Positions 1 through 64,000 of a stretch of 64,000 nucleotides of DNA are shown one piece after another (positions within the stretch are counted from its first letter, which is position 1; the number at the start of each line of letters is the position of its first letter). Made by a program: the position numbers and the translations under genes. Below the pieces are notes generated by a model. That model saw nothing but the letters and a program-made list of their open reading frames with translations, made no database searches and was not told where the DNA came from. The DNA is from an uncultured Bacteriovoracaceae bacterium (GTDB lineage Bacteria > Bdellovibrionota > Bacteriovoracia > Bacteriovoracales > Bacteriovoracaceae), in contig CATLOT010000003.1 of NCBI GenBank assembly GCA_950054155.1, positions 1 to 64,000 of the forward strand, in the 5' to 3' direction.

Positions 1-72
1 ATATTGCCGAGTTATGAGAAGACGGAAGTCCTAGAGCATATACAATAGAGTGGAAGCAAAGACGGGTGCAGC

Positions 73-384
73 TCAGGCTAATGTATCGTCATAGTCAATT
101 GAGAAAAAAGTAGAACCATTAATTCCAATTCCCTGAAGCCTCTCTGCATCACTTACATAAAGCTTCCATCTTCCAAAGCTCGTATTCGCTACATAAATCC
201 AAATTGTGAATTGTATAAAAACTGATATACAAATAATGTAGCAAATATTTGTTATATGAAAGATTTTCTTTTTTAATTGGTGTAATATCTGTCGTGTATA
301 TGAAGCTAGCTTGTGCCATTTTATATGGTTTGCTACTTCTTTAAACAGATAATAAGTGCTTCTGCTTAGCTGGTCTCCGCCCAT
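73..384 (-). CDS. Doubtful small membrane-protein ORF
   Basis: This open frame would encode 103 residues with one hydrophobic stretch near residues 44-66 and no recognisable family. Its ATG lies inside the structured GC-rich element at 382-484, there is no clear ribosome binding site, and the composition is ordinary AT-rich sequence. I list it only because nothing else occupies the first 380 bases, which may simply be non-coding or the remains of a gene. Function unknown. Confidence 0.2.
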   Translation of the reverse strand: MGGDQLSRSTYYLFKEVANHIKWHKLASYTRQILHQLKKKIFHITNICYIICISVFIQFTIWIYVANTSFGRWKLYVSDAERLQGIGINGSTFFSIDYDDTLA

Positions 385-484
385 GCGATGCCGCCGTTGT
401 GACGGCGCATACGCACAACGGTAAAGCGACCGTCAAAATGCTCTCGCATTTTGAACCTGAGCAAAGCTCAGGACGTGTCGCATG
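382..484. other. GC-rich multi-hairpin structure at the displaced mutM leader
   Basis: Seen directly: an outer stem CATGCGA (382-388) with TCGCATG (478-484) encloses three hairpins. These are CGCCGT/ACGGCG (392-397 with 402-407; alternatively CCGTTGTG/CACAACGG, 394-401 with 414-421), TCAAAATGC/GCATTTTGA (433-441 with 446-454, loop TCTC) and CCTGAGC/GCTCAGG (456-462 with 466-472, loop AAA). The segment is clearly richer in GC than its flanks. The 3' outer arm contains the ATG of the displaced mutM start, and a Shine-Dalgarno-like AGGA (470-473) lies partly in the last hairpin. It could be a structured 5' leader, a small RNA or a dispersed repeat; the sequence alone does not decide. Confidence 0.6.
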
Positions 485-498
485 CCCGAATTACCAGA
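482..498. repeat. attL core (17-bp direct repeat)
   Basis: ATGCCCGAATTACCAGA is identical to the first 17 bases of mutM at 10970-10986; the match ends exactly there on both sides. Placed at opposite ends of a segment with an integrase gene, the pair fits the crossover core of a tyrosine recombinase. Confidence 0.7.
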
Positions 499-553
499 TG
501 TGACGAAGGCATTTTTTCAAAACTCAAGAAAACCTTCTACTTGTCTTTATTAA
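482..553 (+). pseudogene. Displaced 5' end of mutM
   Basis: The frame from the left 17-bp repeat begins MPELPD, matching the MPELPE start of Fpg/MutM, and then diverges into element sequence and stops after 23 codons. This is what integration at codon 6 would leave behind. An AGGA sits 8 bases upstream of the ATG, so this was probably the native translation start. The alternative is a chance 17-base match, unlikely given its position. Confidence 0.55.
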
Positions 554-618
554 AGGGCTTTCCCGTCATTTTCGTTTTTCACTCGTTTTCACTCAATTTA
601 ACGAATTTTAATGAAAAA

Positions 619-636
619 GGTTGGCATGGTTGGCAT
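619..636. repeat. Tandem 9-mer, left integrase arm-site candidate
   Basis: Two adjacent copies of GGTTGGCAT (619-627 and 628-636) lie about 120 bp inside the left core repeat. The same pair, with one extra base between copies, occurs at 10901-10919 inside the right end. Paired short repeats near both ends are typical of arm-type integrase binding sites; the role here is inferred. Confidence 0.5.
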
Positions 637-665
637 TGGTTTTTACCTCATCTATTATTCAGCGC

Positions 666-1970
666 ATGTTTAAAACCACATGGAATATAAAGAAAGTACT
701 CTTGCTTGGAAGGGTGTTGACCAGATCAGGGGATCAAGCGTGGGATTTCGCGGTTCCTCTCGCCATTTTAAAGTTGGTACCTGGTGAATTACAATACGCG
801 GCTCTTTATTACTTCCTCATCAGGCTTGCTAATGTTCTTTTTTTTCCCAAAACGGCAAAGCTTATAGATCGACTAAGCCGGTTTTCAGCTGCGAAGCACG
901 GCATTTCCATTCAGCTTGCAGGTGTAATTATAGGCTTTTCCTCTCTTTATTACCTAAGCGCCATCGATTTTGCTCACTCAAGCCTATCTCTTAAATCATC
1001 TTTAATTTTAAGTTTATTAGTTCTTGGCGGCATTTTAGGCTCTTTGGGATCAAGTTTTATGGATATCGCCATTGCTAATGACTTGGTGCCTGCCTCAGTT
1101 AAAGAAGATGAGCTGGCCTCTTTTAATGCGAGACTTCGCCAAGTGGACTTATTTACAGAGCTTTGTGCCCCAATATTAGCGGGCTGGTTACTCACCTTTG
1201 AAACCTCCCAAAGTATTCTTTTTGGCTTTAGTCTCATCGCTCTTTGGAATCTTATCTCATTTTTCCCAGAGTATTTTCTCCTTAAATTAATATTTAATAA
1301 AAACCCTGAACTCTCACAAAAGAAAATTGTTCCCTCTAAAGAAATAAGAACGTCACTTTTCGATAAACTTACTAAAGGCTGGAGAACTTTCTTATCTCAA
1401 CCTATTGCCATAGTATCCCTTGCTTACGCTAGTTTGTGGCTCTCTGTTTTAAGTCCCCACGGAGTTCTTTTAACTGGATTTCTAAAAGACGGCTGGAGTC
1501 TTCCCGAATGGGGTATCGGACTCTTTCGTGGTTTAGGAGGCTTTTTTGGTTTATCGGCCACCCTACTTTTTCCCCTAATCAGTAGGAAATTAGGTCTTGA
1601 AAAGGCCAGTCGCTTTTTTTTAGGTTTTCAGCTTGTAACGGTATCCCTAGCTCTCATCTTCTTTTTCCAAAGCGCCTTCATTTTCAAGGTTCTCTTTTTA
1701 GGACTGATTTTACTGTCCCGAATAGGGCTATATGGCTTTAGCCTTGGAGAAGTTCAAATTAGGCAAGTTTATATAAGAGAAGAAGTCAGAGGTGAGTTTA
1801 ACGGTTTCGCTAGTGCCTTAACGGCAGTAGCAACTCTGGGACTTTATGGTGGTGGTGCCCTCTTACCTGAAACGAAAGATTTTAGTTATTTAGTTGTTAT
1901 TTCTGTCTTTATGGTCATTGTCGGTTATGTACTTTTTAATTTATGGCTAAATAAAAAAGAAAAATATTGA
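666..1970 (+). CDS. Ferroportin-like iron exporter (SLC40 family)
   Basis: An inner-membrane MFS-fold transporter of 434 residues, about the length of the Bdellovibrio bacteriovorus ferroportin whose structure is known. Diagnostic stretches match from memory: LLLGRVLTRSGDQAWDF at the N-terminus (Asp23 corresponds to the conserved substrate-site aspartate of helix 1), SPHGVLL in the middle and LLSRIGLYGFS near the C-terminus. It should export ferrous iron or similar divalent metal from the cytoplasm. I chose the ATG at 666 because the known family begins just before LLLGR; the longer frame from 621 runs through the arm-type repeat. It is the first cargo gene of the island, followed by other metal-efflux genes in the same direction. 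Confidence 0.85.
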   Translation: MFKTTWNIKKVLLLGRVLTRSGDQAWDFAVPLAILKLVPGELQYAALYYFLIRLANVLFFPKTAKLIDRLSRFSAAKHGISIQLAGVIIGFSSLYYLSAIDFAHSSLSLKSSLILSLLVLGGILGSLGSSFMDIAIANDLVPASVKEDELASFNARLRQVDLFTELCAPILAGWLLTFETSQSILFGFSLIALWNLISFFPEYFLLKLIFNKNPELSQKKIVPSKEIRTSLFDKLTKGWRTFLSQPIAIVSLAYASLWLSVLSPHGVLLTGFLKDGWSLPEWGIGLFRGLGGFFGLSATLLFPLISRKLGLEKASRFFLGFQLVTVSLALIFFFQSAFIFKVLFLGLILLSRIGLYGFSLGEVQIRQVYIREEVRGEFNGFASALTAVATLGLYGGGALLPETKDFSYLVVISVFMVIVGYVLFNLWLNKKEKY

Positions 1971-2003
1971 CCCAAAATGTAAATTTCTACAAAATAAGAT
2001 CTG

Positions 2004-2435
2004 ATGAAACGTCTACTCACTGCGACACTACTTTCATTTCTAACAGTTTACTCTTCTCTTGCAGGGGTTGTTGTAGAGCTGCACCTTGTGGACCATCACA
2101 ACCACCATGACCACCACCATATTCACGATGATCATCAACAAGAAAATCATCATGAAAATTATAAAGAAGAAAATCTCATTGAACACGTGATTTTCCATGC
2201 CAATCATGACAAAGAAAGCGACCACGCCCATGAGAAACAACCTGAGTACGTTCTTTCCACACAAAAAGATATTCACAGTTTATTTTCAGGTCCTAAGCTA
2301 CAATTCATCCCTATTTCTTTTAACACTTCATTGTTAAATCATTCTCCCCAAGGTTTTGACGGGTTATCTTATCCAAAAACATTAGCTTACTCCCCTCCAC
2401 CTAATCGCTTTAGAAACCTTCCCCTATTAAATTAA
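2004..2435 (+). CDS. Secreted histidine-rich putative metal-binding protein
   Basis: 143 residues with a signal peptide (about residues 1-20) followed by a His/Asp/Glu-rich stretch (about residues 27-78) with more than fifteen histidines, including runs such as DHHNHHDHHH. The C-terminal half has no recognised domain. His-rich periplasmic proteins often lie beside CzcA/CusA pumps and are thought to buffer or deliver metal; here it lies between the ferroportin-like exporter and the RND pump. Metal identity cannot be read from the sequence; Zn, Co or Ni would fit His ligands best. Confidence 0.65.
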   Translation: MKRLLTATLLSFLTVYSSLAGVVVELHLVDHHNHHDHHHIHDDHQQENHHENYKEENLIEHVIFHANHDKESDHAHEKQPEYVLSTQKDIHSLFSGPKLQFIPISFNTSLLNHSPQGFDGLSYPKTLAYSPPPNRFRNLPLLN

Positions 2436-2488
2436 GCCAAGTTTCCTTTTTATTTTAAAAACGTTGTTTTTAACTCCAAGGATTTGTT

Positions 2489-5400
2489 GTGCTTAATAAA
2501 ATTATTTCATTCTCATTAAAAAATAGGCTCCTTGTCGTCTCTTTGGCTGCTTTTGTTGCGGTCTATGGGACTTTTACTCTTAAAGATCTTCCGGTTGATG
2601 TCTTTCCTAACCTTAATAAACCCAAAGTCACAATTATTACTGAAAGTCACGGGTTTGCTCCGGAAGAAGTTGAAACTCTCGTAACTCTGCCTCTTGAGAC
2701 CGCGATGATTGGCACGGCCGGTGTGACCAGAGTTCGCTCTTCAAGCGGAATGGGCATCAGTATTATTCATGTGGAGTTTGAGTGGGGAACTGACCCCTAT
2801 CGCAACAGACAGCTCGTCAGTGAAAAAATACAACAGGTGAAGTCTCGATTACCTGAGGATGTGATGCCTACCATGGCCCCTATATCTTCAATTATGGGAG
2901 AAATCCTTTTCTTAGGTCTTCAACTTGAAGAAGATTCTTCTTCAGAATCCTTAAGTCCACTAGAGTTAAGAGAAATAGCTGACTGGGTATTAAGGCCTCA
3001 GATTTTATCTATTCCCGGAGTGAGTAATGTAATCGTCATGGGAGGTGGAAGAAAGCAATTTCAAATTAGGGTTGATCACGAAAAACTCAGCCAAAAAAAT
3101 ATATCTCTGGAGGAGCTTGTAAAAAATGTAAAACACCTCAGTGAAAACACGACAGGCGGCTTTGTTGATAAAGACAAGAAAGAATTTCTTATTCGTGTCA
3201 TCGGCAGAGCTGAGATTGAAGAGGATCTCAGAGAGTCAATTGTGGGCATGCATCTTGGTGTACCAGTAAAACTTGAAGAAGTGGCCCAAGTGAAAATCGG
3301 TGCTCAACCAAAGAGAGGAGATGGTAGCATTAATGCAAGACCTGCTGTCATCATGACCATCCAAAAACAACCTGAAGCGTCCACCATTGAAGTGACAAAC
3401 AAAATTGAGGCCCTTGTAAAAAAAATCAAAACACAACTCCCCAAAGGAGTTATTCTTCATGACGACCTTTTTAAGCAGTCTAAATTCATTGAAAACTCTA
3501 TAGACAATGTAAAGGAAGCCTTAAGAGATGGTTCAATCATGGTGGCTATTGTTCTTTTTCTTTTTCTTTTAAACTTTAGAAGTACTTTTATTACTCTTAC
3601 GGCCATTCCTCTCTCCTTTCTTTTAACAACAATTATCTTTAAAAGCTTTGGCATGTCGGTAAATACGATGACTCTTGGAGGTCTAGCTATTGCCATTGGA
3701 GAATTAGTCGATGATGCCATTGTTGATGTGGAAAATGTTTTTAGAAGGCTAAGGGAAGCGAAGGAAAAAGGTGAATCCTTTAAGCCTCTTCACGTTGTTT
3801 ATGAGGCGTCAAAAGAAATAAGAAGTAGTATCGTTATCTCGACTATTATCGTTGTCTTGGTTTTTATTCCCCTATTTTATCTAAGTGGAATAGAAGGAAA
3901 GCTTTTTATTCCTTTAGGGATATCATACATCGTCTCATTACTAGCAAGTCTTCTCGTCTCTTTAACTGTCACACCAGTCTTATGCTCCTACCTCCTTCCT
4001 AATGCGAAAGTAATGGACCATGGTGATGGAAGACTTGTTAAACTCTTAAAAGAGATCGACAGAACTATCCTTCTTAAAATATTAGATCGGCCAAAGGTGG
4101 TCATTACTCTGTCCCTTATTCTTCTTGTAGGCTCTTTATCTTTACTTCCTCAAATGGGAAGAAACTTTCTGCCTAAGTTTAATGAAGGAACAGCTACAAT
4201 TGGTGTTGCAGCATGGCCAGGAATTTCACTAGAAGAATCTAACAAAGTTGGAAAAAAAGCTGAAGAACTTATGCTCTCAGTACCAGAAGTCAAAAGCACC
4301 ATTAGAAGAACCGGCCGCGCTGAAATGGATGAGCACGCTGAAGGAGTACACTGGAGCGAAATCGATGTGGATTTTCATGCTAACGGGCGAGACCGTGAAG
4401 TAGCACTTGAGGACATAAGAGAAAAACTTTCAACTATTGAAAATACTTATGCCAATATTGGCCAGCCGATTAGTCATCGGCTCGATCACCTTTTATCGGG
4501 TGTCAGAGCACAACTCGCGATAAAAATCTTTGGTCCAGAATTAAACACACTAAGACGTTTAGGAAAAAGTCTGGAGAAGAAGCTTCAAAATGTTAAAGGT
4601 TTAGCAGACCTGCAATTAGAGCAGCAAGTTTTGGTCCCTCAAATTAAAGTTCACCTCTATCGTGAAGATGCAGCAAAATTTGGCATTAAGATTAGTGATT
4701 TAGTAGAGCACTTAGAAGTAGCTCTCAATGGTATTGATGTAGGAAAGGTAATTGAGAGGCAGAGAATCTTTGATATCTCCTTACGCTTTAATGAAGAGAC
4801 GCGACAAGATTTAGACCTCCTTAAAGAAATCGTAGTAAGAGTTCTGCCTACCGGCGAAAGTATAAAGCTCAAACAAGTTGCTTCTGTTTATGAAAGCGAT
4901 GGTCCCAATATTATAAATCGAGAAAATGCTTCCAGACGTATCGTAATTCAAGCAAACTCTGGAGGAGCTCCTCTTGATGTCCTTGTCAAAGAAGTAAGAA
5001 AAGCCGTTAATGAACTTGAGCTCCCTAGCGGTTATCATGTGGAGCTTGGTGGTCAATTTAAAAGTGAAGAAGAGGCGTCTCGATTGATAACCTTTCTTGG
5101 TCTCATTTCCCTATTGGCCATCATTGTTTTTCTATATGCCCATTTCAATAGTATAATGATGAGTTTTCAAGTTTTAACTGCAATTCCTTTGGCCCTTATT
5201 GGAAGTATTGTTGGCATCTTTATCACAGAAAAGGTTCTTTCTGTTGCCACCTTGATAGCCTTTATTACTCTTTGTGGAATTGCGAGTAGAAATGGAGTCC
5301 TTATGATTTCCCACTATATTCATCTTCTTGTTAAAGAAGGACGAGAGTTTAACAAAGAAACAATTATCCAAGGCTCCCAAGAACGTCTGATTCCAGTTTT

Positions 5401-5608
5401 TATGACGGCCCTTACAGCAATTTTTGCTTTATTTCCTATTCTTTTATCAAAGGGAGACCCAGGAAAAGAGATTCTTTACCCTGTTGCCGTGGTAATAGTA
5501 GGGGGTCTTATTACTTCAACTTTTTTAGATGTTCTCGTAACACCAGTTATTTTTTACAATTTTGCCAAGAAGGCAGTAATAAAAATCAAGGAGAATCAAA
5601 ATGACTAA
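2489..5608 (+). CDS. Heavy-metal efflux RND pump, CzcA/CusA type
   Basis: 1039 residues, the usual size of HME-RND proton antiporters. It has the N-terminal helix with LPVDVFPN, two periplasmic loops and twelve expected transmembrane helices. The charged helix-4 motif GELVDDAIVDVEN (near residues 403-415) matches the proton-relay aspartates of CzcA. It should pump divalent or monovalent heavy metal from periplasm or cytoplasm. The start is GTG at 2489, preceded by AAGGA; an AT-rich hairpin TTAAAAAC/GTTTTTAA at 2455-2473 lies in the leader. The gene overlaps the TolC-like gene by 8 bases. No membrane-fusion (CzcB) gene is present, which is unusual. Confidence 0.92.
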   Translation: MLNKIISFSLKNRLLVVSLAAFVAVYGTFTLKDLPVDVFPNLNKPKVTIITESHGFAPEEVETLVTLPLETAMIGTAGVTRVRSSSGMGISIIHVEFEWGTDPYRNRQLVSEKIQQVKSRLPEDVMPTMAPISSIMGEILFLGLQLEEDSSSESLSPLELREIADWVLRPQILSIPGVSNVIVMGGGRKQFQIRVDHEKLSQKNISLEELVKNVKHLSENTTGGFVDKDKKEFLIRVIGRAEIEEDLRESIVGMHLGVPVKLEEVAQVKIGAQPKRGDGSINARPAVIMTIQKQPEASTIEVTNKIEALVKKIKTQLPKGVILHDDLFKQSKFIENSIDNVKEALRDGSIMVAIVLFLFLLNFRSTFITLTAIPLSFLLTTIIFKSFGMSVNTMTLGGLAIAIGELVDDAIVDVENVFRRLREAKEKGESFKPLHVVYEASKEIRSSIVISTIIVVLVFIPLFYLSGIEGKLFIPLGISYIVSLLASLLVSLTVTPVLCSYLLPNAKVMDHGDGRLVKLLKEIDRTILLKILDRPKVVITLSLILLVGSLSLLPQMGRNFLPKFNEGTATIGVAAWPGISLEESNKVGKKAEELMLSVPEVKSTIRRTGRAEMDEHAEGVHWSEIDVDFHANGRDREVALEDIREKLSTIENTYANIGQPISHRLDHLLSGVRAQLAIKIFGPELNTLRRLGKSLEKKLQNVKGLADLQLEQQVLVPQIKVHLYREDAAKFGIKISDLVEHLEVALNGIDVGKVIERQRIFDISLRFNEETRQDLDLLKEIVVRVLPTGESIKLKQVASVYESDGPNIINRENASRRIVIQANSGGAPLDVLVKEVRKAVNELELPSGYHVELGGQFKSEEEASRLITFLGLISLLAIIVFLYAHFNSIMMSFQVLTAIPLALIGSIVGIFITEKVLSVATLIAFITLCGIASRNGVLMISHYIHLLVKEGREFNKETIIQGSQERLIPVFMTALTAIFALFPILLSKGDPGKEILYPVAVVIVGGLITSTFLDVLVTPVIFYNFAKKAVIKIKENQND

Positions 5609-6869
5609 AAAACTCCTTTTCCTCTTGGTGTTTTTTACTTACTCAATCCAAGGGAGAGAATTTAATTTTGAAGAGCTTTATCAGCATTCCTTGAAGAATC
5701 ATCCACAAGGAAAAATTCTAAAATCAAAAGTTAAGGAAATCGAATTTGCCATTAAAAAGCTTAAGAGTTCCTATTATCCAGAATTGAGCGCTGTAGTAGG
5801 AGGGGAAAGACGGCAAGCAGCACAAGATAGTTCAATTGATACCAACCGCTTTGTCGCCGAGGTTAGGGTTAAATATAACCTCTTTCGTTTCAATAAAAGC
5901 GCAGACGAGATAAAGGCCCTTAAAAAAATTCTTGATAAAGAGTCACTAGATTTCAATTGGTGGCAAGAAAATCTTTATAGAGAAATGAAGATTCATTACA
6001 CAGTGGCCCAAAGCCTAAATGAGAAACTTCAAATTCTTAACAAGGAGCTTGGAACTAATAGTTTTCTCAAAAAAAGTGTTCAGAAAAGAAGAAAAAGTGG
6101 ACTGATTGGTAAATCTGATATTCTAGATATTGAGCTTAGAAGAAATCAATTACTAACCTCTATAAATGACCTAAATGAAGAGCTTGATCACTCTATGGAT
6201 AAACTTCGAAAACTTACCTTTATCGAACACAGCGACACAATTAAGATAGAAGGGGTCCTTCCCCACCATCATTATAATTTGCAATTTGATCAGTTATTAG
6301 AAAAAGCTAAGAAGAATAATATTCATATTAAGAGAAGTAAATATCTTAAGGAGTCTCAACTAAGTGAGCTCAATAAGATGAATAAAAACTACTTGCCTGA
6401 AGTTAATCTGAGTGGACGCTATGGTCGTATGCGGATTGATGAGCAATATGTAAATAGCACCAATCAAAATGAGGGACTAATAGGAGTTTATGTGAATATC
6501 CCCCTCTTTAGTGGTGGTAGCAAGAGGAGTACTCGCCAAATTTATGAGGAGAAGTACCAGCAAAGACTTCAAGAAGCTAAGCTTCATGAGAATAATGAGT
6601 CCATAGAGCTAACCCATAAGTTTGAACTCCTAGAAAAAGTTCATCGAAAAGTTGACCTTTTAGAAGACAGCCTAAAGCGAGGACAAAGCTACTTTAAAAA
6701 TGTCATGAGTGAATACAAACGTGGGGTTAAAAACTCCCTTGATTTAGTAAGTTCTCGTGATCGTCTTGTTAATCTAAATATGAATTTAATTGAAGCAAAA
6801 ACTAAATACATAATAACTCTTCTTAATATTGAAGAACTTACAGGTGAAAAACTAAAGGAGAAACTATGA
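5601..6869 (+). CDS. TolC-family outer-membrane efflux channel (CzcC/CusC type)
   Basis: 422 residues with a signal peptide (ending about SIQG at residue 17) and two long coiled-coil halves, each with the outer-membrane-efflux-protein pattern; YLPEVNLSGRYG in the second half is the typical start of a strand region. Partner of the preceding RND pump, giving the exit through the outer membrane. Its start overlaps the end of the pump gene and its stop overlaps the next ATG (ATGA), so the three genes are one translationally coupled operon. Confidence 0.88.
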   Translation: MTKKLLFLLVFFTYSIQGREFNFEELYQHSLKNHPQGKILKSKVKEIEFAIKKLKSSYYPELSAVVGGERRQAAQDSSIDTNRFVAEVRVKYNLFRFNKSADEIKALKKILDKESLDFNWWQENLYREMKIHYTVAQSLNEKLQILNKELGTNSFLKKSVQKRRKSGLIGKSDILDIELRRNQLLTSINDLNEELDHSMDKLRKLTFIEHSDTIKIEGVLPHHHYNLQFDQLLEKAKKNNIHIKRSKYLKESQLSELNKMNKNYLPEVNLSGRYGRMRIDEQYVNSTNQNEGLIGVYVNIPLFSGGSKRSTRQIYEEKYQQRLQEAKLHENNESIELTHKFELLEKVHRKVDLLEDSLKRGQSYFKNVMSEYKRGVKNSLDLVSSRDRLVNLNMNLIEAKTKYIITLLNIEELTGEKLKEKL

Positions 6870-7309
6870 AGATTTTATTAACGACACTTTTCACTCTATT
6901 AACTCTTTCAACACATGCCCACGACGAAGGCCACGGTCCTGCCATTAAAGATGAGAGCATTCATGGAGGGAAGGTAGCAGCGATCATCCTAAAAACAGAC
7001 GTAGAAAAGGGTCGAAGCGCGAAAATGCTTTACAAAGGGGAGCTTGTTTTTGACTCAAGAAAAACTGATGTGAGGCTTTATCTATATAACGAGAAAATGA
7101 AGCCCTTAGATGTATCTAAGTTTCAAAAAGAAGTAAAAGCAGTCCTTATTGAAAGAGGAAAAGAAAAAGAGTTCACATTGAAACTAGATAAGTCTGGTAA
7201 ATACTTTTCGGGTAATAGACCAAAAAACAAACGGGTTCCCTTTAATATCGACGTCTTTCCAAAAACTGAGAAGCAAAACCTTTTTGGTGCCTTTGATGGC
7301 CTAGATTAA
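6866..7309 (+). CDS. Small secreted protein of the metal-efflux operon
   Basis: 147 residues: signal peptide ending near THAHDEGHG, a short His-containing N-terminus that could bind metal, and a probable beta-rich domain ending in NIDVFPKTEKQ. I do not recognise a named family. It resembles in general character the N-terminal extensions of some CzcB proteins but lacks the lipoyl/hairpin parts of a membrane-fusion protein. It overlaps the TolC gene by 4 bases, so it is made together with the pump. It may be a metal chaperone or a partial replacement for the missing adaptor; this is inference. Confidence 0.6.
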   Translation: MKILLTTLFTLLTLSTHAHDEGHGPAIKDESIHGGKVAAIILKTDVEKGRSAKMLYKGELVFDSRKTDVRLYLYNEKMKPLDVSKFQKEVKAVLIERGKEKEFTLKLDKSGKYFSGNRPKNKRVPFNIDVFPKTEKQNLFGAFDGLD

Positions 7310-7318
7310 TTTCTTTCT

Positions 7319-7359
7319 TTCAGATAGGAGGCTGTGTTAAAGAGCTTCCTATCTGAAAA
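7319..7359. terminator. Hairpin between convergent efflux and toxin-antitoxin operons
   Basis: TTTCAGATAGGA (7319-7330) pairs with TCCTATCTGAAA (7348-7359), a 12-bp stem extended by GCT/AGC. It lies just after the last efflux gene and before the 3' end of the convergent toxin gene. There is no strong T-run on either side, so termination efficiency is uncertain. Confidence 0.6.
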
Positions 7360-7440
7360 ATTCAAAATTAGATATATTCTCTAAACTAAATTCCCTATAG
7401 TTTTTGTTACCATATTAAATCTAACTTCTTTTCATTTCTT

Positions 7441-7779
7441 TCAATGATCAATTTCATAAGACGGCATTGAATTATCAGGATAAACCTCAATATTGACCAT
7501 TCTGTTGTCGATGGCATCCAGAAGATAAACCGTGTCCTCATCACCTTTTACAAGCTTAAAAAAGAGCCGATAGCGACCATTTGAGAAAGGCCATGATTGA
7601 TCACCAGTATTGGGATGAGGAGCGGGAGTGGTGGGGTTTTGCTTAATGAATTCGATAATGCGGTCATGCTCTGCGTGAAACTTTTGAAGCTCCTCGATAG
7701 AGCTCGTCTGCTCAAAGATAAAATCCTCTATTTTGGTAAGCCTTTTGAGATAGTTTTTAGTGGCCTTGATCTTGGCCAT
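7441..7779 (-). CDS. RelE/ParE-superfamily toxin
   Basis: 112 residues with the compact RelE/ParE pattern: an N-terminal helical hairpin, then WPFSNGRYRLFFK and VYLLDAID strands near the C-terminus. Such toxins cleave mRNA at the ribosome or poison gyrase; which applies cannot be told here. The ATG overlaps the antitoxin stop codon (TAATG), giving the usual antitoxin-first coupled pair. Within the island it probably stabilises the element. Confidence 0.78.
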   Translation of the reverse strand: MAKIKATKNYLKRLTKIEDFIFEQTSSIEELQKFHAEHDRIIEFIKQNPTTPAPHPNTGDQSWPFSNGRYRLFFKLVKGDEDTVYLLDAIDNRMVNIEVYPDNSMPSYEIDH

Positions 7780-8030
7780 TAGGCTTTAAACCTCTTGAGA
7801 CGCTCATCACTTGATGGAAGTTCATCAACCTCGCCATCAAGGATATTAGACATTGATAAAAGCCTTCTTTGAAGGGACATGATCTCAACTTGCATCTTAG
7901 AATACTCTTCTTCATTCATAAGAATATAAGTTTCCCCAGAGCGTCGTTGAATACGAATAGGCTCATTTTTAGCCAATTCAAGATAGTCTTTCATCTCTGC
8001 TCGTAGCTTTTTGGGGTTTGTATTTTCCAT
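7779..8030 (-). CDS. Phd/YefM-type antitoxin
   Basis: 83 residues. The N-terminal half (LRAEMKDYLELAKNEPIRI, then ETYILMNEEEY) follows the Phd/YefM DNA-binding fold, and the acidic, helical C-terminus is where toxin binding is expected. A strong GGAGG lies 5 bases before the ATG. A 14-bp palindrome 28 bp upstream with a TGTACA centre is the probable autoregulatory operator, as known for YefM-type systems. Confidence 0.78.
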   Translation of the reverse strand: MENTNPKKLRAEMKDYLELAKNEPIRIQRRSGETYILMNEEEYSKMQVEIMSLQRRLLSMSNILDGEVDELPSSDERLKRFKA

Positions 8031-8057
8031 ATTTACCTCCTAGCCCCATATTACCAC

Positions 8058-8071
8058 TAGGTGTACACCTA
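8058..8071. promoter_or_regulatory. Toxin-antitoxin operator palindrome
   Basis: TAGGTGTACACCTA is a perfect 14-bp palindrome with TGTACA at its centre, located upstream of the antitoxin gene. TGTACA-centred palindromes are the established recognition site of YefM/Phd-type antitoxins, so this is very likely the autorepression site. Confidence 0.65.
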
Positions 8072-8418
8072 AGAGAGACCTTTTTTAGCTTAATTTTTCA
8101 CTCTAAATAATTTCAGATACTTATAATTCATAATACTTGTATTTTTTACATTTTTATTGGTTGACAGATTAAGTTTGTCTTTGATTTAGTATCGCACTTA
8201 AAAATGATGCAAACTCTATGCACTATTTCCACACATGGTCGGTAAATATCAAATCATCCGAACCATATCGAAAGAAGATAGAGTTCATTAAAGAATGCTT
8301 TAGTGAAACTGTTTTCGCACTCGGATACCATCTAAAAAGTCGTTTATAAAAAGATTGGACCGAAGCAAGCACCATTCATAAAGCGATTTTAACTTTTTAA
8401 CCTAAAGGAGAAAATCGT
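8072..8418. other. Intergenic region with a doubtful 43-codon ORF
   Basis: Divergent spacer between the antitoxin and the replication-relaxation gene. A TTGACA at 8161-8166 could be a -35 box for rightward transcription, but no good -10 is correctly spaced. An open frame from 8218 to 8349 (plus strand, 43 residues starting MHYFHTWSVN) has no ribosome binding site and no known relatives; I do not claim it as a gene. Confidence 0.35.
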
Positions 8419-9126
8419 ATGGGAATCTTTATCCCCGTGGATAGCTATATGCTCATCCTTGAAGAAGTGGGGCGATGGAAAGTCGTCGGTATGAAAAAGC
8501 TATTTAAAACTCTTAACCTCAACCAGTCCTATTCCTTCTTTTGTCGCCAAATCAGAAAGCTTGAACTTGAAGGCTACCTAAGAAGTATTCCTGGGCCAAG
8601 AAGAAGAAAATTTCTCACCCTAACAGAAAGAGGAGGAAAAATTACGCCCTACAATGCCCAATTTGAAGAAAGTGATGCTGAGCTTAACCACGACCTTATC
8701 ACAGCGAACGTCATCTATGAGCTCAATAAGTTTGAGACTCTTGGAGAAGGCCATGTCCTACATGACACAGATTTCTTTGAAGTCGAGCCTGATGGCCTAA
8801 TCTACATAAATAGAGACGGCCTGAGAGGCTCTCTGGCGATTGAGATTGAATTAACTCAAAAGGCAAAGCCTCGTATAGTCAGTAAGTTTTCGGCTTATAA
8901 AAGGGCGAACTGCTTTAACTACTGCTTGTACATTTTTAATAAAGAGCCCGTATTTAATACCTATAAGCGCCAGCTTGAAAATATGAATGAAGAAGTCAGA
9001 GGAAAAATTCTTCTTATGTCTGTTCCTTCTATGACTGTCAGTTCATTTCAATACCAAGGTGCGCCCATTTACTTTATGGGTGAGTTTCAAGCTTTTGAGG
9101 ATCTATTTTCAAATTCAAAAAATTGA
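8419..9126 (+). CDS. Replication-relaxation-type protein
   Basis: 235 residues. The N-terminal ~75 residues form a winged-helix-like region (KLELEGYLRSI, FLTLTERG). The rest carries the pattern of the Replic_Relax family of plasmids and integrative elements: ELNHDLITANVIYEL, a PDGLIYI strand, and IEIELTQK followed by a KFSAYKRA helix, resembling a PD-(D/E)XK-like fold. Such proteins are linked to plasmid replication or relaxosome function, but their biochemical role is poorly known. A strong AAGGAG precedes the ATG. It supports a plasmid-like or mobilisable origin of the island. Confidence 0.65.
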   Translation: MGIFIPVDSYMLILEEVGRWKVVGMKKLFKTLNLNQSYSFFCRQIRKLELEGYLRSIPGPRRRKFLTLTERGGKITPYNAQFEESDAELNHDLITANVIYELNKFETLGEGHVLHDTDFFEVEPDGLIYINRDGLRGSLAIEIELTQKAKPRIVSKFSAYKRANCFNYCLYIFNKEPVFNTYKRQLENMNEEVRGKILLMSVPSMTVSSFQYQGAPIYFMGEFQAFEDLFSNSKN

Positions 9127-9319
9127 AAATTATGGTTCACAAGTTGTTCACACACAGTTCAATTATGAACACACACTCCTGCGCCACAAGGAAATTCCTC
9201 AATCATTTGAGTATCTTGGCGGGCGTGATTCTTGACCATCCCCTCTCAACGAGTAGAGAGGAAATGGTCAAGAAGTCACTGCAAGAATTCAAAAGGTGAG
9301 AGATTAAAGTGCCGCAGGA
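9127..9319. other. Repeat- and hairpin-rich spacer, candidate cis-acting site
   Basis: Between the replication-relaxation gene and the AlpA-like gene lie several GTTCACA-type repeats (about 9136-9155), the palindrome GTTCAATTATGAAC, and a strong inverted repeat: CTTGACCAT (9231-9239) with ATGGTCAAG (9264-9272), and inner arms CCTCTC/GAGAGG. The arrangement resembles an origin of transfer, a replication origin or an operator cluster. Function is inferred only from position. Confidence 0.45.
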
Positions 9320-9355
9320 GTGTCCAAAAAAATCAAAAGAATAAGGAAAATAGGG

Positions 9356-9616
9356 ATGATAGAAAAGTCTAATCTTGATTACAAAGAAGATCAGAAATAC
9401 TACAATAGCGAAGTATCAGAACCGGGTTCTGATAGGATCTTTAACAAGTTAATATGGGTGATAGACGATGTATGTAGGGCAACTACATACAAGAAAGGAA
9501 CGATATACAACTTAGTCAGTAGTGGCTCGATTCCTTATAGAAAACGACGTGGAAAGCTCTTTTTTATACCAAGTGAGATTTTAGCTTGGGTTAAAGGAGC
9601 AAATCATGAGCAGTAA
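9356..9616 (+). CDS. AlpA/excisionase-like helix-turn-helix protein
   Basis: 86 residues from the ATG at 9356. The C-terminal half is a MerR-type HTH of the AlpA/Xis class: WVIDDVCRATTYKKGTIYNL, then SIPYRKRRGKLFFIPSEILAW. These small proteins act as excisionases or as activators of integrase genes. I prefer 9356, with AAGGA about 8 bases upstream, over the GTG at 9320, which sits on its own ribosome binding site. The gene overlaps the integrase start by 11 bases, so expression is coupled. Confidence 0.72.
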   Translation: MIEKSNLDYKEDQKYYNSEVSEPGSDRIFNKLIWVIDDVCRATTYKKGTIYNLVSSGSIPYRKRRGKLFFIPSEILAWVKGANHEQ

Positions 9617-10886
9617 AAAAGATTATAGAAAACTCTCTGGACAAGTGGGTATTTACAAACACCTCACTACTAAAAACTACCTTGCCATTAAAAAAGTAGA
9701 GGGAAAAGTTCACCAAAAAACTTTTTCCTCCCTCTTTGAAGCAAAAGCTTGGCGACGTAACTTTAATGGTGAAGATCCTTCTGAAAAGAAATCAAGCTGT
9801 TCTTCATTAAGATTTGTCTGGCAAACAATGCAAGAAGTTCATTTTCCTCTTTTAGCAACTACCACCAAGGCCATTTGGCTAAGGCGGTATGAGCCGTGGA
9901 AAAAGCTTGAGCATTTACCGATGGATCAAATTACTCCCTCTAAAGTTTCTAAGTTTGTTCAAGAATTCGTGGATTACTACAAATCAGATTTTTATCAAAC
10001 TTCAGGAAGAGGAAGAGCAGCGAGGTGTAATTTAAACAATGAACTTAATCTTTTTGTGACCATCTTCAATTGGTATAAAGAAAGTGAAGAGTTTGAAAAA
10101 GAGGCCCTTCACCTAACAAATCCGATTAAGAAGAAGCATAAAAAGCTAGGTTTCATTAAGCCCACTCCAGATAAAAAAAAGAAAATTACATTAAAACATG
10201 CTCTTATCTTTTTTCACTACCTAAAGCCTCTTTATCGCAATCTTGCCAAAATGCAGTTCTTTACTGCTGGGCGAGTCGGAGAGATCGCTGGACTTCAATG
10301 GTCTAATGTTGATCTGGATAATAGAAGGCTTCTTATAAAACATTCCTGTGTCTGGGATATGACCCACAAGACCTTTGTGGAATTAAAGCCCTTTCCTAAA
10401 AATAAGGAAGCGAGGGCTGTTTATATTACAGACGAGATTAAAGAAGTTTTAAAAGAAAGGTGGGCGTTTAAAGAAAAAGGCTGTGATTATGTCTTTCATG
10501 TGGAAAGTAAACCTCTAAACTATGGAACCATTCAACTCAATTATCGTGAGGCCCAGAGAAAAGGGAAACTGCCCTACTCTGGAACTCACATATTGAGACA
10601 TGGCATGGCCACATTGGCCCGTAAAGTTGGAGGTGGACTCGATGCAGTTATTGCCATGACCGGACACAAAGATATCAAACTAGCGGATCATTACTCTAAA
10701 TGTGATGAAAATGACCAAAAGGAAATATCGGTCAAAATCATGGAATATATCAAAAAGCAGAACCAATTTGAGATGAAGACTCTCAAGGAGAACGAAAATG
10801 ATGAATTTGTCTTGGATGCCAAAGAAACGGAGCATCCAGACAATGTCATTTCGATTTTCTCTAAAAAGAGAACCTCAAATGGTTAA
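9606..10886 (+). CDS. Tyrosine recombinase (phage-type integrase)
   Basis: 426 residues. An N-terminal arm-binding part (about 1-60) and a core-binding SAM-like domain (about 65-180) precede the catalytic domain. The catalytic set is complete: Arg223 (AGRVGEIAGLQW), His328-x-x-Arg331 (HILRHG), His354 (TGHKD) and Tyr363 (DHYSK). It should integrate and excise the island at the 17-bp core in mutM. It ends 83 bp before the right core copy. The extra tail beyond residue 375 is low-complexity and acidic. Confidence 0.9.
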   Translation: MSSKKDYRKLSGQVGIYKHLTTKNYLAIKKVEGKVHQKTFSSLFEAKAWRRNFNGEDPSEKKSSCSSLRFVWQTMQEVHFPLLATTTKAIWLRRYEPWKKLEHLPMDQITPSKVSKFVQEFVDYYKSDFYQTSGRGRAARCNLNNELNLFVTIFNWYKESEEFEKEALHLTNPIKKKHKKLGFIKPTPDKKKKITLKHALIFFHYLKPLYRNLAKMQFFTAGRVGEIAGLQWSNVDLDNRRLLIKHSCVWDMTHKTFVELKPFPKNKEARAVYITDEIKEVLKERWAFKEKGCDYVFHVESKPLNYGTIQLNYREAQRKGKLPYSGTHILRHGMATLARKVGGGLDAVIAMTGHKDIKLADHYSKCDENDQKEISVKIMEYIKKQNQFEMKTLKENENDEFVLDAKETEHPDNVISIFSKKRTSNG

Positions 10887-10900
10887 AAAGTTGGTATAAA

Positions 10901-10919
10901 GGTTGGCATGGGTTGGCAT
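10901..10919. repeat. Tandem 9-mer, right integrase arm-site candidate
   Basis: GGTTGGCAT at 10901-10909 and 10911-10919, separated by one base, repeats the pair at 619-636; the shared stretch AAAGGTTGGCATG is identical. A degenerate third copy, GTTGGTAT, starts at 10890. Candidate integrase arm sites. Confidence 0.5.
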
Positions 10920-10969
10920 TTGCCTTCCCATGCTTTTTTCAATTAGTAATTTTAATAAGTTAAACACAT

Positions 10970-10986
10970 ATGCCCGAATTACCAGA
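10970..10986. repeat. attR core (17-bp direct repeat, start of mutM)
   Basis: Identical to 482-498. It coincides with codons 1-5 and part of codon 6 of mutM, so integration here keeps the protein intact while replacing everything upstream of its ATG. Confidence 0.7.
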
Positions 10987-11788
10987 AGTCGAAACTATTA
11001 AAAACCAAATCGCTCCTCACTTACCTCTTAAGGTGGTGAGTGTTGTTTATTCTGAGGTGGCGGGGTCTATTGTTAAGGACAAAGAGTTTTCTCCGCGGGG
11101 GAAGGTTCTTGAGCGCGTGGCCCGTAAGGGTAAGGTATTGCTCTTTGAGTTTGAGGGTGGTCTTGTTTCGATTAGTGGGCTTGGTATGAGTGGGGGCTGG
11201 CGAGTGTCTGAGACAAAGGTACTTGAAAAGCATACTCATGTGCAGATTAAAGGGCTGAAAGAAAATGGGGACACTCTTTTCTTGGCCTATGTTGATCCTC
11301 GCCGTTTTGGTAATCTTCATCACCTTAAGGCAGAGGGAGCACAGAAATGGCTTACTCGCTTAGGCGCTGATGTTTCCTCACCAGAGTTTACAGCCGATTA
11401 TATATGGGGACGCCTTCAAAAATGTCCTCAAAAAGAAATCAAACCTTTTCTTCTCGAGCAAAATCACTTTGCTGGAGTTGGCAATTATATGGCCAGTGAA
11501 GTGTGTGCGCACGCACGCATTTTGCCCTCACGCCGCAACCACACGCTGACCAAGAAGGACGCCCGTAATATTGAAAAGGCGATGAAAATTGTTCTTGAGG
11601 GAACGGTTAAATCAGGGGGTACGACTTTTAGTGGTGGTTATAAAGACACCACCGGAAATGCTGGGGAAGGTGTTAAGAACTTGGTGGTCTTTTATCAACA
11701 AGTCTGCGGACTTTGCGAGAAGAGTAAAGTTATTAAAACTGTTCTCAAAGGGCGAGGAACCTATCACTGCCCTCGCTGCCAAAACTAA
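10970..11788 (+). CDS. mutM: Formamidopyrimidine-DNA glycosylase
   Basis: 272 residues, normal length. Removes oxidised purines such as 8-oxoguanine and nicks the abasic site. The protein begins with MPELPEVE, where Pro2 is the catalytic nucleophile and Glu3 its partner. The C-terminal zinc finger is CGLC with CPRC (YHCPRCQ). The helix-two-turn-helix region has NYMASEVC. The leader is supplied by the integrated island and shows no clear ribosome binding site, unlike the displaced native start at 482, so expression may differ from that of an element-free strain. It overlaps the convergent nuclease gene by 4 bases. Confidence 0.95.
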   Translation: MPELPEVETIKNQIAPHLPLKVVSVVYSEVAGSIVKDKEFSPRGKVLERVARKGKVLLFEFEGGLVSISGLGMSGGWRVSETKVLEKHTHVQIKGLKENGDTLFLAYVDPRRFGNLHHLKAEGAQKWLTRLGADVSSPEFTADYIWGRLQKCPQKEIKPFLLEQNHFAGVGNYMASEVCAHARILPSRRNHTLTKKDARNIEKAMKIVLEGTVKSGGTTFSGGYKDTTGNAGEGVKNLVVFYQQVCGLCEKSKVIKTVLKGRGTYHCPRCQN

Positions 11789-12420
11789 GGAAGAAAATAC
11801 CCTCTTTCAAGAGCGTACTCGTAAGAGCGAAAAAAGATGCGCTGGTAAAAAGGCACACTCTCAACCTGATCGGGGTAGAAAAGTTCTTTTGTTTCTTTAT
11901 TCCCAACATAGTTCGTTCCCTTTCGCCCTTGCACGATCATACGAAATTCATAGGGCATTACTTCTTCATTAAAGAGAAAGCCCTCTTGATTTTCAAAAGC
12001 AATTTTAGCGGCCTCTAAGTAATCGTGAGTGAGGGACTTATCAAAGGGAGCGATAATGTAAGGAGCAGCTACGCCCATTTCAACAAGAGTTAGATTTATA
12101 TTCTTGCCGTCAAAGAAAATGGTTCCCAATTGGCGGCTATGATGAAGCGAATAATCTTCAACATCAACTAAGATACGACTACCAATGGGAATCAATGTCC
12201 GCAAAGTGTCTCTGGCCACGAGAGCGATCTCCCCTTGGCTATGACCATTAAAGCTAACTTCAGGTGTATCAATGCCGATCAAACGAACTTTCTTACGCTC
12301 CCCTGTATCGGTCACCATAGTGAGCGTATCGCCGTCGTGGATACTTTTGACTTGGCCATAGAGCTCAGCACTAAAGAGAGGTTGAATAGAGAGAAGGAGG
12401 AAAAGGAGAGATATTTTCAT
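11785..12420 (-). CDS. Secreted thermonuclease (staphylococcal nuclease family)
   Basis: 211 residues with a signal peptide (cleavage after about LFSA, residue 18). The SNase core is clear: HDGDTL (calcium-binding Asp), RLIGIDTPE (catalytic Arg and Glu) and SRQLGTIFFDGKNIN, with the second catalytic Arg. It should degrade DNA and RNA in the periplasm or outside the cell, which fits nutrient scavenging or prey digestion. The C-terminal ~60 residues lie outside the core domain and are not recognised. Confidence 0.88.
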   Translation of the reverse strand: MKISLLFLLLSIQPLFSAELYGQVKSIHDGDTLTMVTDTGERKKVRLIGIDTPEVSFNGHSQGEIALVARDTLRTLIPIGSRILVDVEDYSLHHSRQLGTIFFDGKNINLTLVEMGVAAPYIIAPFDKSLTHDYLEAAKIAFENQEGFLFNEEVMPYEFRMIVQGRKGTNYVGNKETKELFYPDQVESVPFYQRIFFRSYEYALERGYFLP

Positions 12421-12469
12421 TCTCCCCTTCTAGCTTAGGTAATAGAGCCTTCCTAGGAAATTGTCGTTT

Positions 12470-12808
12470 TTACAGGGAGCAATTCTTTAAAGGGATGCTT
12501 TCAGGGTGCTTAAGAAAGATATTTGGCCCATCAGGATTACCGAGCCCCACCAGACCAAGTAAAGTTATTGAGCTCTCCTCCACGATAAACTCCCCAGAAT
12601 CATCATTTCCCGAGCAATGCGTATTTCCCTTTTCAGGGTAGCAGTAGAAGAAGTTTGTTAATTTTTTATTCTTTAACGATTCTATCGCATAGCCATCTTT
12701 TGATACTTTCTTAACTTTATATTTCTCCCCTCCAAGAGAGAAGCACTCGTCGGCCCAGACTTTAGTCATTAAAAGAAGTGTGAATATCAAGATTATTTTT
12801 CGGTACAT
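12470..12808 (-). CDS. Small secreted hypothetical protein
   Basis: 112 residues with a signal peptide ending near KVWA (residue 19) and four cysteines after it (positions about 22, 56, 64 and 110), suggesting disulfides in the periplasm. No family recognised. Its start overlaps the end of the L,D-transpeptidase gene by 16 bases, so the two are co-expressed and may act together on the cell wall. Confidence 0.6.
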   Translation of the reverse strand: MYRKIILIFTLLLMTKVWADECFSLGGEKYKVKKVSKDGYAIESLKNKKLTNFFYCYPEKGNTHCSGNDDSGEFIVEESSITLLGLVGLGNPDGPNIFLKHPESIPLKNCSL

Positions 12809-13995
12809 TCTTCAATATCCTCCATACCTTCTTTGGCATAATTAATGACCATCGATGGCCCACGACTTGCGAGATCTTCAATCATATAATAATTTTCTGG
12901 TGCAATGGAAGGACAACCCCATGAACTGCGATGAGGAGAGACATGGATGTACTTGCCATTCTTTGAACTTAAATTATTCGTATTCTGTAATCCCAGAAGT
13001 TGAAGAGCTGATGCCCTATTGGGACCTCCTGAGTTTTTAATCCCTCTTCTCACACTTGAGTACTGCTTGGTCTGAGTTGTGGTGTGAGTAAAATCAAAGG
13101 CTTTTGTATGGGTAAAGAAAGCACCAAGAACAGTGGTGTGCTTACCTGATTCGTTCATAAAACCATTTCGCCCGTTACGGCAGGTCCCTGTCCCTAGATT
13201 AAAATAATCTTTCTTAACTTCTGGCGAGCCCCCACTACACATGTCGATATAATACATGCGCCCTCGACAATTATCGCCACCACTTGAGGGTGAGCGGTCA
13301 TCGGTATCATTAATAATAAAGGTACACTTATTAGGGAGACCATCGGCCATAAGATCATTCTTAAAACCATTTGCAGTGAGTCCCCCCATTGAAGTGTGAC
13401 CACTATGCTTAAGGCCTCGCTTGTCAAAACACTTATTGGTTTTAAATGACGTTGCATTGAGTTTCATCACCTTAAGAGCATACTTAAGAGCATCCTCTGG
13501 TAGGCCCTCATCAAAGAGTTTTTCACAGTTCGACTTCCACGCTTGATTCGTTCCAGCAACCTGGCATTCACTTCTAATATCACCTTCAACAAGATCTTCA
13601 ACTTCTGCTAAGACTTCATCAAGACAGTCTCCCTTAGGAGGAACGCCAACATCGGCCATGTCAGCAAGAGAATCAAGAAGGGACTCCACTTCAACTTTCA
13701 CAAAGTTGTCATCCACATTGGAGCGATGAGTGATAAAGTCATCATCGATGAGTTCGCCGTCTCTATTGAAGATCTTAAGCTTGTAGCGACTCCCCTTTTT
13801 TTCTAAAATCTCAAAGGTGTAACCATCATTAGGAGAGATCATGCGCGTCTGCTGAGAGCTAAGATCATAGACTTCTATAGAGAGAGAAATCTCATGGCGC
13901 TCAGCCTTTAGAGGAAGAACAAATAAGGTCATACCTAAGAGACAAAGAACTTTAAGGGTGCCTGTATCAAGTTTTCTCTTTATTAATGATGTCAT
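12793..13995 (-). CDS. Murein L,D-transpeptidase catalytic domain protein (YkuD_2 type)
   Basis: 400 residues from the ATG at 13995, which gives a proper signal peptide ending in VLPLKA; the frame can be extended to 14028. The C-terminal domain has the YkuD_2 signature: HTTVLGAFFTHT, LQLLGLQNTNN, then HVSPHRSSWGCPS with the active-site His and Cys. The N-terminal ~140 residues and Cys-rich middle are unassigned. It probably forms or remodels 3-3 crosslinks or attaches proteins to peptidoglycan. Bdellovibrio-type predators have many such enzymes, some acting on the prey wall. Confidence 0.8.
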   Translation of the reverse strand: MTSLIKRKLDTGTLKVLCLLGMTLFVLPLKAERHEISLSIEVYDLSSQQTRMISPNDGYTFEILEKKGSRYKLKIFNRDGELIDDDFITHRSNVDDNFVKVEVESLLDSLADMADVGVPPKGDCLDEVLAEVEDLVEGDIRSECQVAGTNQAWKSNCEKLFDEGLPEDALKYALKVMKLNATSFKTNKCFDKRGLKHSGHTSMGGLTANGFKNDLMADGLPNKCTFIINDTDDRSPSSGGDNCRGRMYYIDMCSGGSPEVKKDYFNLGTGTCRNGRNGFMNESGKHTTVLGAFFTHTKAFDFTHTTTQTKQYSSVRRGIKNSGGPNRASALQLLGLQNTNNLSSKNGKYIHVSPHRSSWGCPSIAPENYYMIEDLASRGPSMVINYAKEGMEDIEECTEK

Positions 13996-14028
13996 ATGCC
14001 TATTATCGGCGTAATCTAGACTAAACAA

Positions 14029-14167
14029 AAGCTCTCAAGCAAATCTCACAGAGAATCAATGGCTTAGAAATATGTAATAGTTTAAAATTAGCCTCAAATA
14101 GTTGGCAAAGGCCTCTACATTGTGTAGGTGATTTACGATAATGTCACTTTGCTAGTTAAGGGAATCT
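14029..14167. other. Intergenic region left of the toxin-bearing insertion
   Basis: Holds the left 17-bp repeat CAAAGGCCTCTACATTG (14106-14122), followed by TTGTGTAGGT, which is the inverse of ACCTACACAA at 17337-17346 on the far side of the insertion. Before the insertion this was a ~270 bp divergent spacer between the L,D-transpeptidase and NYN genes. No gene seen. Confidence 0.5.
14106..14122. repeat. 17-bp direct repeat flanking the insertion, left copy
   Basis: CAAAGGCCTCTACATTG occurs here and at 17344-17360. The copies lie 40-60 bp outside the insertion ends, so they belonged to the old target region (about 105 bp apart before insertion), not to the element. Confidence 0.7.
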
Positions 14168-14392
14168 GTCCGAAACGCTACTAAAAGTGAACTTTTTCAC
14201 TATTACCACTTATCGGTAGAAAAAAAGAAAAAATTAAAATCGATTTTTGAAATAATTTTACCGATTTAGGCTGAAACATTTTAAGGAAAAATGTCATTCA
14301 AGTAGCTGAAAACATGGCCACTTAAAGAAGTATTAACTCTTCTTTTCTTATAAAAGCTTTTTATTCACTAAATTTAATCCGATAGAAATAGC

Positions 14393-15700
14393 ATGAAAAT
14401 TTTTACAATTGTCATATTGTTCGTGATTAAGGGTGCCCTGGCGAATCAACTCTTGAGGTCCGAAGTAGAAAGGTCTGTCGATCTAATTGAGCTAAGCCAA
14501 AATGTATCGGAAATATTAAACACAAGAACAGTTTGCTCAAATGTGATTACCGAAGAAAAGCAAGAAGGGATAGATAAAAGCGAATATTGTTTTCAGAAAA
14601 ATGCTGAAAATGAAATTGTGGAGAACACTTCCCTATTTGACCTTAGAAATATTCGGGATCAAGAATTTAATCGTGTTTGCCCAAAAGCGACTTGCACGAG
14701 CACCGATTTCGGCTCAACAGGAGATCGTTGGAGCGAGACAGACGGTACACGAAATTCAAGAGATTTTTACGATAGAATGACTGGCTCAGCAAGAGATGGA
14801 AGCCTTGGCCGAAATCCTGCAAGAAACCATATCCGTCCAGAGAGATACATGGACAACCTTATCCCAAGCTATCAGTTGGCATATTCTGATCCAAAAATAG
14901 GGCCAGAACTCAAAGAGGTTCATGACAGTCTTAGAAGCACTATAAACGGCTGTCCCCTAAAAGATGAAAATAGATATGTTGCTGCTACCTTGCTAGCTCA
15001 AGCAAGTGAAAGTGCGGGCATGGGTAATTATGAGGAAGCAAGAGAGTTTTTAAATCTTTCGAAAGCTCTTGCTGATTTTACAAAAGGAGATCATAGTCAG
15101 ATAGATACAGTTCGATCTATCTATGAGTTTCTCACAGGTAAAGACTTCGATACTGGTGCGGACCTTAGCGGAGTTGATAATATTGCTGCCGCTGGTGTTG
15201 GAGGATTGTGGAGGGTACTGATCACAGGAGGAGCCAGAGCGATATCAGCTCTAGGCAGACTTGGTAGCAAGTACTTCGGAAAAGTGTGGCGGCGACTAGG
15301 TGAAGCCGGAAGTAGAGCGACAAAACTCGGGCGAAACATCCGTGCAGGAAAATGGAAAGATGTGTTTCAGGATGCAAAGCCTGCATCATTTTTGAGGAAT
15401 GATAGAACTAAAAATATCTTAAGAAAGTTTAGAAAAGATAAAGGTATACCTAAAGAATGGAAACATTTTGATAAGTCTAAATTTAATGATGGGGTTGTAT
15501 TTAGACGGAAAGTGGGTGACACGTCTAATGAAATTAGGATAATGCCCGGCAATCCTAACTCCCAATATCCCAATAGTAGGCAGCCCTATGTAAAAATTAA
15601 GAGAGGAGCGCATTGGTATGACAGGTTTGGCAATAGGTTACCAGGTGATAGGAATGATGCTGCCCATATCCCCCTGGATCAATTTAAGTGGCCTTTTTAG
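14393..15700 (+). CDS. Secreted polymorphic-toxin-like protein
   Basis: 435 residues with a signal peptide ending near GALA (residue 17), a Cys-containing N-terminal region, a helical middle (residues 195-240) and a Gly/Ala-rich hydrophobic patch (about 255-285). The C-terminal ~85 residues look like a toxin tip: NEIRIMPGNPNS, RQPYVKIKRG, WYDRFGNR, then AAHIPLDQFKW. From memory this resembles small nuclease-type C-terminal domains of bacterial polymorphic toxins; the exact class is not certain. A small acidic gene follows 12 bases after the stop, the usual place of an immunity gene. It lies within the insertion element. Confidence 0.62.
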   Translation: MKIFTIVILFVIKGALANQLLRSEVERSVDLIELSQNVSEILNTRTVCSNVITEEKQEGIDKSEYCFQKNAENEIVENTSLFDLRNIRDQEFNRVCPKATCTSTDFGSTGDRWSETDGTRNSRDFYDRMTGSARDGSLGRNPARNHIRPERYMDNLIPSYQLAYSDPKIGPELKEVHDSLRSTINGCPLKDENRYVAATLLAQASESAGMGNYEEAREFLNLSKALADFTKGDHSQIDTVRSIYEFLTGKDFDTGADLSGVDNIAAAGVGGLWRVLITGGARAISALGRLGSKYFGKVWRRLGEAGSRATKLGRNIRAGKWKDVFQDAKPASFLRNDRTKNILRKFRKDKGIPKEWKHFDKSKFNDGVVFRRKVGDTSNEIRIMPGNPNSQYPNSRQPYVKIKRGAHWYDRFGNRLPGDRNDAAHIPLDQFKWPF

Positions 15701-15712
15701 TATGGAGTAAAA

Positions 15713-16066
15713 ATGAACGAAATTGAAAAAGCGGTTAGAAAAAATGTTTTCGATTCACTTTTCCTAATCTCTTCAAAAGATGAACAATTAAAATATCAAA
15801 AAAATGTACCTATCGCGGATGTCCCCGCAGAGATTTTTTGCTCATGGGATGGAAGCTTTAGTCTAGACGATGAAATAATTCTCAAGGTATTTGACCAAGA
15901 TGAGTTAAATATTCTTTCAGAATTTAATAATATATTTGAGCTAATCTGCGATAAAACTCCAGAGAATTTACCTTCAATAGAAGAATTTGTTATTAGCTCA
16001 GAGTGGAAAGAATTATCTAGTGCAGCTAAAGATGCACTAGATAAGCTTGAAGGACTAAAAAAATAA
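15713..16066 (+). CDS. Probable immunity protein
   Basis: 117 residues, acidic, with no signal peptide, so it stays in the cytoplasm. It is probably all-helical at both ends, with a central segment around CSWDGSFSLDDEIIL. A GGAG precedes the ATG, 12 bases after the toxin gene. I do not recognise a family; the call rests on size, charge and position after a secreted toxin. Confidence 0.5.
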   Translation: MNEIEKAVRKNVFDSLFLISSKDEQLKYQKNVPIADVPAEIFCSWDGSFSLDDEIILKVFDQDELNILSEFNNIFELICDKTPENLPSIEEFVISSEWKELSSAAKDALDKLEGLKK

Positions 16067-16106
16067 TTACTGCTTATTAGGGGAAATTTTAAGAATTAAA
16101 TACTGT

Positions 16107-17243
16107 CTAAGCTGCACTTACCCCCCTCTCATAGTGCTTCCACTCAAGCTCTTTCCCATGATAAAATACTCTAGTATCGCCATTAGGGTATTTCCTGACC
16201 TCAACCTGCTTCTTAAAGAGAGACTCACTAAATCCGTGATCAAGGAGTAAATAGTTTCCATCAATACTTAAAATCTCACCACTCTGAACCACACGGGGGG
16301 TTCTTACTGTAAAGGTTTCGTTTAGATCAACCTTCCCTGATAGAGGTTTGTAAGCTGTTTCTTTAGATTCCGGCTCAACTGCAAATTGAGCATTAAACTT
16401 ATCAATATAAACATCTTCTAAGAATCTATTTGCCTCCTCACAGTTTTCTATTTTATTAAGCCTAAGTTCGGATATAAGACGGCTTTGAAGCGTTCTAAAG
16501 GCCCTTTCTACTCTTCCCTTAGCCTGAGGTGAGTTAGCTTGAATTGGGATAATATCAAGTTCTCTCATCGCTCTATTCATATTAGAGAAACCAGATCTCT
16601 TTCCTCCCCCATAAATTCCAGCGTTGTCGGAGTACAAGATTTGAAAGGTTCCGTGTTTTTCAATAATTTTCTTAACGACCTCCATTGAAGCAAAGGTCGT
16701 CTCAGTCTTGGTAAATTTAGCTCCTAGAATCTTTCCAGTAGCATCGTCCATAGCAAGAGTTAAACAATGTGGGAGCTTATGAGAAAACCACCTGTGATGG
16801 CTTCCGTCGATTTGAACCATAATCCCTTCTTTTTCATATCTCTTTCTCATTGGGCGAGACTTTCTTGATCTTTTTACCTGAGGAGAGATTAAACAAGATG
16901 AGAGGAGAATATTTCTGATAGTCGAGTACGAAGAAATCTTCTCTAGTTCATCGCACTCTTTAAGTTTTTCAATAAAATGAACCAGATTTAGCCCAAAATA
17001 TCGATCACGATAGAGGTTGATTATTTTAAACCTTAGACCTGAGGAAATTTTATTACAAGGAGTACGTTTCTTATTTCCATGGAAAACAGATTGTATCCCA
17101 TCTTCTCTAAAAGCCTTAACTATTCTTCTAAACTGTCTTTCAGAAATCTCTAGGGCATTGCAGGCATCTTCGTAGTGAAGACCACCTCCTAGGTACTTTG
17201 AAATAATATCAACCCTGATTTGTTGCTTTGTGGTAAGATTCAT
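16107..17243 (-). CDS. ISNCY (IS1202-like) family DDE transposase
   Basis: 378 residues. N-terminal HTH (EDACNALEISERQFRRIVKAF) followed by an rve-type integrase core with catalytic Asp146 (QIDGSHHRWF), Asp206 (YSDNAGIYG) and Glu246 (GRVERAFRTL). The C-terminal beta domain is typical of ISNCY transposases. The catalytic triad is complete and the frame intact, so it may be active. Its start is close to the right terminal repeat, as usual; the large gap on the other side is filled by the toxin cargo. Confidence 0.88.
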   Translation of the reverse strand: MNLTTKQQIRVDIISKYLGGGLHYEDACNALEISERQFRRIVKAFREDGIQSVFHGNKKRTPCNKISSGLRFKIINLYRDRYFGLNLVHFIEKLKECDELEKISSYSTIRNILLSSCLISPQVKRSRKSRPMRKRYEKEGIMVQIDGSHHRWFSHKLPHCLTLAMDDATGKILGAKFTKTETTFASMEVVKKIIEKHGTFQILYSDNAGIYGGGKRSGFSNMNRAMRELDIIPIQANSPQAKGRVERAFRTLQSRLISELRLNKIENCEEANRFLEDVYIDKFNAQFAVEPESKETAYKPLSGKVDLNETFTVRTPRVVQSGEILSIDGNYLLLDHGFSESLFKKQVEVRKYPNGDTRVFYHGKELEWKHYERGVSAA

Positions 17244-17343
17244 CCAATGACTCCTTTAATTGCACCCCACTATTGTAATGGAGCTTTGAGTCGGACAATC
17301 TCCCTTGTTATAAGACGCATGACATTTTTGCTACATACCTACA

Positions 17344-17360
17344 CAAAGGCCTCTACATTG
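17344..17360. repeat. 17-bp direct repeat flanking the insertion, right copy
   Basis: Second copy of CAAAGGCCTCTACATTG (see 14106-14122), 42 bp outside the right AATCT duplication and just upstream of the NYN gene promoter. Confidence 0.7.
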
Positions 17361-17413
17361 ATGGCCCTGACACACTCTAAGCCCTATAATCAATCAAAAA
17401 AGGAAAATAACAC

Positions 17414-17962
17414 ATGAACGAAACAACCATTCAAGGTGTAAAAATCAGCCAAAGCGTGGCCATCCTGATCGATGGAAATAATATTGAAAGATCAATTCAC
17501 TCCATTACCAAGAATAATAGCTCCATGCTTAATTTTGATACCCTCATCCCTAAACTCCTCGACAATAGAGGACTCAACCGTCTTGTTTATTTTAGAGAAG
17601 GTAAGAATATTTCAAGTAAGCTGCGTGAGAGACTTCATTCTAACTTTCACGGCTCTGTTAGACCTTGCCACAAATCAGCTGATATCCCGCTCTCAATTAA
17701 AGCGACTCAACTTTCAGACAAAGTCGATACCATTATTATCATGTCGGGTGACTCAGACTATATCGAACTCGTGCGCCACCTGGTTAATGAGGGTGTCCGA
17801 GTAGAGATTGCAGCGGTAGAAAATACAACTAGCCAACTTTTAGTAGATGAAGCTGACTATTTTCATCCTATTACAGAAGAAGATTGGTTCACCCTCAATC
17901 CAAAACCAGCAAAGAAAGGGACCCGTAAGAAGGCCCCTCGAAAGAAAAAGAAAACAGACTAA
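17414..17962 (+). CDS. NYN-domain (PIN-like) RNase
   Basis: 182 residues. The NYN/LabA fold is shown by VAILIDGNNIERS (first acidic residue), a TQLSDKVDT region, SGDSDYIELVRHL (second acidic site) and ADYFHPI at the end. Members are metal-dependent RNases or RNA-binding proteins. A very basic tail (KKGTRKKAPRKKKK, about 168-181) suggests nucleic-acid binding. A TATAAT at 17385-17390 and AAGGA before the ATG mark its promoter and start. The insertion element has landed about 110 bp upstream, outside the -10 region. Confidence 0.75.
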   Translation: MNETTIQGVKISQSVAILIDGNNIERSIHSITKNNSSMLNFDTLIPKLLDNRGLNRLVYFREGKNISSKLRERLHSNFHGSVRPCHKSADIPLSIKATQLSDKVDTIIIMSGDSDYIELVRHLVNEGVRVEIAAVENTTSQLLVDEADYFHPITEEDWFTLNPKPAKKGTRKKAPRKKKKTD

Positions 17963-17979
17963 GTTCTTAAGCCTGTCTT
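17951..17979 (-). terminator. Terminator hairpin in the overlap of convergent 3' ends
   Basis: Read on the minus strand, AAGACAGGCTTAAG pairs with CTTAGTCTGTTTT (a few G-U pairs, one bulge, two-base loop) and is followed by a T-rich run provided by the lysine codons of the NYN gene tail. It ends the formate/nitrite-channel transcript inside the coding sequence of its neighbour. Confidence 0.6.
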
Positions 17980-18809
17980 ATATGTCCATAATTAAGGCAG
18001 GCTACAAAGAGACTTCCGCCGATAAGATTTCCAATAATTGCTGAAACCAGAAAAACGAAAGCTGGGCCTATATCGTGAAACCCATTGGATAAGAGTCCTA
18101 ACCACACCTCGGCGCTCCCTGCAATACAGTGGTGAAGACCACCAATGCCTATTAGGAAAGTTCCAATATAGATACTTATCATCTGTGAACCCGTTGATGT
18201 CGTGCCTAGAATGAGCCATCCACACTGGGCCATTAGCCAGCCTGCTAAGATAGCACTAGCAAAAACTTCTAGGGATGTGTTTTGGATAAGATGATGAAAG
18301 ACCTCTTGGTATTGAGCTTGTAAAGCAATGACGGGGTTTGCAACATGAATAAGAAGCGAACAAAGTAGAGTCCCTACAATATTACCAATAAGAACAATGG
18401 CCCAAATACTTAGGATATTGGGAAGTTTCACCTTCCCCTCTAAGAAGGGATAGACAGCCCTTGCTGTGTGCTCAGTAAAGAGTTGCGTCCTTGATAGGAT
18501 ACAAACCACAAATCCTAGCGGATAAAATAGCGCCTTAATGAGCCTTTCAAAATAAGGACTCGAGCCCTCAGGAACCAGTCCCTGAGCAAATCCAACACTC
18601 AAGCCGACAAAGCCCAGAATCAAACCGGCGGCGATGGCAGAGAGAAAGAGAGAGAATTTTGTTCTTTCAAACTGCTCCATCCCTTCAAAAATAGCAGCAT
18701 CAAGAATATCATCGGGATGGCGCAGAGTTTCGTCATTACGTTTAATGACAACTGGAGTATAGTGACGATCTTCAAGCTTTCTTTCTTCACTTCTTTTCAT
18801 ATTCTCCAT
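17967..18809 (-). CDS. Formate/nitrite transporter family channel
   Basis: 280 residues with six transmembrane helices in the FNT pattern: EQFERTKFSL before helix 1, SRTQLFTEHT in the first re-entrant region (Omega loop), and GLHHCIAGSAE near helix 5, with the conserved pore His. It conducts formate, nitrite, hydrosulfide or short carboxylates. A cytoplasmic N-terminus of about 45 residues is longer than usual. It overlaps the histidine-kinase gene by 23 bases, so it is made as the last gene of the signalling operon and its activity may be tied to that system. Confidence 0.85.
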   Translation of the reverse strand: MENMKRSEERKLEDRHYTPVVIKRNDETLRHPDDILDAAIFEGMEQFERTKFSLFLSAIAAGLILGFVGLSVGFAQGLVPEGSSPYFERLIKALFYPLGFVVCILSRTQLFTEHTARAVYPFLEGKVKLPNILSIWAIVLIGNIVGTLLCSLLIHVANPVIALQAQYQEVFHHLIQNTSLEVFASAILAGWLMAQCGWLILGTTSTGSQMISIYIGTFLIGIGGLHHCIAGSAEVWLGLLSNGFHDIGPAFVFLVSAIIGNLIGGSLFVACLNYGHIRQA

Positions 18810-20949
18810 CCTTTGCTGATCTTAATCTTTTTAAGATCTCATTTTTAAGGTTAAGCGCACTCTCTTCTTTCTGATTGCCACAGGCCTCTTCTAGCTGAGC
18901 GCCCAATTGACCAATTTCTACAAATCCATAATTCTTACTACTTCCCTTTAAATTGTGGCCACACCTCTTCATGTCGAGCAGAGTCTCTGCTTTCTCAAGG
19001 GCTGAGTATTGCTCATTTAAGAAGAAGCCCTTCTTTTGCTGAAGCTTTGCCAGTATTCTCTTTTCAAAGTCATCCGCTTCAACTTCCTTAGCCTTGACCT
19101 CAAGAGCATCAAGGCTAAAGTCTTTAAGTATAGCGTTTAGAGATTTAGGATCTAAGGGTTTAGTAAGAATATGGTTAAAGCCAGCAGCTCTCATTTTCTT
19201 AGCCTCAAGGTCTGAGCTATGGGCCGTAAAAGCAACAATCATTCCTTTGCGATTTCGAGGAAGTTTTTCAATGACACTAAAGCCATCCATTCCCGGCATT
19301 TGGATATCAAGAAAAGTGAGATCATACTCCTTCTCTTGATAGCTTTTTAAATAATCTTCTCCATGACTAAAGACATCAACCCAGTCAAAGCTTTGATTAA
19401 GGTATTCCGATAAAATAATTCGATTATCTTCACTATCATCTACGACCGCAACTCGCCCTCTCAATTGGAGATTAACTCTTCCCTCCCCTTTCTCTTCTTT
19501 AAAGAAGGGATCGAGGGGAAAAATTCTCTCACGCTCTTGAAGATCCTCTCCTGAGAGATCAGCAGTGGTAAAGAGAAGGACATTTTGACCGGGTTGGAGG
19601 GAAAGTGGGCGAATATCATCACTTATAACTTTTGAAGCCTCTTCAAGTGAGCTCACCTTAAATCCATGAAAGCGCGCCCAATCCGATAGTTTCGGGTCTC
19701 CAACAACAGCAAGTGGAATATCATTAAATGAAAAATCCTTTGACGCTTTTGCTTCACTTTTCTTAACGGATAATTCAACCCAGAAGGTCGATCCCTTATC
19801 CACCTCAGATTCAACAGAGATACTCGCTCCGATAATATGAGCATAATCTTTAGCTATCGAAAGGCCTAGGCCTGCCCCACCGTACTTTCTCTTCACACTT
19901 GAATCACTTTGCTCAAACTCATCGAAAATAATTTCGACCTTATCTTTAGGAATACCTTTTCCTGTGTCGCGAATCCAAAACTTTATTCCTGATTTCGTGG
20001 GCATTACTCCAAACTCTATAAATCCCCTCTCGGTGAATTTAAGACTATTGCCGATAAGGTTAATAAGAACATGGCGTAGATAAATAACATCAACTTCTAT
20101 TGAAGCTGGAGTGTCGGGGTGAATATAGAGATAAAAAGGTAAACCCTTATCGTAAGCACTTGAAGACATCAAAGAGCTGATCTCATAGGTTAATTCAGAG
20201 ATCGAGTTCATGGCCTTGGCGTTTTTTTTCCAAGCATGACCTCTTTCACTATAGAGGATAACATTCGTGAGAAAGCTTAAAAGGGAGCGCGCGCTTGTCT
20301 TCGCGCGCTTGAGATAGTCTTTTTGCACATTATTCAATTCATGAGCTTCAACAAGACTAAGCATTCCTAAGATGGCGTTCATTGGATTCTTAATTTCATG
20401 ACTTACCTTGCTAAAGAAATCATTTCTTGCCTTTGTCTCAGCCTCTAAGGATTTAATCGCTGGACTAAAAATAAAGACGGACTCAAGATAGAGAGCTAAG
20501 AAAATAAGCGAGAGAAGGATGATTTCGAGGTACTCTAAGAATTTAAATTCCTCGGCAATTTTATCTTCTTGGCTCATTAATGTTTTTTGAAGAGAAGAAT
20601 TAAAACTAGAGAGAAGCTCATCAAGGAGCTGCTGCTTCTCTGCAAGAAAAGAAAGATTAAGCTCTGACTGAACAGACACTTCCTGTTCGATTTGTGTGAT
20701 TTGGCGAAGCAGTTCCTCTTTACCAAAATTAATATTAGCAGGAGTGAGAATTTTCTTGAGGTTCTTTAAAACTGACTGAGTCTCCCTTCTTCCTCGCTCA
20801 ACATCTGTGATCGTCTTTATATAGAGAATTTTTTCATAAACAATCTCTAAACGATCGTGAATAAGAAGACTTTGACTAAAGTTTTCAAAGTCATCCTTTA
20901 CTTTTTCTCGCTGGGTAGAAGAGACCATTGTCTCGGCAATAACGAGCAA
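18787..20949 (-). CDS. Membrane hybrid histidine kinase (HisKA-HATPase-REC-HPt)
   Basis: At least 720 residues: a sensor region with coiled coil between two membrane segments (second about 140-165), HisKA with SKVSHEIKNPMNAILG, HATPase with NLIGNSLKFTERG, DTGKGIPKD and GGAGLGLSIA, a receiver domain (VAVVDDSEDN, phospho-Asp in LTFLDIQMPGMDG) and a C-terminal HPt with CGHNLKGSSKNYGF. A full phosphorelay in one chain. The start is unclear: the frame from TTG at 20949 begins inside a hydrophobic helix, and the coding sense continues to about 21000 (SLSFRTRYVLALIIIGL) with no ATG; an ATT after AAAAGG at 20998-21000 is possible. Confidence 0.88.
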   Translation of the reverse strand: MLVIAETMVSSTQREKVKDDFENFSQSLLIHDRLEIVYEKILYIKTITDVERGRRETQSVLKNLKKILTPANINFGKEELLRQITQIEQEVSVQSELNLSFLAEKQQLLDELLSSFNSSLQKTLMSQEDKIAEEFKFLEYLEIILLSLIFLALYLESVFIFSPAIKSLEAETKARNDFFSKVSHEIKNPMNAILGMLSLVEAHELNNVQKDYLKRAKTSARSLLSFLTNVILYSERGHAWKKNAKAMNSISELTYEISSLMSSSAYDKGLPFYLYIHPDTPASIEVDVIYLRHVLINLIGNSLKFTERGFIEFGVMPTKSGIKFWIRDTGKGIPKDKVEIIFDEFEQSDSSVKRKYGGAGLGLSIAKDYAHIIGASISVESEVDKGSTFWVELSVKKSEAKASKDFSFNDIPLAVVGDPKLSDWARFHGFKVSSLEEASKVISDDIRPLSLQPGQNVLLFTTADLSGEDLQERERIFPLDPFFKEEKGEGRVNLQLRGRVAVVDDSEDNRIILSEYLNQSFDWVDVFSHGEDYLKSYQEKEYDLTFLDIQMPGMDGFSVIEKLPRNRKGMIVAFTAHSSDLEAKKMRAAGFNHILTKPLDPKSLNAILKDFSLDALEVKAKEVEADDFEKRILAKLQQKKGFFLNEQYSALEKAETLLDMKRCGHNLKGSSKNYGFVEIGQLGAQLEEACGNQKEESALNLKNEILKRLRSAKDGEYEKK

Positions 20950-21011
20950 CCCTATAATAATCAGAGCAAGAACGTAGCGAGTTCTAAAACTAAGAGAAAT
21001 CCTTTTAAAGT

Positions 21012-22010
21012 TTAGAATTTAACGACTCCTCCAAAACGAAGACGACTATACGAGCTTCCCTCATCGCGACTTACTCTTTCAAAACAGAGAAAGGGTAAGA
21101 TTCCGTTTTCATAAAGCGTTAGACGTGTCTCAAAGAGCATAAAATCACTTTCACTCGTGACTGGCGCTAGTCCTAAGTTAAAGGCCATTTGCTTGCGCTG
21201 ATACTCAACTCCAAATTGAGGAATAACAATAAATCGACCAGATAAGCTTCCTGACTCAATTCGCGAGCTTAGCTTACCGAATAAGGAAAGGGGGCTATTC
21301 TTACTGTAACTTCCAATCAATGAGAGATCATTAATCTTATCACCACCTGAAACAGAAACTAGCGAAAGATCCCCTTCAACACTAAGATCGACACCATTCT
21401 TAGAGTACAGTGCTCGTCCCACAATCACATTAGCACTTGTTGTTTCTCGTGAAAGGTAGCGCGTGAGAGAGCCACCAATATAAGTATTCTTAAAAAAAGA
21501 AGGCTCTTTTATTTCAATTTTCTTTTTAGCGATTCTCCCTGGTGGTTTGTAGGTGCAACTTTTAAGGGTCCAAACAGACCATTGGCTCTGCCTCTCAGCC
21601 ACCTTACAGTCACTTTCAACAAAGACCTTTTTGGCCTTGGGCTTTATGCGAATCAGAATATTTCCGTGACTGAGTATTTTCTCATTCCCCATGATACTAA
21701 AGGGATAATTGGCGCGACCGTCTTTAAGAGGAAGGAGTGAATGGCGCCCTACCCTAATGATCTTAAGATCCTGCGCTTCTCTTAACTGATAGTTACTCGG
21801 AAGTTCCATGGCCAAGAAGAGTTTTAACCCTTCCTTTTCCTCTAACTTAACAAAATGAGACCACTGCGGTCTTACAGAATTCTTCCCTTTGAAAATAACT
21901 TCAACGTCAGCTTCATACTCCTCAGGGTTAACAAGAATTTCTCCTCTCACCTGAAGGGGGATGAATAAAAACAATAGAAGAAGAATTACTTTATTAATTT
22001 TCCAGTTCAT
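21012..22010 (-). CDS. Secreted beta-barrel-like hypothetical protein
   Basis: 332 residues with a signal peptide ending near LQVRG (residue 23). The second half alternates polar and hydrophobic residues and ends in RLRFGGVVKF, a terminal aromatic typical of outer-membrane strands. No family recognised. It sits between the NtrC-type regulator (17-base overlap) and the hybrid kinase, so it may be part of the same sensing pathway, for example as an outer-membrane sensor component. Confidence 0.55.
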   Translation of the reverse strand: MNWKINKVILLLLFLFIPLQVRGEILVNPEEYEADVEVIFKGKNSVRPQWSHFVKLEEKEGLKLFLAMELPSNYQLREAQDLKIIRVGRHSLLPLKDGRANYPFSIMGNEKILSHGNILIRIKPKAKKVFVESDCKVAERQSQWSVWTLKSCTYKPPGRIAKKKIEIKEPSFFKNTYIGGSLTRYLSRETTSANVIVGRALYSKNGVDLSVEGDLSLVSVSGGDKINDLSLIGSYSKNSPLSLFGKLSSRIESGSLSGRFIVIPQFGVEYQRKQMAFNLGLAPVTSESDFMLFETRLTLYENGILPFLCFERVSRDEGSSYSRLRFGGVVKF

Positions 22011-23346
22011 ACTCTTTTATTTTTCGATAAAGCGTTTTTCTATTCACCCCTAAAACTTGAGCGATCTTTTCTTTTGAAAAATCCTTTTCAAGGAAAAGCT
22101 TTGCAATATAAATCTTTTCTAACTCTTTTAAACTTGGCCAGTCTTTAAATGTCAGGCGAAAGTCAAGTTCCTCTTTATGGACTGGAATATTATTAAAAAC
22201 CAAGTCTTCTTCCTGAAGAATGATTCCATCGCCCATCAGAAGAGCTCGTCTAATAGTATTCTCAAACTCCCGAACATTTCCAGGCCAATAGTGCTCCTGA
22301 AGTTTAATGAGAGCTTCCTTTGATAGTTTAATATTCTTTTTACTGTAGCGTTTTCTAAAAAAACTAAAGAAGAGATCAATATCGTCTCTTCGCTCTCTTA
22401 ACGGGGGTATGTGGACATTAAAGACACTTAGGCGGTAATAGAGATCTTCTCTAAAACCACCATTTAGAATCTCATTATTGATGTCCTTGTGAGTGGCAGC
22501 GATGATTCTAACATCGATACTTATCTCTTCATTCTCCCCAATTCTCTTAACCTTACCTTCTTGAAGTACGCGAAGAAGTTTTGACTGTAAGTTAAGAGGC
22601 ATATCACCGATTTCATCAAGGAGAAGTGTCCCGCCATTGGCCGCGATAAAAAGGCCCTCCCTATTTTCAGTAGCTCCACTAAAAGCCCCCTTCTTATGAC
22701 CAAATAATTCTGATTCTAAAAGATTCTCAGGGATACTTGCACAATTGAGAGCGAGAAAAGGCTTATCGGCCCTTTGGCTTAGGCGGTGGACTTCTTTTGA
22801 GAGAACTTCTTTTCCTGTTCCCGTTTCACCAGTTATTAACAATGGGGCATCAGTGGGAGAAACCTTTTCAACGAGCCTTTTAAGCTTAAGCATCTCTTTG
22901 GTTTCCCCATAGAGAAAGCCACTCTTTTCAGTGCTTTTTTTAATTTTCTTATTGAGGGTTTCAAAAGACTTTCTAAAGTTCAGATGCTGAATGGCCCTTT
23001 TAAAGACAAGCATCATTTCCTTGGGGTTAACAGGCTTGGTCACATAATCAAGAGCACCCATCTCAAGGGCATTAACAGCAACTTCACTACTGCCATTTGC
23101 AGTCACAAGGATAAAGGGGATCTCGCTATCCTCTTCTTTAAGCTTTTTTAAAAGATCGAGACCATTCATTTCAGGAAGGGTGTAATCACAGACAAAGACA
23201 CATTTTTCCTTGGTCTCACTCCACTTTTCTAAGGCCGCCTCCCCATCTTCAAAGGCAAGATAAGGGTAGTCGAGCTCTTCACAAAGGGTTTCAAGAAGAG
23301 TTAAGGCCGTGGGGTCATCGTCTATTAAATAAAATCTATAATTCAT
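21994..23346 (-). CDS. NtrC-family sigma-54-dependent response regulator
   Basis: 450 residues: receiver domain ([12 protein letters not shown] carries the phospho-Asp), AAA+ domain with Walker [10 protein letters not shown], sigma-54 contact loop GAFSGA (variant of GAFTGA), Walker [12 protein letters not shown], arginine-finger region YYRLSVF, and a Fis-type HTH at the end ([20 protein letters not shown]). It should activate sigma-54 promoters on phosphorylation, most simply by the hybrid kinase two genes downstream. Perfect or near-perfect sigma-54 sites at 23453, 26834 and 42415 are candidate targets. Confidence 0.93.
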
Positions 23347-23452
23347 CAGACCATCCTAACATGTCCCATTTATACCCGCTACATTGTCCAATTTTGCCTC
23401 ACTTAAAAGAGAGATACAAGCGTAAGTATTAAAAAACACGTTAGATATCAGT

Positions 23453-23468
23453 TGGCATAGGAAATGCA
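23453..23468 (+). promoter_or_regulatory. Sigma-54 promoter of the receiver-domain gene
   Basis: TGGCAT, five bases, then ATGCA gives the invariant GG and GC with 10 bases between. It lies 36 bp before the chosen ATG (23504) of the receiver gene and is divergent from the NtrC-type activator gene. Confidence 0.65.
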
Positions 23469-23503
23469 CTATTTCTAGTAACGAGCTAACCATGGAGGTT
23501 CTT

Positions 23504-24010
23504 ATGTCTCAACTTGCTGAAAAAATAGTGGAAATGGAATTCCAAGAAAACGCCGACGGCGACGAGAGAATTTTATTCGACAATAAAGATCTGGAATTTA
23601 TCTCAAAACACGATCCCTACAAAAGGGTCCTCTTAGTTGAGGATGATTATGGGCAGTTTCAAATACTCAAGGAGATTCTCACCGAAATCAACCATGAGGT
23701 CGAAATTGACTGGGCCCCTGAAGGCGGAATGGCCTTAGCCCAGATTGCTCAGGCCCAAGAAAGGGAGGATGAACGGGAATACGATCTGGTTATTCTGGAC
23801 GTCTTTCTGCGCAACAACAGTCGTGGTACCGACATCCTCCCCCTCTTGGTCAATACTCTCCCAAAACTAAAGGTCATCCTTATTTCGGGTTATTCAAGAG
23901 CAGAGATTAAACGAGAGGAACCCCTGATAAATTATGGCCTCAACTTTATTCAAAAGCCGATAGATATAAGTAAGTTCTATCGTATCGCTAAACCCATTTT
24001 GAGCGAATAG
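23504..24010 (+). CDS. Stand-alone receiver-domain protein
   Basis: 168 residues from ATG 23504, preceded by GGAGG at 23494-23498; the in-frame ATG at 23492 overlaps that site. After a 40-residue N-terminal extension comes a CheY-like receiver: RVLLVEDDYGQF, phospho-Asp in LVILDVFLRNN, the ISGYSR position and IQKPIDI with the conserved Lys. No output domain. Driven by a sigma-54 site and divergent from an NtrC-type regulator, it probably belongs to the same phosphorelay, perhaps as a feedback sink. Confidence 0.8.
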   Translation: MSQLAEKIVEMEFQENADGDERILFDNKDLEFISKHDPYKRVLLVEDDYGQFQILKEILTEINHEVEIDWAPEGGMALAQIAQAQEREDEREYDLVILDVFLRNNSRGTDILPLLVNTLPKLKVILISGYSRAEIKREEPLINYGLNFIQKPIDISKFYRIAKPILSE

Positions 24011-24020
24011 GGAGAGAGCT

Positions 24021-24353
24021 ATGCAACTGTACACACACCAAGAAGAACTTAATGAATGTGAAGACCTAAAGAAAGAGTTTCTCACTCTTTTATGGGAGAG
24101 AGATCACATTACAAGTCGCCTTAGCAATCGCGTTCGCCCTCTGCCCCTAGAATTAAGGACCAAGGTCGACGAGGACTTTAGTAAGATCAATGGACTACTG
24201 AGTATTTGCGATGACAAATTTATAAAAATGAGAGATTCAGATTTTTGGGAAACCGAAATTCTCACCGTAGACCTTCACTTCTTCTTAGAGAAAATAAAAT
24301 CTTATGTTGAAGAGATAAAGAAGACTTCGGGAATAAGAATTACTCCCTACTAA
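24021..24353 (+). CDS. Small helical hypothetical protein
   Basis: 110 residues, no signal peptide, mostly helical and charged, no recognised motif. It begins 10 bases after the receiver gene with GGGAGAG ahead of the ATG, so it shares the sigma-54 transcript and may work with the receiver protein. Confidence 0.6.
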   Translation: MQLYTHQEELNECEDLKKEFLTLLWERDHITSRLSNRVRPLPLELRTKVDEDFSKINGLLSICDDKFIKMRDSDFWETEILTVDLHFFLEKIKSYVEEIKKTSGIRITPY

Positions 24354-24358
24354 CGTCA

Positions 24359-25000
24359 CTAGAAATCTATTCTTAGGACCCCATGTTTGGGGTCCGCTTC
24401 TCTTCTTATTCTATCGTTATAGCCCTCTAAGAGATTAGAGTATTTAACAAAGGCTTCTTCACCGTAGCGCTCTTTAAAAAGCTTGAGGTATTCGCCGCGA
24501 ATTCGCTCTTCATTTTCAACCATCTCTGCGGTGGGACTATAGCTGTATGAACTGCCTTTCTCTTGGGCCATTCGATTATGGAATTCCTGAAAAGCTTCAA
24601 CGCGATCCTCTTCAAAACCATCTCTCATCATAAGATAATCTTCATAGTCTTCTTCACTTAGCTTAAGTTCATTGAGAAAGAGGTTCTTCGTATCCTTGTC
24701 CCACTCTTCTTCATAGTGGGCAAGAAGCTCGTCAAGTTCCTCTACTTCCTCTTCACTAAGGGCTTCAGGAAAAGAGGACTTTGGACTAGAGGAGACAGGC
24801 GCTGCTTTCTTAGGGGCACCTTTACTATCCTCTGTTTTTACTAAGGGCTCTTTGTTTTTAGCAGTGGGCTTTTCTTCTTGATCTAATGGCAGAGAAATAT
24901 CACTTTCAACAAGAATCTCAGGTGGCTGTTGAGAGAAGAAGTAAACCACTCCTAAGGTCAATATTAATATGAGAGAAAGTGCGGCGACAATTTTTTTCAT
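24359..25000 (-). CDS. Membrane-anchored acidic hypothetical protein
   Basis: 213 residues: an N-terminal hydrophobic anchor (about residues 4-23), a Pro/Lys/Ser-rich linker (45-75) and an acidic helical region rich in Glu with repeated EE pairs. No family recognised. The ATG overlaps the stop of the di-heme cytochrome gene by 4 bases, so they are translated together and it may be an accessory of that enzyme. Confidence 0.6.
   Translation of the reverse strand: MKKIVAALSLILILTLGVVYFFSQQPPEILVESDISLPLDQEEKPTAKNKEPLVKTEDSKGAPKKAAPVSSSPKSSFPEALSEEEVEELDELLAHYEEEWDKDTKNLFLNELKLSEEDYEDYLMMRDGFEEDRVEAFQEFHNRMAQEKGSSYSYSPTAEMVENEERIRGEYLKLFKERYGEEAFVKYSNLLEGYNDRIRREADPKHGVLRIDF
24376..24395. terminator. 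Hairpin inside the 3' coding end
   Basis: GGACCCCA pairs with TGGGGTCC around a four-base loop, a perfect 8-bp stem. It lies within the last codons of the minus-strand gene (24359-25000), just past the stop of the convergent gene at 24353, so it may stop transcription from the left. Confidence 0.55.
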
Positions 25001-26691
25001 AGAAGCTTTAAATACTCTCTGAGTGCTCGCTTTTCATCTTCACTCATGCGGGGGTTCCCGTCACGATCATAGAACATTTGAGTGTGACCTGTATTTCGCA
25101 GACCTGGTTTCCTCGTATCAAAGAGGGCGTCTCTTTCTTTATGCCATTCTTTAGGAATATTCTCACCAACGGGGTAGCCTAGACACTCACGATCGTAGTC
25201 ACTCGCTTTTTGACTTGGCCCCTGAATGAAAACTTTAGGCCTATCCTCTTCTCGCATCATAAGAGCGCAGAGATTGGGAATAGAGTTATTATGCATATAG
25301 GGATAGCGAAGAAAAACACCTTCAAGTGGAGGTGGGACATAGCCCTCCTGGGGAACCACAACCGTTTTCATCCATTTTGAGATTTGAAGTTTATTAAGCC
25401 CCCCACTAAAAGTTTTCGTGGCCATCCAGCGCTGAGGATCTGTCCCTACATTCTTCACCGGGGTTTTCTCATGATAAAAAACACGTGCCGTCTGAGTTTG
25501 AACCCTTAAGGGCTCAAGTTCTGCCATAGGATAACTCCACCTCTTTTCATAACGGCCATGACACTTTTTACAAGACTCATTAAAAACGATCTCTCCTCTC
25601 TTTGCTAACTCTATATCAACGCTACTTTCAGGAAAGAAATCGAGCCAATGGGGTGCCTTCGTTGCAAACGCTGCTGCCGTAAGCTTTTCAATCGCCTCAT
25701 CATTTTCTTGCATCCATTTTTCAAGCTCCTTGAGATCCGTTCCACGACCGATTTCATTCCAAAGAAAGTTCGTAAGAATCGGATTTCCTGCGACGATTGA
25801 GCCGTCACTAAGCCAACGGGTCTTGTATTTAAGATTCCACCAGGGCATGGGCTTACTATCGGCAACAAAAGTTTCAAGCTTGTGGCGTGGCCGCCTCCCA
25901 ATGGAGCGACTCCATTTCTTACTCGCATAAGCATCATCGCCACGCTTATGAAGACTCAAGGCCACATGGGGCAGACTTGTATCAAGCCCTAGAACCTGAG
26001 GCGAAACTGATCCGACCCACTTAAGATTGTCTTTTGTTCTTTTAAACATGGCCTTCTCTTCGTAACTAGCTTTAGTGGCCAGACGAAAGAAGCCTGAAGG
26101 AATCATTGGAATATATTTCTTTGCCATCACAAAGAACTCATTGGCCCGTGGTCTCTTATTTGTGAGACCCATAACGGTCTGCCCTAAGAAAGTACCTGAG
26201 TGACAGGTGGCACAGCTAAAAGTAAGGCCTGTGCTGTTGGGACTATGAGGAGTTCTCAAAAGAGAGGCACCCATGCGGTAATCTGGTTTTTGTCCACGCG
26301 TCGGATAGGGAATTTGAAAGACACCACTTACTTGAGAATTTTCTGGATAGAGGTTCAGTCCTAACCATCCATACATTCCATCCATGTCAGTGTAGCCAAG
26401 CTGAGATTCTGCGACCCTTTCAATAAAGCGCCTTAGAGGATTATTCTTCTCCTCTTCAAGAAAGAACTTTAAAGGCTCGTAAGGAACAAGAAGCCCGGTA
26501 ACATCGACTGGCCATTTAAGTGCATGAATATAGCCCTCACTCTTCACGCGAGGAAGGTCCTCTCCAAATCCGTAGATATCTTCTCTTGTTTCTCCCAGAG
26601 GAACAGAAGCATTCTCACTCCAGTCGGGTTTGCCAAAAGAGAGAGCTGAAATCAAAGACAAGCTAAGAAGAAGAGCAGATTTAAGACCCAT
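24997..26691 (-). CDS. Di-heme c-type cytochrome, peroxidase/Rox-like
   Basis: 564 residues from ATG 26691 (GGAG seven bases upstream; a TTG at 26703 is the longer option). Signal peptide ends near ALSFG. Two heme-binding motifs are visible: CATCH (about residue 160) and CKKCH (about residue 375), each followed later by possible distal ligands. Size and arrangement resemble the di-heme cytochrome c peroxidase/MauG and rubber-oxygenase (RoxA) superfamily, acting in the periplasm on peroxide or an organic substrate. Which substrate cannot be told. First gene of a two-gene operon. Confidence 0.72.
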   Translation of the reverse strand: MGLKSALLLSLSLISALSFGKPDWSENASVPLGETREDIYGFGEDLPRVKSEGYIHALKWPVDVTGLLVPYEPLKFFLEEEKNNPLRRFIERVAESQLGYTDMDGMYGWLGLNLYPENSQVSGVFQIPYPTRGQKPDYRMGASLLRTPHSPNSTGLTFSCATCHSGTFLGQTVMGLTNKRPRANEFFVMAKKYIPMIPSGFFRLATKASYEEKAMFKRTKDNLKWVGSVSPQVLGLDTSLPHVALSLHKRGDDAYASKKWSRSIGRRPRHKLETFVADSKPMPWWNLKYKTRWLSDGSIVAGNPILTNFLWNEIGRGTDLKELEKWMQENDEAIEKLTAAAFATKAPHWLDFFPESSVDIELAKRGEIVFNESCKKCHGRYEKRWSYPMAELEPLRVQTQTARVFYHEKTPVKNVGTDPQRWMATKTFSGGLNKLQISKWMKTVVVPQEGYVPPPLEGVFLRYPYMHNNSIPNLCALMMREEDRPKVFIQGPSQKASDYDRECLGYPVGENIPKEWHKERDALFDTRKPGLRNTGHTQMFYDRDGNPRMSEDEKRALREYLKLL

Positions 26692-26833
26692 AAAATTCTC
26701 CAAAATTCATTTCCTTTAGGATTTCATAAGCTCCACCCTTTGTCAGCGCCACCTAAAGTTTAAACACAGTGAAATTCGTGACTAAGAAGAAGACAAAACA
26801 AAGCTATAAATACCTGTAATCACATGAAAGAAG

Positions 26834-26849
26834 TGGCACTTCTCTTGCT
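26834..26849 (+). promoter_or_regulatory. Consensus sigma-54 promoter
   Basis: TGGCAC-TTCTC-TTGCT matches the sigma-54 consensus at every conserved position, with 10 bases between GG and GC. The expected start of transcription is about 26860, and a GGGAG ribosome site and ATG at 26884 follow. The strongest such site in the window. Confidence 0.8.
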
Positions 26850-26883
26850 CTCTTAAGGCATACACACAATGAGGGAGACTCCA

Positions 26884-27297
26884 ATGAAAGTTATAATTCT
26901 TACTCTTATGATGGGCCTAACATTTTCTTGCACTCAACACCGCACACTTAGAGGTCCAGCAAGCGTTGATATCAACTACCTCTCTGATGATCTTATCGAG
27001 ACAACTCAAAATATTAAGACACTAGTCAAGGCCGATAATCTGCCCATTAGTGCCTGCCATAATGAATTACGAAATACCTTCTTAGCCCTTAAAGATCTTC
27101 CTCGCGATCATTTTTCACAGGCTTACTCTCAATCCGATCGTCAAAGAATTCTCTCTGACCTCAAAGAGATTAAGGTTGGTCTTAAAGGACAGGCTTTAAA
27201 ATGGAAAGAACACAAAGTTCTTGATGAGAGATGTGTGAAGGCCACAGAATTTGCCCTTAAGACAACCCATGACCTTCATCAAAGTTTAAAGAGCTAG
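26884..27297 (+). CDS. Small lipoprotein under sigma-54 control
   Basis: 137 residues from ATG 26884 (GGGAG upstream). Signal II sequence with lipobox LTFSC at residues 12-16. The mature part is helical with two further cysteines and no known family. Convergent with gltX and overlapping its 3' end by 12 bases; an AAGAGC/GCTCTT hairpin lies at the junction (27287-27304). A consensus sigma-54 promoter suggests it is switched on by an NtrC-type activator. Confidence 0.7.
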   Translation: MKVIILTLMMGLTFSCTQHRTLRGPASVDINYLSDDLIETTQNIKTLVKADNLPISACHNELRNTFLALKDLPRDHFSQAYSQSDRQRILSDLKEIKVGLKGQALKWKEHKVLDERCVKATEFALKTTHDLHQSLKS

Positions 27298-28725
27298 TCG
27301 GCTCTTCATCACGGCCATTGGAGTGAGGGGGATCACAACTTTAAGATCCGGTCCCTCGGCCATGCCTGTAAGAGCAAGTCTTAAACCTTTAAAGAGAAAC
27401 TTCCCTTTAATTTTAAGTTCCTTCTTACAGTGATTTGTCATTTCATTGAAGGCTTCTACCGAAACAAACTCAGCTCCTTCATCGGCAAGTCTCTTCACTT
27501 CAGACGTCACATATTCTTTGATCTGAGGAGTTGTCTCCCAACTTGCCACTTCCTTACTCTCTTCACTTTCACTAGGAGTTGTACTGAAGAGAACGTCAAG
27601 ATGCTCGGGAAGCTCCTGAGGTGTATTGATTTTTTCTTTAAAGAACTCAAGACAAGTTTCTTGCCATTGCTCACTTTGAGAATGGAAGGGATGATTTTCA
27701 CTTAGAGTTGGCTTTAGGTAAGAGACAAGGTCCTTAGTTGAAAGGCGTCTCATATGCTCACCATTAAAGTGCTTAAGTTTTTCGATATCATAGAGTGCAG
27801 GACTCTTACTAAAGCGCGTGAGGTCAAAGAGAGAAACAATTTCATCAAGGTCCCAAATATCTTTCTCTTCGGGATGAGACCATCCAAGAAGGCACAAGTA
27901 ATTCATAAGGGCCTGGGGAAGAAAGTGTTGGTCTTTATACTGAACAACGGAAGTCGCTCCATGGCGCTTAGAGAGCTTTTGACGATCTTCACCCACGAGA
28001 AGTGAGCAATGGGCAAACTCTGGTGCTTTCGCTCCAAAGGCTTCATAAATCAGAAGCTGGCGCACAGTATTGTTAAGATGCTCCTCGGCTCTCATGACAT
28101 GAGTCATCTCCATTTTCCAATCATCGATCACACAACAAAAGTTATAAACGGGCATGCCATTTGAGCGCATGATCACAAAGTCACCAACCATGTCCTCAGG
28201 AAAAGTTACTTCTCCTCTGACAAGGTCCGTGAAAGTCACTTTCTTATTGGGATTCTTAAAACGAATGACATGAGTTTCACCGGCGGCCACACGCTTTTGC
28301 GCCTCAGCCGGATCGAGATCGCGATACTTATCATGATAGATGTGAGGGGCTTTATTTTCACTCTTTGCTTTTTCCGTCAGCTCTTCAAGCTCATCGTTTG
28401 TAAGAAAGCATGGATAGGCCTTCCCTTCGCTCACAAGCTGCTCAGCAAGTCCTTTATAAATTTCTGTTCTTTCGCTTTGGCGATAAGGACCAAAGTCGCC
28501 CCCTTTACCCGGGCCTTCATGCCACTCTAGTCCACACCACTTTAGGTCTTCAACCATGGCCTCTTCATATTCACGCTTTGAGCGCTCAAGGTCAGTATCC
28601 TCGATTCTGAGAATGAAAGATCCTCCATTGGCCTTAGCAAAGAGATGACAATAAAGGGCAGTTCTAGCGCCTCCAATATGGAGTAAACCAGTCGGACTTG
28701 GGGCAAAACGGACGCGAACACTCAT
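27286..28725 (-). CDS. gltX: Glutamyl-tRNA synthetase
   Basis: 479 residues, normal length. Class I signature PSPTGLLHIGGARTALY (HIGH-type motif HIGG) near residue 10 and KLSKRHGA (KMSKS-type) near 250. The C-terminal helical anticodon-binding region is present. Charges tRNA-Glu (and perhaps tRNA-Gln). A shorter paralogue for queuosine modification is found at 33897-34718. Confidence 0.95.
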   Translation of the reverse strand: MSVRVRFAPSPTGLLHIGGARTALYCHLFAKANGGSFILRIEDTDLERSKREYEEAMVEDLKWCGLEWHEGPGKGGDFGPYRQSERTEIYKGLAEQLVSEGKAYPCFLTNDELEELTEKAKSENKAPHIYHDKYRDLDPAEAQKRVAAGETHVIRFKNPNKKVTFTDLVRGEVTFPEDMVGDFVIMRSNGMPVYNFCCVIDDWKMEMTHVMRAEEHLNNTVRQLLIYEAFGAKAPEFAHCSLLVGEDRQKLSKRHGATSVVQYKDQHFLPQALMNYLCLLGWSHPEEKDIWDLDEIVSLFDLTRFSKSPALYDIEKLKHFNGEHMRRLSTKDLVSYLKPTLSENHPFHSQSEQWQETCLEFFKEKINTPQELPEHLDVLFSTTPSESEESKEVASWETTPQIKEYVTSEVKRLADEGAEFVSVEAFNEMTNHCKKELKIKGKFLFKGLRLALTGMAEGPDLKVVIPLTPMAVMKSRLAL

Positions 28726-28806
28726 AAATAGACCTCAAAATAAAGAAATTAGTGATTTTAGGACATTATTAATACACAAATTGGTGGAATCTGTCGAAGA
28801 GAGATC

Positions 28807-29907
28807 ATGATTAAAGTTCTCTACTATCTAAGACTTAACGCAGCTCTCATTCTTGGACTCTTCCTCGCCCTGCCCTTTCTCAATGAGAATCCAACCCACA
28901 GACTGCCTGCAAGTGAAGCCCCCTCAGGATCGTGCTTTCACATTATGCGAGAAAGTCTTGAGCGCCATGGTAGCTTTACCCCAAGGGGTCCAGCGATCAA
29001 GGAGAGAATCCCAAACTTTGAAGTCAAAATTCAGAATATTGAATCGAGGATTATCACCCCAAAAGACTTTGCCCGCACATTTAAAAGAGAGAAAGGACGC
29101 TGGCCATTGATTAAAGAGATGGTCGACTTTTTTGAAAGTGGTCACGAGGCTCTAATGAGAGAAATTCAAGCTCTTGAAGAAGGCGCTGGGGATGATCGCG
29201 AGCTCTCGTATTATGTTAATGAGACCTTAAATGCCCTTGAAATGAGTGAGAAGGAACAACAGAATATCATCACTTTTAAAGCAGAAAATCCCCAACTCCT
29301 CGAGACAACTTATGACATCAATGATGGTGAAATGGTTCAAAAAATGGAATGGCTTTGGAAAAATCCCTTTGGGGATTATGGTGAACTTCTCGTCGCCTTA
29401 AAAACACCAGGAGTTGAAGTGCAAAATCTTCATCTTCGCATTCTTCCTAACCAGACGATCTCTGACAATTCGAGGCGCCATAAAGAGATTGTAGCGCGGG
29501 CCCTCGATATTAAATTTCAAGAACTCGAAGGATTACCCCCAGCTGAAGTGGCGGCCTATAAAAATCGTTACCCCATCGTCTTTACAGAAGCGAGAGCGCA
29601 AAGTCTTGAGGATGTTCGCCATTGGATTGAAAGTAAGGAAGTGGATTTAGTGGTCAATGTTGAAGGCCGTGGTCACTACTTTGTTGAAGTCAAAAACTAC
29701 AATCGTGAAGTTGACCGCTCCAAGATTGAGAGCGGTTATCGCAATAAGAAATCAATCCTTGAACAGCAAAAGGAGATGGTGGAGATCATTCATTTTCTAG
29801 GTCTTGAGCGCAAGTACATCCCGGCCATACACTTTGTAAAAGGAGTAAATGCCGAGGCGAAAGAGGTGCTTGAGCAAAATGGAGTGCTGGTTATTGAGGA
29901 TATTTAA
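28807..29907 (+). CDS. Membrane-associated PD-(D/E)XK-like protein
   Basis: 366 residues with an N-terminal hydrophobic segment (about residues 10-23), a helical middle, and a C-terminal domain with VDLVVNVEGRG followed by HYFVEVKNYNRE. The D...E-x-K pattern matches the nuclease core of the PD-(D/E)XK superfamily. It may be an exported or membrane-tethered nuclease, though the family also has non-nuclease members. It directly abuts, tail to tail, the aldehyde dehydrogenase gene. I do not recognise a named family. Confidence 0.55.
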   Translation: MIKVLYYLRLNAALILGLFLALPFLNENPTHRLPASEAPSGSCFHIMRESLERHGSFTPRGPAIKERIPNFEVKIQNIESRIITPKDFARTFKREKGRWPLIKEMVDFFESGHEALMREIQALEEGAGDDRELSYYVNETLNALEMSEKEQQNIITFKAENPQLLETTYDINDGEMVQKMEWLWKNPFGDYGELLVALKTPGVEVQNLHLRILPNQTISDNSRRHKEIVARALDIKFQELEGLPPAEVAAYKNRYPIVFTEARAQSLEDVRHWIESKEVDLVVNVEGRGHYFVEVKNYNREVDRSKIESGYRNKKSILEQQKEMVEIIHFLGLERKYIPAIHFVKGVNAEAKEVLEQNGVLVIEDI

Positions 29908-31308
29908 TCAAAAGACCAAAAGGCGCTCTTCTGTCATTTCTCTCATACTGTAGAGAAGTCCCTCGCGACCAAGACCTGAATCTTTTACTCCCCCATAGGG
30001 CATCGGATCAAGACGAAAGCCTGGCACGCCATTCATGATCACTCCTCCCACCTCAAGTTCATCGTGGGCCAATTTCATATGATCGATATTTTGGGTGTAA
30101 ACACCTGCTTGTAAACCAAAGCGAGAGTCATTGATCTTTTCAATTCCCTCTTCAATAGAGTTTACGGACTCAATGAGGGCAACGGGTGCGAAGGCCTCTT
30201 CATCGACAATCTTCATTCCTCTCTTCGTCTTGGTTAGAAGGGTTGCTTCATAGAGATTCGCTTTCGCTTCATGGATCTTTCCTCCACAGAGGATCTCAGC
30301 TCCCTCACTCACGGCCTCTTCCACCCAAGATGAAATACGCTCAAGGTGCTCATCGGCAATTAAGGGACCCACAATCACTTCAGAGTCACTAGGGTCTCCA
30401 GATTTAAGTGTGGCTATTTCTTTGATTAACGCCTTCTCTAACAGAGAGCGAACGTCCTGGTGAACAAAGATTCTCTGGGTGCTAATACATATCTGGCCAC
30501 TGTAGAGATAAGCCCCTTGGCAAATCTCTTTGGCTATTTTTTGAGCTTCCTTTTCACCAGTGAGGGAACTCTTATCCACATAGACGGCTGCATTTCCGCC
30601 CAGCTCTAAGAGAACTTTCTTTTTCCCAGCTCTTTCTTTAAGCATCCAGCCAATCTTGGGGGAGCCGGTAAAGCTTAACATCTTTATTCTTTCCTCTTTT
30701 ACAAGCTCATTACTAAGGTCTGTATCACAGCAGATGACTTGAAAGAGTCCCTCAGGTACACCACACTCCTTTACGAGTTCCTCAAAAGCGAGGAGGGCTA
30801 GTGGCGTGTAGTGGGAAGGTTTAATCAGAATGGCGTTACCCGTGGCTAGAGCAGGCACTATTTTATGAAGAGCGAGATTGAGGGGAAAGTTAAAGGGAGA
30901 TATTCCTAAAATAACCCCCACTGGATAGCGCCCAGTGATGGCCTTCTTTCCTTTGCCCTTACCATAATCAAAGGGAACGACTTCTCCACAAAAGCGAAGA
31001 GCTTCACTGGCGCCCCACTTAATCGTCGCAAGAGAGCGATCAAGCTCCGCTTCAGCATAAGAGCGAGGCTTTCCCGCTTCTTTAATAATGAGGTCGACGA
31101 ATCTTTCTTTTTCTTGGGATAATTTTTGATGGATTTTTTCAAGCCACTCACTTCTCTCTTCGGCACTTGTCTTCTTATATTCGTCAAAGGACTGGAGGGA
31201 TTTTTTGAGGGCGCTTTCAACTTGGTCTGCGTTTAGGAGTTCAACTTTTTGAATAACTTCTTGGTTGTATTTATCAAGGACGTTCCAAAAATTCTTCTCT
31301 GTGCTCAT
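29908..31308 (-). CDS. NAD(P)-dependent aldehyde dehydrogenase
   Basis: 466 residues of the ALDH superfamily. GISPFNFPLNL (cofactor region), LLELGGNAA with the general-base Glu, and YSGQICIST with the catalytic Cys are all present. It oxidises an aldehyde to the acid; the non-phosphorylating glyceraldehyde-3-phosphate or succinate-semialdehyde groups are nearest in general pattern, but the substrate is not clear. AAGGAG precedes the ATG. Confidence 0.88.
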   Translation of the reverse strand: MSTEKNFWNVLDKYNQEVIQKVELLNADQVESALKKSLQSFDEYKKTSAEERSEWLEKIHQKLSQEKERFVDLIIKEAGKPRSYAEAELDRSLATIKWGASEALRFCGEVVPFDYGKGKGKKAITGRYPVGVILGISPFNFPLNLALHKIVPALATGNAILIKPSHYTPLALLAFEELVKECGVPEGLFQVICCDTDLSNELVKEERIKMLSFTGSPKIGWMLKERAGKKKVLLELGGNAAVYVDKSSLTGEKEAQKIAKEICQGAYLYSGQICISTQRIFVHQDVRSLLEKALIKEIATLKSGDPSDSEVIVGPLIADEHLERISSWVEEAVSEGAEILCGGKIHEAKANLYEATLLTKTKRGMKIVDEEAFAPVALIESVNSIEEGIEKINDSRFGLQAGVYTQNIDHMKLAHDELEVGGVIMNGVPGFRLDPMPYGGVKDSGLGREGLLYSMREMTEERLLVF

Positions 31309-31356
31309 TGTTTCTCCTTATACGTTGATAAGGAGAGGGTCTCAATTCAAATTGCT

Positions 31357-31611
31357 CTAGTCAAAGAGACCCATGCCACCATCGGAAGAACTTTTACTAG
31401 ACACGAGGGTTTGGGCGAATTGAATATTCTGCGCCAGAAACCTCGTCTCACCACTTCTAAAGAGATGGATATCACAAAGCCGACAAAGCTTTACGGAAGC
31501 CACTCGCCCTACAAAAACTTTGTAAAGTCTGGCCGGAACCATTTTTGACTGGGGGCCGCAGCGATAGCTAGCATCTCTCCCCTCAGCACTACAACAATCA
31601 CACATAAACAA
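31357..31611 (-). CDS. Small Cys-rich, zinc-ribbon-like protein
   Basis: 84 residues, starting MFMCDCCSAEG, with further cysteines in RCG and KLCRLCDIH, forming two CxxC-like knuckles that could bind one zinc. A GAGG lies about 7 bases before the ATG. No named family. It lies upstream of, and in the same direction as, the aldehyde dehydrogenase. Confidence 0.55.
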   Translation of the reverse strand: MFMCDCCSAEGRDASYRCGPQSKMVPARLYKVFVGRVASVKLCRLCDIHLFRSGETRFLAQNIQFAQTLVSSKSSSDGGMGLFD

Positions 31612-31916
31612 ACCTCATTCGTATTTATTTACCTAAGCACTTATCGTACCTTTTTGATCTGACTTTAGTTTAAAAGACGACCGTTTTTAAATATATAATG
31701 TTTTCTTCACATTTCACCAAAGCCTTTAATTTCAATAACTTAGACTTGTCATTTCCTGACCTCAGTCACCTTTTTTAAACGGCCTCCTCCATAAGCACTA
31801 TGGGATGACAGCAAAAGATGGCAACGCTCTTTATAGACCGTGGTGTCTAGTCGACTTCTGTGGAGTTTACTAGAATCGTTGCCAAATATCCCAAACCCAC
31901 AAAATCCGGAGATCGC
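31612..31916. other. Divergent intergenic region upstream of transketolase
   Basis: About 300 bases between the zinc-ribbon-like gene and transketolase. AT-rich in its left half. I see no convincing promoter boxes, repeats or small genes apart from the GGAG of transketolase. Confidence 0.4.
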
Positions 31917-33908
31917 ATGACCTCAAAAGCCCTGAACATTCCCAATAAGCTCGCACCAAACCCCTCTCAAACCCCAAAGTACGCCTGCACCGTTAAAGCA
32001 AAGAATGGTGAAGAAGTTACTCTCGCAGATCCCAAGGCCACAAGAGCTTTGGTTGCTTTGATGAATCAACATGCCGTTATTGGCGGTGCTGCTGCTCACT
32101 GGGGTGGACCAGCGGCCTTTGCTGAAATCATGGCCGCAGCTCACGGCCTCATGTTCCAGGCTAAAACGTGGCATGAGAGTTTTCACTTCATCAATGATGC
32201 TGGTCATACGGAAAATGGTGTCTATGCCCTTCGCGCACTTTACGGATTTGATAATCTTAATTTCAACGCCCTTAAAGGCTTTAGATCAATTGAAAGTAAA
32301 CTCACTGGTCATGGGGAAGCCCATCTTAATCCCGAGGGAGTTTTTATTTCTAATGGTCCTCTTGGATCAGGCCTACCTCAAGCCCAAGGCCTAGCTTTCG
32401 CTGATAAGGTTCTTGGAAACAATCGCGTCACTCTCTGCGCCCTTTCTGACGGCGGCGCCATGGAGGGGGAAGCCCGTGAGGCCATGGCCGCTATTTCTGG
32501 TCTTGCTCACAAGGGTAAAATGAATCCCTTCGTTCTTTTAATCTCAGATAACAATACCAAACTATCAGGACGAATTGGTGATGACGCTTTTTCCATGGGC
32601 CCAACTTTTGAAGCACTTGAGACTTTAGGATGGGATCTTGTCACGATTGAAAACGGTCATGATCTAGAGAAAGTTTACCAGGCCATTGAAACGGCTGTGG
32701 ATCAGGCGAAGTCTAATCCTAAAAAGCCCATAGCCCTGCGTTTTAAGACAATCAAAGGGTATGGAGTAAAATCGACAGAAGAGAGCGCTTCTGGTGGTCA
32801 TGGCTACCCTCTTAAGCCCTTTGACGCCAATCTCGTCTCTTTTCTTAATGAGATTTATGATGGAGAAGCCCCCAGAGAATTCACCGATTGGGCCCAAAGT
32901 ATTCTCGCGACAAAACCCGAGGCTTCAGCAAAGAAAGAAAGTGCTATCACTGTCGAAAAGGTTCAACCAGGTCTTGCGAGAGCGTGTGAGCGTGCCATGG
33001 AAGAGGGCCTTCCTCTCTTCAGCGTTGCGAGTGACCTTCAAGGCTCAACTGGGATCGCTCCTTTTCACAAAAAATATCCTCAAAATTCTCTCGACCTTGG
33101 TGTTGCCGAGGCCAATATGATTTCAACGGCTGTTGGACTAGCAAAGTCCGGCTTCATTCCCTTGGTCGACACCTTTGCTCAGTTTGGAATTACCAAGGGG
33201 AACCTTCCTCTCATTATGGCCAACCTTTCACAAGGTCCCGTCATTTGCCTCTTTAGCCATACAGGTTTTCAAGATGCCGCTGATGGTGCTTCTCACCAGG
33301 CGACGACTTACTTTAGTGCTGTGAGCTCTATCCCTCATACAACAGTTGTCAGCTGTTCTTGTTCAAAAGAAGCCGAGGAATATCTTTACAGTGCTCTTCA
33401 TGAGTATAAGACCATGACTGAAGCAGGTAAGACCCCTAATAGCTACGTCTTCTTTTACGGACGTGAGAACTTTCCTCACTACTTCAATGAAAGTGAAAAA
33501 TATGAGTGGAAGAAGGCTCAAGTTCTTAAAGAGGGATCAGCTGCAACGATAGTAGCCACCGGCCCAATGGTCGCGAAGGCCCTCAAGGCAAGTGAAGCCC
33601 TAAAAGAGCAAGGAATCGATGTCACTGTTATTAATAATGCTTTTGTGAATGAGCCCGACACTCAAACGATTGCCCAAGCACTCGCTAAAACAAGTGGTCG
33701 CCTCATCACCATTGAAGATCATCAAGTCAAAGCAGGAATGGGTGCAATGCTTGCTCATGAACTTGCCCAAAGTGGCGCTGACTTTAAAATGGTGAGCCTT
33801 GGTAATAAAGGCGAATTTGGTCAAAGTGCCTATAAAGCAGATCAGCTGTATGCTAAGCATGCTATGGACGATGCGGCCCTTATTGATGCCGTAAAATCAT
33901 TTCTTTAA
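31917..33908 (+). CDS. tkt: Transketolase
   Basis: 663 residues from ATG 31917 (CGGAG just upstream); the frame could extend to 31860. Thiamine-diphosphate site: SDGGAMEGE with DNN (residues about 180-215). SNGPLGSGLPQAQG and, in the pyrimidine domain, DLGVAEANM with the catalytic Glu and DGASHQATTYF are clear. Transfers two-carbon units in the pentose-phosphate pathway. The GDG of the usual TPP motif reads SDG here, a mild variation. It overlaps the convergent gluQ gene by 12 bases. Confidence 0.9.
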   Translation: MTSKALNIPNKLAPNPSQTPKYACTVKAKNGEEVTLADPKATRALVALMNQHAVIGGAAAHWGGPAAFAEIMAAAHGLMFQAKTWHESFHFINDAGHTENGVYALRALYGFDNLNFNALKGFRSIESKLTGHGEAHLNPEGVFISNGPLGSGLPQAQGLAFADKVLGNNRVTLCALSDGGAMEGEAREAMAAISGLAHKGKMNPFVLLISDNNTKLSGRIGDDAFSMGPTFEALETLGWDLVTIENGHDLEKVYQAIETAVDQAKSNPKKPIALRFKTIKGYGVKSTEESASGGHGYPLKPFDANLVSFLNEIYDGEAPREFTDWAQSILATKPEASAKKESAITVEKVQPGLARACERAMEEGLPLFSVASDLQGSTGIAPFHKKYPQNSLDLGVAEANMISTAVGLAKSGFIPLVDTFAQFGITKGNLPLIMANLSQGPVICLFSHTGFQDAADGASHQATTYFSAVSSIPHTTVVSCSCSKEAEEYLYSALHEYKTMTEAGKTPNSYVFFYGRENFPHYFNESEKYEWKKAQVLKEGSAATIVATGPMVAKALKASEALKEQGIDVTVINNAFVNEPDTQTIAQALAKTSGRLITIEDHQVKAGMGAMLAHELAQSGADFKMVSLGNKGEFGQSAYKADQLYAKHAMDDAALIDAVKSFL

Positions 33909-34718
33909 AAATAAGTCATGCTTCGGAGCTTTTAGATTAAGAAGCTCCGAAGCACTCCTTACCTCTTCTCCTACAAACGCAGAAATCACCTTTCCATAAA
34001 AGTCTTCGCTTCTTTTAAATTCACTTCGAATAGAATGACTCTTTTGAGTTTTACTCAATTTCTTTCCTTCAAGTTTAATAAGGTCGTGATGAAAAAAGTG
34101 CTCTGGTCTCTTTGCTCCTATCCTCTTTGCTAAGTACTGTTGAAACTCAGTGGAGGAAATGAGGTCAGCACCCCTGACAAGATGAGTGATTTGATCATCT
34201 CGATCTTCGATAAGGGATACCCACTGATAAGAAGGCAGATCATCTCGCCTCCAGAGAATGCAGTCTCTAAAGTTAGCATCTCTAAATTTCTCTTCACCCG
34301 TATGAAGGCGCCAAGAACCGTCACCCGCCTTAAAATCGCTCGCCTTTTTCCGACAGCTCACAGGATGGATTCCCCCATTTTTTTTAAGGTCTTGGCGTGA
34401 GCAAAAACAACCAAACAAAGGGAGGTTTTCTTTGCAAAGCTCACTAAAGTAGTAATCCTTCTTCAGAGTTTGTGAGTAATTCTTTTTAAAATCCTCAACG
34501 CCCGTCGCCCCAAAATCCCAGTCCAATTCTAGCCACTCTAAGGTTCTAAAAATGTCTTCGATATACGTTGCTCGTGACCGGGTTTCATCATGGTCATCTA
34601 TACGAAGCCCTACTTCTCCTTGGCGAAGCCGAGCTTGCCACCATGTGAGGACAAAATTGAGAGCATTCCCTTGATGCAAATAACCAGAAGGTGTTGGCGC
34701 TATTCGAAAGCGGCTCAC
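33897..34718 (-). CDS. gluQ: Glutamyl-queuosine tRNA(Asp) synthetase
   Basis: 273 residues, equivalent to the catalytic half of GltX without the anticodon-binding domain, as in GluQ-RS (YadB). RIAPTPSGYLHQGNA contains the HIGH-type motif, and KLEGKKLSKTQ the KMSKS-type loop; zinc-ligand-like CFCSRQDL is present. It attaches glutamate to queuosine of tRNA-Asp. The last ~20 codons form a strong terminator-like hairpin. Confidence 0.88.
   Translation of the reverse strand: MSRFRIAPTPSGYLHQGNALNFVLTWWQARLRQGEVGLRIDDHDETRSRATYIEDIFRTLEWLELDWDFGATGVEDFKKNYSQTLKKDYYFSELCKENLPLFGCFCSRQDLKKNGGIHPVSCRKKASDFKAGDGSWRLHTGEEKFRDANFRDCILWRRDDLPSYQWVSLIEDRDDQITHLVRGADLISSTEFQQYLAKRIGAKRPEHFFHHDLIKLEGKKLSKTQKSHSIRSEFKRSEDFYGKVISAFVGEEVRSASELLNLKAPKHDLFLKK
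33919..33954. terminator. Strong hairpin inside the end of gluQ
   Basis: TGCTTCGGAGCTT (33919-33931) pairs perfectly with AAGCTCCGAAGCA (33942-33954), a 13-bp stem with a 10-base loop. It lies within the last ~20 codons of gluQ and just past the transketolase stop. On the minus strand it is followed by TTATTTTT, so it can terminate gluQ within its own coding sequence end and may also act on the tkt transcript. Confidence 0.7.
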
Positions 34719-34722
34719 TTTC

Positions 34723-35412
34723 TTAGAGCCACTCTTGCATAATAAACTGATTAGAGAAATCAGAGCAGGGTCTGTTGACCGCTCTTATACTGACAAAACC
34801 ATGTTGATCTTGATTGTCGGTGGTAGTGGGTGTCACGATAGATGATCTTTCAATAATAAAAGGATAGAACGTTCCATTACGACTTTGAAATTCGACGATT
34901 TGAATCCAATCGCGCTCAACCTCAGTAAAGAAGCTGATTTGATGACGAAAGGGAGCTACGGTTCTTGTGTTTTGAGGATTAATACCTGCTAACACCTGAT
35001 CACAAAAGGGTTCTATTTTTGAGTGCTGGTCACTAAGAACATCGGTAAAAATGGGCGTTGAAGGATTGAGGTTAGAGAGAGAAAGGTTTCCATCTCTATT
35101 CATCATCATTCTTCCCTGGCCACGCTCAACCGAAGGGTTCTCTTGGCCGCAGACTTTTTCTGAGACTCGATAATCGAGCACCAAACCTTGAGCCTGCCTA
35201 GCAAGAAAAGCACGCTTCTTTTGAAAGCTCTGACAGACACGCTTAGCAATAGCTAACTCATCTTCTCCAAGTTGAGATGAGGCCTTAAGGGGCTCAAGCC
35301 AATTATAAGGATTATTATTTCCAACCACGTCTGGTGTTTCTTCTGAGTTTTGCTCGCCACAAGAAAAGAGAACTAGTGAGAGGGCAATGATCGTAAGAAA
35401 GCTTTTGCTCAT
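34723..35412 (-). CDS. Lipoprotein of unknown function
   Basis: 229 residues with a lipobox VLFSC (Cys at residue 18) and a linker rich in Glu/Asn. Three or four further cysteines in the mature part may form disulfides. No family recognised. It ends 4 bases after gluQ begins upstream on the same strand, so the two may be co-transcribed. Confidence 0.65.
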   Translation of the reverse strand: MSKSFLTIIALSLVLFSCGEQNSEETPDVVGNNNPYNWLEPLKASSQLGEDELAIAKRVCQSFQKKRAFLARQAQGLVLDYRVSEKVCGQENPSVERGQGRMMMNRDGNLSLSNLNPSTPIFTDVLSDQHSKIEPFCDQVLAGINPQNTRTVAPFRHQISFFTEVERDWIQIVEFQSRNGTFYPFIIERSSIVTPTTTDNQDQHGFVSIRAVNRPCSDFSNQFIMQEWL

Positions 35413-35439
35413 ATTATCATCCTTGAAAATATTAGAGTT

Positions 35440-37362
35440 CTAATTATTATGACCATCTTTGGCCAAAACGTTAAGTGGCTTTACATCATAATGACTGACA
35501 TTACTCTCCACCCACGCCTGTGCTTCCTTCGAGTCATAGTCTTCAGGGGCTATGGGAGAACTCAGTGTAAGAGTAATTTTTCTCCTCCTTAAGCTTGGCA
35601 TTTTAAAGAGAACCTTCCCTCCTTCAAAGCTAAAGAGGCTGCCCCAAAGCCCATCAAGGGCCGCAAGAACAACGGGAACCGGACGTTGCTTTAGAATCTT
35701 AGCGGCTCCTGGCTGAAAACGCCTCATCTTACCATCTCGCGTAATCCAGCCCTCTGGGAATAGTCCCATAACTGAACCGTTATCAAGATCTTGGTAGATC
35801 AGTTCGAAGGCCTTTGTCAGAACTTCTTCACTCTCCTTACGGGTAGCAATGGGGACGAGACCTGCTTGGCGAAACCAAAAAGGCCCCGTAGGCATATAGT
35901 AGTAACTATAATCAATGACAAAGTGAATAGGTCTCTCCACTGCTCCCATTAAAATGACCCAATCAACGAAGCTCACATGATTGGCGAGAATGATCACGGG
36001 TCCTTCTTTGGGAAAGTCTTCCCCCCCTTTCACTTCAACACGATAAAAAACCTTACTCAAAAAACGCATCCATAGCATAAGAGTCTGCTCTGAGTAGGTA
36101 AAATAGAGAAGAAAAGCGACCACAAGATTAATAAGACCCAACACGAGAAAGGATAATGAGATCCCAATCGTTTTAGTGAGCACCATAATGAGCACAGCGG
36201 CGACAACCATAAAGAGGGCGTTCCAAATATTATTTCCTGCAATGGTCTGGGAAAGCTCCCCTTCTTTGGATACCGTCTGAAGGAAGGCCATATTCGTGAC
36301 GATATAACCCCCTCCAAAGACAGACATTCCAAGGAGACCGATGAAGGCACCTTTCGAGTAGGGCTTAAAAAAGAATTCACTTATTCCAAACAGCTCATTG
36401 GGGACCTGAAGTCCCATGCGCTGCTGCCCCACAAAGGCGAGAATACTGAGAAAGACCGTCATTCCAAGAGCACAAATGGGAACAAGTCCAACTTCCACAC
36501 TCTTCTTAGAAATCCTTGCTGTTAAGAAACTTCCTAGTCCCATACCAATCGTGAAAGTCGCGAGAAAATAAGTCGCGACTTTTGAATCCCCCTGAAGAAC
36601 TTCTTTAACAAAGAGAGGGAGTAAACTTAAAACAGCAGCGCCGAGAAACCAAAACCAACTGATTCCAAGCACTGTTGTAAAGATGGTCTTATTCTTTTGG
36701 GTCAAGCGAATGATATCCCATGTGGGCTTTAAGAAAGTATAATCAACCTTAGTGTTCACTCCTTCTTTACTAATGGCAACATCATCGATGAAGCGACTAA
36801 AGAGGTAACCGACAAGGCCAAAGCCAAGAAGTCCTAAACTCAAAGGCACGACATAGCTTTCAAGACTTGGGACAAGCCCCCCAATAATTGTTCCAATAAG
36901 AATGGCAATAAAAGTGCCCCCACTGACAAACGCATTGGCCGAGACAAGCTTTTCGGGTTTTACAAGGCTTGGAATAATTCCATATTTTAAAGGTCCAAAG
37001 AAAGCGGACTGACTGCCCATAAGAAAGAGAACAAAGAGAAGAAGAGCGTAGTTATCCAGAGTGAAGCTAACACTTGCAATACTCATGATAATTATCTCTG
37101 CAAGCTTAATCTTTCTAATAAGCTCGGCTTTTTGAAACTTATCGGCCATTTGCCCAGAGGTTGCACTGAAGATAAAGAAGGGGAAAATAAAAATCCCTCC
37201 AGCAAGAGGGACTAATAATTTGGCATCGAGGGGCCCAAGCTGCACAGCCCGATATGTGATAAGAATGACAAGGGCATTCTTAAAGAAATTGTCATTGAGG
37301 GCGCCCAGGAACTGAGTCCAAAATAACGGCCAAAACTTCTTATCCCTGAAGATGAGTTCCAC
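35440..37362 (-). CDS. LplT-like MFS transporter fused to PlsC-type acyltransferase
   Basis: 640 residues from GTG 37362 (GAGGAG seven bases upstream; a TTG at 37377 is the longer option). The first ~420 residues are a 12-helix MFS domain starting FWPLFWTQFLGALNDNFFKN, the hallmark of lysophospholipid transporters. The last ~200 residues are an acylglycerophosphate acyltransferase with NHVSFVDW (HX4D catalytic motif) and FPEGWITRDG. It should flip lysophospholipid inward and re-acylate it. Unlike E. coli Aas there is no acyl-ACP synthetase domain. A hairpin covers its ribosome binding site. Confidence 0.87.
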   Translation of the reverse strand: MELIFRDKKFWPLFWTQFLGALNDNFFKNALVILITYRAVQLGPLDAKLLVPLAGGIFIFPFFIFSATSGQMADKFQKAELIRKIKLAEIIIMSIASVSFTLDNYALLLFVLFLMGSQSAFFGPLKYGIIPSLVKPEKLVSANAFVSGGTFIAILIGTIIGGLVPSLESYVVPLSLGLLGFGLVGYLFSRFIDDVAISKEGVNTKVDYTFLKPTWDIIRLTQKNKTIFTTVLGISWFWFLGAAVLSLLPLFVKEVLQGDSKVATYFLATFTIGMGLGSFLTARISKKSVEVGLVPICALGMTVFLSILAFVGQQRMGLQVPNELFGISEFFFKPYSKGAFIGLLGMSVFGGGYIVTNMAFLQTVSKEGELSQTIAGNNIWNALFMVVAAVLIMVLTKTIGISLSFLVLGLINLVVAFLLYFTYSEQTLMLWMRFLSKVFYRVEVKGGEDFPKEGPVIILANHVSFVDWVILMGAVERPIHFVIDYSYYYMPTGPFWFRQAGLVPIATRKESEEVLTKAFELIYQDLDNGSVMGLFPEGWITRDGKMRRFQPGAAKILKQRPVPVVLAALDGLWGSLFSFEGGKVLFKMPSLRRRKITLTLSSPIAPEDYDSKEAQAWVESNVSHYDVKPLNVLAKDGHNN

Positions 37363-37363
37363 A

Positions 37364-37393
37364 ATAAAGCTCCTCAATTAAAGTGAGCTTTAT
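37364..37393 (-). promoter_or_regulatory. Hairpin covering the ribosome binding site
   Basis: ATAAAGCTC and GAGCTTTAT form a perfect 9-bp stem (37364-37372 with 37385-37393). On the minus strand the GAGGAG ribosome site spans loop and 3' arm and the stem ends one base before the GTG start at 37362, so the fold would block translation until opened. Confidence 0.5.
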
Positions 37394-37404
37394 TTTAGCA
37401 CCGC

Positions 37405-37914
37405 CTATTTTGCAAATCTAGGAGTGATTTTTGAGATTCCAATTACTTTTCCAAAGACTTTATTAAGATTGAAGTCTAAGCGTTCCACTTTTGAGCCCTG
37501 GTAGTAAACAATCCACTCTCTTCCATCAAATTCAAAGTCGAGAGCAATTCTTCCTTTAGAACCAGTGATTCCATTTTGAAGAAATTCAATCTTAAAGTGA
37601 CCACCACGATCTTTTTCAAAATTACGCGACTGAAGCACTATGACCTTATGGCTTCCCTCTTGTTTAACAACAACGCCACGAGGTAGCTTTGAGACATCGT
37701 AATCTTCCCACTTCTTATCTTCATGGTCATAGAGTCTAAGTCCTACGGCATTAAGATTCTCATCCCCTTTGATAAAGAGCTCAAAATTTACATTTCGATC
37801 AACATTCTTAAGAGTAAGAATTTTGATATCACCAGCCTTGCTAGCAAAACTAGAGAGCTGGATTAGAGCTGCAATAACAAAGATTATGGCCTTTGGGTTA
37901 AGTAGGTTTTTCAT
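37405..37914 (-). CDS. Secreted hypothetical protein
   Basis: 169 residues from ATG 37914, chosen because GGAG lies 6 bases ahead and it gives a normal signal peptide (ending near SSFASKA, residue 27). The mature part is basic with strands and ends in GISKITPRFAK; no family recognised. It lies 42 bases upstream of the transporter-acyltransferase gene. Confidence 0.6.
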   Translation of the reverse strand: MKNLLNPKAIIFVIAALIQLSSFASKAGDIKILTLKNVDRNVNFELFIKGDENLNAVGLRLYDHEDKKWEDYDVSKLPRGVVVKQEGSHKVIVLQSRNFEKDRGGHFKIEFLQNGITGSKGRIALDFEFDGREWIVYYQGSKVERLDFNLNKVFGKVIGISKITPRFAK

Positions 37915-38077
37915 CTTATTCTCCATAAAATTCTTTTCGTTGGGTGAAGCCACTCTACAATGAATGAGCTTCTCAATGTTTCACATTTGTAAAAAATCCA
38001 AGCCTCCTCCTTCTCGGGGCCAAATTGACCCTTTTTAGGTCATTGCCTGAGGCCTATTATTCCTCTAAGATCCCCAT

Positions 38078-38734
38078 ATGATTGAACTTTACCACTACAT
38101 CCATTGTCCTTTTTGCCTTCGTATTCGCCTGTCTCTTGGCCTACTTGATCTGCCCTACAAGTCTATTCCCTTGGGTTATGAAGATGAGAAGACGCCTCTC
38201 GAGTTGACTGGGGTGAAGATGCTTCCGATTGCCGTTATCAATGGGAAGCCCATGAATGAATCCCTTGATATCCTCAAGAAACTAGATATTAAGGGTGAGC
38301 TCAATCTTGATATACTTGATTCTCATGGGGAGAAGATCGACGAGCTCCTCGGACGACTGGGAAAGCCCATTCATAATTTGGCCATGCCCTACTGGATGTA
38401 CACTAAAGAATTCACTAAGGAATCACGGGAGTACTTTCAAAAGAAGAAGGAACTTAAGCGTGGTCCTTTCAATGAACTGGTTCAAAAACAAGAAGACTTT
38501 CTTGAGGAGCTTGCGCCTCTTTTAAAGGAAGTGGAGGCCCTGATTGGCCCCTTTATGCTTAAGCAAAGAGACTTTACGATATTAGATATAATGCTTGCCT
38601 CCCACCTTTGGGGGCTCTACGTTGTTCCTGAATTTCAATTTAGTCCCTTCCTCCACCGCTACCTACAAATGGTGAAAAAGGTCTGTAACTTTAATTATCA
38701 TCAAGACCTTTGGGATGGAACTTTAGGCCATTAA
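38078..38734 (+). CDS. grxB: Glutaredoxin 2 (GrxB)
   Basis: 218 residues, the GST-like glutaredoxin 2 type. N-terminal thioredoxin fold with active site HCPFC at residues 9-13 and cis-Pro LPIAVIN, then the all-helical GrxB C-terminal domain. Reduces glutathione mixed disulfides in the cytoplasm. No ribosome binding site is obvious before the ATG. Confidence 0.85.
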   Translation: MIELYHYIHCPFCLRIRLSLGLLDLPYKSIPLGYEDEKTPLELTGVKMLPIAVINGKPMNESLDILKKLDIKGELNLDILDSHGEKIDELLGRLGKPIHNLAMPYWMYTKEFTKESREYFQKKKELKRGPFNELVQKQEDFLEELAPLLKEVEALIGPFMLKQRDFTILDIMLASHLWGLYVVPEFQFSPFLHRYLQMVKKVCNFNYHQDLWDGTLGH

Positions 38735-38735
38735 C

Positions 38736-39596
38736 CTATTCACCAACAATAATAAAATAGTCAGCGACTTCACCGTATTTTACATGTGGCTTGAGGGCAT
38801 CCGTTAATTCAGAGTCAGAGAGCCCACTAGCGTCAATCATTCTGATCAGCACGGGCTTCACAGCTCCTAAATCTCTTAAGTATTCAGGGAGGCCATGACC
38901 AAAGTCACTATGAAAGTGCCCCACGATCATAAAGGACGTAGAAGTGTGATTTTTTTCGATTTGATCGGCCATAACCGCATCTGTATAAGACTGGGCCAAG
39001 AAGTAATTTTCAAATGTAGCCGGGTCACCATGTCCACCCATCGCCGCAATAAAGCGCTCAAGGTAAGCATCATTGCCTCTTCTCAAACCTCTTGGAGTTT
39101 CATCTGCATTGAGGGCTTGAAAGCCATCACTCACTATCTTTCTCTTCCATTCTCTTGGGGCATTAGTGGCAATGATCTTCCCACCATAAATTTTGGCAGC
39201 ATCAAAGAGAGGGCGATAGAGAATATTATCTCCGGGATTTCGGCCAAAGGCCTCTTTCATCATGGCATCAAATGAGACTAGCCCTTGCGACCACTTCTCA
39301 AACTCAGCCTCGATGATACTTTGGCGAGGAAAGTCCAAAAACTCCCACGCCACATTAAAGTCTTCTTGCAGTCCATGCTCTTTGACAAAGCTTTTAATGA
39401 ACTCTCCCTGCGCCTCTTGAATTTCTTGGACGTAATGAGTTTCACCCAGGACATAAATCCCACTGGCCTCAAGAGTCTTGACCGCCTCTTTTAAAGGAAG
39501 TTTTTCACCAGTTTGGGGATTGTAGAAAACTGTTGCCCCTGCACAGCTGGTGAAAATGAAAGAGAGGATGATACTAAAGACTCTAACTAAGTGCAT
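38736..39596 (-). CDS. ChaN-family iron/heme-associated lipoprotein
   Basis: 286 residues with lipobox FTSC (Cys18). ChaN/DUF399 features: YVLGETHYVQ early, an internal helical lid, and MIVGHFHSDFGHGLPEYLR late, with histidines that bind heme in studied relatives. Likely an outer-membrane-facing lipoprotein for heme or iron handling. Divergent from trmB and tail-to-tail with grxB. Confidence 0.78.
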   Translation of the reverse strand: MHLVRVFSIILSFIFTSCAGATVFYNPQTGEKLPLKEAVKTLEASGIYVLGETHYVQEIQEAQGEFIKSFVKEHGLQEDFNVAWEFLDFPRQSIIEAEFEKWSQGLVSFDAMMKEAFGRNPGDNILYRPLFDAAKIYGGKIIATNAPREWKRKIVSDGFQALNADETPRGLRRGNDAYLERFIAAMGGHGDPATFENYFLAQSYTDAVMADQIEKNHTSTSFMIVGHFHSDFGHGLPEYLRDLGAVKPVLIRMIDASGLSDSELTDALKPHVKYGEVADYFIIVGE

Positions 39597-39661
39597 AAAA
39601 CATTCCTAAGATCGTTGTGATACAGATAAACGCTACCTCTTTTTCATAGAGTCGCCAAGAA

Positions 39662-40309
39662 GTGAGTAAAAAGGTGAAAATAACGGAATACGCAGAAAAA
39701 TTAAAAAAGAAAAGCTTCAACCCAGCTGATGTAAGGCCTCCCCGTGACCTTAGTCCCTGGCCCGAAAATAACAAGGGCTTAATTTTAGAGGTAGGCTGTG
39801 GCGTTGGACTTCATCCCATCTTGTGGGCTAAGAAGCCTCAACACCAAAGGCTGCTCTTAATTGCTTGTGAAAGAACGCAAGAAAAGTTTGAAAAGTTTAA
39901 TAGGCGTTTTGAAAATCACCGCTTCAACAATATTCTTCCCATCCATGAGGATGCTCTCCACTGGCTTTGCTCCCATTATGAAAAAACAAGAGAAGCCTTT
40001 GAGAAAATTTTCTTTCTCTATCCTAATCCCTATCCCAAGGAAAATCAGCGTAACAAGAGATTCTTAGGGATGCCCTCTTTTACTATCTACCTTCAATCCC
40101 TCCAAAGAGGTGGAGTCATTGAGCTTCGAACAAATATAAAAGAGTATCTTGAGGAAGCGCGCTTCTTGGCACACGCTGTTTGGAATCTGACCGTGGTGTA
40201 TGCTGGTGAACTTAGAGAGGAAGATGACAAAGGTGTGACCCACTTTGAGCGCAAATACCTCAAGCGTGGAGAAACATGCTACCTTCTTCTCTTAAAAAAA
40301 GAAGACTAG
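39662..40309 (+). CDS. trmB: tRNA (guanine-N7)-methyltransferase, TrmB family
   Basis: 215 residues from GTG 39662. SAM site LILEVGCGVGLHP, then FFLYPNPYPKENQRNKR, which replaces the family's FPDPWPKKRHxKRR, and THFERKYLKRGE at the end (family T-x-[YF]-E-x-K). It makes m7G46 in tRNA. The active-site Asp of FPDPWPK reads Asn here, a notable change, but the remaining motif is conserved. Confidence 0.75.
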   Translation: MSKKVKITEYAEKLKKKSFNPADVRPPRDLSPWPENNKGLILEVGCGVGLHPILWAKKPQHQRLLLIACERTQEKFEKFNRRFENHRFNNILPIHEDALHWLCSHYEKTREAFEKIFFLYPNPYPKENQRNKRFLGMPSFTIYLQSLQRGGVIELRTNIKEYLEEARFLAHAVWNLTVVYAGELREEDDKGVTHFERKYLKRGETCYLLLLKKED

Positions 40310-40677
40310 GAAGACTTTCTAACAGTATTTGAGATCATCTCGACTACCTCTTCAAGGTCGAAGGGCTTAAAGATAACCGCATTGACTCCTAGACCACTGA
40401 GGTCTTCTGCCGTGTAATCTGAAAAGCCCGTCACAAGAAAAATAGGAATATCAGTTCCCTTCTCTTTAACGTTCTTAACGAGAGATACTCCATCACCGCC
40501 AGGCATTCGAATATCACTTACAATACAATCGACATTACTTGTTTGAAAAAGTTCAAAAGCATCGGCACCGTTAGATGCTTCAAGAACCTTGAATCCATTA
40601 TCAACAAATTCATCTCTAAAGAGCTCTAAGATATCTGCCTCATCATCAACACACAAAATCACTTTTTCGGTACTCAT
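40306..40677 (-). CDS. Single-domain response regulator (CheY-like)
   Basis: 123 residues, a receiver only. VILCVDDEADI, phospho-Asp in DCIVSDIRMPGGDG, LVTGFSD and FKPFDL contain the usual acidic, Asp, Thr and Lys positions. No output domain, so it acts by protein contact or as a phosphate shuttle, for instance to an HPt domain (two are present in this window). No kinase gene is adjacent. Confidence 0.85.
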   Translation of the reverse strand: MSTEKVILCVDDEADILELFRDEFVDNGFKVLEASNGADAFELFQTSNVDCIVSDIRMPGGDGVSLVKNVKEKGTDIPIFLVTGFSDYTAEDLSGLGVNAVIFKPFDLEEVVEMISNTVRKSS

Positions 40678-40826
40678 GAACTTTTTAACCTTTTAAATTT
40701 TTGAAACTTATTTCTCTATTATGAGTTATATCCCTGAAAATATAAAGTTTTTTTAATGGGCCAGTACATTCTTCCCCTTCTCGTCTAGTGAACATCAAAC
40801 ATTCAAAATGCCGATCCCTACTGACG

Positions 40827-40854
40827 ATGCGTTTGCTACACGCATTATTTTTTT
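40827..40854 (+). terminator. Leader terminator/attenuator just before a ribosome site
   Basis: ATGCGT (40827-40832) pairs with ACGCAT (40840-40845) around a 7-base loop and is followed by a run of seven T (40848-40854). The GGAGG of the next gene begins immediately after. An intrinsic terminator at this place suggests attenuation or insulation from upstream transcription. Confidence 0.55.
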
Positions 40855-40864
40855 GGAGGGTACA

Positions 40865-41695
40865 ATGAATAAAGTACTTTACTCAGTTATTCTTTTTTCC
40901 AATCTCTTTTCATTCTCAACTCATGCTGTTGAGGAAATTAATATTACCAATGCCCACATTTCAAGTAGCTCTGAAGAGAGAGTGGCCACTCTTGAGGCCA
41001 GTGATGTCCTTATTAGTGCTCTGCCTTTTAAAATTAGCCATCCCGCTCCTGTGATTCATTTTCAGCTGCATGATAATGGAATCCAGGCGCAAATGAATGA
41101 ACTCCTGCTTGATTATCAATTCAATGAAGAAGGTGTTCTTTCCAACCTCAGTGGAATTGACACCCAAAACTTTGATCTCTTCTACAAAAATGCTCAGGAA
41201 CTCAATCTTAGCCTCGATTACCTCACCTTAAATTTTGATGGTCAAAAAACTCATATTCCTAGACTTGATCTCACTTGCCAGAGGGATAATCTCAAGGCCC
41301 TGCCCTTTAATCTCGACCTTTGCCTTCAAGTGGGTCGCGTGAGTATGCCAGTTCTCAATCTTGATCAACTCACCACCAAGAGTATTGCCCATAAGTTTCA
41401 GGACCTCACCGGCTTAAAGAGTAATCAAAAAGGTCTTGATGAATTAGAAGATATCAATATCCAAGTTTTTAAGGGCTCCCTCAATATGAGCTTCAAAGCG
41501 AAATTTCTCTTTAAATGGAAAGTTAAAGTAAAAGGCCACACCTCGTGGAGTGAGGACAAGCAACAACTTAGAATTGATGTTCACAGTGCCAAGGTAGGTT
41601 TTCTCTCTATAAAGAAGACTCTTTTTAATGCGATAAGGGATGCCAATATTGCAGCTCTCAAGATAAGTGGAAACTCTTTAATTATTCAACTCTAA
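40865..41695 (+). CDS. Secreted hypothetical protein
   Basis: 276 residues from ATG 40865, with GGAGG 5 bases upstream; the frame is open to 40808 but that would break the signal peptide, which ends near FSTHA. The mature protein is beta-rich with repeated LDYQF/LNFDG-type strands and two cysteines, and may bind lipid or line the envelope. No family recognised. A terminator-like hairpin in the leader suggests conditional expression. Confidence 0.6.
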   Translation: MNKVLYSVILFSNLFSFSTHAVEEINITNAHISSSSEERVATLEASDVLISALPFKISHPAPVIHFQLHDNGIQAQMNELLLDYQFNEEGVLSNLSGIDTQNFDLFYKNAQELNLSLDYLTLNFDGQKTHIPRLDLTCQRDNLKALPFNLDLCLQVGRVSMPVLNLDQLTTKSIAHKFQDLTGLKSNQKGLDELEDINIQVFKGSLNMSFKAKFLFKWKVKVKGHTSWSEDKQQLRIDVHSAKVGFLSIKKTLFNAIRDANIAALKISGNSLIIQL

Positions 41696-42336
41696 GGAAC
41701 TTTGTACTGCTTAAGAGCGTTTACCTGAATGAGTTTATCTTCTTCAACATGGTAGGCGCTCAATTTCCCCCCCCATACACAGCCTGTATCGAGACCAATA
41801 CAATTAGCCCTCTTCACATAGCCTTTCAATGCCCAATGGCCAAAGAAAACCATTTTTTTGCCCTGATAAAAGTCAAACCAAGGAGGATCATTCTCATTAT
41901 CCATATCAAGAGAGTTTCCGCCCCAAGTTCTTATTCTGGTGGCGACCTCTGCTCTTTGCTGGTGAAGATCAAGGCCTGGCTCCAATCCGCCATGAATACA
42001 AATAAAGTTCTCTTCTTCGATGTAGAGAGGTAATGTCTTTAGCCAAGTAATGATCTCTTCACGCTCCTGCCCAAGCTTTTCAAGAAGTTCATAAAAGCGA
42101 GGTCTTCGCCATTGTTCATCCTCAAGCGCTTTGAGAAAACCGAGTTCATGATTGCCAAGAATACACTCATGCTTACCCTTTCTCACAAAGTTGAGGGTTT
42201 CCACAGAAAAAGGACCTTTATTAATAAGGTCTCCTAAGAAGATAAGGCGATCCCCTTCCTCATAAGAAGCTTTCTTGAGTAAGAGCTGGAGCTCTTCATA
42301 ACAGCCGTGAATATCACCAATAATAAGAGTTTTCAT
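41692..42336 (-). CDS. Metallophosphatase of the PPP/ApaH-PrpE type
   Basis: 214 residues. All metal-site motifs of the calcineurin-like fold are present: GDIHGC, GDLINKGP, GNHELG, HGGLEPG and a late GHWAL, plus GLDTGCVWGGKLSA, which is typical of ApaH/bacterial PPP phosphatases. It cleaves diadenosine tetraphosphate or phosphoserine/threonine; shorter than E. coli ApaH (about 280), closer to PrpE or lambda-phosphatase types. It overlaps the convergent neighbour by 4 bases. Confidence 0.83.
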   Translation of the reverse strand: MKTLIIGDIHGCYEELQLLLKKASYEEGDRLIFLGDLINKGPFSVETLNFVRKGKHECILGNHELGFLKALEDEQWRRPRFYELLEKLGQEREEIITWLKTLPLYIEEENFICIHGGLEPGLDLHQQRAEVATRIRTWGGNSLDMDNENDPPWFDFYQGKKMVFFGHWALKGYVKRANCIGLDTGCVWGGKLSAYHVEEDKLIQVNALKQYKVP

Positions 42337-42414
42337 GTGTTCCTATCCTAGCATAGTGCCTAAACTTTAAACATCCCCACGATCTTAAGTCTTTGAAATC
42401 TTGGCTTTCAAGAG

Positions 42415-42430
42415 TGGCAACAATAATGCA
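42415..42430 (+). promoter_or_regulatory. Sigma-54 promoter of the metalloprotease lipoprotein
   Basis: TGGCAA-CAATA-ATGCA has the invariant GG and GC separated by 10 bases. Transcription would start near 42441, just before GAGGAG (42445-42450) and the GTG start at 42455. Confidence 0.6.
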
Positions 42431-42454
42431 AGTATACAAGGGCGAGGAGTAAGA

Positions 42455-43015
42455 GTGACCAAGAACATACTGAGCCTATTCGTGATTGTCTTTGCCCTAT
42501 CAGGGTGTGGGATTCCCCTTCCCTTGCAAAAAGACCTTGTCGTAAAAGATATCAATGCTGTTCGCCAGTTCACGACAACCAATAGCGTTTTCAATAGTTA
42601 TGTTGCAGCCTTCGAGCAATATGGAAAAGTCCATACTGGTGATGGTCGCTTTTCTGTTGGTGATATTCCAATCAACTTTGGCGATACGGAGAATGAAAAT
42701 TTCCAAGGTGTTTGCTTTGAATACCCCGATGGTACTAAAGAGGTTATTATTAGAGAATCATGGTGGAATGGCGCAAGTGAAGAATACCGTGAATCCCTTC
42801 TCTTTCATGAGCTCGGTCACTGTCGACTCGATAGAGATCATATTGACGATGCTGTAATGACATCAAGTAATCGGAGTTATAAAATAAGCCTTATGAGTTC
42901 TATAATTGTAGGGCCAGGTGATTACAGTCAGTATAAGAGCGAATACTTAACAGAACTCTTTTCGCAAAATACTGATGAACTCCTTCTTTCACTAGGTCTT
43001 GCTGTCTCCCAATAG
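42455..43015 (+). CDS. Zinc-metalloprotease-like lipoprotein
   Basis: 186 residues from GTG 42455 (GAGGAG upstream, and the start of a clean signal II sequence). Lipobox LSGC at about residue 17. LLFHELGHCRLDRDH is a full HExxHxxxxxH zinc site, the metzincin-like arrangement. It may cleave envelope or prey proteins at the cell surface. No substrate can be named. A sigma-54 promoter lies directly upstream. Confidence 0.72.
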   Translation: MTKNILSLFVIVFALSGCGIPLPLQKDLVVKDINAVRQFTTTNSVFNSYVAAFEQYGKVHTGDGRFSVGDIPINFGDTENENFQGVCFEYPDGTKEVIIRESWWNGASEEYRESLLFHELGHCRLDRDHIDDAVMTSSNRSYKISLMSSIIVGPGDYSQYKSEYLTELFSQNTDELLLSLGLAVSQ

Positions 43016-43024
43016 AAGAAGCCT

Positions 43025-43651
43025 ATGACCCCCTTAACAAAGCACTTTATTCCTGCCGTTAATAAAGGTATGACCTCTGGTGACAAACTCATGATTGTCC
43101 TCCATGGACGAGGCGACACTCTTCACAGCTACAAAGTCTTCTCCCAAGAGCTTAATGTAACCGGCTTAAACTATCTTCTTCTCAATGCTCCCTTTGTCGA
43201 GAGCTTTGGCTATACCTGGTATGATGATTCATTTTCAACTGAGGATCTTCGCTACCAAAAGTCCATGGAGCTTCTTGAAGGCCTTCTCGAGGAACAAGCG
43301 ATTAAATGGGGTCTCAAAAATATTTTCCTCTTTGGTTTTAGCCAAGGGGGAAGAATGGTTTTAGATCTCTTTGTAAAAAAGAATGCCCACCTTGGTGGAG
43401 TCGTTGCCCTAAGCCCTAGGATTACCGCCCACCCTCTTTCAATAGAAATGAGCGCCAAGGCGGCAGAGACTCCTCTCTTCGTTGCCCATGGAGAACAAGA
43501 CCCCATTATCCCTATCCTAGAGACAAGGAATAATCTTAAGATCATCAGTGACCAAGTGAAATCTTGTCAGTTTACTTCTTACCCAATGGGTCACGAAATT
43601 GATATTTCTGAGATTCAGGCATTAAGAGCGTGGATGAATGAGCGCCTCTAG
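43025..43651 (+). CDS. Carboxylesterase/phospholipase-type alpha/beta hydrolase
   Basis: 208 residues. Oxyanion region LMIVLHGRGD, nucleophile elbow GFSQGG with the catalytic Ser, catalytic Asp in VAHGEQDPIIP, and His in YPMGHEI. Matches the phospholipase/carboxylesterase (DUF/Abhydrolase_2) type that hydrolyses short esters or acyl-thioesters. Cytoplasmic, since no signal peptide is seen. It begins 9 bases after the metalloprotease gene and is followed closely by lspA. Confidence 0.83.
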   Translation: MTPLTKHFIPAVNKGMTSGDKLMIVLHGRGDTLHSYKVFSQELNVTGLNYLLLNAPFVESFGYTWYDDSFSTEDLRYQKSMELLEGLLEEQAIKWGLKNIFLFGFSQGGRMVLDLFVKKNAHLGGVVALSPRITAHPLSIEMSAKAAETPLFVAHGEQDPIIPILETRNNLKIISDQVKSCQFTSYPMGHEIDISEIQALRAWMNERL

Positions 43652-43665
43652 AGTATACTGAATCC

Positions 43666-44178
43666 ATGAAATCATATTCCAATAAAACACGCTTTCTTAT
43701 TTTTATCCCCACCGTTTTTATTCTTATCGCTTTTGATCAGATGACGAAGATTTGGGCGGTAGAGACTCTAAAAGGTCACCTCCCGCGCCAGTACTTCTTT
43801 GGGATGGCCCAACTCACTTATGCTGAAAATACCGGAGCATGGGGAAACCTTGGCGGAAATTGGGACGAGCCCTATCGCTCCCTCTTTCTCATTTTCTTGC
43901 CTATTATTGTTCTGGTCGCCTTTTCTCTCTTCGCCCTCTTTAGCAAGAAAATAAATAAATTAGAATTTTGGTCCTATTGCCTCATCGCTGCAGGCGGTGC
44001 TGGAAACCTTATTGACCGTATCCGCTTTAACTTCGTTGTGGACTTCCTCTATCTTGGAATAAAGCGACCTTTTGAAACCAATATTTTCAATATCGCCGAT
44101 GTGGTAATTATGACGGGCTTTGGTTTTATGCTTCTCAATATGTATCAAGACTGGCGTTCTAAAAAAATTGTGGCCTAA
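43666..44178 (+). CDS. lspA: Lipoprotein signal peptidase
   Basis: 170 residues with four membrane helices. Conserved LspA motifs: DQMTKIWAV, AENTGAWGNLG, GGAGNLIDRI with one catalytic Asp, and FNIADVVI with the other. It removes signal peptides from the many lipoproteins predicted in this window. It overlaps the convergent hydrolase gene by 20 bases. Confidence 0.93.
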   Translation: MKSYSNKTRFLIFIPTVFILIAFDQMTKIWAVETLKGHLPRQYFFGMAQLTYAENTGAWGNLGGNWDEPYRSLFLIFLPIIVLVAFSLFALFSKKINKLEFWSYCLIAAGGAGNLIDRIRFNFVVDFLYLGIKRPFETNIFNIADVVIMTGFGFMLLNMYQDWRSKKIVA

Positions 44179-45145
44179 CAGTTACACCAAAAGTCGGTGC
44201 ATGAAACTCTCCTTTTAGCTCCCTCTCTTCTTTAAGATGCTCAAGAGTTTTTCTCGGAGTATAGACCCCTTCATCCGTAAGCTGAAAGGTTTCAAAGTGA
44301 ATACCTACTGAATAAAGGCTTTCAAGATCATGATGGGCCTGGATCGCTTCTCTAGGATTCATATGCTGATCTTTCATAAACCAGCGAGGCTCATAAGCAC
44401 CAATGGGAAGGAAAGCGATATCGACCCTTCCTCTCTTTTCTTTAATTTCTTTAAAAAAGCGGCCATAGCCGGTATCACCCGCAAAATAGACATGCCTGCC
44501 TTCTTTTGCCACTTCTTTTAAAGAAAAACCTCCCCAAAGAGTCATCCTCTTATCAAAGAGACCTCGCGCACTCCAGTGCTGGGCAGGAACAAAGGAAAAG
44601 GACAGCCCCTCTCTTTCAAAGCCTTCCCACCAATCAAGTTCTCTATAATGATCAAGACCTTCACTCTTAAGAAGCTCCCCATTTCTTAAGCCGACAACAA
44701 TTAAGGGATTGCTTTTAAGCTTAAGCCTTTTAAGGGTTTCAAGATCAAGATGATCATAGTGATTATGGCTAATCAAAACGATATCAATAGGAGGAAGATC
44801 TTCAAAGCGCACCCCGGGAAGGCGTACCCTCTGTGGGCCAAGCCAACTCACAGGAGAAACGCGCTTTGAGTAGACGGGATCTGTGAGAATATTTAGCCCA
44901 TGCCATTGAATGAGCACACTCGCGTGATTGATAACGGTATAAGAAAGTTCCTCACTACGCTCGTGAGGGATTTTATATTGCTCAGACTCTATCCACTCGG
45001 GCCAGCTTTCTTTATTGGTGCTTAAGCGCCATTTTATAATGTCTAAGAGGCTCTTATCTGCAAAAGGTTCGATATTTTGAAAGCGCTCATTCTGACTCGA
45101 GCAGCCCATTAAAAGGACTAACAGGGCAAGTTTTAAAGTGTTCAT
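44159..45145 (-). CDS. MBL-fold lipoprotein hydrolase, NAPE-PLD-like
   Basis: 328 residues with lipobox LLMGC (Cys15). The metallo-beta-lactamase fold has SHNHYDHLD (HxHxDH), an AGDTGYG Asp, and late HFETF, as in the NAPE-phospholipase D/UlaG-related group (VLIQWHGLNILTDPV is also typical). It probably hydrolyses a phosphodiester such as a phospholipid in the envelope. Confidence 0.8.
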   Translation of the reverse strand: MNTLKLALLVLLMGCSSQNERFQNIEPFADKSLLDIIKWRLSTNKESWPEWIESEQYKIPHERSEELSYTVINHASVLIQWHGLNILTDPVYSKRVSPVSWLGPQRVRLPGVRFEDLPPIDIVLISHNHYDHLDLETLKRLKLKSNPLIVVGLRNGELLKSEGLDHYRELDWWEGFEREGLSFSFVPAQHWSARGLFDKRMTLWGGFSLKEVAKEGRHVYFAGDTGYGRFFKEIKEKRGRVDIAFLPIGAYEPRWFMKDQHMNPREAIQAHHDLESLYSVGIHFETFQLTDEGVYTPRKTLEHLKEERELKGEFHAPTFGVTVRPQFF

Positions 45146-45202
45146 GACTCTGATTTTAGCTCTCCCGATAAGTTGAGCGAATAAATTTCACACGGTGTCT
45201 AT

Positions 45203-45248
45203 AATTTAAACACTTTTAGGCCTGATCGGTAAATCTAAGTGTTTAATT
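45203..45248. promoter_or_regulatory. Inverted repeat in a divergent spacer
   Basis: AATTTAAACACTT (45203-45215) and AAGTGTTTAATT (45237-45248) pair over 12 bp with one bulge. It sits between the divergent hydrolase and 168-residue membrane protein genes, so it could be an operator or an mRNA leader hairpin. Confidence 0.45.
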
Positions 45249-45315
45249 TCCCATTCTTTTTTTGGCATCAAGATTGAATATAAATAGGCAGAGAGAATTA
45301 AAAAAGGAACACACC

Positions 45316-45822
45316 ATGGATTACCAAATTGTAAAAGCAAGAAAAGCCGCAAGCCTAGCAATGAGAAGGGCGAATCGGGATAATAAGAATAGTCCCGAAG
45401 TGTGGAAGAAGAAACAGTACCAAATGCGTGAATACCGTAAAATGGTTAACGCAAAGAAAGCAAGCAAACAAAAGAAGCTTGACGATGATTATAGCAAGTA
45501 TATCGAATGGGCTATTCTCGCGACGATCGGACTTGCTGTTCTTAGTGTAAGTCATCCTCAGGTGAGTGTACTTGCCGTTATTTTTGCCATCCTTATTGTT
45601 GCTGCCATTATGGATACTAAAATTAAGGCCAATACTCAAAAGCAACAAAAAGAAGCGGATGAGAGAATGGAGAAATTAGTAAGACTTGTTCAAAATGAAA
45701 AGAAGGCAGGCCCAGCCATTGAAGTTAAGTCTAGCCGTAAAAAAGTTGACTCGATTTGTGATCTTACGATTGTCAAAGTTGCTCCGCCTGTTGAGGAGTT
45801 TCCTTACAAGCAAATTCAGTAA
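45316..45822 (+). CDS. Hypothetical membrane protein
   Basis: 168 residues from ATG 45316 (AAGGA upstream); the frame is open from 45262. A very basic N-terminal region (many Lys/Arg, residues 5-55), two adjacent membrane helices (about 67-98) and a charged C-terminal tail. No family recognised. The basic N-terminus on the cytoplasmic side could bind nucleic acid or lipid headgroups. Confidence 0.6.
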   Translation: MDYQIVKARKAASLAMRRANRDNKNSPEVWKKKQYQMREYRKMVNAKKASKQKKLDDDYSKYIEWAILATIGLAVLSVSHPQVSVLAVIFAILIVAAIMDTKIKANTQKQQKEADERMEKLVRLVQNEKKAGPAIEVKSSRKKVDSICDLTIVKVAPPVEEFPYKQIQ

Positions 45823-45825
45823 GAC

Positions 45826-48207
45826 CTATAAACTAAAAGGTTTAAGAATAAGTGTCTGATGAGGATGTCTTTTGACATCCTCTATTTTCATCCATTGATC
45901 TCGATACTTCCCAGAGAGAAATAACTCAAATTGATCATCATAAAATTCACTATTAAAGTGGCCGACATTTCCAGTAGGTAACACGTTTAGGGAATGCTCA
46001 GGCTTTGCCATGTCGATAAGTCTCCTCACGCTCGGTCCTAGGGTAACATTAAAGCGATCTGTGTACCGAGGATAGCTCATATTATCAACTTGTGAGAAGC
46101 TCCCCCCCGCAGGTGCAGGGCCAGTGTTAAAAATAAGATTGAGGGGCTTCACTTTGCCAAGAGGGTGCTCAACTTCAAGAGTATGCAGTTTTCCCCATTG
46201 CCACCTACGAATATCATCGCCAAACTTCTCCCTCAAACTCTTTAGAGTTTCTCGGTAAGCAAGTTTGATCATCTCCTTTCGCCCTTCCTTTTCAGGTGTT
46301 CTGATGTCATCCCAAAGTTGATGATCCCTTTGGTAGAGAAAAGTCTTAAAGAAATTCCAACCATCAGCAACTTTATTAAAGGCAATAAAACGATCTTCCC
46401 CAAGCTCATCAATGAGGGCGACCTTTGATAGCTTTAAAACCCACATATGATAAAGGGTTGCTCCAATACTCGTTTTATCACTCTCCCCTTTCCACTTTCT
46501 TAAGATTGTCATGACCTCCTTATCAAAGTCAGACTCAGCAGTATGCTCACTCAGAAGCTCCGTGACCATAGCAGGGCCGATTGAGGAATGCTGATCATTT
46601 TGAATGGCTTTTAATCCTTCTAGGCCCCACTTTTCTTGGCGAGAGAGGAGCTCTTCAATTCTGACAAAGCGCTCTCCCGGTTGCCAGTAACCATCTATGG
46701 GAAGGTCTCCCTGATAGTCAGGCCGATAATTAGCTGTAACAATAATCCCACTCTTGGGATTCACCAGGCCTGGGTTTTCTTTTATGGTAAAGTAACGCTC
46801 GTACTCATGCTTTCCACTCCATCCCTCAAGAATTTGATTCCCTTTAAAACCTCGTCTGAGAGGAACTTTCCCCATTACACGCCAAGCAATATTTCCTTCA
46901 CTGTCAGCCCAGCTAATACTAAGACCAGGTGCTCCCGCATGCTTAAGCGCTTCATCAAAATCAGCTAACTTCTTTGAGCGACTCATTTTATAAAAGGCCG
47001 TTGAAACATCGTTTTCAGGGTGATGATACGACCACTTAAGGGCAATATTTTTGCCCTTAACACCGTACTTAGAATTATCGAGTAGAGGTCCATGAGGCGT
47101 TAAACTGACCTCAATTGTGTGGTCTTTTTGACCTTTGACTTTGATAACCTGCTTTTCGCTCTTTAAAGGGACCCATTCATTCTTATAAAGAACCTCTCCC
47201 TTTTCATTTATCTTTTCCTCATAGAGATCAAGGTCATCCATCTCTGACATCGTCACGGCCCACGCTCTGTCCTTACTATGGCCCATGGAAGCAAAGGGAA
47301 CGACAGGAACATAATGGCCATAGATTTCAAATGTTGGACTCTTCAGGTGAGCTTCATACCAAACGGCAGGATTAGAAAAAGCAACATGGGGATCATTTGC
47401 TAAGAGCGGCTTACCACTCTTAGATCTTTTAGATGAAACTACCCAACTATTACTCCCATGAAAGAGTCCGAGATAATCCCTGAAATAGTCATGAGCTCTG
47501 AGAAGATCTTTATACCATTTTTGCTCGCCTGCCCTGTAGCTCACTTTCCTTTGTTCTTGAATTCTATTTTGATCATTGCGGTCTCTAAGCCACATCTCCT
47601 TCACCGTCTCCTCAGGAAGGCTATTGAGAAGGTCCGTATGCAAAGCATCTGTAATTAATCCCTCGGCAAAACTTAGAGCAAGGTATCCACTTGCGGCCAT
47701 AGCCTCTTGCGGACTAAACGGCCTTGGTCTGTAGCCTAAGATCTTAAACTCAAGAGGAAGAGGCTGAGTTTCCATATACTGATGAACCCCATCAAAGAAA
47801 GCTTCCATAAGCGCAATCATTTTAGGATCTAACCGATGAAAGTTATCTTTCCAAAAGTCATCCATATGGGCCCGAATACGAAGCTTACGCAGAAGAATAT
47901 CGAATTCAAGGGTCTTCTCCCCTAAGACTTCGCTTAGTTGACCGTTTGCAATTCTCCTTATAAGGTCCATTTGAAAGAGGCGATCACTCGCCATGACCCA
48001 ACCAAAAGCTCGATGAAGGTCCAATTCATTTTGCGCTTCAATATGAGGAATCCCCCACTTGTCACGAGTGACACTAACCTTGTCTTTTAGATTCTTTAGA
48101 GCGATTTCTCCTTCATAAACGGGGAGGAGACTTTTTGGGTAAAAGTAAATAAAAGAACTTACTCCCAGAACAAGAGCAAGAAAACTAAATAGGATTACTT
48201 TCTTCAT
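45826..48207 (-). CDS. Penicillin acylase family N-terminal-nucleophile hydrolase
   Basis: 793 residues, typical length. N-terminal membrane anchor/signal (about 1-20), then DKWGIPHIEAQNELDLHRAFGW of the A chain. The expected autoprocessing site is at GSNSWVV (near residue 247), where Ser becomes the N-terminal nucleophile. It hydrolyses amide bonds of acyl compounds such as acyl-homoserine lactones or beta-lactams in the periplasm; quorum quenching is possible but unproven. Confidence 0.88.
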   Translation of the reverse strand: MKKVILFSFLALVLGVSSFIYFYPKSLLPVYEGEIALKNLKDKVSVTRDKWGIPHIEAQNELDLHRAFGWVMASDRLFQMDLIRRIANGQLSEVLGEKTLEFDILLRKLRIRAHMDDFWKDNFHRLDPKMIALMEAFFDGVHQYMETQPLPLEFKILGYRPRPFSPQEAMAASGYLALSFAEGLITDALHTDLLNSLPEETVKEMWLRDRNDQNRIQEQRKVSYRAGEQKWYKDLLRAHDYFRDYLGLFHGSNSWVVSSKRSKSGKPLLANDPHVAFSNPAVWYEAHLKSPTFEIYGHYVPVVPFASMGHSKDRAWAVTMSEMDDLDLYEEKINEKGEVLYKNEWVPLKSEKQVIKVKGQKDHTIEVSLTPHGPLLDNSKYGVKGKNIALKWSYHHPENDVSTAFYKMSRSKKLADFDEALKHAGAPGLSISWADSEGNIAWRVMGKVPLRRGFKGNQILEGWSGKHEYERYFTIKENPGLVNPKSGIIVTANYRPDYQGDLPIDGYWQPGERFVRIEELLSRQEKWGLEGLKAIQNDQHSSIGPAMVTELLSEHTAESDFDKEVMTILRKWKGESDKTSIGATLYHMWVLKLSKVALIDELGEDRFIAFNKVADGWNFFKTFLYQRDHQLWDDIRTPEKEGRKEMIKLAYRETLKSLREKFGDDIRRWQWGKLHTLEVEHPLGKVKPLNLIFNTGPAPAGGSFSQVDNMSYPRYTDRFNVTLGPSVRRLIDMAKPEHSLNVLPTGNVGHFNSEFYDDQFELFLSGKYRDQWMKIEDVKRHPHQTLILKPFSL

Positions 48208-48313
48208 GACGACCTTTCTAAACTGATTTCCTTTTTAATCTACCATTTATGATTTCTTATCATCCATAAAAATTTTTATTCTGTCTTTTAAGCTTTAGAG
48301 GACTATTTTACTT

Positions 48314-48322
48314 TGCTATAAT
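48314..48322 (+). promoter_or_regulatory. Extended -10 promoter, probably leaderless
   Basis: TGCTATAAT is an extended -10 box. The expected start of transcription (about 48329) is only 3-4 bases from the ATG at 48332, and no ribosome site exists, so the AraC-type mRNA is probably leaderless. Confidence 0.5.
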
Positions 48323-48331
48323 CAGCCTCGC

Positions 48332-49318
48332 ATGAACGAGAGAGACTTGAAAGAACCACGACTTTCACCATGGTTCTTTTCCCATCACTACGTTAGCTCC
48401 CTATTGCCGTTTATTGAGGAGTTTGACGTCGAAACTGATCACCTATTAGCTTCGTCTTATATAAGCTCAGGCAAAGCCATACCCTTTGATGTCATTTTTA
48501 AGAGCTGCTTTGATTTTAAAATCGACAATTTAGATATCAGTAAGACACCATGCTTTAGAAACTCTTATGGCACATGGGATGAAATTGCGAAACTCTGTGC
48601 TACTCCTGAAAAGTTAATTAAGACTCTCGAAAGCCAAAGAGCTTTTTTCAATCCCCTCCACTATTTTCAGCTTCATGATGAAGCAATTGATTTTATCAAA
48701 AGCCCCTGGTCACCTCTTAACCAATTTCAGTTTCAAACAGAATTTTATTTTATCTTTGCGCTCTTAGAAAAATACTTCTCAGTATCAAAACTTGATTTTT
48801 TGAAAGTAAGTCCAGGCCTCATTCGCATAGCTAGGCTTAAAGACTTTCATCATAATTCACAGGCCAACAGCTTCTTGCTCGATAAGAAGATTAAAGACTT
48901 TAAGCTTGAGGAAACAATTGGTGTTGATAAAAATCATTTTGAAAACCCCATCGTCAACGATGTTGTAAGTTCTCTTCAAAACTTTGCTCTCTACTCTGAC
49001 CTTCCTCTTGTTGAGGTGGCTCAATCCCTAAACTTATCGAAGCGAACGCTGCAAAGAAGGCTAGACGAAGCTGATCATCAGTTCACCGACCTTAAGAAAA
49101 TGACAAGAAAAGTTTTGGCCCATCAACTTTTGACGACCACGAATATGCCAATCAATGAAGTTTCCCAACGAGTGGGTTTCGCTGAGCCAAGTGTGTTTAC
49201 GAAGTTTATGAAAGAGTGGAGCGGTCACTCCCCTCTTAGTTATAAGAATTTAAAATTTAAGAAGGCCCAGAGCTTGAGTCTGTCTCCTTTGGATATTCAC
49301 TTAGATAATAATCAATAG
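48332..49318 (+). CDS. AraC-family transcriptional regulator
   Basis: 328 residues. The last ~100 residues form an AraC double HTH: PLVEVAQSLNLSKRTLQRRL, then MPINEVSQRVGFAEPSVFTKF and the WSGHSPLSYK end. The N-terminal ~200 residues resemble the Arabinose_bd-like domain of the OruR/ArgR-type subfamily; the ligand is unknown. Divergent from the penicillin acylase gene, a likely target. The 3' end overlaps the convergent XRE gene by 62 bases. Confidence 0.82.
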   Translation: MNERDLKEPRLSPWFFSHHYVSSLLPFIEEFDVETDHLLASSYISSGKAIPFDVIFKSCFDFKIDNLDISKTPCFRNSYGTWDEIAKLCATPEKLIKTLESQRAFFNPLHYFQLHDEAIDFIKSPWSPLNQFQFQTEFYFIFALLEKYFSVSKLDFLKVSPGLIRIARLKDFHHNSQANSFLLDKKIKDFKLEETIGVDKNHFENPIVNDVVSSLQNFALYSDLPLVEVAQSLNLSKRTLQRRLDEADHQFTDLKKMTRKVLAHQLLTTTNMPINEVSQRVGFAEPSVFTKFMKEWSGHSPLSYKNLKFKKAQSLSLSPLDIHLDNNQ

Positions 49319-49553
49319 TTTCTTCGTAATCTTTGAGAAAGGCATTTTTAAGTTCGTTTTTATCGATGTCGAGAACCTCGATAAATTTACTCATTCCCTT
49401 TAAAGGAATAGAACATAGTCCTCTTTCGAGATTTGAGATAAACTGCCCATTCTTATACCCAAGTGCTTCGCTCAATTTACCTTGTGAATACTTCTTGGGG
49501 TGTTCTTGTCTCTTCAGTTTCACTAAATTCGCCACATTCATAAATGTTCGCAT
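49257..49553 (-). CDS. XRE-family helix-turn-helix protein
   Basis: 98 residues. HTH near residues 21-45 (YSQGKLSEALGYKNGQFISNLERG) in the Cro/C1 style, with a charged C-terminal tail. AGGTG lies before the ATG at 49553. The last 62 bases are antisense to the AraC-type gene, which could make the two transcripts interfere. Confidence 0.75.
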   Translation of the reverse strand: MRTFMNVANLVKLKRQEHPKKYSQGKLSEALGYKNGQFISNLERGLCSIPLKGMSKFIEVLDIDKNELKNAFLKDYEETIDYYLSEYPKETDSSSGPS

Positions 49554-49739
49554 TTATTCACCTTTAGCTATGCAATCTTAAATAGTTATTAAGATCATTA
49601 TCCTCTATTCATCTTTTAATGCGTTGGTAATAGGTGCCAAAATAAATCCCTATTAAGTGAAAATTCGCCCCTTTTGCCTCAATGCAACTTACTGTTAAAA
49701 TAGGAGGACTTAATTTTTAAAATACTTTGAAGGTATCAA

Positions 49740-50750
49740 ATGGATGAAGAAGTCTTAGGCGAATTTAAAATTGAAGCGGAAGAGATGCTTGTCGAGTCTG
49801 AAGACTTTCTCCTCAATATTGATAGAGGGGAATCTTTTGAAGAAAACTTCAATGGTATTTTTCGTGCTTTTCACAGCCTAAAAGGGGCTGCGGGAATGTT
49901 TGAAATTGAGGATCTTCAAGCCTTTATGCATAAAATTGAAACTCAATTTGAATCCCTTCGAGATGAGGGCACGATGAGCTCTCTGCAAATTGATTATTTT
50001 CTCAAAGCAGTCGATAGTGCCCGTAAAATCTTAGATGGAGAAGACCCCATCGTCGATCCGGATTCATTTGATAGTCTAGGAGACCAAAATCCCGCCCCTC
50101 AAATACAGGAGCCTGCTCTAGAAGAAACCAAAGAAGAACCTAGAAAAGAAGAGACCCAAGAGAAAAAGAGTTCTGAAAGTCCAGCTATCACTAAGGCAAA
50201 AGAAAATGTCCAAAGAGCTCATGCCGACCTTGGTAAGGGCCATATCGTTATTGTCGATGATGAAGCTCCAATTTGTGACCTTCTCTCTTCAATTATTGAA
50301 AGCTATGGCTATAGCTGTACCACCTATACAGAACCTCTCAAAGCACTGGAGGCTATTACTGAAAATCCACCAACTCTGGTGTGCACAGACCTCAGTATGC
50401 CTAAACTAGACGGCTTAAGTCTTTTTAAGGCGATTCGACGCAACAAGGTGGATGTCCCTGTCATTTTTATTTCAGCCTTCGTCGACAATGAAGTTCTCAT
50501 TGAAGGGATTGAGCTTGGAGCTTCAGGCTTTCTCAGTAAACCCTTTGAAGACGCGCAAGTCATCTCTTTGATCAATCAGACGATAAAGAAAGAAGAGACG
50601 AGAAAACTCCTTAATCGCAGTCTCAACTTTATCCTCTATCAATTCAATGATCTGGATAATTACCTGCAAAAAGAAGGTAAGGAATCCCTTCGACAAAACT
50701 TAAAAAGTGAATTAAAAAATATTTTAAAATTAAAGAAGACTCTACTCTAG
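49740..50750 (+). CDS. HPt-receiver phosphorelay protein
   Basis: 336 residues. CheA-type HPt domain at the N-terminus with FRAFHSLKGAAGMF (phospho-His about 43), an acidic Glu/Lys-rich linker (115-160), and a receiver domain (HIVIVDDEAPI, phospho-Asp in LVCTDLSMPKLDG, Lys in LSKPFED). The tail after 285 is helical. It joins a phosphate donor and acceptor in one soluble protein without a kinase domain, so it must work with a separate kinase. Confidence 0.85.
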   Translation: MDEEVLGEFKIEAEEMLVESEDFLLNIDRGESFEENFNGIFRAFHSLKGAAGMFEIEDLQAFMHKIETQFESLRDEGTMSSLQIDYFLKAVDSARKILDGEDPIVDPDSFDSLGDQNPAPQIQEPALEETKEEPRKEETQEKKSSESPAITKAKENVQRAHADLGKGHIVIVDDEAPICDLLSSIIESYGYSCTTYTEPLKALEAITENPPTLVCTDLSMPKLDGLSLFKAIRRNKVDVPVIFISAFVDNEVLIEGIELGASGFLSKPFEDAQVISLINQTIKKEETRKLLNRSLNFILYQFNDLDNYLQKEGKESLRQNLKSELKNILKLKKTLL

Positions 50751-50765
50751 TTAGGAAGGCCTCTC

Positions 50766-50915
50766 ATGCAACAAAGCCCAAAAAGTTTTCGTCAGATTTT
50801 CGATATTCTCTGGTCAATTAGTCAAAATCAGGCAGGCCACAATGAAATCAACTGGGCCCGCCAGGAGTTAAGTCGCTTTATTCTAAGAGTCCTCACTCTA
50901 GGACTCTACTCTTAA
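50766..50915 (+). CDS. Possible 49-residue protein
   Basis: Open frame starting MQQSPKSFRQIF with AGGAAGG 7 bases before the ATG, 15 bases after the HPt-receiver gene. The last 10 codons coincide with a terminator-like hairpin. No family recognised; it could be a real small partner or chance. Confidence 0.35.
   Translation: MQQSPKSFRQIFDILWSISQNQAGHNEINWARQELSRFILRVLTLGLYS
50886..50907. terminator. Hairpin between convergent genes
   Basis: AGAGTCCT pairs with AGGACTCT around a six-base loop, a perfect 8-bp stem, directly before the 3' end of the serine-protease gene. Confidence 0.55.
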
Positions 50916-52294
50916 AAGTAGAACTGATTAGAAAAGCCAACAATCACCTTTTCAATGGCACTTGATTGAGAGCATTCTCCCACAAAAAACTCCTCCCACT
51001 GGGATGGTTTATCATTGGGGTAGAAATGAATGCCACAACGATCAAGAAACTTAAGCCCACCAATTGTTGATTCTCCATAGCTATAACCTAGAAATGCGAG
51101 TGGAAGACCTTCTTTAATTTCAGGAAAGTTCTTATCCGTAAAAAGACCCGCTTTAACCTGGCTTTCTTGAGCGATGAGAGGGATTCCTGTAACAGAAGTC
51201 ATCTTCGTCACATCCTCGCCTTCACAGGCATTATTGGCACAGACTTTTTCTACACGACAACGACCACCATCAGGAGAATCAACGATTTCAAAATCCTGAT
51301 CTCCTCGAACGAGAATTCCTTCGACGACCCCCGAGTCACGATTGATGACTGCTGAGCCAGAGTTTCCTCCAAAAGAATCTGTGTTGGTAACAAAGTAATT
51401 CTTAGGAGAATTATCGCGAACGTTCGCACCGTCAGCAACCTTGGCAGAAATCCCCGAGGGGTAGCCAATCATCACAAGAGCAGCGTCATTAGGGACAATG
51501 CCTGAGCTTCGTACACGAAAGAATTTTCGTCCCGTAACCGGCCGGTCAAGTTTAATAACCGCATAGTCTTGAGAATCATCCGAAGAGAGGGCTTGACTCA
51601 AAACTTCCTGGCAACGAAAGACCTTACTCTCCTCTGTCCCTTGAGCATCATCTTTAAAGTCTAAAACCCAACGGTACTCATCACACTCAAATTGAGATTG
51701 AACACAGTGACCAGCAGTGACAACAATATCTGGACCGACGAGAAATCCACTACAGCGTGATACACTTAATTCATCTTTAAAGCGCTCTCCTGGGCAAAGA
51801 CTGAAAGCCTCTCCATAGGTCTGTGAGGTAAAATTAAAGTTGGCATCCCATTCATTAGGTGAAACTTGTGCAAGAGTGGAACCAGCCCAATCCTGATAGA
51901 CCCCTGGTGAATCCATAACTTGCTCTCTATCATCATCCCCATAAATAACTTTTGGCCCAAAGAATGACTCCGTTAATTTTACCGATGAGGCTAAAGCACT
52001 TGAGGCGGTGGGTGTGAAGACAGCGGCGATCTTCTTTTGAAACTCTTCGACTTCAGCGGTGGGATTGATCATCTCACCATTATATTTACACTCAACACCT
52101 TTGTGAGAGCTCAAAAAATTACTTAAAGAATCATCAAAATTCTTGACTTCAAAAGAGCCAGCATTGGGCTTATAGAGGGATTCAAAGTTCTCTCCCATTC
52201 TTTGGTAATCAAGCACAAAAGCGTCGCTACACTCCTCTTCTTGGTCACAGGAAAAAACTAGGGGCAACACCAACAAAAGTAACCATTTCTTCAT
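50912..52294 (-). CDS. Trypsin-like serine protease lipoprotein
   Basis: 460 residues from ATG 52294 (GAAGGAG 8 bases upstream). Lipobox VFSC (about Cys16). After a ~120-residue N-terminal domain comes the S1 fold: TAGHC (His), DYAVIKLD (Asp) and FGGNSGSAV (Ser). VMIGYPSG also fits. Many cysteines suggest disulfides. A surface protease that may serve prey or nutrient digestion. Close in type to V8/glutamyl-endopeptidase-like S1 enzymes. Confidence 0.82.
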   Translation of the reverse strand: MKKWLLLLVLPLVFSCDQEEECSDAFVLDYQRMGENFESLYKPNAGSFEVKNFDDSLSNFLSSHKGVECKYNGEMINPTAEVEEFQKKIAAVFTPTASSALASSVKLTESFFGPKVIYGDDDREQVMDSPGVYQDWAGSTLAQVSPNEWDANFNFTSQTYGEAFSLCPGERFKDELSVSRCSGFLVGPDIVVTAGHCVQSQFECDEYRWVLDFKDDAQGTEESKVFRCQEVLSQALSSDDSQDYAVIKLDRPVTGRKFFRVRSSGIVPNDAALVMIGYPSGISAKVADGANVRDNSPKNYFVTNTDSFGGNSGSAVINRDSGVVEGILVRGDQDFEIVDSPDGGRCRVEKVCANNACEGEDVTKMTSVTGIPLIAQESQVKAGLFTDKNFPEIKEGLPLAFLGYSYGESTIGGLKFLDRCGIHFYPNDKPSQWEEFFVGECSQSSAIEKVIVGFSNQFYF

Positions 52295-52420
52295 AGAACA
52301 CACTCCTTCTCTGGCTCTATGGTACTGGTCATTGTGAATTCGTGCTACAGGGGCAAGGAGCTGCTAGGTGAAAACCCCTATAAATGTAAGAATTTAAGAG
52401 AGATTGAAGTGGTTTTGGTA

Positions 52421-53656
52421 TCAAAAGACAACCGCTTTTGATTTCTTAAGTTTATAGGCAATTATTGTGGCCATTACAACTGTTGCCAGTCCCATCACAA
52501 TCGAGAGGTAGCCCGCCCTATCAAAACCCATAAGCTCCCCCTGAGTTCCCTCATGAATGATAAAGCCCGCGAGAAACGTCATCGTCGCACTTCCACACGC
52601 CCGAATGGAATGAAGCACACTCATAAAGAAGCCCCTATCCTCTGAGCTTGGAACCTCTGAAATAAGGGTCATACAGGGAATCATGCGGCCTGAAACCATC
52701 GTCATAAAGAAAGTTCCATAGATTAAATAAATTAAAAAAGTTGTCTCTCCACTATGAGTGTAGAGAATGACGGGAATGAAGGAGACAAAGACGATCAAGG
52801 AAAAGAGCCTAAAGGCCCCCACGCGATCAGTAGTCACACCAACTATTCTCGCGGTCACAACCGTAAAGAGTCCCCCCACCAAGTACATATACTTAAGTTT
52901 ATCTGGACCCATTCCCATATTTTTTACAGCGAAGGGCGAGAGAAAAGGGATCAACAGAAACATCGATCCACTTACCATAAAGATGAAGGCAAAACTTGTG
53001 AGATAGAGTTTATTCTTAAAAAGACCTTTTACCCTTTTAAAGAAGGCGACCTTGGGCCGATCCATATGGCCTGTAATATTGGGAAAGACCAGTTGTGCGG
53101 CCGCAAAGATGAGAAGGCTAAAAACACCGATAAAAACAAAGGTAAAATGCCAATTGGAAGCATCACTGATGGCGAGGCCTATGGGAACACCAATCACACT
53201 CGCCACACTGAAGCTGCTCATTACAATCCCCATTGCCTTCCCTCGCCTCTCAAAGGGGATAAGATCGCTAATGACTGCGAAAATGAGGCCGTTCATCATT
53301 CCGCCAAAAGCGCCGGTGAACATTCTTGAGGCGAGAAGAAGTTCAAAGTTAGGAGCAAGGGCACAGCAAAAGGTTCCTACGATAAATCCACTTAGAGCAA
53401 AGAGCATCAGCACTTTGCGGTCAAAGCCATCAGCAAAAGCCCCAAAACACAGGCCAAAGAAAGCGGCTGTAAAGTTATAACTTGATACCAAACTTCCAAA
53501 TTGCACCGGACTAATCTGCAAGCTCTCCATAAGGGTCGGCCCTAAAGGCATTAGAACCACAAAATCCACCATATGAGCGAATTGAATGAGGGCGAGAATA
53601 AGGATGTAGTGAATCTCCCTTTCCTCTTGGACTCCTACAGCTTTGACTAGATTCAT
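52421..53656 (-). CDS. MFS transporter
   Basis: 411 residues with twelve predicted helices. Drug:H+ antiporter-like pattern: MVDFVVLMPLGPTLMESL in helix 1 and FADGFDRKVLM in the loop 2-3 position (family G-x-x-x-D-R-x-G-R/K). PIGLAISDASNWHFTF in helix 5 fits the sugar/drug efflux group. The substrate cannot be read. Confidence 0.82.
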   Translation of the reverse strand: MNLVKAVGVQEEREIHYILILALIQFAHMVDFVVLMPLGPTLMESLQISPVQFGSLVSSYNFTAAFFGLCFGAFADGFDRKVLMLFALSGFIVGTFCCALAPNFELLLASRMFTGAFGGMMNGLIFAVISDLIPFERRGKAMGIVMSSFSVASVIGVPIGLAISDASNWHFTFVFIGVFSLLIFAAAQLVFPNITGHMDRPKVAFFKRVKGLFKNKLYLTSFAFIFMVSGSMFLLIPFLSPFAVKNMGMGPDKLKYMYLVGGLFTVVTARIVGVTTDRVGAFRLFSLIVFVSFIPVILYTHSGETTFLIYLIYGTFFMTMVSGRMIPCMTLISEVPSSEDRGFFMSVLHSIRACGSATMTFLAGFIIHEGTQGELMGFDRAGYLSIVMGLATVVMATIIAYKLKKSKAVVF

Positions 53657-53925
53657 AAACCCAAAATTAGCCCAAGCTAATTCAAGAGTCCACGAGCATT
53701 AGAGTAATCATAGGCCTGCCTACCTTTTCCAATAAAATGTCCTTAGAGGCGTCGAAGGGATGTCAAATAGGTGGCTTCCTCTTAACAAAATCCTAATAAA
53801 AATCACTACTTTTTCGGCGTCGACATGAGTAATATGCGGGGAATTTTTACAATTGGGGGGGCTCTAATTGCGCGGCGTGTTTTCGTGGGCTATGGTCGCC
53901 TCATATTTAATATTGAGAGAGAATA
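53657..53925. other. Divergent spacer upstream of the nuclease operon
   Basis: Includes a T-rich stretch, a GGGGGGG run near 53856 and GC-rich leader sequence close to the first ATG. No clear sigma-70 or sigma-54 boxes or known riboswitch were found, though the promoter of a three- or four-gene operon must lie here. Confidence 0.4.
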
Positions 53926-55389
53926 ATGACCAAAATCCGAACATGCAGTAAATTCGTACTTGCTCTTGCGACCTTGAGCTCCACTGGCCTCCTTGCCCAG
54001 GACACCGTTTCTATTCAGAGAATGAAGAGGGCTGAGATCAATAAGGAAGTCCCTCAAGAGAGAAGCTTCTTCATCGAGACCTTCTACTATGAAGACTATG
54101 TCTACTCAAAGGGGAGAAAGACGCAACTTGGTGACCAAACGGAATTATCAGCTTCCCTACGCTACCAATGGTCTCCTGACACCTTCTTTAGAACTCGTTT
54201 TCAGACTTTCCCTGAAGACAACCGTTTTAACAATAAGACCAATCGCTTCGAACTCCTCGCCAATCATCAATATGGGAATGTTAACTTTCAACTGGATCTT
54301 GAAATTAACACCAATGAAAAGAACGATGATGGCACTTCTAATGGTGGCTCAACTCTTGGTCTTGATCTCGACTCAGAATTCTCTGTTATTGAGTGGCAAC
54401 TCAACGACCGCTTAAAGCTAAGCTTCTATCCCTTTAACTTTGATGGTGAAGTTGGTGTTGAATTCAACACTTGGGACGTTACAAGAATGTACTTTATCGA
54501 TGGCGGACAGGCTTCTTTTATTGGCTCTAATCCAGGGACAACAAAAGTCGCTCAAAAGACGATTCCTGGTCTTGAAGTTACTCTTGGTAGCTCACGCCTT
54601 AATTTCTATGCTGGTGTTGGTGCTGCGACATACCTCTATCCGACAAACCCCGACTTTGATATCCAATACAATACCACTGCCGTTCGTTGGGAGCGTAAAG
54701 AAAATATTGGTTACAAGTTTGGTGCAAACTACCTAAGTGAAACAACTCGTGCATCCTTCGCAGCTGTCGGTCATACCGAGGCCGATGAAACAGGCTCACT
54801 CCTTAAAAGAGCTGCTGCCTTTTATGGTATTCACCGATCCAATCGTCTGGTCTTTGAAGGTGAGACTGTTGTGAGTACTGCCGGTAAGAACGCCTGGCGC
54901 TTAAACCGCGCTAACACTTGGTTTGAGCAAACAACCTTTCCAACTTATCAGCCTGTCTATTCTGACTACAATGGGACCCGCCAAAACTGGCTTGGAAAAA
55001 CAGACTTCGCTCTTAGCTTCAGAATGGGGATGCAAATGAGTGACACGTGGACACCCTACTATGCACTTCGCTACCAAGGTGAACACTTCGTCTACAGTGA
55101 CCCCGAGTCTGCCCATATTTTAAGAACTGCTGATGAATCTAAGTCCCATGGCGGCCTTCACAGAATCGCGGTTGGCTCTTTCCTCGATTATGGCAACTTT
55201 GTCGTCAATCCTGAACTTGAATACAGAAAAGCGAATAACCCTGTTTTTACTAATGCTGATGATGCCGTTGATATTTCGAGCTCAAATTATCAAGGACAAC
55301 GCCTCCAGGCTAAGTTCTCTGAAGATGATGTCGTTCTCAAAATACAACTTACATATAGTTTTGATGGCAGTAAGCCCTTTACTCCCTAA
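53926..55389 (+). CDS. Outer-membrane beta-barrel protein
   Basis: 487 residues with a signal peptide ending near GLLAQ (residue 25). Many alternating strands (LSASLRYQWS, FQLDLEINTN, RLNFYAGVG) and a final strand ending ...QLTYSF. Most likely a porin-like barrel. It is first in a tight operon with a repeat lipoprotein (20-base gap) and a secreted nuclease (1-base gap), suggesting a secretion or uptake unit for nucleic-acid breakdown products. No named family recognised. Confidence 0.72.
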   Translation: MTKIRTCSKFVLALATLSSTGLLAQDTVSIQRMKRAEINKEVPQERSFFIETFYYEDYVYSKGRKTQLGDQTELSASLRYQWSPDTFFRTRFQTFPEDNRFNNKTNRFELLANHQYGNVNFQLDLEINTNEKNDDGTSNGGSTLGLDLDSEFSVIEWQLNDRLKLSFYPFNFDGEVGVEFNTWDVTRMYFIDGGQASFIGSNPGTTKVAQKTIPGLEVTLGSSRLNFYAGVGAATYLYPTNPDFDIQYNTTAVRWERKENIGYKFGANYLSETTRASFAAVGHTEADETGSLLKRAAAFYGIHRSNRLVFEGETVVSTAGKNAWRLNRANTWFEQTTFPTYQPVYSDYNGTRQNWLGKTDFALSFRMGMQMSDTWTPYYALRYQGEHFVYSDPESAHILRTADESKSHGGLHRIAVGSFLDYGNFVVNPELEYRKANNPVFTNADDAVDISSSNYQGQRLQAKFSEDDVVLKIQLTYSFDGSKPFTP

Positions 55390-55409
55390 TCAAACTAAGG
55401 AATGTTATT

Positions 55410-57452
55410 ATGAAGTCATTTAAAGTCCTACTTTCCTTCCTCACCCTTGTGCTCTTTGTGGCAGGATGTGGAGATGAGGAAACGACGCCAGTTTCTACTT
55501 ATAATGACACTCAGGTAGAGGGTCTTATTGAACAGGTTACGGATATCAATTATCTCATTGAGTCCAACCAGGTGCTTCGAAATGCTAGTTTTCGTGACAA
55601 GGAGATTTTAAGATCTTCTCTTCATAGTATTCAGGTTAATTCAGCAATTCTCGATGAAGTCCCAACAGACTCATCGGCTTTGCAAAGACTAAACTCAGCT
55701 CTTAAAGACATTCAAAACCTCTATTTAACAGAGAGAGACCAGGAGAGAATCGCTCCCATCTTTCAAAGAGCAACTCGAATTCTTGCAAAATTCGCACAAA
55801 TTCAAAACTCAAACCTTGCTGATCTTCGTTGGTCAATTTTCTCTTACCGCTTTTCAGATGGTCTTGGAGACTTCACAAACCTCGTTGAAAACTCAACCTG
55901 GAAAGTACGCTACGTTCAACAAGAGCGCTACCTTGCGAACTTTGGAAGCGGAACTCCTGCCACGGCCGTAATGGTCAGTCCCATTTACGACCTCACTAAA
56001 GTAAAAAATCTTGCCTACTCGATCCGTCACAATATTGGCGTCGAAGATGATCTTGGAAGTGAAACGACACGATCAGAAGTCATGAACAACACCTTTAAGG
56101 TGATGGTTTCAACCACCTATGAAAAAGGTGAAGAATTTGACATGGCCAAGTTTAAAAGATTACCCATGGGTCCGATCCCGACAGGGCTTAACTTTGACAC
56201 TGTCGACTCTGGAATCATCGATCTCAGTGCCTATGCAGGTCTTAAGAATGTAACCTTTGCTATTGTCTACGATAATAAGAAACGCTTTGAAAGATTTAGC
56301 TGGGTGAGTTGGTCTATTGAGAGATTTAATCTCTATGGTCTTACAGACTCTCCCCTTCCCTATGTATCAGCGTATGTTCCCCCCATTCCTTCTTCTTGGA
56401 GTTATGAATTTGGTGAGCAAGGTTTTGACAATCTTGGGCAAATTACAGTTGAAGGTACTCCAGGAGAATTTGTCCTTGGTGAGCACAACGGTAATAAGTT
56501 CATGAAGATGCAAAATCAAAACGCAAGAGGAACGAAGCTACTCTTTTCAGCACCTCTCGATCTTAAAGATCTTGTGAGCCCCTCTGTTCAACTTGAGCAT
56601 ACTATCAACTTCTATGAAGGCGACGCCATTACCAATAAAGACGTCAAAATGATGGCCGCTGAATATCAAGAAGGCGTTAGTCCAAAAGACCTCAATTGGA
56701 TTACTCTTGACTTTGAAACGGGTCCTGAAGGTAATAGCTGGAATGTTTTTAAATCAGAGGACCTTCCGCTTCCTGATGAACTTAAAGGAAAAGTTATTCG
56801 TCTCGGCTGGTCTCATACCGCCCGCGATGGCAGCACTCCTGTATGGCAGATGATCTCCACTAATATTAAAGACCTTGAAGAGTCAGGGGCAACGGTCACT
56901 GTTCTTGAAGACGACTTCACCACGACTCCAACAATTGATCCAGCTGCGTTAACGTGGACCTATGATTTTGGTGCTCAAGGTCTCTCAGAGCTGACACAAA
57001 TCGCTCTTGAAGGCGAACCAGCGCAATTCACTGAGGGAGCTCATAATGGTGTTTCTTTTGTGAAGATGCAGGCACGAGATGTCATTGGCACTCAGCTTCT
57101 CTATACGAAGGCAATTGATCTCGCTGGAAACACAATGCCCTCTCTTCAGTTCACTCACACAATCAACTTCTACAAAGGTGAGTTCAAAGAGCAAAATGAT
57201 GTCAAAGTAGTTGTTGCTCTTGATCAAGAAGGAGTAGAAGCAAAGGACCTAAATTGGGAGATGATTTCTTTTCAAGAAGGGCCAACAGGTAGTGATTGGA
57301 ATGTCTATACGACTGAAGACTTTAAACTTGATGCAAAATACATGGGTAAGAAAATCCGCATTGGCCTTTCTCACACATCAAGAGAAGGCAGTACCCCTGT
57401 GTGGCAAATCCTTTCAGCCAATATTAAAGATTTAAGCTTAGTAGGTAATTAA
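55410..57452 (+). CDS. Lipoprotein with tandem jelly-roll-like repeats
   Basis: 680 residues with lipobox LFVAGC (Cys about 20). Residues ~140-320 hold a diverged domain and ~328-500 and ~513-678 two close copies: each begins W-[ST]-Y-[ED]-F-G-x-Q-G, contains EHTINFY or THTINFY, DLNW, and ends GSTPVWQ. These resemble cleaved-adhesin/choice-of-anchor carbohydrate-binding jelly rolls. It lies between a barrel protein and a nuclease in one operon, and may hold the nuclease or its substrate at the cell surface. Confidence 0.72.
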   Translation: MKSFKVLLSFLTLVLFVAGCGDEETTPVSTYNDTQVEGLIEQVTDINYLIESNQVLRNASFRDKEILRSSLHSIQVNSAILDEVPTDSSALQRLNSALKDIQNLYLTERDQERIAPIFQRATRILAKFAQIQNSNLADLRWSIFSYRFSDGLGDFTNLVENSTWKVRYVQQERYLANFGSGTPATAVMVSPIYDLTKVKNLAYSIRHNIGVEDDLGSETTRSEVMNNTFKVMVSTTYEKGEEFDMAKFKRLPMGPIPTGLNFDTVDSGIIDLSAYAGLKNVTFAIVYDNKKRFERFSWVSWSIERFNLYGLTDSPLPYVSAYVPPIPSSWSYEFGEQGFDNLGQITVEGTPGEFVLGEHNGNKFMKMQNQNARGTKLLFSAPLDLKDLVSPSVQLEHTINFYEGDAITNKDVKMMAAEYQEGVSPKDLNWITLDFETGPEGNSWNVFKSEDLPLPDELKGKVIRLGWSHTARDGSTPVWQMISTNIKDLEESGATVTVLEDDFTTTPTIDPAALTWTYDFGAQGLSELTQIALEGEPAQFTEGAHNGVSFVKMQARDVIGTQLLYTKAIDLAGNTMPSLQFTHTINFYKGEFKEQNDVKVVVALDQEGVEAKDLNWEMISFQEGPTGSDWNVYTTEDFKLDAKYMGKKIRIGLSHTSREGSTPVWQILSANIKDLSLVGN

Positions 57453-57453
57453 G

Positions 57454-60126
57454 ATGAGAAACTTGGCCCAACTCCTAATCCTTCTCTTAGTCCTTGCTTC
57501 ATGTGGCGAGAGCTCTCAGATGCAGACTGAGGATACTTTTATCTCTACCCTTAAGGGTTTTGAAGTAAAAGTCACCGATAAGGGGACGGCCAAAATATAC
57601 TCATCCACTAGTGCCGGAAACCTTATGGCGACGGCAATCAAAGAGGTCTATGACCTCGATGTTGTTCTCTACCCTCAAGCCCTAATCAATGATAATAATT
57701 ACGGCTTTGCTCATCCTAATTTAACGAGTAATGAACTCAACTACCTTCTTGATATCTATCCAAAGAATGGTAATAAAGACCAATTCATGATTGGGTTAAT
57801 GGATGGGGCTGCTATTAAAAAACTTATCCGTACCCGTGTTCAAGATACTTTTAATCTCGACGTAGAGGTAGCCGGCCTTGTCTACAATATCAATCTCGTT
57901 GCCGGTGTTCTTCAAAACGCGTCCTTTGAGCTTGATGACGGACGTACTTTTGATGACAAGACCACTTATCGAATTGCTATCAATCAGCACTTCTTCTTTT
58001 CAGGTGAAACCTTCCCTTCTTATAAGTTTAGAAATGGACTTAACTTTAGTTTTGTGAGAAGTGGTGTTCGCTTCTCAGCAAGAGACGCTCTTACACAATA
58101 TCTTCTTACAACTAAGACCTTTCCCTGGCTTGATAATAAGCGAGGAATGGTGATTGATTATGAACTCAATGATGCCGGTCGCTTTAAGACTTACCAAATT
58201 CAAAGTGATCGTCACCGCTCTCCTCTCTGGGGAAAAAAGGTAACGACAACTGGTATTGTCACGGCCCTGTCTAATGTTGAATGGTATCCAAGAGGTATTG
58301 ACCTCATCATCCAAGATCCCCAAGGCGATGGACGAGTTGAAACTTCAGACGCTCTTCATATCCACTTGGACGCAGATGCTAGTGATGTGCAAATTGGTGA
58401 TGAGATTGAAGTCTCTGGAACAGTTTGGGAGCGCATGACTCTTGATGCTGAACAGAATATGTCTAAAACAGTCATTCGCAATGTGACTAACTTAAAAATC
58501 ATCTCAAGTGGAAATGAATTGCCTGAGCCGGTTCTTCTTGGCTTTGATGGGCGTCAGATTCCTGATCAAGTTCTCTCTACCTTTAAAGGTAATCTTAACT
58601 TTAAGACCTACCTGACCATGACCGATGGTATCGACTTTTGGGAGTCTCTTGAAGGAATGCGCGTAAAGATTAGAAATCCCCGTGTTACCGGTTTTAGAGG
58701 AGGCCACGAAGAGCTTGCTCGCCAAAGTGTTCAGCGCTACATCACCCTTTATATCCTTCCTGATGGAAAGAGAAGAGAATATAAAACCACTTACGCTGGT
58801 GGAGTAAGAGAAGACTTTATGCTTGGTGACTATAGTCCCGAAGTCCTTCACCTCTCTACAGGTAATCTATCGGCACAAGATATTATTAGTGAGGAAGACT
58901 ACTATAATGTGGGCGACATTATTGAAGCGGATATCGTCGGTAACATTAGTTATGAGATGAATCTCTTTGGTGGTGGTGAGTACACTTTTGTCATGCCTGT
59001 TAAAGAGCAATCCTTTACAAGCAATAATATCTTAAGACGTAAGCCAAACTTCCCTGAAAATACAGGTGAGATTGATTGTGAAAGTGTTGATCCTAATAAA
59101 ACCCATTGGCCACTCGAGTGCCGTCCTCGTACCACTTTAAAAGGTGAAGGAAATAAGCTCACTGTTGCGACCTTTAATCTCAAAAACCTCTCTTCAAATG
59201 AAGATGGGTCCATTGATTATGGTAACGAAAGGATGAGTGAAATCGGTAAATCGATCAGCTTTAATCTGCAGTGCCCTGACATCGTCAATCTTGTGGAAGT
59301 TCAAGATGATAATGGACAAGACCTTCAAGGCGGAACAGGAGCAGAGCGGACGCTTGAGAAAATCATTGAGGCCTCTGAATGTGATAAAGAAGGTGTCCTC
59401 TATAAATCAGTTAATATCGACCCCATCAATCACAGTGAAGGTGGTCAGCCGGGTGGTAATATTCGAGTCTCAATCATTTATAATAGTGCGCGTGTAGGAT
59501 TTACGCCAAAATTTGATGAGCGTTACAACGGCAATATCCTTAATCGTGAATTACGTGAGACGACTGTCACAGCTTCTGGTGATCTTTCAGTAAATCCAGG
59601 GCGAATCTTTCCCCTATCTTCAGAATTTAGAAATACTAGAAAGAGTATTGTGGCCCAATTTAGTTTTCGTGGTGAAAAGGTCTTTATTATCGGGAATCAC
59701 CTCAACTCAAAGCTTGGCGACAGCTCGTTCTGGGGAGAGCGTCAACCTCCCTATATTAAGTCTGATGAGAAACGTCATGCTACGGCCACTCTTCTCGCCC
59801 AGTTTGTGAGAATTCTCGATTTGAGAAATGATCAAAAAGCTAATGTTATCGTTCTTGGTGACTTCAATGCTCACTATAACGAGCGCTCAATGACAGCACT
59901 GAGTAATAATGGTGATCTTACAAACCTAATGTTTGTTGATGCCCTCACACCTGCTGAAGAAAGATACACTCACAATTACAATGGAGAATCTAGTGCCATT
60001 GACTTTATCTTTGCTTCTAAAGGTCTTATGACAAAAGATCCTAAGTGTGAGCCTATTCATATTAACTCTGACTACATGGGACGTCTCTCTGACCACGACC
60101 CTGTAATGGCCCAATTTAGCTTTTGA
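57454..60126 (+). CDS. Large secreted nuclease (5'-nucleotidase-like, OB and EEP domains)
   Basis: 890 residues with a lipobox-like LASC (about Cys17). Order: a domain resembling the 5'-nucleotidase C-terminal domain (~30-215), an OB-fold-like segment (GIVTALSNV to EVSGTVWE, ~265-330), a middle domain, and an endonuclease/exonuclease/phosphatase domain (~560-890) with ATFNLKNLS, a VEVQ Glu, GNHLNS, LGDFNAH and SDHDPV. All catalytic residues of the EEP fold are visible. Similar to secreted ExeM/XDS-type DNases that free phosphate and nucleosides from extracellular DNA. One base separates it from the repeat lipoprotein. Confidence 0.8.
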   Translation: MRNLAQLLILLLVLASCGESSQMQTEDTFISTLKGFEVKVTDKGTAKIYSSTSAGNLMATAIKEVYDLDVVLYPQALINDNNYGFAHPNLTSNELNYLLDIYPKNGNKDQFMIGLMDGAAIKKLIRTRVQDTFNLDVEVAGLVYNINLVAGVLQNASFELDDGRTFDDKTTYRIAINQHFFFSGETFPSYKFRNGLNFSFVRSGVRFSARDALTQYLLTTKTFPWLDNKRGMVIDYELNDAGRFKTYQIQSDRHRSPLWGKKVTTTGIVTALSNVEWYPRGIDLIIQDPQGDGRVETSDALHIHLDADASDVQIGDEIEVSGTVWERMTLDAEQNMSKTVIRNVTNLKIISSGNELPEPVLLGFDGRQIPDQVLSTFKGNLNFKTYLTMTDGIDFWESLEGMRVKIRNPRVTGFRGGHEELARQSVQRYITLYILPDGKRREYKTTYAGGVREDFMLGDYSPEVLHLSTGNLSAQDIISEEDYYNVGDIIEADIVGNISYEMNLFGGGEYTFVMPVKEQSFTSNNILRRKPNFPENTGEIDCESVDPNKTHWPLECRPRTTLKGEGNKLTVATFNLKNLSSNEDGSIDYGNERMSEIGKSISFNLQCPDIVNLVEVQDDNGQDLQGGTGAERTLEKIIEASECDKEGVLYKSVNIDPINHSEGGQPGGNIRVSIIYNSARVGFTPKFDERYNGNILNRELRETTVTASGDLSVNPGRIFPLSSEFRNTRKSIVAQFSFRGEKVFIIGNHLNSKLGDSSFWGERQPPYIKSDEKRHATATLLAQFVRILDLRNDQKANVIVLGDFNAHYNERSMTALSNNGDLTNLMFVDALTPAEERYTHNYNGESSAIDFIFASKGLMTKDPKCEPIHINSDYMGRLSDHDPVMAQFSF

Positions 60127-61184
60127 ATAGTGTTGAAAAGAAATTAAAGGAGCTTCTTAATTGCAGAAGCTTCTCTTTCTCAAACAATCCAAGCTTTGAC
60201 CAAGAGGCGAACCTCTCTTGCAATTGCGCGGGTTTCATTACCCTGCTCTTAAAAGCGACCAAACGCTTTCCTCAAGAACTCCCGCAAAATCCTCGTGCTT
60301 TTGAATACTTTGATTATGCTAAGGACAATAGTCCAAAGACTCATATTTCATCCCTCGCTCCCTATGACTGCCTCATGTGGCGAAAACACAACATCCCTCT
60401 CACCGGTGGTGATAGCGGTCATATCCTTATCCTTAAAAATCTTCCAACTCTTAAAGAGAGAACCCATGATCATCATGTCTATGAGGTAGATATCTACGAT
60501 GTCACTCGCAGCAATTTAGAAGGTCCCTCTCAGCGTAAAATTGCTCTGCACACTGACCCTCAGGGGAATTTGATCGGTGTTCAGTGGAATCTCAAGGAGC
60601 CTAAGGTTAAGAGAACTCCCCTTATTGCTCTTTCCTTTTTTAAACGCACAACCTGCAAACACTGCTCCTTTGTTCCTGAGCGCTGTCTCTGTGATGCTCT
60701 TCCAAAAGAGAGGACACACGCCCCTGATATTGTCATTTTACGCCACCCTCACGAAAAGAATCACGCATTTGCTTCCGCCCATCTTCTTGATCTCTTTTTT
60801 AAGAATCAAGTTATTAGCGATGGAGAAGTCTTTGATTCAAGAGAAGGCACTCTTGTCTATCCCTACCACGTTGATCTGACCTCTAGCGAGGAGATTAATA
60901 TTTGTGAAGCAAAAGGTCCCCTTATTCTTCTTGATGGTACTTGGAAGAAGACTAAGAAAATCCTTCATAAGAACCCATGGTTGCAGGCCCTACCCCGTTT
61001 GAAAGTTGGCGATTTGAGCGAAGGAGAATTCTCTCTAAGAAAGACTCCCTCTCAAGGAAAACTTAGCACTCTTGAGACCTATCTCCATGTGTGGCGCCTT
61101 AAGGAAAACTCCCCCAAACAGGAGGAGCTTGAAAAGCTCTTTAAGACTTATATGCTGAAGCAGCAGTCTCTCTATTCTTCTTGA
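60123..61184 (+). CDS. NlpC/P60-like domain fused to a DTW (TapT) domain
   Basis: 353 residues starting with TTG at 60123, which overlaps the nuclease stop (TTGA). N-terminal ~160 residues carry a papain-like pattern: CNCAGFITLLLKA (Cys nucleophile) and GGDSGHILIL (His), like NlpC/P60 amidases. The rest is a DTW domain: zinc-type CKHC...RCLC, LILLDGTWKKTKK and LRKTPSQGKLSTLET; DTW proteins add aminocarboxypropyl to tRNA uridine. Fusion of a possible cysteine hydrolase with a tRNA modification enzyme is unusual. The alternative is a shifted function for both domains. Confidence 0.65.
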   Translation: MNSVEKKLKELLNCRSFSFSNNPSFDQEANLSCNCAGFITLLLKATKRFPQELPQNPRAFEYFDYAKDNSPKTHISSLAPYDCLMWRKHNIPLTGGDSGHILILKNLPTLKERTHDHHVYEVDIYDVTRSNLEGPSQRKIALHTDPQGNLIGVQWNLKEPKVKRTPLIALSFFKRTTCKHCSFVPERCLCDALPKERTHAPDIVILRHPHEKNHAFASAHLLDLFFKNQVISDGEVFDSREGTLVYPYHVDLTSSEEINICEAKGPLILLDGTWKKTKKILHKNPWLQALPRLKVGDLSEGEFSLRKTPSQGKLSTLETYLHVWRLKENSPKQEELEKLFKTYMLKQQSLYSS

Positions 61185-63265
61185 AGCATTTGATCGACCC
61201 AAGACTCAAGGGCCTCATCATCAACATCAATATCCACAGACTCTAGTCTCACTTCCCCATCTTCTTCAGAAAGGACGGTCTCCGTTTTCACACCAGCTTC
61301 ACTAACTCCTTCAAAGGTATCGAGAACCTTACCATCAGGAGAAATTCCTCGCTCGTGCTCTAAGGTAACTCCTGCGGAAAAGAGTCCTGTCATAAAGGGA
61401 AAGAGTTTCGCCTGATAAATAACGAGATAATCCCAACTATTATAAAGGAGGAGCGCTTTAAAGGCCGCAAAATCGAGTCCTGTTTGCAAGAGCCAAGAAC
61501 TTCCTTTGAGTTTCGTCTTTCTCTCAATAATTTGAGCAAGCCTTGGAAGAATTTTGTGGCGAAGGGGATTGATGATCGCCATCTGCTTAAAGCCCATCCA
61601 TACACCGTGATAGAGATAGGTCACAGGTAAGAGGACAAGCATATTATTAAGATCAAGTGGCTTCGCTATGGCGTGTCCCATGGCCAGAAGAAAGCTGTCC
61701 ATTCCATAGGTCATGGTCATGAGACCGACACTACTTATAACACCTTTAAAGGCGATACCTTGCCAATTCTTAAACCAGCGAGCGTAGCGCTTGCCTTTAG
61801 AAGTAAAGACTTCGCTCTTAGGAAGCGGATCTCCAAAAGGTAGGGCGCTTTTAAAGCTTGCTCGACAATTGGCCTCAGCCAGGATGGGCGCGAAAACGGC
61901 ACCATTAACAAGAATTTCATAAGGAAAGCGCTGATACTCTTCTGGGTTATTACGATAGTGCCAATAAAGAGTAGCCCATACGATCCCAACATCCATAACG
62001 AGGGATTTCATCACGAGAGGATTATGCGCTAAACAAGAAAGACTATCTTTATAGTACTTTGCCCTAAAGAACCTCTTCCATGATTGAGTCGTTCTGTTCA
62101 TAACACACTCAAGTGATTCACACTCCGGCGCTTCTTGCTTAAAGATTGGAAGCCAAGACTTTACTTTCTCCACAACGCCCTTGGCATCATCTGCTTTTGG
62201 TGGTGGCGCTAAGTTTTGAAAAGGAGCATACTCCTTGTAACTTTGTCTTAGAAAGTCTCCAAGCTTAAGTTCAAAGCCTTCTTTCTGAGCTAAGTTTAAG
62301 GCATCCTTCATTTTAGCGCGGTTTAATTTCTCTTCTTTAAAGAGCCATACAAGAAAATCGTTTGAACGAAAGTTTGGTTCGAGATCCCCAAAGGTCTTAA
62401 GAAGGAGTAGTGCTTCTGAGCGTAATTCATCAGCACTTGTCTCAAAGGTTAAGGTTTTATCTGCTAATTCATTATATTGCTTCAGGGCTGACTCTTTGCC
62501 GGAGAACTCAAGATTGGTTTTCTCTGCCTTACTCATTGCTCTGTAAGCTTTTCTAAATTCCTCTTTCTTTCTTCTATAAAGCGATTCAAATTTCTGATCT
62601 CTAAAATCATCAAACTCAATATTCTTTTGGGCCCACCATCCAAAGGCCTGAAGTTCTTCACGGTCTGAATAACTAAGATCCTCAGTAAAGTCTTTGTAAG
62701 CAATATATCTTCTAAATTCGATATTCTTCTTTTCGTACTGACTAACTGACTCTTCACCTCTACTTATAAGAGGTCGCATCATTTCAAGACGTTCTTGGTG
62801 ATTATTAGAGACAACTGGTCTTCTCACTTGAGAATAGAGAGTGATAAATTCTTCAGAAACTTCTTTAAATTCTCCTCTCAAACGAGAAAAGTCAGAATGA
62901 CCATCAGCGACTTTTTCGCTATAGCGAGTGTAGATTGCTCTTAAGCGCAACCAACTTGAGTCGAGTTCTTCTGAGCCAAGTTGAGAAACGTCTTCTTGTA
63001 AACGGTCCACCATGCTTCTTAGCGCTTCCTGTCCATCGTCGTTTCCAAACTTATCAGCAACCTCAGATACCTCTTTCTTAAGCTGACGCGTGACCTTTGT
63101 ATTTTTAAAAAGATTATCAAGAATACTAAAGCAGCCCTTTTGAGAGCTTTGGGCAGGAGTACGATTTGCAGCAACTTCGACTTCACTAACCATAGGCCGA
63201 TGAGCACAGCTAAAAGAGAAGATCAAAAGAAGGCATAAGAGTGTGATTTGATTGACAGTTTTCAT
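61172..63265 (-). CDS. Large lipoprotein with C-terminal membrane region
   Basis: 697 residues with lipobox FSFSC (Cys about 20). Residues 40-400 are charged, helical and probably coiled; from ~420 there are about five hydrophobic segments, as in integral membrane proteins, and the tail is very acidic (EDGEVRLESVDIDVDDEAL). A lipoprotein signal with later membrane helices is an odd mix. No family recognised. It overlaps the convergent DTW gene by 13 bases. Confidence 0.6.
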   Translation of the reverse strand: MKTVNQITLLCLLLIFSFSCAHRPMVSEVEVAANRTPAQSSQKGCFSILDNLFKNTKVTRQLKKEVSEVADKFGNDDGQEALRSMVDRLQEDVSQLGSEELDSSWLRLRAIYTRYSEKVADGHSDFSRLRGEFKEVSEEFITLYSQVRRPVVSNNHQERLEMMRPLISRGEESVSQYEKKNIEFRRYIAYKDFTEDLSYSDREELQAFGWWAQKNIEFDDFRDQKFESLYRRKKEEFRKAYRAMSKAEKTNLEFSGKESALKQYNELADKTLTFETSADELRSEALLLLKTFGDLEPNFRSNDFLVWLFKEEKLNRAKMKDALNLAQKEGFELKLGDFLRQSYKEYAPFQNLAPPPKADDAKGVVEKVKSWLPIFKQEAPECESLECVMNRTTQSWKRFFRAKYYKDSLSCLAHNPLVMKSLVMDVGIVWATLYWHYRNNPEEYQRFPYEILVNGAVFAPILAEANCRASFKSALPFGDPLPKSEVFTSKGKRYARWFKNWQGIAFKGVISSVGLMTMTYGMDSFLLAMGHAIAKPLDLNNMLVLLPVTYLYHGVWMGFKQMAIINPLRHKILPRLAQIIERKTKLKGSSWLLQTGLDFAAFKALLLYNSWDYLVIYQAKLFPFMTGLFSAGVTLEHERGISPDGKVLDTFEGVSEAGVKTETVLSEEDGEVRLESVDIDVDDEALESWVDQMLQEE

Positions 63266-63370
63266 AACAGACTTATCGGAAACCTTTATTTTCTATTGAG
63301 TTTTTTTGTCTGTTAGAGTTACGTAAAATCAGGACTTTACGAAACATACGACCTTTGTCATCCTAAGTTT

Positions 63371-64000
63371 ATGAAATACCTGACACTACTCTATTTTTTA
63401 TTGAATTTTAATGCCCACGCCTTTCTCAATATTGAGTCCCTTCGCCAATCCAATGGGGAAAAGGAGGGCTTGCGAGGAAGTATCGGTCTTCGCCTATTGG
63501 ACCAATCAGGCAATGTAGATAAGTCTTTGATTGGACTCAATACTTTAAATCTTTTAAAGGCCAAAAAGCATCAGTTTATCTTCCTTGCAAAATACCGCTA
63601 TGGCGAGAGCTTTGGTGATGAAGACACTCGAGAAGGTCACCTCCACCTGAGGTACACCTATGACGTTCTCAAGAGTCTCAAGTGGGAGCTCTTTCAACAA
63701 AGTGAGTTTAATAAGTTTCAAGATCTTAATTCCCGCTTTCTTCTTGGAACCGGCGTAAGGATGAGACTACTCAACCAAGATCACCACAAAATTAACTTTG
63801 GCATTGGTGCATTCTTTGAAAGTGAAGAAATCGAAAACTCCATGGATCAGGAAAACCCTCGCCTCAATAATTACTTAAGTTATCTCTATCAAGCAGAGAA
63901 CTTTGAATTTTCATCGACTCTCTACTATCAGCCTAATACTGAAAGGTTTTCCGATTACCGCTTCAGAGCGGCAATTGGGATCGAAACAAAAATTGTTAAG
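63371..64000 (+). CDS. DUF481-like outer-membrane protein (truncated by window end)
   Basis: The first 210 codons are visible from the ATG at 63371. Signal peptide ends near NFNAHA (residue 17), then barrel strands such as IFLAKYRYGES, HLHLRYTYD and FLLGTGVRMRLL, close to the YdiY/DUF481 pattern (salt-stress-induced outer-membrane protein). A CGTAAA/TTTACG inverted repeat lies in the leader around 63323-63341. The 3' end is outside the window. Confidence 0.6.
   Translation, partial: MKYLTLLYFLLNFNAHAFLNIESLRQSNGEKEGLRGSIGLRLLDQSGNVDKSLIGLNTLNLLKAKKHQFIFLAKYRYGESFGDEDTREGHLHLRYTYDVLKSLKWELFQQSEFNKFQDLNSRFLLGTGVRMRLLNQDHHKINFGIGAFFESEEIENSMDQENPRLNNYLSYLYQAENFEFSSTLYYQPNTERFSDYRFRAAIGIETKIVK

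Follow-up and report, generated by a model that had tools for sequence, protein, structure and literature searches.

Putative sigma-54 promoters and a recurrent upstream dyad before exported-protein genes of a Bacteriovoracaceae bacterium

The window, i.e., the whole 64,000-nucleotide stretch of contig DNA that was analyzed, contains sigma-54-like elements ahead of a receiver gene, a small lipoprotein gene, a zinc-motif lipoprotein gene, and a membrane protein gene. The features are as follows.

21994..23346, - strand: NtrC-type response regulator with a receiver, a sigma-54 activation domain, and a Fis-type HTH (Pfam Response_reg, Sigma54_activat 2.7e-70, HTH_8)
23453..23468, + strand: sigma-54 -24/-12 element TGGCATAGGAAATGCA of the receiver gene; a site is also found before both best receiver homologs (L033, L034)
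23504..24010, + strand: stand-alone receiver protein with an N-terminal extension (Pfam Response_reg 6.6e-11); start chosen by its GGAGG ribosome site
26750..26766, + strand: CACCTA-aagtt-TAAACA, which matches the putative enhancer dyad weakly and lies 84 bp before the -24 element
26779..26795, + strand: TGACTA-agaag-AAGACA, another weak dyad, 55 bp before the -24 element
26834..26849, + strand: sigma-54 element TGGCACTTCTCTTGCT; a paralog in the same genome (L091/L208) has the site TGGCATGCAAAGTGCA with a perfect dyad
26884..27297, + strand: small lipoprotein with lipobox TFSC; a C92-family protein of approximately 512 aa encoded elsewhere in the genome is related to it in its N-terminal part
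42357..42373, + strand: TGCCTA-aactt-TAAACA, a putative enhancer dyad that is kept in most orthologs, 58 bp before the -24 element
42415..42430, + strand: sigma-54 element TGGCAACAATAATGCA, conserved before orthologs
42455..43015, + strand: lipoprotein with the zinc motif HELGHCxLxRxH and a predicted fold that may be metzincin-like
43025..43651, + strand: carboxylesterase (Pfam Abhydrolase_2 1.6e-25); gene order is the same in close relatives
43666..44178, + strand: LspA, lipoprotein signal peptidase (Pfam Peptidase_A8 1.7e-30), 15 bp past the esterase gene
45196..45212, + strand: TGTCTA-taatt-TAAACA, a putative enhancer dyad 67 bp before the -24 element
45263..45278, + strand: fourth sigma-54 element TGGCATCAAGATTGAA, absent from the earlier note; its -12 is GA, not GC
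45316..45822, + strand: membrane protein, MDYQIVKARK..., with no Pfam match

The GG-N10-GC sites that the earlier note had placed at 23453, 26834, and 42415 are all present in spacer DNA on the + strand, with GG at -24 and GC at -12 separated by ten bases, and the site at 26834 has one mismatch to TGGCACG-N4-TTGCW. Each precedes a start with a ribosome site, as had been claimed (ATG 23504, ATG 26884, and GTG 42455, with the starts of the ORF caller lying farther upstream), but the claimed spacing of 20 to 50 bp fails at 42415, where the ribosome site is approximately 12 bp past the -12 element. Over the full 64 kb, the hits of a sigma-54 matrix do not clearly outnumber those in shuffled sequence (11 sites versus 9.3 at a score of ≥10, and 2 versus 0.7 at ≥15); thus, the presence of the motif alone proves little. 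The expected rarity of chance matches in spacer DNA is borne out by promoter-proximal position, where 3 sites are seen versus approximately 0.15 expected in 20 stretches of 100 bp (P ~5e-4), the number of stretches being an estimate. The genome carries an rpoN gene (PF04552, E 2e-65), so the lack of this gene, named beforehand as a refutation, does not apply. The proposed genome-wide check, made by pattern searches and on selected stretches of the genome, gives 166 sigma-54 sites versus 56 for a reversed-pattern control.

Conservation before orthologs, which had also been suggested as a check, is observed for the 42455 and 45316 genes, and that upstream of 42455 is the best evidence for the predicted sigma-54 sites. 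A site lies directly upstream of 22 of the 24 named orthologs of this lipoprotein gene (18/18 in the first ortholog set, one with a weak -12 element), whereas only 0/13, 1/10, 0/8, 1/5, and 0/11 (0 to 20%) of the neighboring genes taken as a control have one. All seven orthologs of 45316 are preceded by a site and a dyad-like sequence, and six of them pass a stricter site rule; the departure from GC at -12 recurs as GA, GG, or GT. Conservation of the 26834 site extends to only one paralog and one relative.

The promoters at 42415 and 45263, and probably that at 26834, have an upstream dyad in common, TGTCTA-N5-TAGACA. Exact dyads number 127 in 49 genomes of the family (Bacteriovoracaceae/Halobacteriovoraceae), versus 11 in the control. 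A sigma-54 site is located within 30 to 125 bp of 41 of 81 dyads, versus 4% at random positions, and approximately half of the exact dyads have no recognizable site. The distances between dyad and site peak at 56 to 58, 65 to 69, 74 to 80, and 83 to 89 bp and are helically phased (Rayleigh p ~3e-6 at 10.5 bp), so that the dyad occupies the upstream, phased position of an enhancer. It precedes 6/6 same-genus orthologs of the zinc-motif lipoprotein gene, and in most orthologs of 42455 it is 57 to 58, 66 to 68, or 77 to 79 bp from the site. A signal peptide or lipobox stands at the start of nearly all ORFs downstream of dyads. Two or more genes in the window appear to be members of a larger group of exported-protein genes, which would be switched on together via one DNA control element; the sites, their conservation, the dyad, its phasing, and the predicted export of most targets are read directly from the genome sequences. 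The 26884 lipoprotein probably belongs to the same set; a score as good as that of the 26750 dyad is expected in approximately 5% of random 220-bp stretches, and this dyad is therefore only probable. One dyad elsewhere extends into the ribosome site of a degenerate gene that resembles those for enhancer-binding proteins (C49); it was set aside because it was not seen in the orthologs read.

The receiver promoter at 23453 is without the dyad found at 42415, 45263, and probably 26834, and a search of the divergent spacer in three genera found no conserved enhancer dyad there. The NtrC-type protein encoded at 21994 has GAFSGA in its sigma-54 activation domain, and its gene is a local regulator gene that diverges from the receiver gene. 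The closest orthologs, at 48%, occur in two other genera and keep the arrangement: each diverges from a receiver gene that has a sigma-54 site of its own. The putative 23453 promoter is part of this conserved divergent module.

The most likely activator of the dyad-bearing promoters would be an NtrC-type response regulator on another contig (G000:C1:43759-45249). This protein matches PF00158, and GAFTGA, an intact Walker B, and a C-terminal HTH segment are read from its sequence. It is found in 44 of 48 family relatives, mostly at 69 to 94% identity, and its gene adjoins a CHASE2 histidine kinase gene at a locus with Pfam matches to CHASE2, Peptidase_A8, and LGT. The HTH core hardly varies across the 30 best-matching loci, and all but two of these have lspA, lgt, or both next to the activator gene. 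A dyad-free relative (G032, 99% complete) lacks this activator and keeps relatives of the other core activators; however, exact dyads are also missing from seven family genomes that have the activator, which makes G032 by itself weak evidence. Outside the family, dyads total 31 across 15 genomes that match the activator strongly, versus 4 across 15 genomes that do not (p = 0.0016), the activator being called by an E-value cutoff that may include paralogs. Neither a dyad nor a good sigma-54 site was found in the activator operon itself, and autoregulation therefore gives the link no support. Binding of this protein to TGTCTA-N5-TAGACA is suggested by their co-occurrence.

We consider it likely, with a probability of approximately 0.7, that the GG-N10-GC sites are true sigma-54 (RpoN) promoters in two circuits, with the regulator on the other contig as the likeliest reader of the dyad. 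In the first circuit, the adjacent NtrC-type activator would drive the divergent receiver gene at 23504. The second would be a family-wide regulon of exported proteins, comprising the zinc-lipoprotein operon (42455, the esterase, and LspA), 45316, and probably 26884. The esterase gene is probably cotranscribed with the lipoprotein gene, and the lspA gene would share the transcript. The CHASE2 kinase would phosphorylate its response regulator upon an envelope or extracellular signal, and the enhancer-binding protein, seated on the dyad approximately 55 to 90 bp upstream and on the same helix face as the -24/-12 element, would open the promoter; both this signal and any effect on expression of the dyad regulon are what we infer. 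The activator operon would also supply LspA and Lgt for lipoprotein maturation.

The earlier note had proposed one small regulon of surface proteins tied to the gene at 21994. Its promoters as such and their common theme of envelope and exported proteins are supported, whereas the single regulon and the common activator are not. The 21994 protein is a plausible sigma-54 activator, encoded near two of the sites and divergently from the receiver gene, but that it drives all of them is very unlikely, since the receiver promoter lacks the dyad, the dyad regulon is larger and family-wide, its best candidate activator is on another contig, and many genera that have no close ortholog of this protein carry dyad-bearing zinc-lipoprotein promoters. 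Chance matching is hardly credible despite matrix scores that do not clearly exceed those of shuffled sequence over the window, given the conservation before orthologs with neighboring genes as a control and the linked dyad; for 42415 and 45263, it is already contradicted.

It is rather unlikely that a different enhancer-binding protein, or several, reads the dyad of an otherwise real regulon. Orthologs of L172, L173, and L177 are likewise conserved in dyad-bearing genomes; however, relatives of all three persist in G032, where the CHASE2-linked activator is the only member of the core set missing, and the location of L172 near flagellar genes and of L173 beside acyl-CoA carboxylase genes suggests other targets. 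The dyad could also be the site of a repressor or another transcription factor that lies near sigma-54 promoters by chance, with activation from elsewhere. The dyads without a nearby sigma-54 site and the one over the C49 ribosome site, where a repressor might sit, accord with this explanation, but it is decidedly unlikely in view of the phased distances and of the 6-N5-6 architecture, the size expected for the site of a Fis-type HTH dimer.

With the CHASE2-linked activator as reader, the enhancer resembles the NtrC site, TGCACC-N5-GGTGCA, in its layout, two 6-mers with 5 bases between them ahead of a GG-N10-GC promoter, and the candidate is, like NtrC, a response regulator that combines a sigma-54 activation domain with a Fis-type HTH. 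The half-site here is TGTCTA, exported proteins take the place of nitrogen genes as targets, and the candidate's operon also encodes a CHASE2 kinase, LspA, and Lgt. Rrp2-RpoN of Borrelia likewise couples an NtrC-type regulator and sigma-54 to lipoprotein expression but acts largely through RpoS, whereas the dyad and sigma-54 site here stand directly before lipoprotein genes. This Borrelia control is named by Francke et al. (2011; PMC3162934), who proposed sigma-54 as a controller of the bacterial exterior with envelope and lipoprotein functions as targets. Such targets are found here as well; the main text of that paper mentions neither Bdellovibrio nor LspA nor Lgt, and neither the dyad nor the activator is described in it. 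The rpoN-like gene of Bdellovibrio bacteriovorus is bd0843 (PMC3464611, PMC11209729), for which our literature search found no regulon, and searches on Bdellovibrio with sigma-54, RpoN, or enhancer-binding proteins and on CHASE2 with sigma-54 found no prior description. Three loose motif matches have become a regulon that can be tested, for which the enhancer is defined, an activator is proposed, and targets are listed, in mostly uncultured relatives of predatory (marine) bacteria, for which little is known about the timing of surface and secreted protein display. More tentatively, it is possible that the CHASE2 kinase and its very conserved activator form a two-component sigma-54 system that is conserved throughout the phylum and controls a secretome/lipoprotein regulon via a single enhancer. 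In this family, the system would include LspA and Lgt of its own, and the synthesis of substrates would thereby be switched together with the capacity to process them, possibly at a predation stage.

A Foldseek search with the zinc-motif lipoprotein gave no significant match, and the metzincin matches obtained with VIA-align were only middling (MMPs, highest Z 8.3). Metzincin zinc proteases have the motif HExxHxxGxxH and a Met-turn; in HELGHCxLxRxH, the third His is one residue later, and an invariant S-x-M is located downstream.

The sigma-54 sites of the window probably split into two circuits; the small regulon under the local NtrC-type gene suggested in the earlier note is not supported. 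All three sites claimed there (23453, 26834 and 42415) were confirmed on the + strand in spacer DNA, and a fourth was found. The sites are listed below together with the dyad, a proposed enhancer (TGTCTA-N5-TAGACA).

Sigma-54 sites and dyads in the window
23453, + strand: sigma-54 site in spacer DNA, TGGCATAGGAAATGCA; best-fitting start ATG 23504 (receiver protein)
26834, + strand: sigma-54 site in spacer DNA, TGGCACTTCTCTTGCT; best-fitting start ATG 26884 (small lipoprotein)
42415, + strand: sigma-54 site in spacer DNA, TGGCAACAATAATGCA; best-fitting start GTG 42455 (zinc lipoprotein)
45263-45278: fourth sigma-54 site, TGGCATCAAGATTGAA, upstream of ATG 45316 (membrane protein)
42357: dyad, the same as at zinc-lipoprotein orthologs
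45196: dyad, the same as at zinc-lipoprotein orthologs
26750 and 26779: weaker dyad versions, upstream of the 26834 promoter

Downstream of the site at 42415, the ribosome site comes after approximately 12 bp, which implies a short leader of approximately 14 bases. In promoter-proximal spacer, the amount of which is an estimate, 3 sites were observed versus approximately 0.15 expected. A scan of the entire window with a sigma-54 matrix (an untrained approximation of the published consensus) showed no clear surplus over shuffled sequence, and thus the motif on its own is unconvincing. A high-scoring sigma-54-like site, TGGCCCACGACTTGCG, is also located at 12856-12871. The genome (3.5 Mb, 61 contigs) contains one copy of rpoN, the gene on which the earlier note made the sites depend; an rpoN-like gene, bd0843, is known in Bdellovibrio bacteriovorus (PMC3464611, PMC11209729). 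Genome-wide, TGGCAYRN4WTGCW with at most 1 mismatch has 166 matches versus 56 for the reversed pattern, which indicates about a hundred sigma-54 promoters, not just a few; 10 of the 15 exact matches are in spacer.

Conservation before orthologs, the check proposed in the earlier note, was found for the 42415 and 45263 promoters. A sigma-54-like site is present no more than 81 bp from the aligned start in 18/18 zinc-lipoprotein orthologs of the first set (including the window's copy), one of which has a weak -12 element, and a sigma-54 site is upstream in 22 of 24 named orthologs, a set that partly overlaps the first. Neighboring genes at the same loci, used as the control, have a site in 0/13, 1/10, 0/8, 1/5, and 0/11 cases. 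No sigma-54-like site precedes the second copy carried by one genome (L083) or any of three remote matches. The best-matching named relatives of the zinc lipoprotein are from Bacteriovoracaceae/Halobacteriovoraceae, chiefly metagenome-assembled genomes, and include Halobacteriovorax marinus. Distant HELGHC-lipoprotein homologs (L116-L171) are frequent in Saprospiraceae, and none of those read there has a good site. The 45263 site is present in 7/7 orthologs, each with a dyad-like sequence further upstream, and its -12 element is weak in all of them (GA, GG, or GT replacing GC); it is a predicted conserved weak promoter.

The dyad TGYYTA-N5-TARRCA is upstream of the zinc-lipoprotein sigma-54 site in 6/6 same-genus genomes read and tends toward TGTCTA-N5-TAGACA family-wide, starting 57-58, 66-68, or 77-79 bp upstream of the -24 element in most orthologs. 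On contig C21 the genome encodes a paralog of the 26884 lipoprotein, an exported protein of 512 aa (L208; Pfam Peptidase_C92, YiiX-like permuted papain) with an N-terminal part resembling the small lipoprotein. Its sigma-54 site is preceded by a perfect dyad at a distance of 66 bp. Divergent from the 26884 gene is a large protein (24997-26703) that matches a RoxA-like cytochrome c and carries two heme motifs.

In 49 family genomes there are 127 exact dyads versus 11 matches to the reversed control. A sigma-54 site lies 30-125 bp from 41 of the 81 distinct exact dyads read versus 4% of random positions at the same loci, and the distances recur with the helical turn (Rayleigh p of approximately 3e-6 at 10.5 bp, several periods tried). 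By a simple rule, nearly all downstream ORFs start with a signal peptide or lipobox. The dyads read were picked by availability, a few of them belong to genomes of other families, and some genomes dominate (G020 has 15), so these counts are not independent events. Judged from sequence, the dyad genes are a putative regulon of exported proteins extending beyond a handful of genes; the surface-protein theme of the earlier note is retained, whereas "small" does not agree with the dyad counts. In Francke et al. 2011 (PMC3162934), the bacterial exterior is argued to be under sigma-54 control, and the putative regulon agrees with this theme. No prior description of the dyad, activator, or regulon was found in the literature searched, which scarcely covered subscription journals.

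Site 23453 alone is assigned to the NtrC/receiver pair. The NtrC-type protein (21994-23346) has GAFSGA where GAFTGA is usual, and its closest orthologs (G042 and G027; 48% identity, nearly full length) are likewise divergent from a receiver homolog (31-33% identity) with a good sigma-54 site. An activator adjoining its own target is the usual layout, and the divergent arrangement explains site 23453. In the spacer, no enhancer common to the three genera was recognizable. The surrounding minus-strand cluster (18787-23346) also encodes a 332-aa exported protein, as well as a hybrid histidine kinase that has receiver and Hpt domains.

The genome encodes 9 clear sigma-54-activation-domain proteins, 6 of which retain GAFTGA or GAFSGA and the Walker B motif. 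The NtrC-type regulator at C1:43759-45249 (the C1 activator) has a CHASE2 histidine kinase directly before it and homologs of lspA and lgt after it. It has matches in 45/48 family relatives at the cutoff used; that of G007 has only 54% identity, leaving 44 likely orthologs (mostly 69-94% identity, 3 partial). The HTH core GKINQTALKANIPKKTLLRKIEKY hardly varies across the 30 best-matching loci, and all but two of these loci have lspA and/or lgt next to the activator. Relatives in other families retain the kinase-activator pair, and lspA/lgt is not detectable beside it. Outside the family, 31 dyads were found in 15 genomes with a strong activator match versus 4 in 15 without (p = 0.0016). G032 (99% complete, no exact dyads) is without the C1 activator, yet it retains relatives of the loci L172, L173, L177, L178, L179, and L180. 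Conservation, locus, dyad co-occurrence, and G032 together make the C1 activator the best candidate for reading the dyad, a role predicted from co-occurrence. Another activator-like protein (L201, C49:12492-14042) has a GAF-like N-terminus, AAA+, and HTH, with the GAFTGA loop lost and Walker B DE changed to NN; its ribosome site is overlapped by the dyad TGTCTAGGAGATAAACA, which is absent from the orthologs read. L201 is possibly a degenerate antagonist.

The zinc lipoprotein has no Pfam family, and its structure model (mean pLDDT 87) gave no significant Foldseek match. Its resemblance to metzincins is middling (MMP-11, Z-score = 8.3, RMSD = 2.8 over 113 residues; snapalysin, 6.9). Tentatively, it is a metzincin-like protease whose third ligand sits at an unusual position, a reading that fits the motif HELGHCxLxRxH and the invariant S-x-M.

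Five small genomes of other families (G051, G059, G063, G066, and G077) each contain 42-61 strict sigma-54 sites but no exact dyad; this suggests that other activators run large sigma-54 regulons there.

What the first reader, a model, noticed from the sequence alone, without database searches (positions are those of the whole stretch)
53926..61184. Candidate surface system for nucleic-acid digestion and uptake
A barrel protein, a lipoprotein with three jelly-roll-like domains, an 890-residue multi-domain nuclease and a fused NlpC/P60-DTW protein are joined by gaps of 20, 1 and minus 4 bases. This tight order suggests a cell-surface machine: barrel for export or uptake, repeat protein for binding, nuclease for cutting. 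I know of no described system with this composition.
Basis: partly seen in the sequence, partly recalled or inferred. Interest (0 to 1): 0.75.

Follow-up and report, generated by a model that had tools for sequence, protein, structure and literature searches.

The report
Predatory-bacterium porin–lipoprotein–nuclease operon

Summary
In detail: four ORFs with gaps of +20, +1 and -4. Genes 1-3 are a real unit. In 369 Bdellovibrionota genomes the barrel and the nuclease occur in exactly the same 33 genomes (17 genera, 3 families) and never alone. Wherever the contig is long enough the order is barrel, lipoprotein, nuclease on one strand, while flanking genes change. The barrel is a plug-less, porin-like channel without a Pfam family. 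The lipoprotein is a helical stalk plus three jelly-roll (MAM/DUF5017-like) modules, one to four in relatives. The nuclease is a lipoprotein of the ExeM/NucH type with intact catalytic residues, plus an N-terminal 5'-nucleotidase-C-like domain that its matches on plasmids of other phyla lack. Gene 4 (papain-like + DTW) is not part of it: the fusion exists only in this genus, lacks a signal peptide, and its halves are separate genes elsewhere. I infer a nucleic-acid scavenging module at the outer membrane: nuclease cuts, jelly-roll protein tethers or captures, porin admits products. Surface exposure, complex formation and transport are not shown. A DNA-uptake (transformation) role like the Riemerella barrel/choice-of-anchor-J pair is less likely. 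New composition of known part types.

The parts
53842..53853 (+). AATTTTTACAAT element upstream of the barrel gene, kept in all seven members of the genus (possible promoter or regulator site)
   Evidence: upstream sequences listed; no match to a Pho box above shuffles; no consensus sigma-70 promoter here
53926..55389 (+). outer-membrane barrel, 487 aa, porin-like, Sec signal peptide (about residues 1-25), no plug; core gene 1
   Evidence: no Pfam match to P0001 at E<=5
55410..57452 (+). lipoprotein, 680 aa, lipobox FVAGC (Cys20 invariant in 22 of 22 homologues); core gene 2
55509..55802 (+). helical N-terminal domain of the lipoprotein (residues 34-131)
   Evidence: DSSP of AlphaFold model
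55830..56342 (+). jelly-roll module 1 (residues 141-311), MAM/DUF5017-like
   Evidence: one row matches this module; DUF5017 4.6e-4 in a homologue
56391..56873 (+). jelly-roll module 2 (residues 328-488)
56949..57431 (+). jelly-roll module 3 (residues 514-674), 51% identical to module 2
57454..60126 (+). ExeM/NucH-like nuclease lipoprotein, 890 aa, lipobox VLASC (Cys17); core gene 3
57598..58017 (+). 5'-nucleotidase C-terminal-like domain (residues 49-188); absent from the matches found on plasmids of other phyla
   Evidence: Pfam 5_nucleotid_C in 10 of 10 homologues, best E 4.6e-8, P0003 itself just below cut-off; alignments to other phyla begin at residue 245 or later; no match to solved 5'-nucleotidases
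58189..58692 (+). ExeM-type N-terminal core (nucleic-acid-binding OB region by homology; residues 246-413)
   Evidence: aligned to PDB 9sf9 residues 3-160
59128..60123 (+). endonuclease/exonuclease/phosphatase catalytic domain (residues 559-890); N575, E615, H749, D803, N805, D850, D880, H881 present in all 19 homologues
60123..61184 (+). NOT part of the conserved unit: papain-like (CHAP/NlpC/P60-type) + DTW (tRNA aminocarboxypropyltransferase-like) fusion, probably cytoplasmic, co-transcribed passenger of this genus

Best explanation
Genes 1-3 are one operon that builds a nucleic-acid scavenging module in the outer membrane of a subset of Bdellovibrionota. Shown: exclusive co-occurrence, fixed order, envelope signals, a porin-like barrel, a helical stalk plus jelly-roll lipoprotein, and a nuclease lipoprotein of ExeM type with all catalytic residues present. 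Inferred: the two lipoproteins sit on the outer membrane (outer face), the jelly-roll protein captures nucleic acid or tethers the nuclease over the barrel mouth, the nuclease (Ca/Mg-dependent, sugar-nonspecific by analogy with ExeM) cuts extracellular or prey DNA/RNA to short oligonucleotides or nucleotides, and the dedicated plug-less porin lets these products diffuse into the periplasm. The 5'-nucleotidase-C-like domain probably binds or positions nucleotide ends; it lacks the metallophosphatase catalytic half. Gene 4 is only a transcriptional neighbour.
For: Barrel HMM and nuclease HMM hit exactly the same 33 of 369 genomes, with neither alone. Order and strand are kept in all loci with enough contig, with gaps near zero and different flanking genes outside the genus. 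Distance matrices correlate: barrel-nuclease r 0.92, lipoprotein-nuclease 0.91, barrel-lipoprotein 0.81 (shared ancestry contributes). Lipobox Cys invariant in the lipoprotein (22/22) and in the 10 nucleases of A3. Porin fold without plug: maltoporin, PorB, OmpT, OccK all Z 14-16. Catalytic residues present in 19/19. ExeM is a sugar-nonspecific endonuclease that stays with the cell and is raised under phosphate starvation (PMC6085458). Radiotracer work shows Bdellovibrio uses intact nucleoside monophosphates from prey (cited in PMC7529429), so a surface nuclease plus porin has a plausible physiological use.
Against: No experiment shows surface exposure, a complex, or a transport substrate. Shewanella ExeM itself fractionates with the inner membrane (PMC6085458). 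The cassette is in only about 9% of the phylum's genomes, so it is not needed for predation. No Pho box was found. Ordinary porins pass only small solutes, and a porin match at Z 14-16 fixes the fold class, not the substrate. Jelly-roll modules of this type bind glycans or proteins as often as anything else. A Bdellovibrio double mutant of two other exported nucleases still degraded prey DNA (PMC3593177).
Confidence: 0.5

Rival explanations
1. The barrel is not for uptake: it is an outer-membrane anchor or display partner that holds the jelly-roll protein and the nuclease at the surface, and the module acts on extracellular DNA (biofilm matrix, prey DNA released at lysis, escape from DNA-rich debris).
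For: Surface nucleases of the ExeM/Xds kind act in biofilm formation and dispersal (PMC6085458; PMC6746945, listed); Bdellovibrio nuclease mutants have biofilm phenotypes, not predation phenotypes (PMC3593177); jelly-roll modules vary from 1 to 4, as in adhesion or spacer proteins.
Against: The barrel is as conserved as the nuclease (mean identity 0.48 v 0.46) and porin-like rather than a filled anchor; the ExeM-like nucleases looked at elsewhere do without a barrel.
Confidence: 0.22
2. Periplasmic version: the lipoproteins face the periplasm, the porin admits oligonucleotides made by other enzymes, and the nuclease finishes them or destroys incoming foreign DNA.
For: Lipoproteins of Gram-negative bacteria face the periplasm by default (general knowledge); ExeM of Shewanella was found in the cytoplasmic membrane fraction (PMC6085458).
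Against: It does not explain the multi-module jelly-roll lipoprotein, a build typical of extracellular binding proteins.
Confidence: 0.15
3. DNA-uptake port for natural transformation, analogous to the Riemerella anatipestifer pair RA0C_RS04915 (outer-membrane barrel) and RA0C_RS04920 (DUF5689 + DUF5017, choice-of-anchor J), both essential for transformation.
For: Same two part types (OM barrel + MAM/DUF5017-like protein) encoded side by side (PMC8459023); DUF5017 is the best Pfam match of the lipoprotein family (4.6e-4); a nuclease could convert dsDNA to ssDNA.
Against: The barrel is a plug-less porin, not a TonB-receptor-type barrel; no DUF5689 in the window's genome; no ComEC hit in the window's genome or the six other genus members, although ComEC matches in this family are weak throughout, so absence is not proof; an active DNase next to the port would tend to destroy transforming DNA.
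Confidence: 0.07
4. A four-component surface machine, with the papain-like/DTW fusion as a working part.
For: Gene 4 overlaps the nuclease stop by 4 bases, so it is very likely co-transcribed in this genus; kept next to the trio in all seven genus members.
Against: Absent next to the trio in every other genus; the fusion itself exists only in this genus and its halves are separate genes elsewhere in the phylum; no signal peptide; DTW is a tRNA-modification domain (matches 9kyt, tRNA-uridine aminocarboxypropyltransferase).
Confidence: 0.03

Closest known systems
ExeM (Shewanella oneidensis) / Xds (Vibrio cholerae) / NucH family extracellular nucleases, NCBIfam NF033681
   Same: OB-type N-terminal core plus C-terminal EEP domain, catalytic residues present; 9sf9-like core aligned over residues 246-890
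   Different: lipoprotein anchor instead of LTD domain and GlyGly-CTERM; extra 5'-nucleotidase-C-like N-domain; always encoded with its own porin and jelly-roll lipoprotein; scores below the family cut-off
Riemerella anatipestifer RA0C_RS04915/RA0C_RS04920 transformation pair (PMC8459023)
   Same: outer-membrane barrel encoded next to an extracytoplasmic protein with a DUF5017/choice-of-anchor-J-type beta-sandwich; proposed to handle DNA at the outer membrane
   Different: Riemerella barrel has a carboxypeptidase-regulatory-like domain typical of TonB-dependent receptors and its partner a DUF5689 domain; neither is found here; no nuclease is described with the pair
Bacteroidota SusCD-type utilisomes and BtuB-BtuG (PMC10404256, seen as abstract)
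   Same: logic of an outer-membrane channel plus dedicated surface lipoproteins that capture and process a substrate
   Different: TonB-dependent plugged barrel there; plug-less porin-like barrel here; no sequence relation seen
General and substrate-specific porins (maltoporin, PorB, OccK, Omp32)
   Same: same barrel architecture (Z 14-16)
   Different: about 10% identity; no Pfam porin family matched; always linked to a nuclease
Bacillus subtilis YhcR-type nucleases (from memory) and 5'-nucleotidases
   Same: combination of OB-type, nuclease and 5'-nucleotidase-type domains in one extracytoplasmic enzyme
   Different: here EEP instead of SNase, and only the C-terminal 5'-nucleotidase half, without the metallophosphatase

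Membership tests
ExeM/NucH extracellular nuclease family (NF033681) | score over NCBI's family cut-off (300 bits) | tested here: not met
   115.7 bits, E 2.7e-33: a relative, not a member by this criterion
ExeM/NucH extracellular nuclease family (NF033681) | C-terminal EEP domain with complete catalytic set | tested here: met
   Exo_endo_phos E 2.4e-12; N575, E615, H749, D803, N805, D880, H881 in 19/19
ExeM/NucH extracellular nuclease family (NF033681) | N-terminal LTD domain and C-terminal GlyGly-CTERM anchor (as in Shewanella/Vibrio members) | tested here: not met
   no LTD in Pfam scans; P0003 ends ...DPVMAQFSF with no hydrophobic tail
ExeM/NucH extracellular nuclease family (NF033681) | nuclease activity in vitro | not testable with these tools
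   needs protein
Riemerella barrel/choice-of-anchor-J transformation pair | DUF5689 domain in the partner of the barrel | tested here: not met
   no DUF5689 in the 10 lipoprotein homologues, none in the whole genome; one nuclease homologue at E 0.1 only
Riemerella barrel/choice-of-anchor-J transformation pair | DUF5017/choice-of-anchor-J beta-sandwich | tested here: inconclusive
   P0002 E 0.15, best homologue 4.6e-4; fold class agrees
Riemerella barrel/choice-of-anchor-J transformation pair | barrel with carboxypeptidase-regulatory-like (TonB-receptor-type) domain | tested here: not met
   no such Pfam match in 10 barrels
Riemerella barrel/choice-of-anchor-J transformation pair | ComEC available for inner-membrane transport | tested here: inconclusive
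   no PF03772 hit in the window's genome (99.9% complete) or its genus; hits weak in the rest of the family, so sensitivity is doubtful
SusCD-type utilisome | TonB-dependent plugged barrel and SusD-like lipoprotein | tested here: not met
   no TonB_dep_Rec, Plug or SusD match in Pfam at E<=1 to 5
Porin (general fold class) | single-chain transmembrane beta-barrel of porin architecture spanning residues ~41-480 | tested here: met
   fold class only, model pLDDT 77.6
DTW tRNA-uridine aminocarboxypropyltransferase (gene 4) | DTW domain over Pfam cut-off | tested here: met
   105.8 bits v 33.7; PDB 9kyt E 5e-11
NlpC/P60 / CHAP (gene 4 N-domain) | match over Pfam cut-off | tested here: inconclusive
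   best sub-threshold: NLPC_P60 20.1 bits v 23, CHAP 20.2 v 26 in stand-alone relatives

The most novel reading that the evidence does not exclude
A previously undescribed outer-membrane 'nucleic-acid utilisome' that is TonB-independent: a dedicated plug-less porin bound by a modular jelly-roll lipoprotein and a surface ExeM-type nuclease, used by predatory-type bacteria to cut and take in prey or environmental DNA/RNA as nucleotides.
Probability: 0.3. Interest if true: 0.7.

Novelty: new variant of a known kind. Interest (0 to 1): 0.52.

Why it matters
How predatory Bdellovibrionota take up intact nucleotides from prey has been known biochemically since the 1970s-80s, and I know of no assigned outer-membrane route. 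A nuclease of this type that is never found without its own porin in this phylum gives a concrete, testable candidate, and it would extend the utilisome idea (channel plus surface lipoproteins) beyond TonB-dependent transporters and Bacteroidota.

Tried and rejected
Gene 4 as a component: rejected. Pho-box control: best sites no better than shuffles. Internal promoters or terminators that would split the operon: promoter-like sites fewer than in shuffles, and no + strand terminator-like site lies at a gene junction of the trio. Mobile-element origin: no barrel match on plasmids, no nuclease match in phages. Search for solved relatives of the barrel by sequence: nothing useful. Search for solved 5'-nucleotidases with the N-domain profile: none, so that assignment rests on Pfam only. 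DUF5689 in the nuclease's middle part: only one member at E 0.1. One alignment failed on coordinates. The structural match list for the lipoprotein is dominated by its third module; Cry, reelin and Eph matches are taken as fold class only. Literature: no paper found on this gene order.

Full report
OBSERVATION. Family scans give no Pfam family for the barrel, a sub-threshold DUF5017 for the lipoprotein, EEP nuclease domains plus a weak 5_nucleotid_C for gene 3, and DTW for gene 4.

IS IT A UNIT? In a first set of 59 relatives the barrel and the nuclease each hit the same 10 genomes. The neighbourhoods show barrel, lipoprotein, nuclease in that order on one strand in all of them. With profile HMMs over 369 genomes of the phylum, the barrel and the full-length nuclease (the 11 further genomes score under 40 bits) occur in exactly the same 33 genomes, in families f1, f6 and f11; 336 have neither. 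Extracted loci keep the order throughout, as far as each contig reaches; two lipoproteins missed by the HMM are there on reading the frames. 23 named loci from a scan of 84,980 species are all Bdellovibrionota or unclassified relatives (Halobacteriovorax, Bacteriovorax sp. DB6_IX, Bdellovibrionales MAGs); 22 carry the trio as far as the contig reaches, and the contig of the last, L117, ends inside the barrel gene. That scan used two peptide patterns, so more distant barrels outside the phylum cannot be excluded. Flanking genes differ outside the genus, so the conserved unit is the trio. Distance matrices correlate at r 0.81-0.92, which shared descent also gives.

GENE 4. The papain-like/DTW fusion sits next to the trio in all seven genomes of the window's genus only. 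Elsewhere in the phylum the DTW half (about 200 aa) and the N-terminal half (about 185 aa) are separate genes. It has no signal peptide and DTW enzymes modify tRNA (PDB 9kyt). I class it as a co-transcribed passenger.

PARTS. Barrel: AlphaFold2 with 22 homologues gives a porin-like barrel (pTM 0.80); best structural matches maltoporin (Z 16.0, rmsd 4.2, 292 aligned), PorB, OmpT, OccK channels. There is no plug and no TonB-receptor domain. Lipoprotein: lipobox Cys invariant in 22/22; helical domain 34-131, then three jelly-rolls, structurally MAM/Eph-LBD/CBM-like and by profile related to a carbohydrate-binding domain (8jiy, 7e-5) and the MAM part of InhA (4yu5, 0.002). Module number ranges from one to four between species (the module HMM was built from the same set). 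Nuclease: lipoprotein; EEP catalytic residues present in 19/19; residues 246-890 align to 9sf9. Homologues on plasmids of other phyla match from residue 245 or later only, and the three looked at are encoded without barrel or jelly-roll neighbour. The N-terminal addition matches 5_nucleotid_C in 10/10 homologues, without the metallophosphatase half; it found no solved 5'-nucleotidase.

MECHANISM. Shown: co-occurrence, order, export signals in the sequence, predicted folds, complete active-site residues. Inferred: outer-membrane surface location, assembly into a complex, capture by the jelly-roll protein, cutting of DNA/RNA outside, entry of products through the porin. ExeM, the nearest studied enzyme, is a cell-associated, sugar-nonspecific Ca/Mg endonuclease raised by phosphate starvation (PMC6085458). 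Bdellovibrio uses intact nucleoside monophosphates from prey (work cited in PMC7529429), and two of its other exported nucleases are dispensable for digesting prey DNA (PMC3593177). I give the scavenging model 0.5.

RIVALS. Surface display for eDNA work without uptake (0.22); periplasmic orientation (0.15); a transformation port like the Riemerella RA0C_RS04915/04920 pair (PMC8459023) (0.07). The last is weakened by the different barrel type, the lack of DUF5689 and no ComEC hit in the window's genome, but ComEC detection is weak in this family, so this is not decisive.

NOVELTY. Each part type is known; the obligate trio with a plug-less porin was not found described in the papers searched. 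I file it as a new variant of a known kind: not an ExeM/NucH member by NCBI's cut-off, not a Riemerella-type pair, not a SusCD system, though it may work like one.

Noticed in passing
60123-61184; L130-L137: Genus-specific fusion of a papain-like (CHAP/NlpC/P60-type) protein with a DTW tRNA-modification enzyme; both halves are separate genes in other Bdellovibrionota. A cytoplasmic papain-like domain fused to a tRNA-modifying enzyme is odd in itself.
   Followed up: partly
53842-53853 and upstream of the barrel in L095-L099, L109: A conserved AATTTTTACAA(T) element upstream of the barrel gene in all seven genus members, possibly promoter or regulator site; not the Pho box.
   Followed up: partly
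L033:15647-16528, L034:13946-14827, L035:18127-19026, L037:13707-14588: A gene that reads like a LysR-type regulator is divergently transcribed right upstream of the trio in four genus members, but not in the window or L032.
   Followed up: no
L096, L097, L098, L099, L109 (nuclease): The nuclease of five genus members has a cysteine-containing insertion after residue about 474, and three also have a C-terminal extension of roughly 140 aa of unknown type.
   Followed up: no
lipoprotein homologues in L095-L116: Number of jelly-roll modules varies from one to four between species while the helical N-domain stays.
   Followed up: yes
49740-50750 and L032:2727-3167, 3402-3782: A 336-aa Hpt-receiver-like protein in the window corresponds to two separate ORFs in the closest relative; genuine split or assembly error not resolved.
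   Followed up: no
61172-63265: A 697-aa convergent ORF overlaps the end of gene 4 by 13 bases and stays next to it in the genus; function unknown.
   Followed up: no
L101, L102: Second trio copies on short contigs in two MAGs (Halobacteriovorax bin.43 and GY13CL_bin.21) look nearly the same; real paralogues or cross-binning is open.
   Followed up: partly
whole genome G000: No ComEC (PF03772) and no DUF5689 was found in the 99.9%-complete genome of the window; ComEC matches are weak throughout this family.
   Followed up: partly
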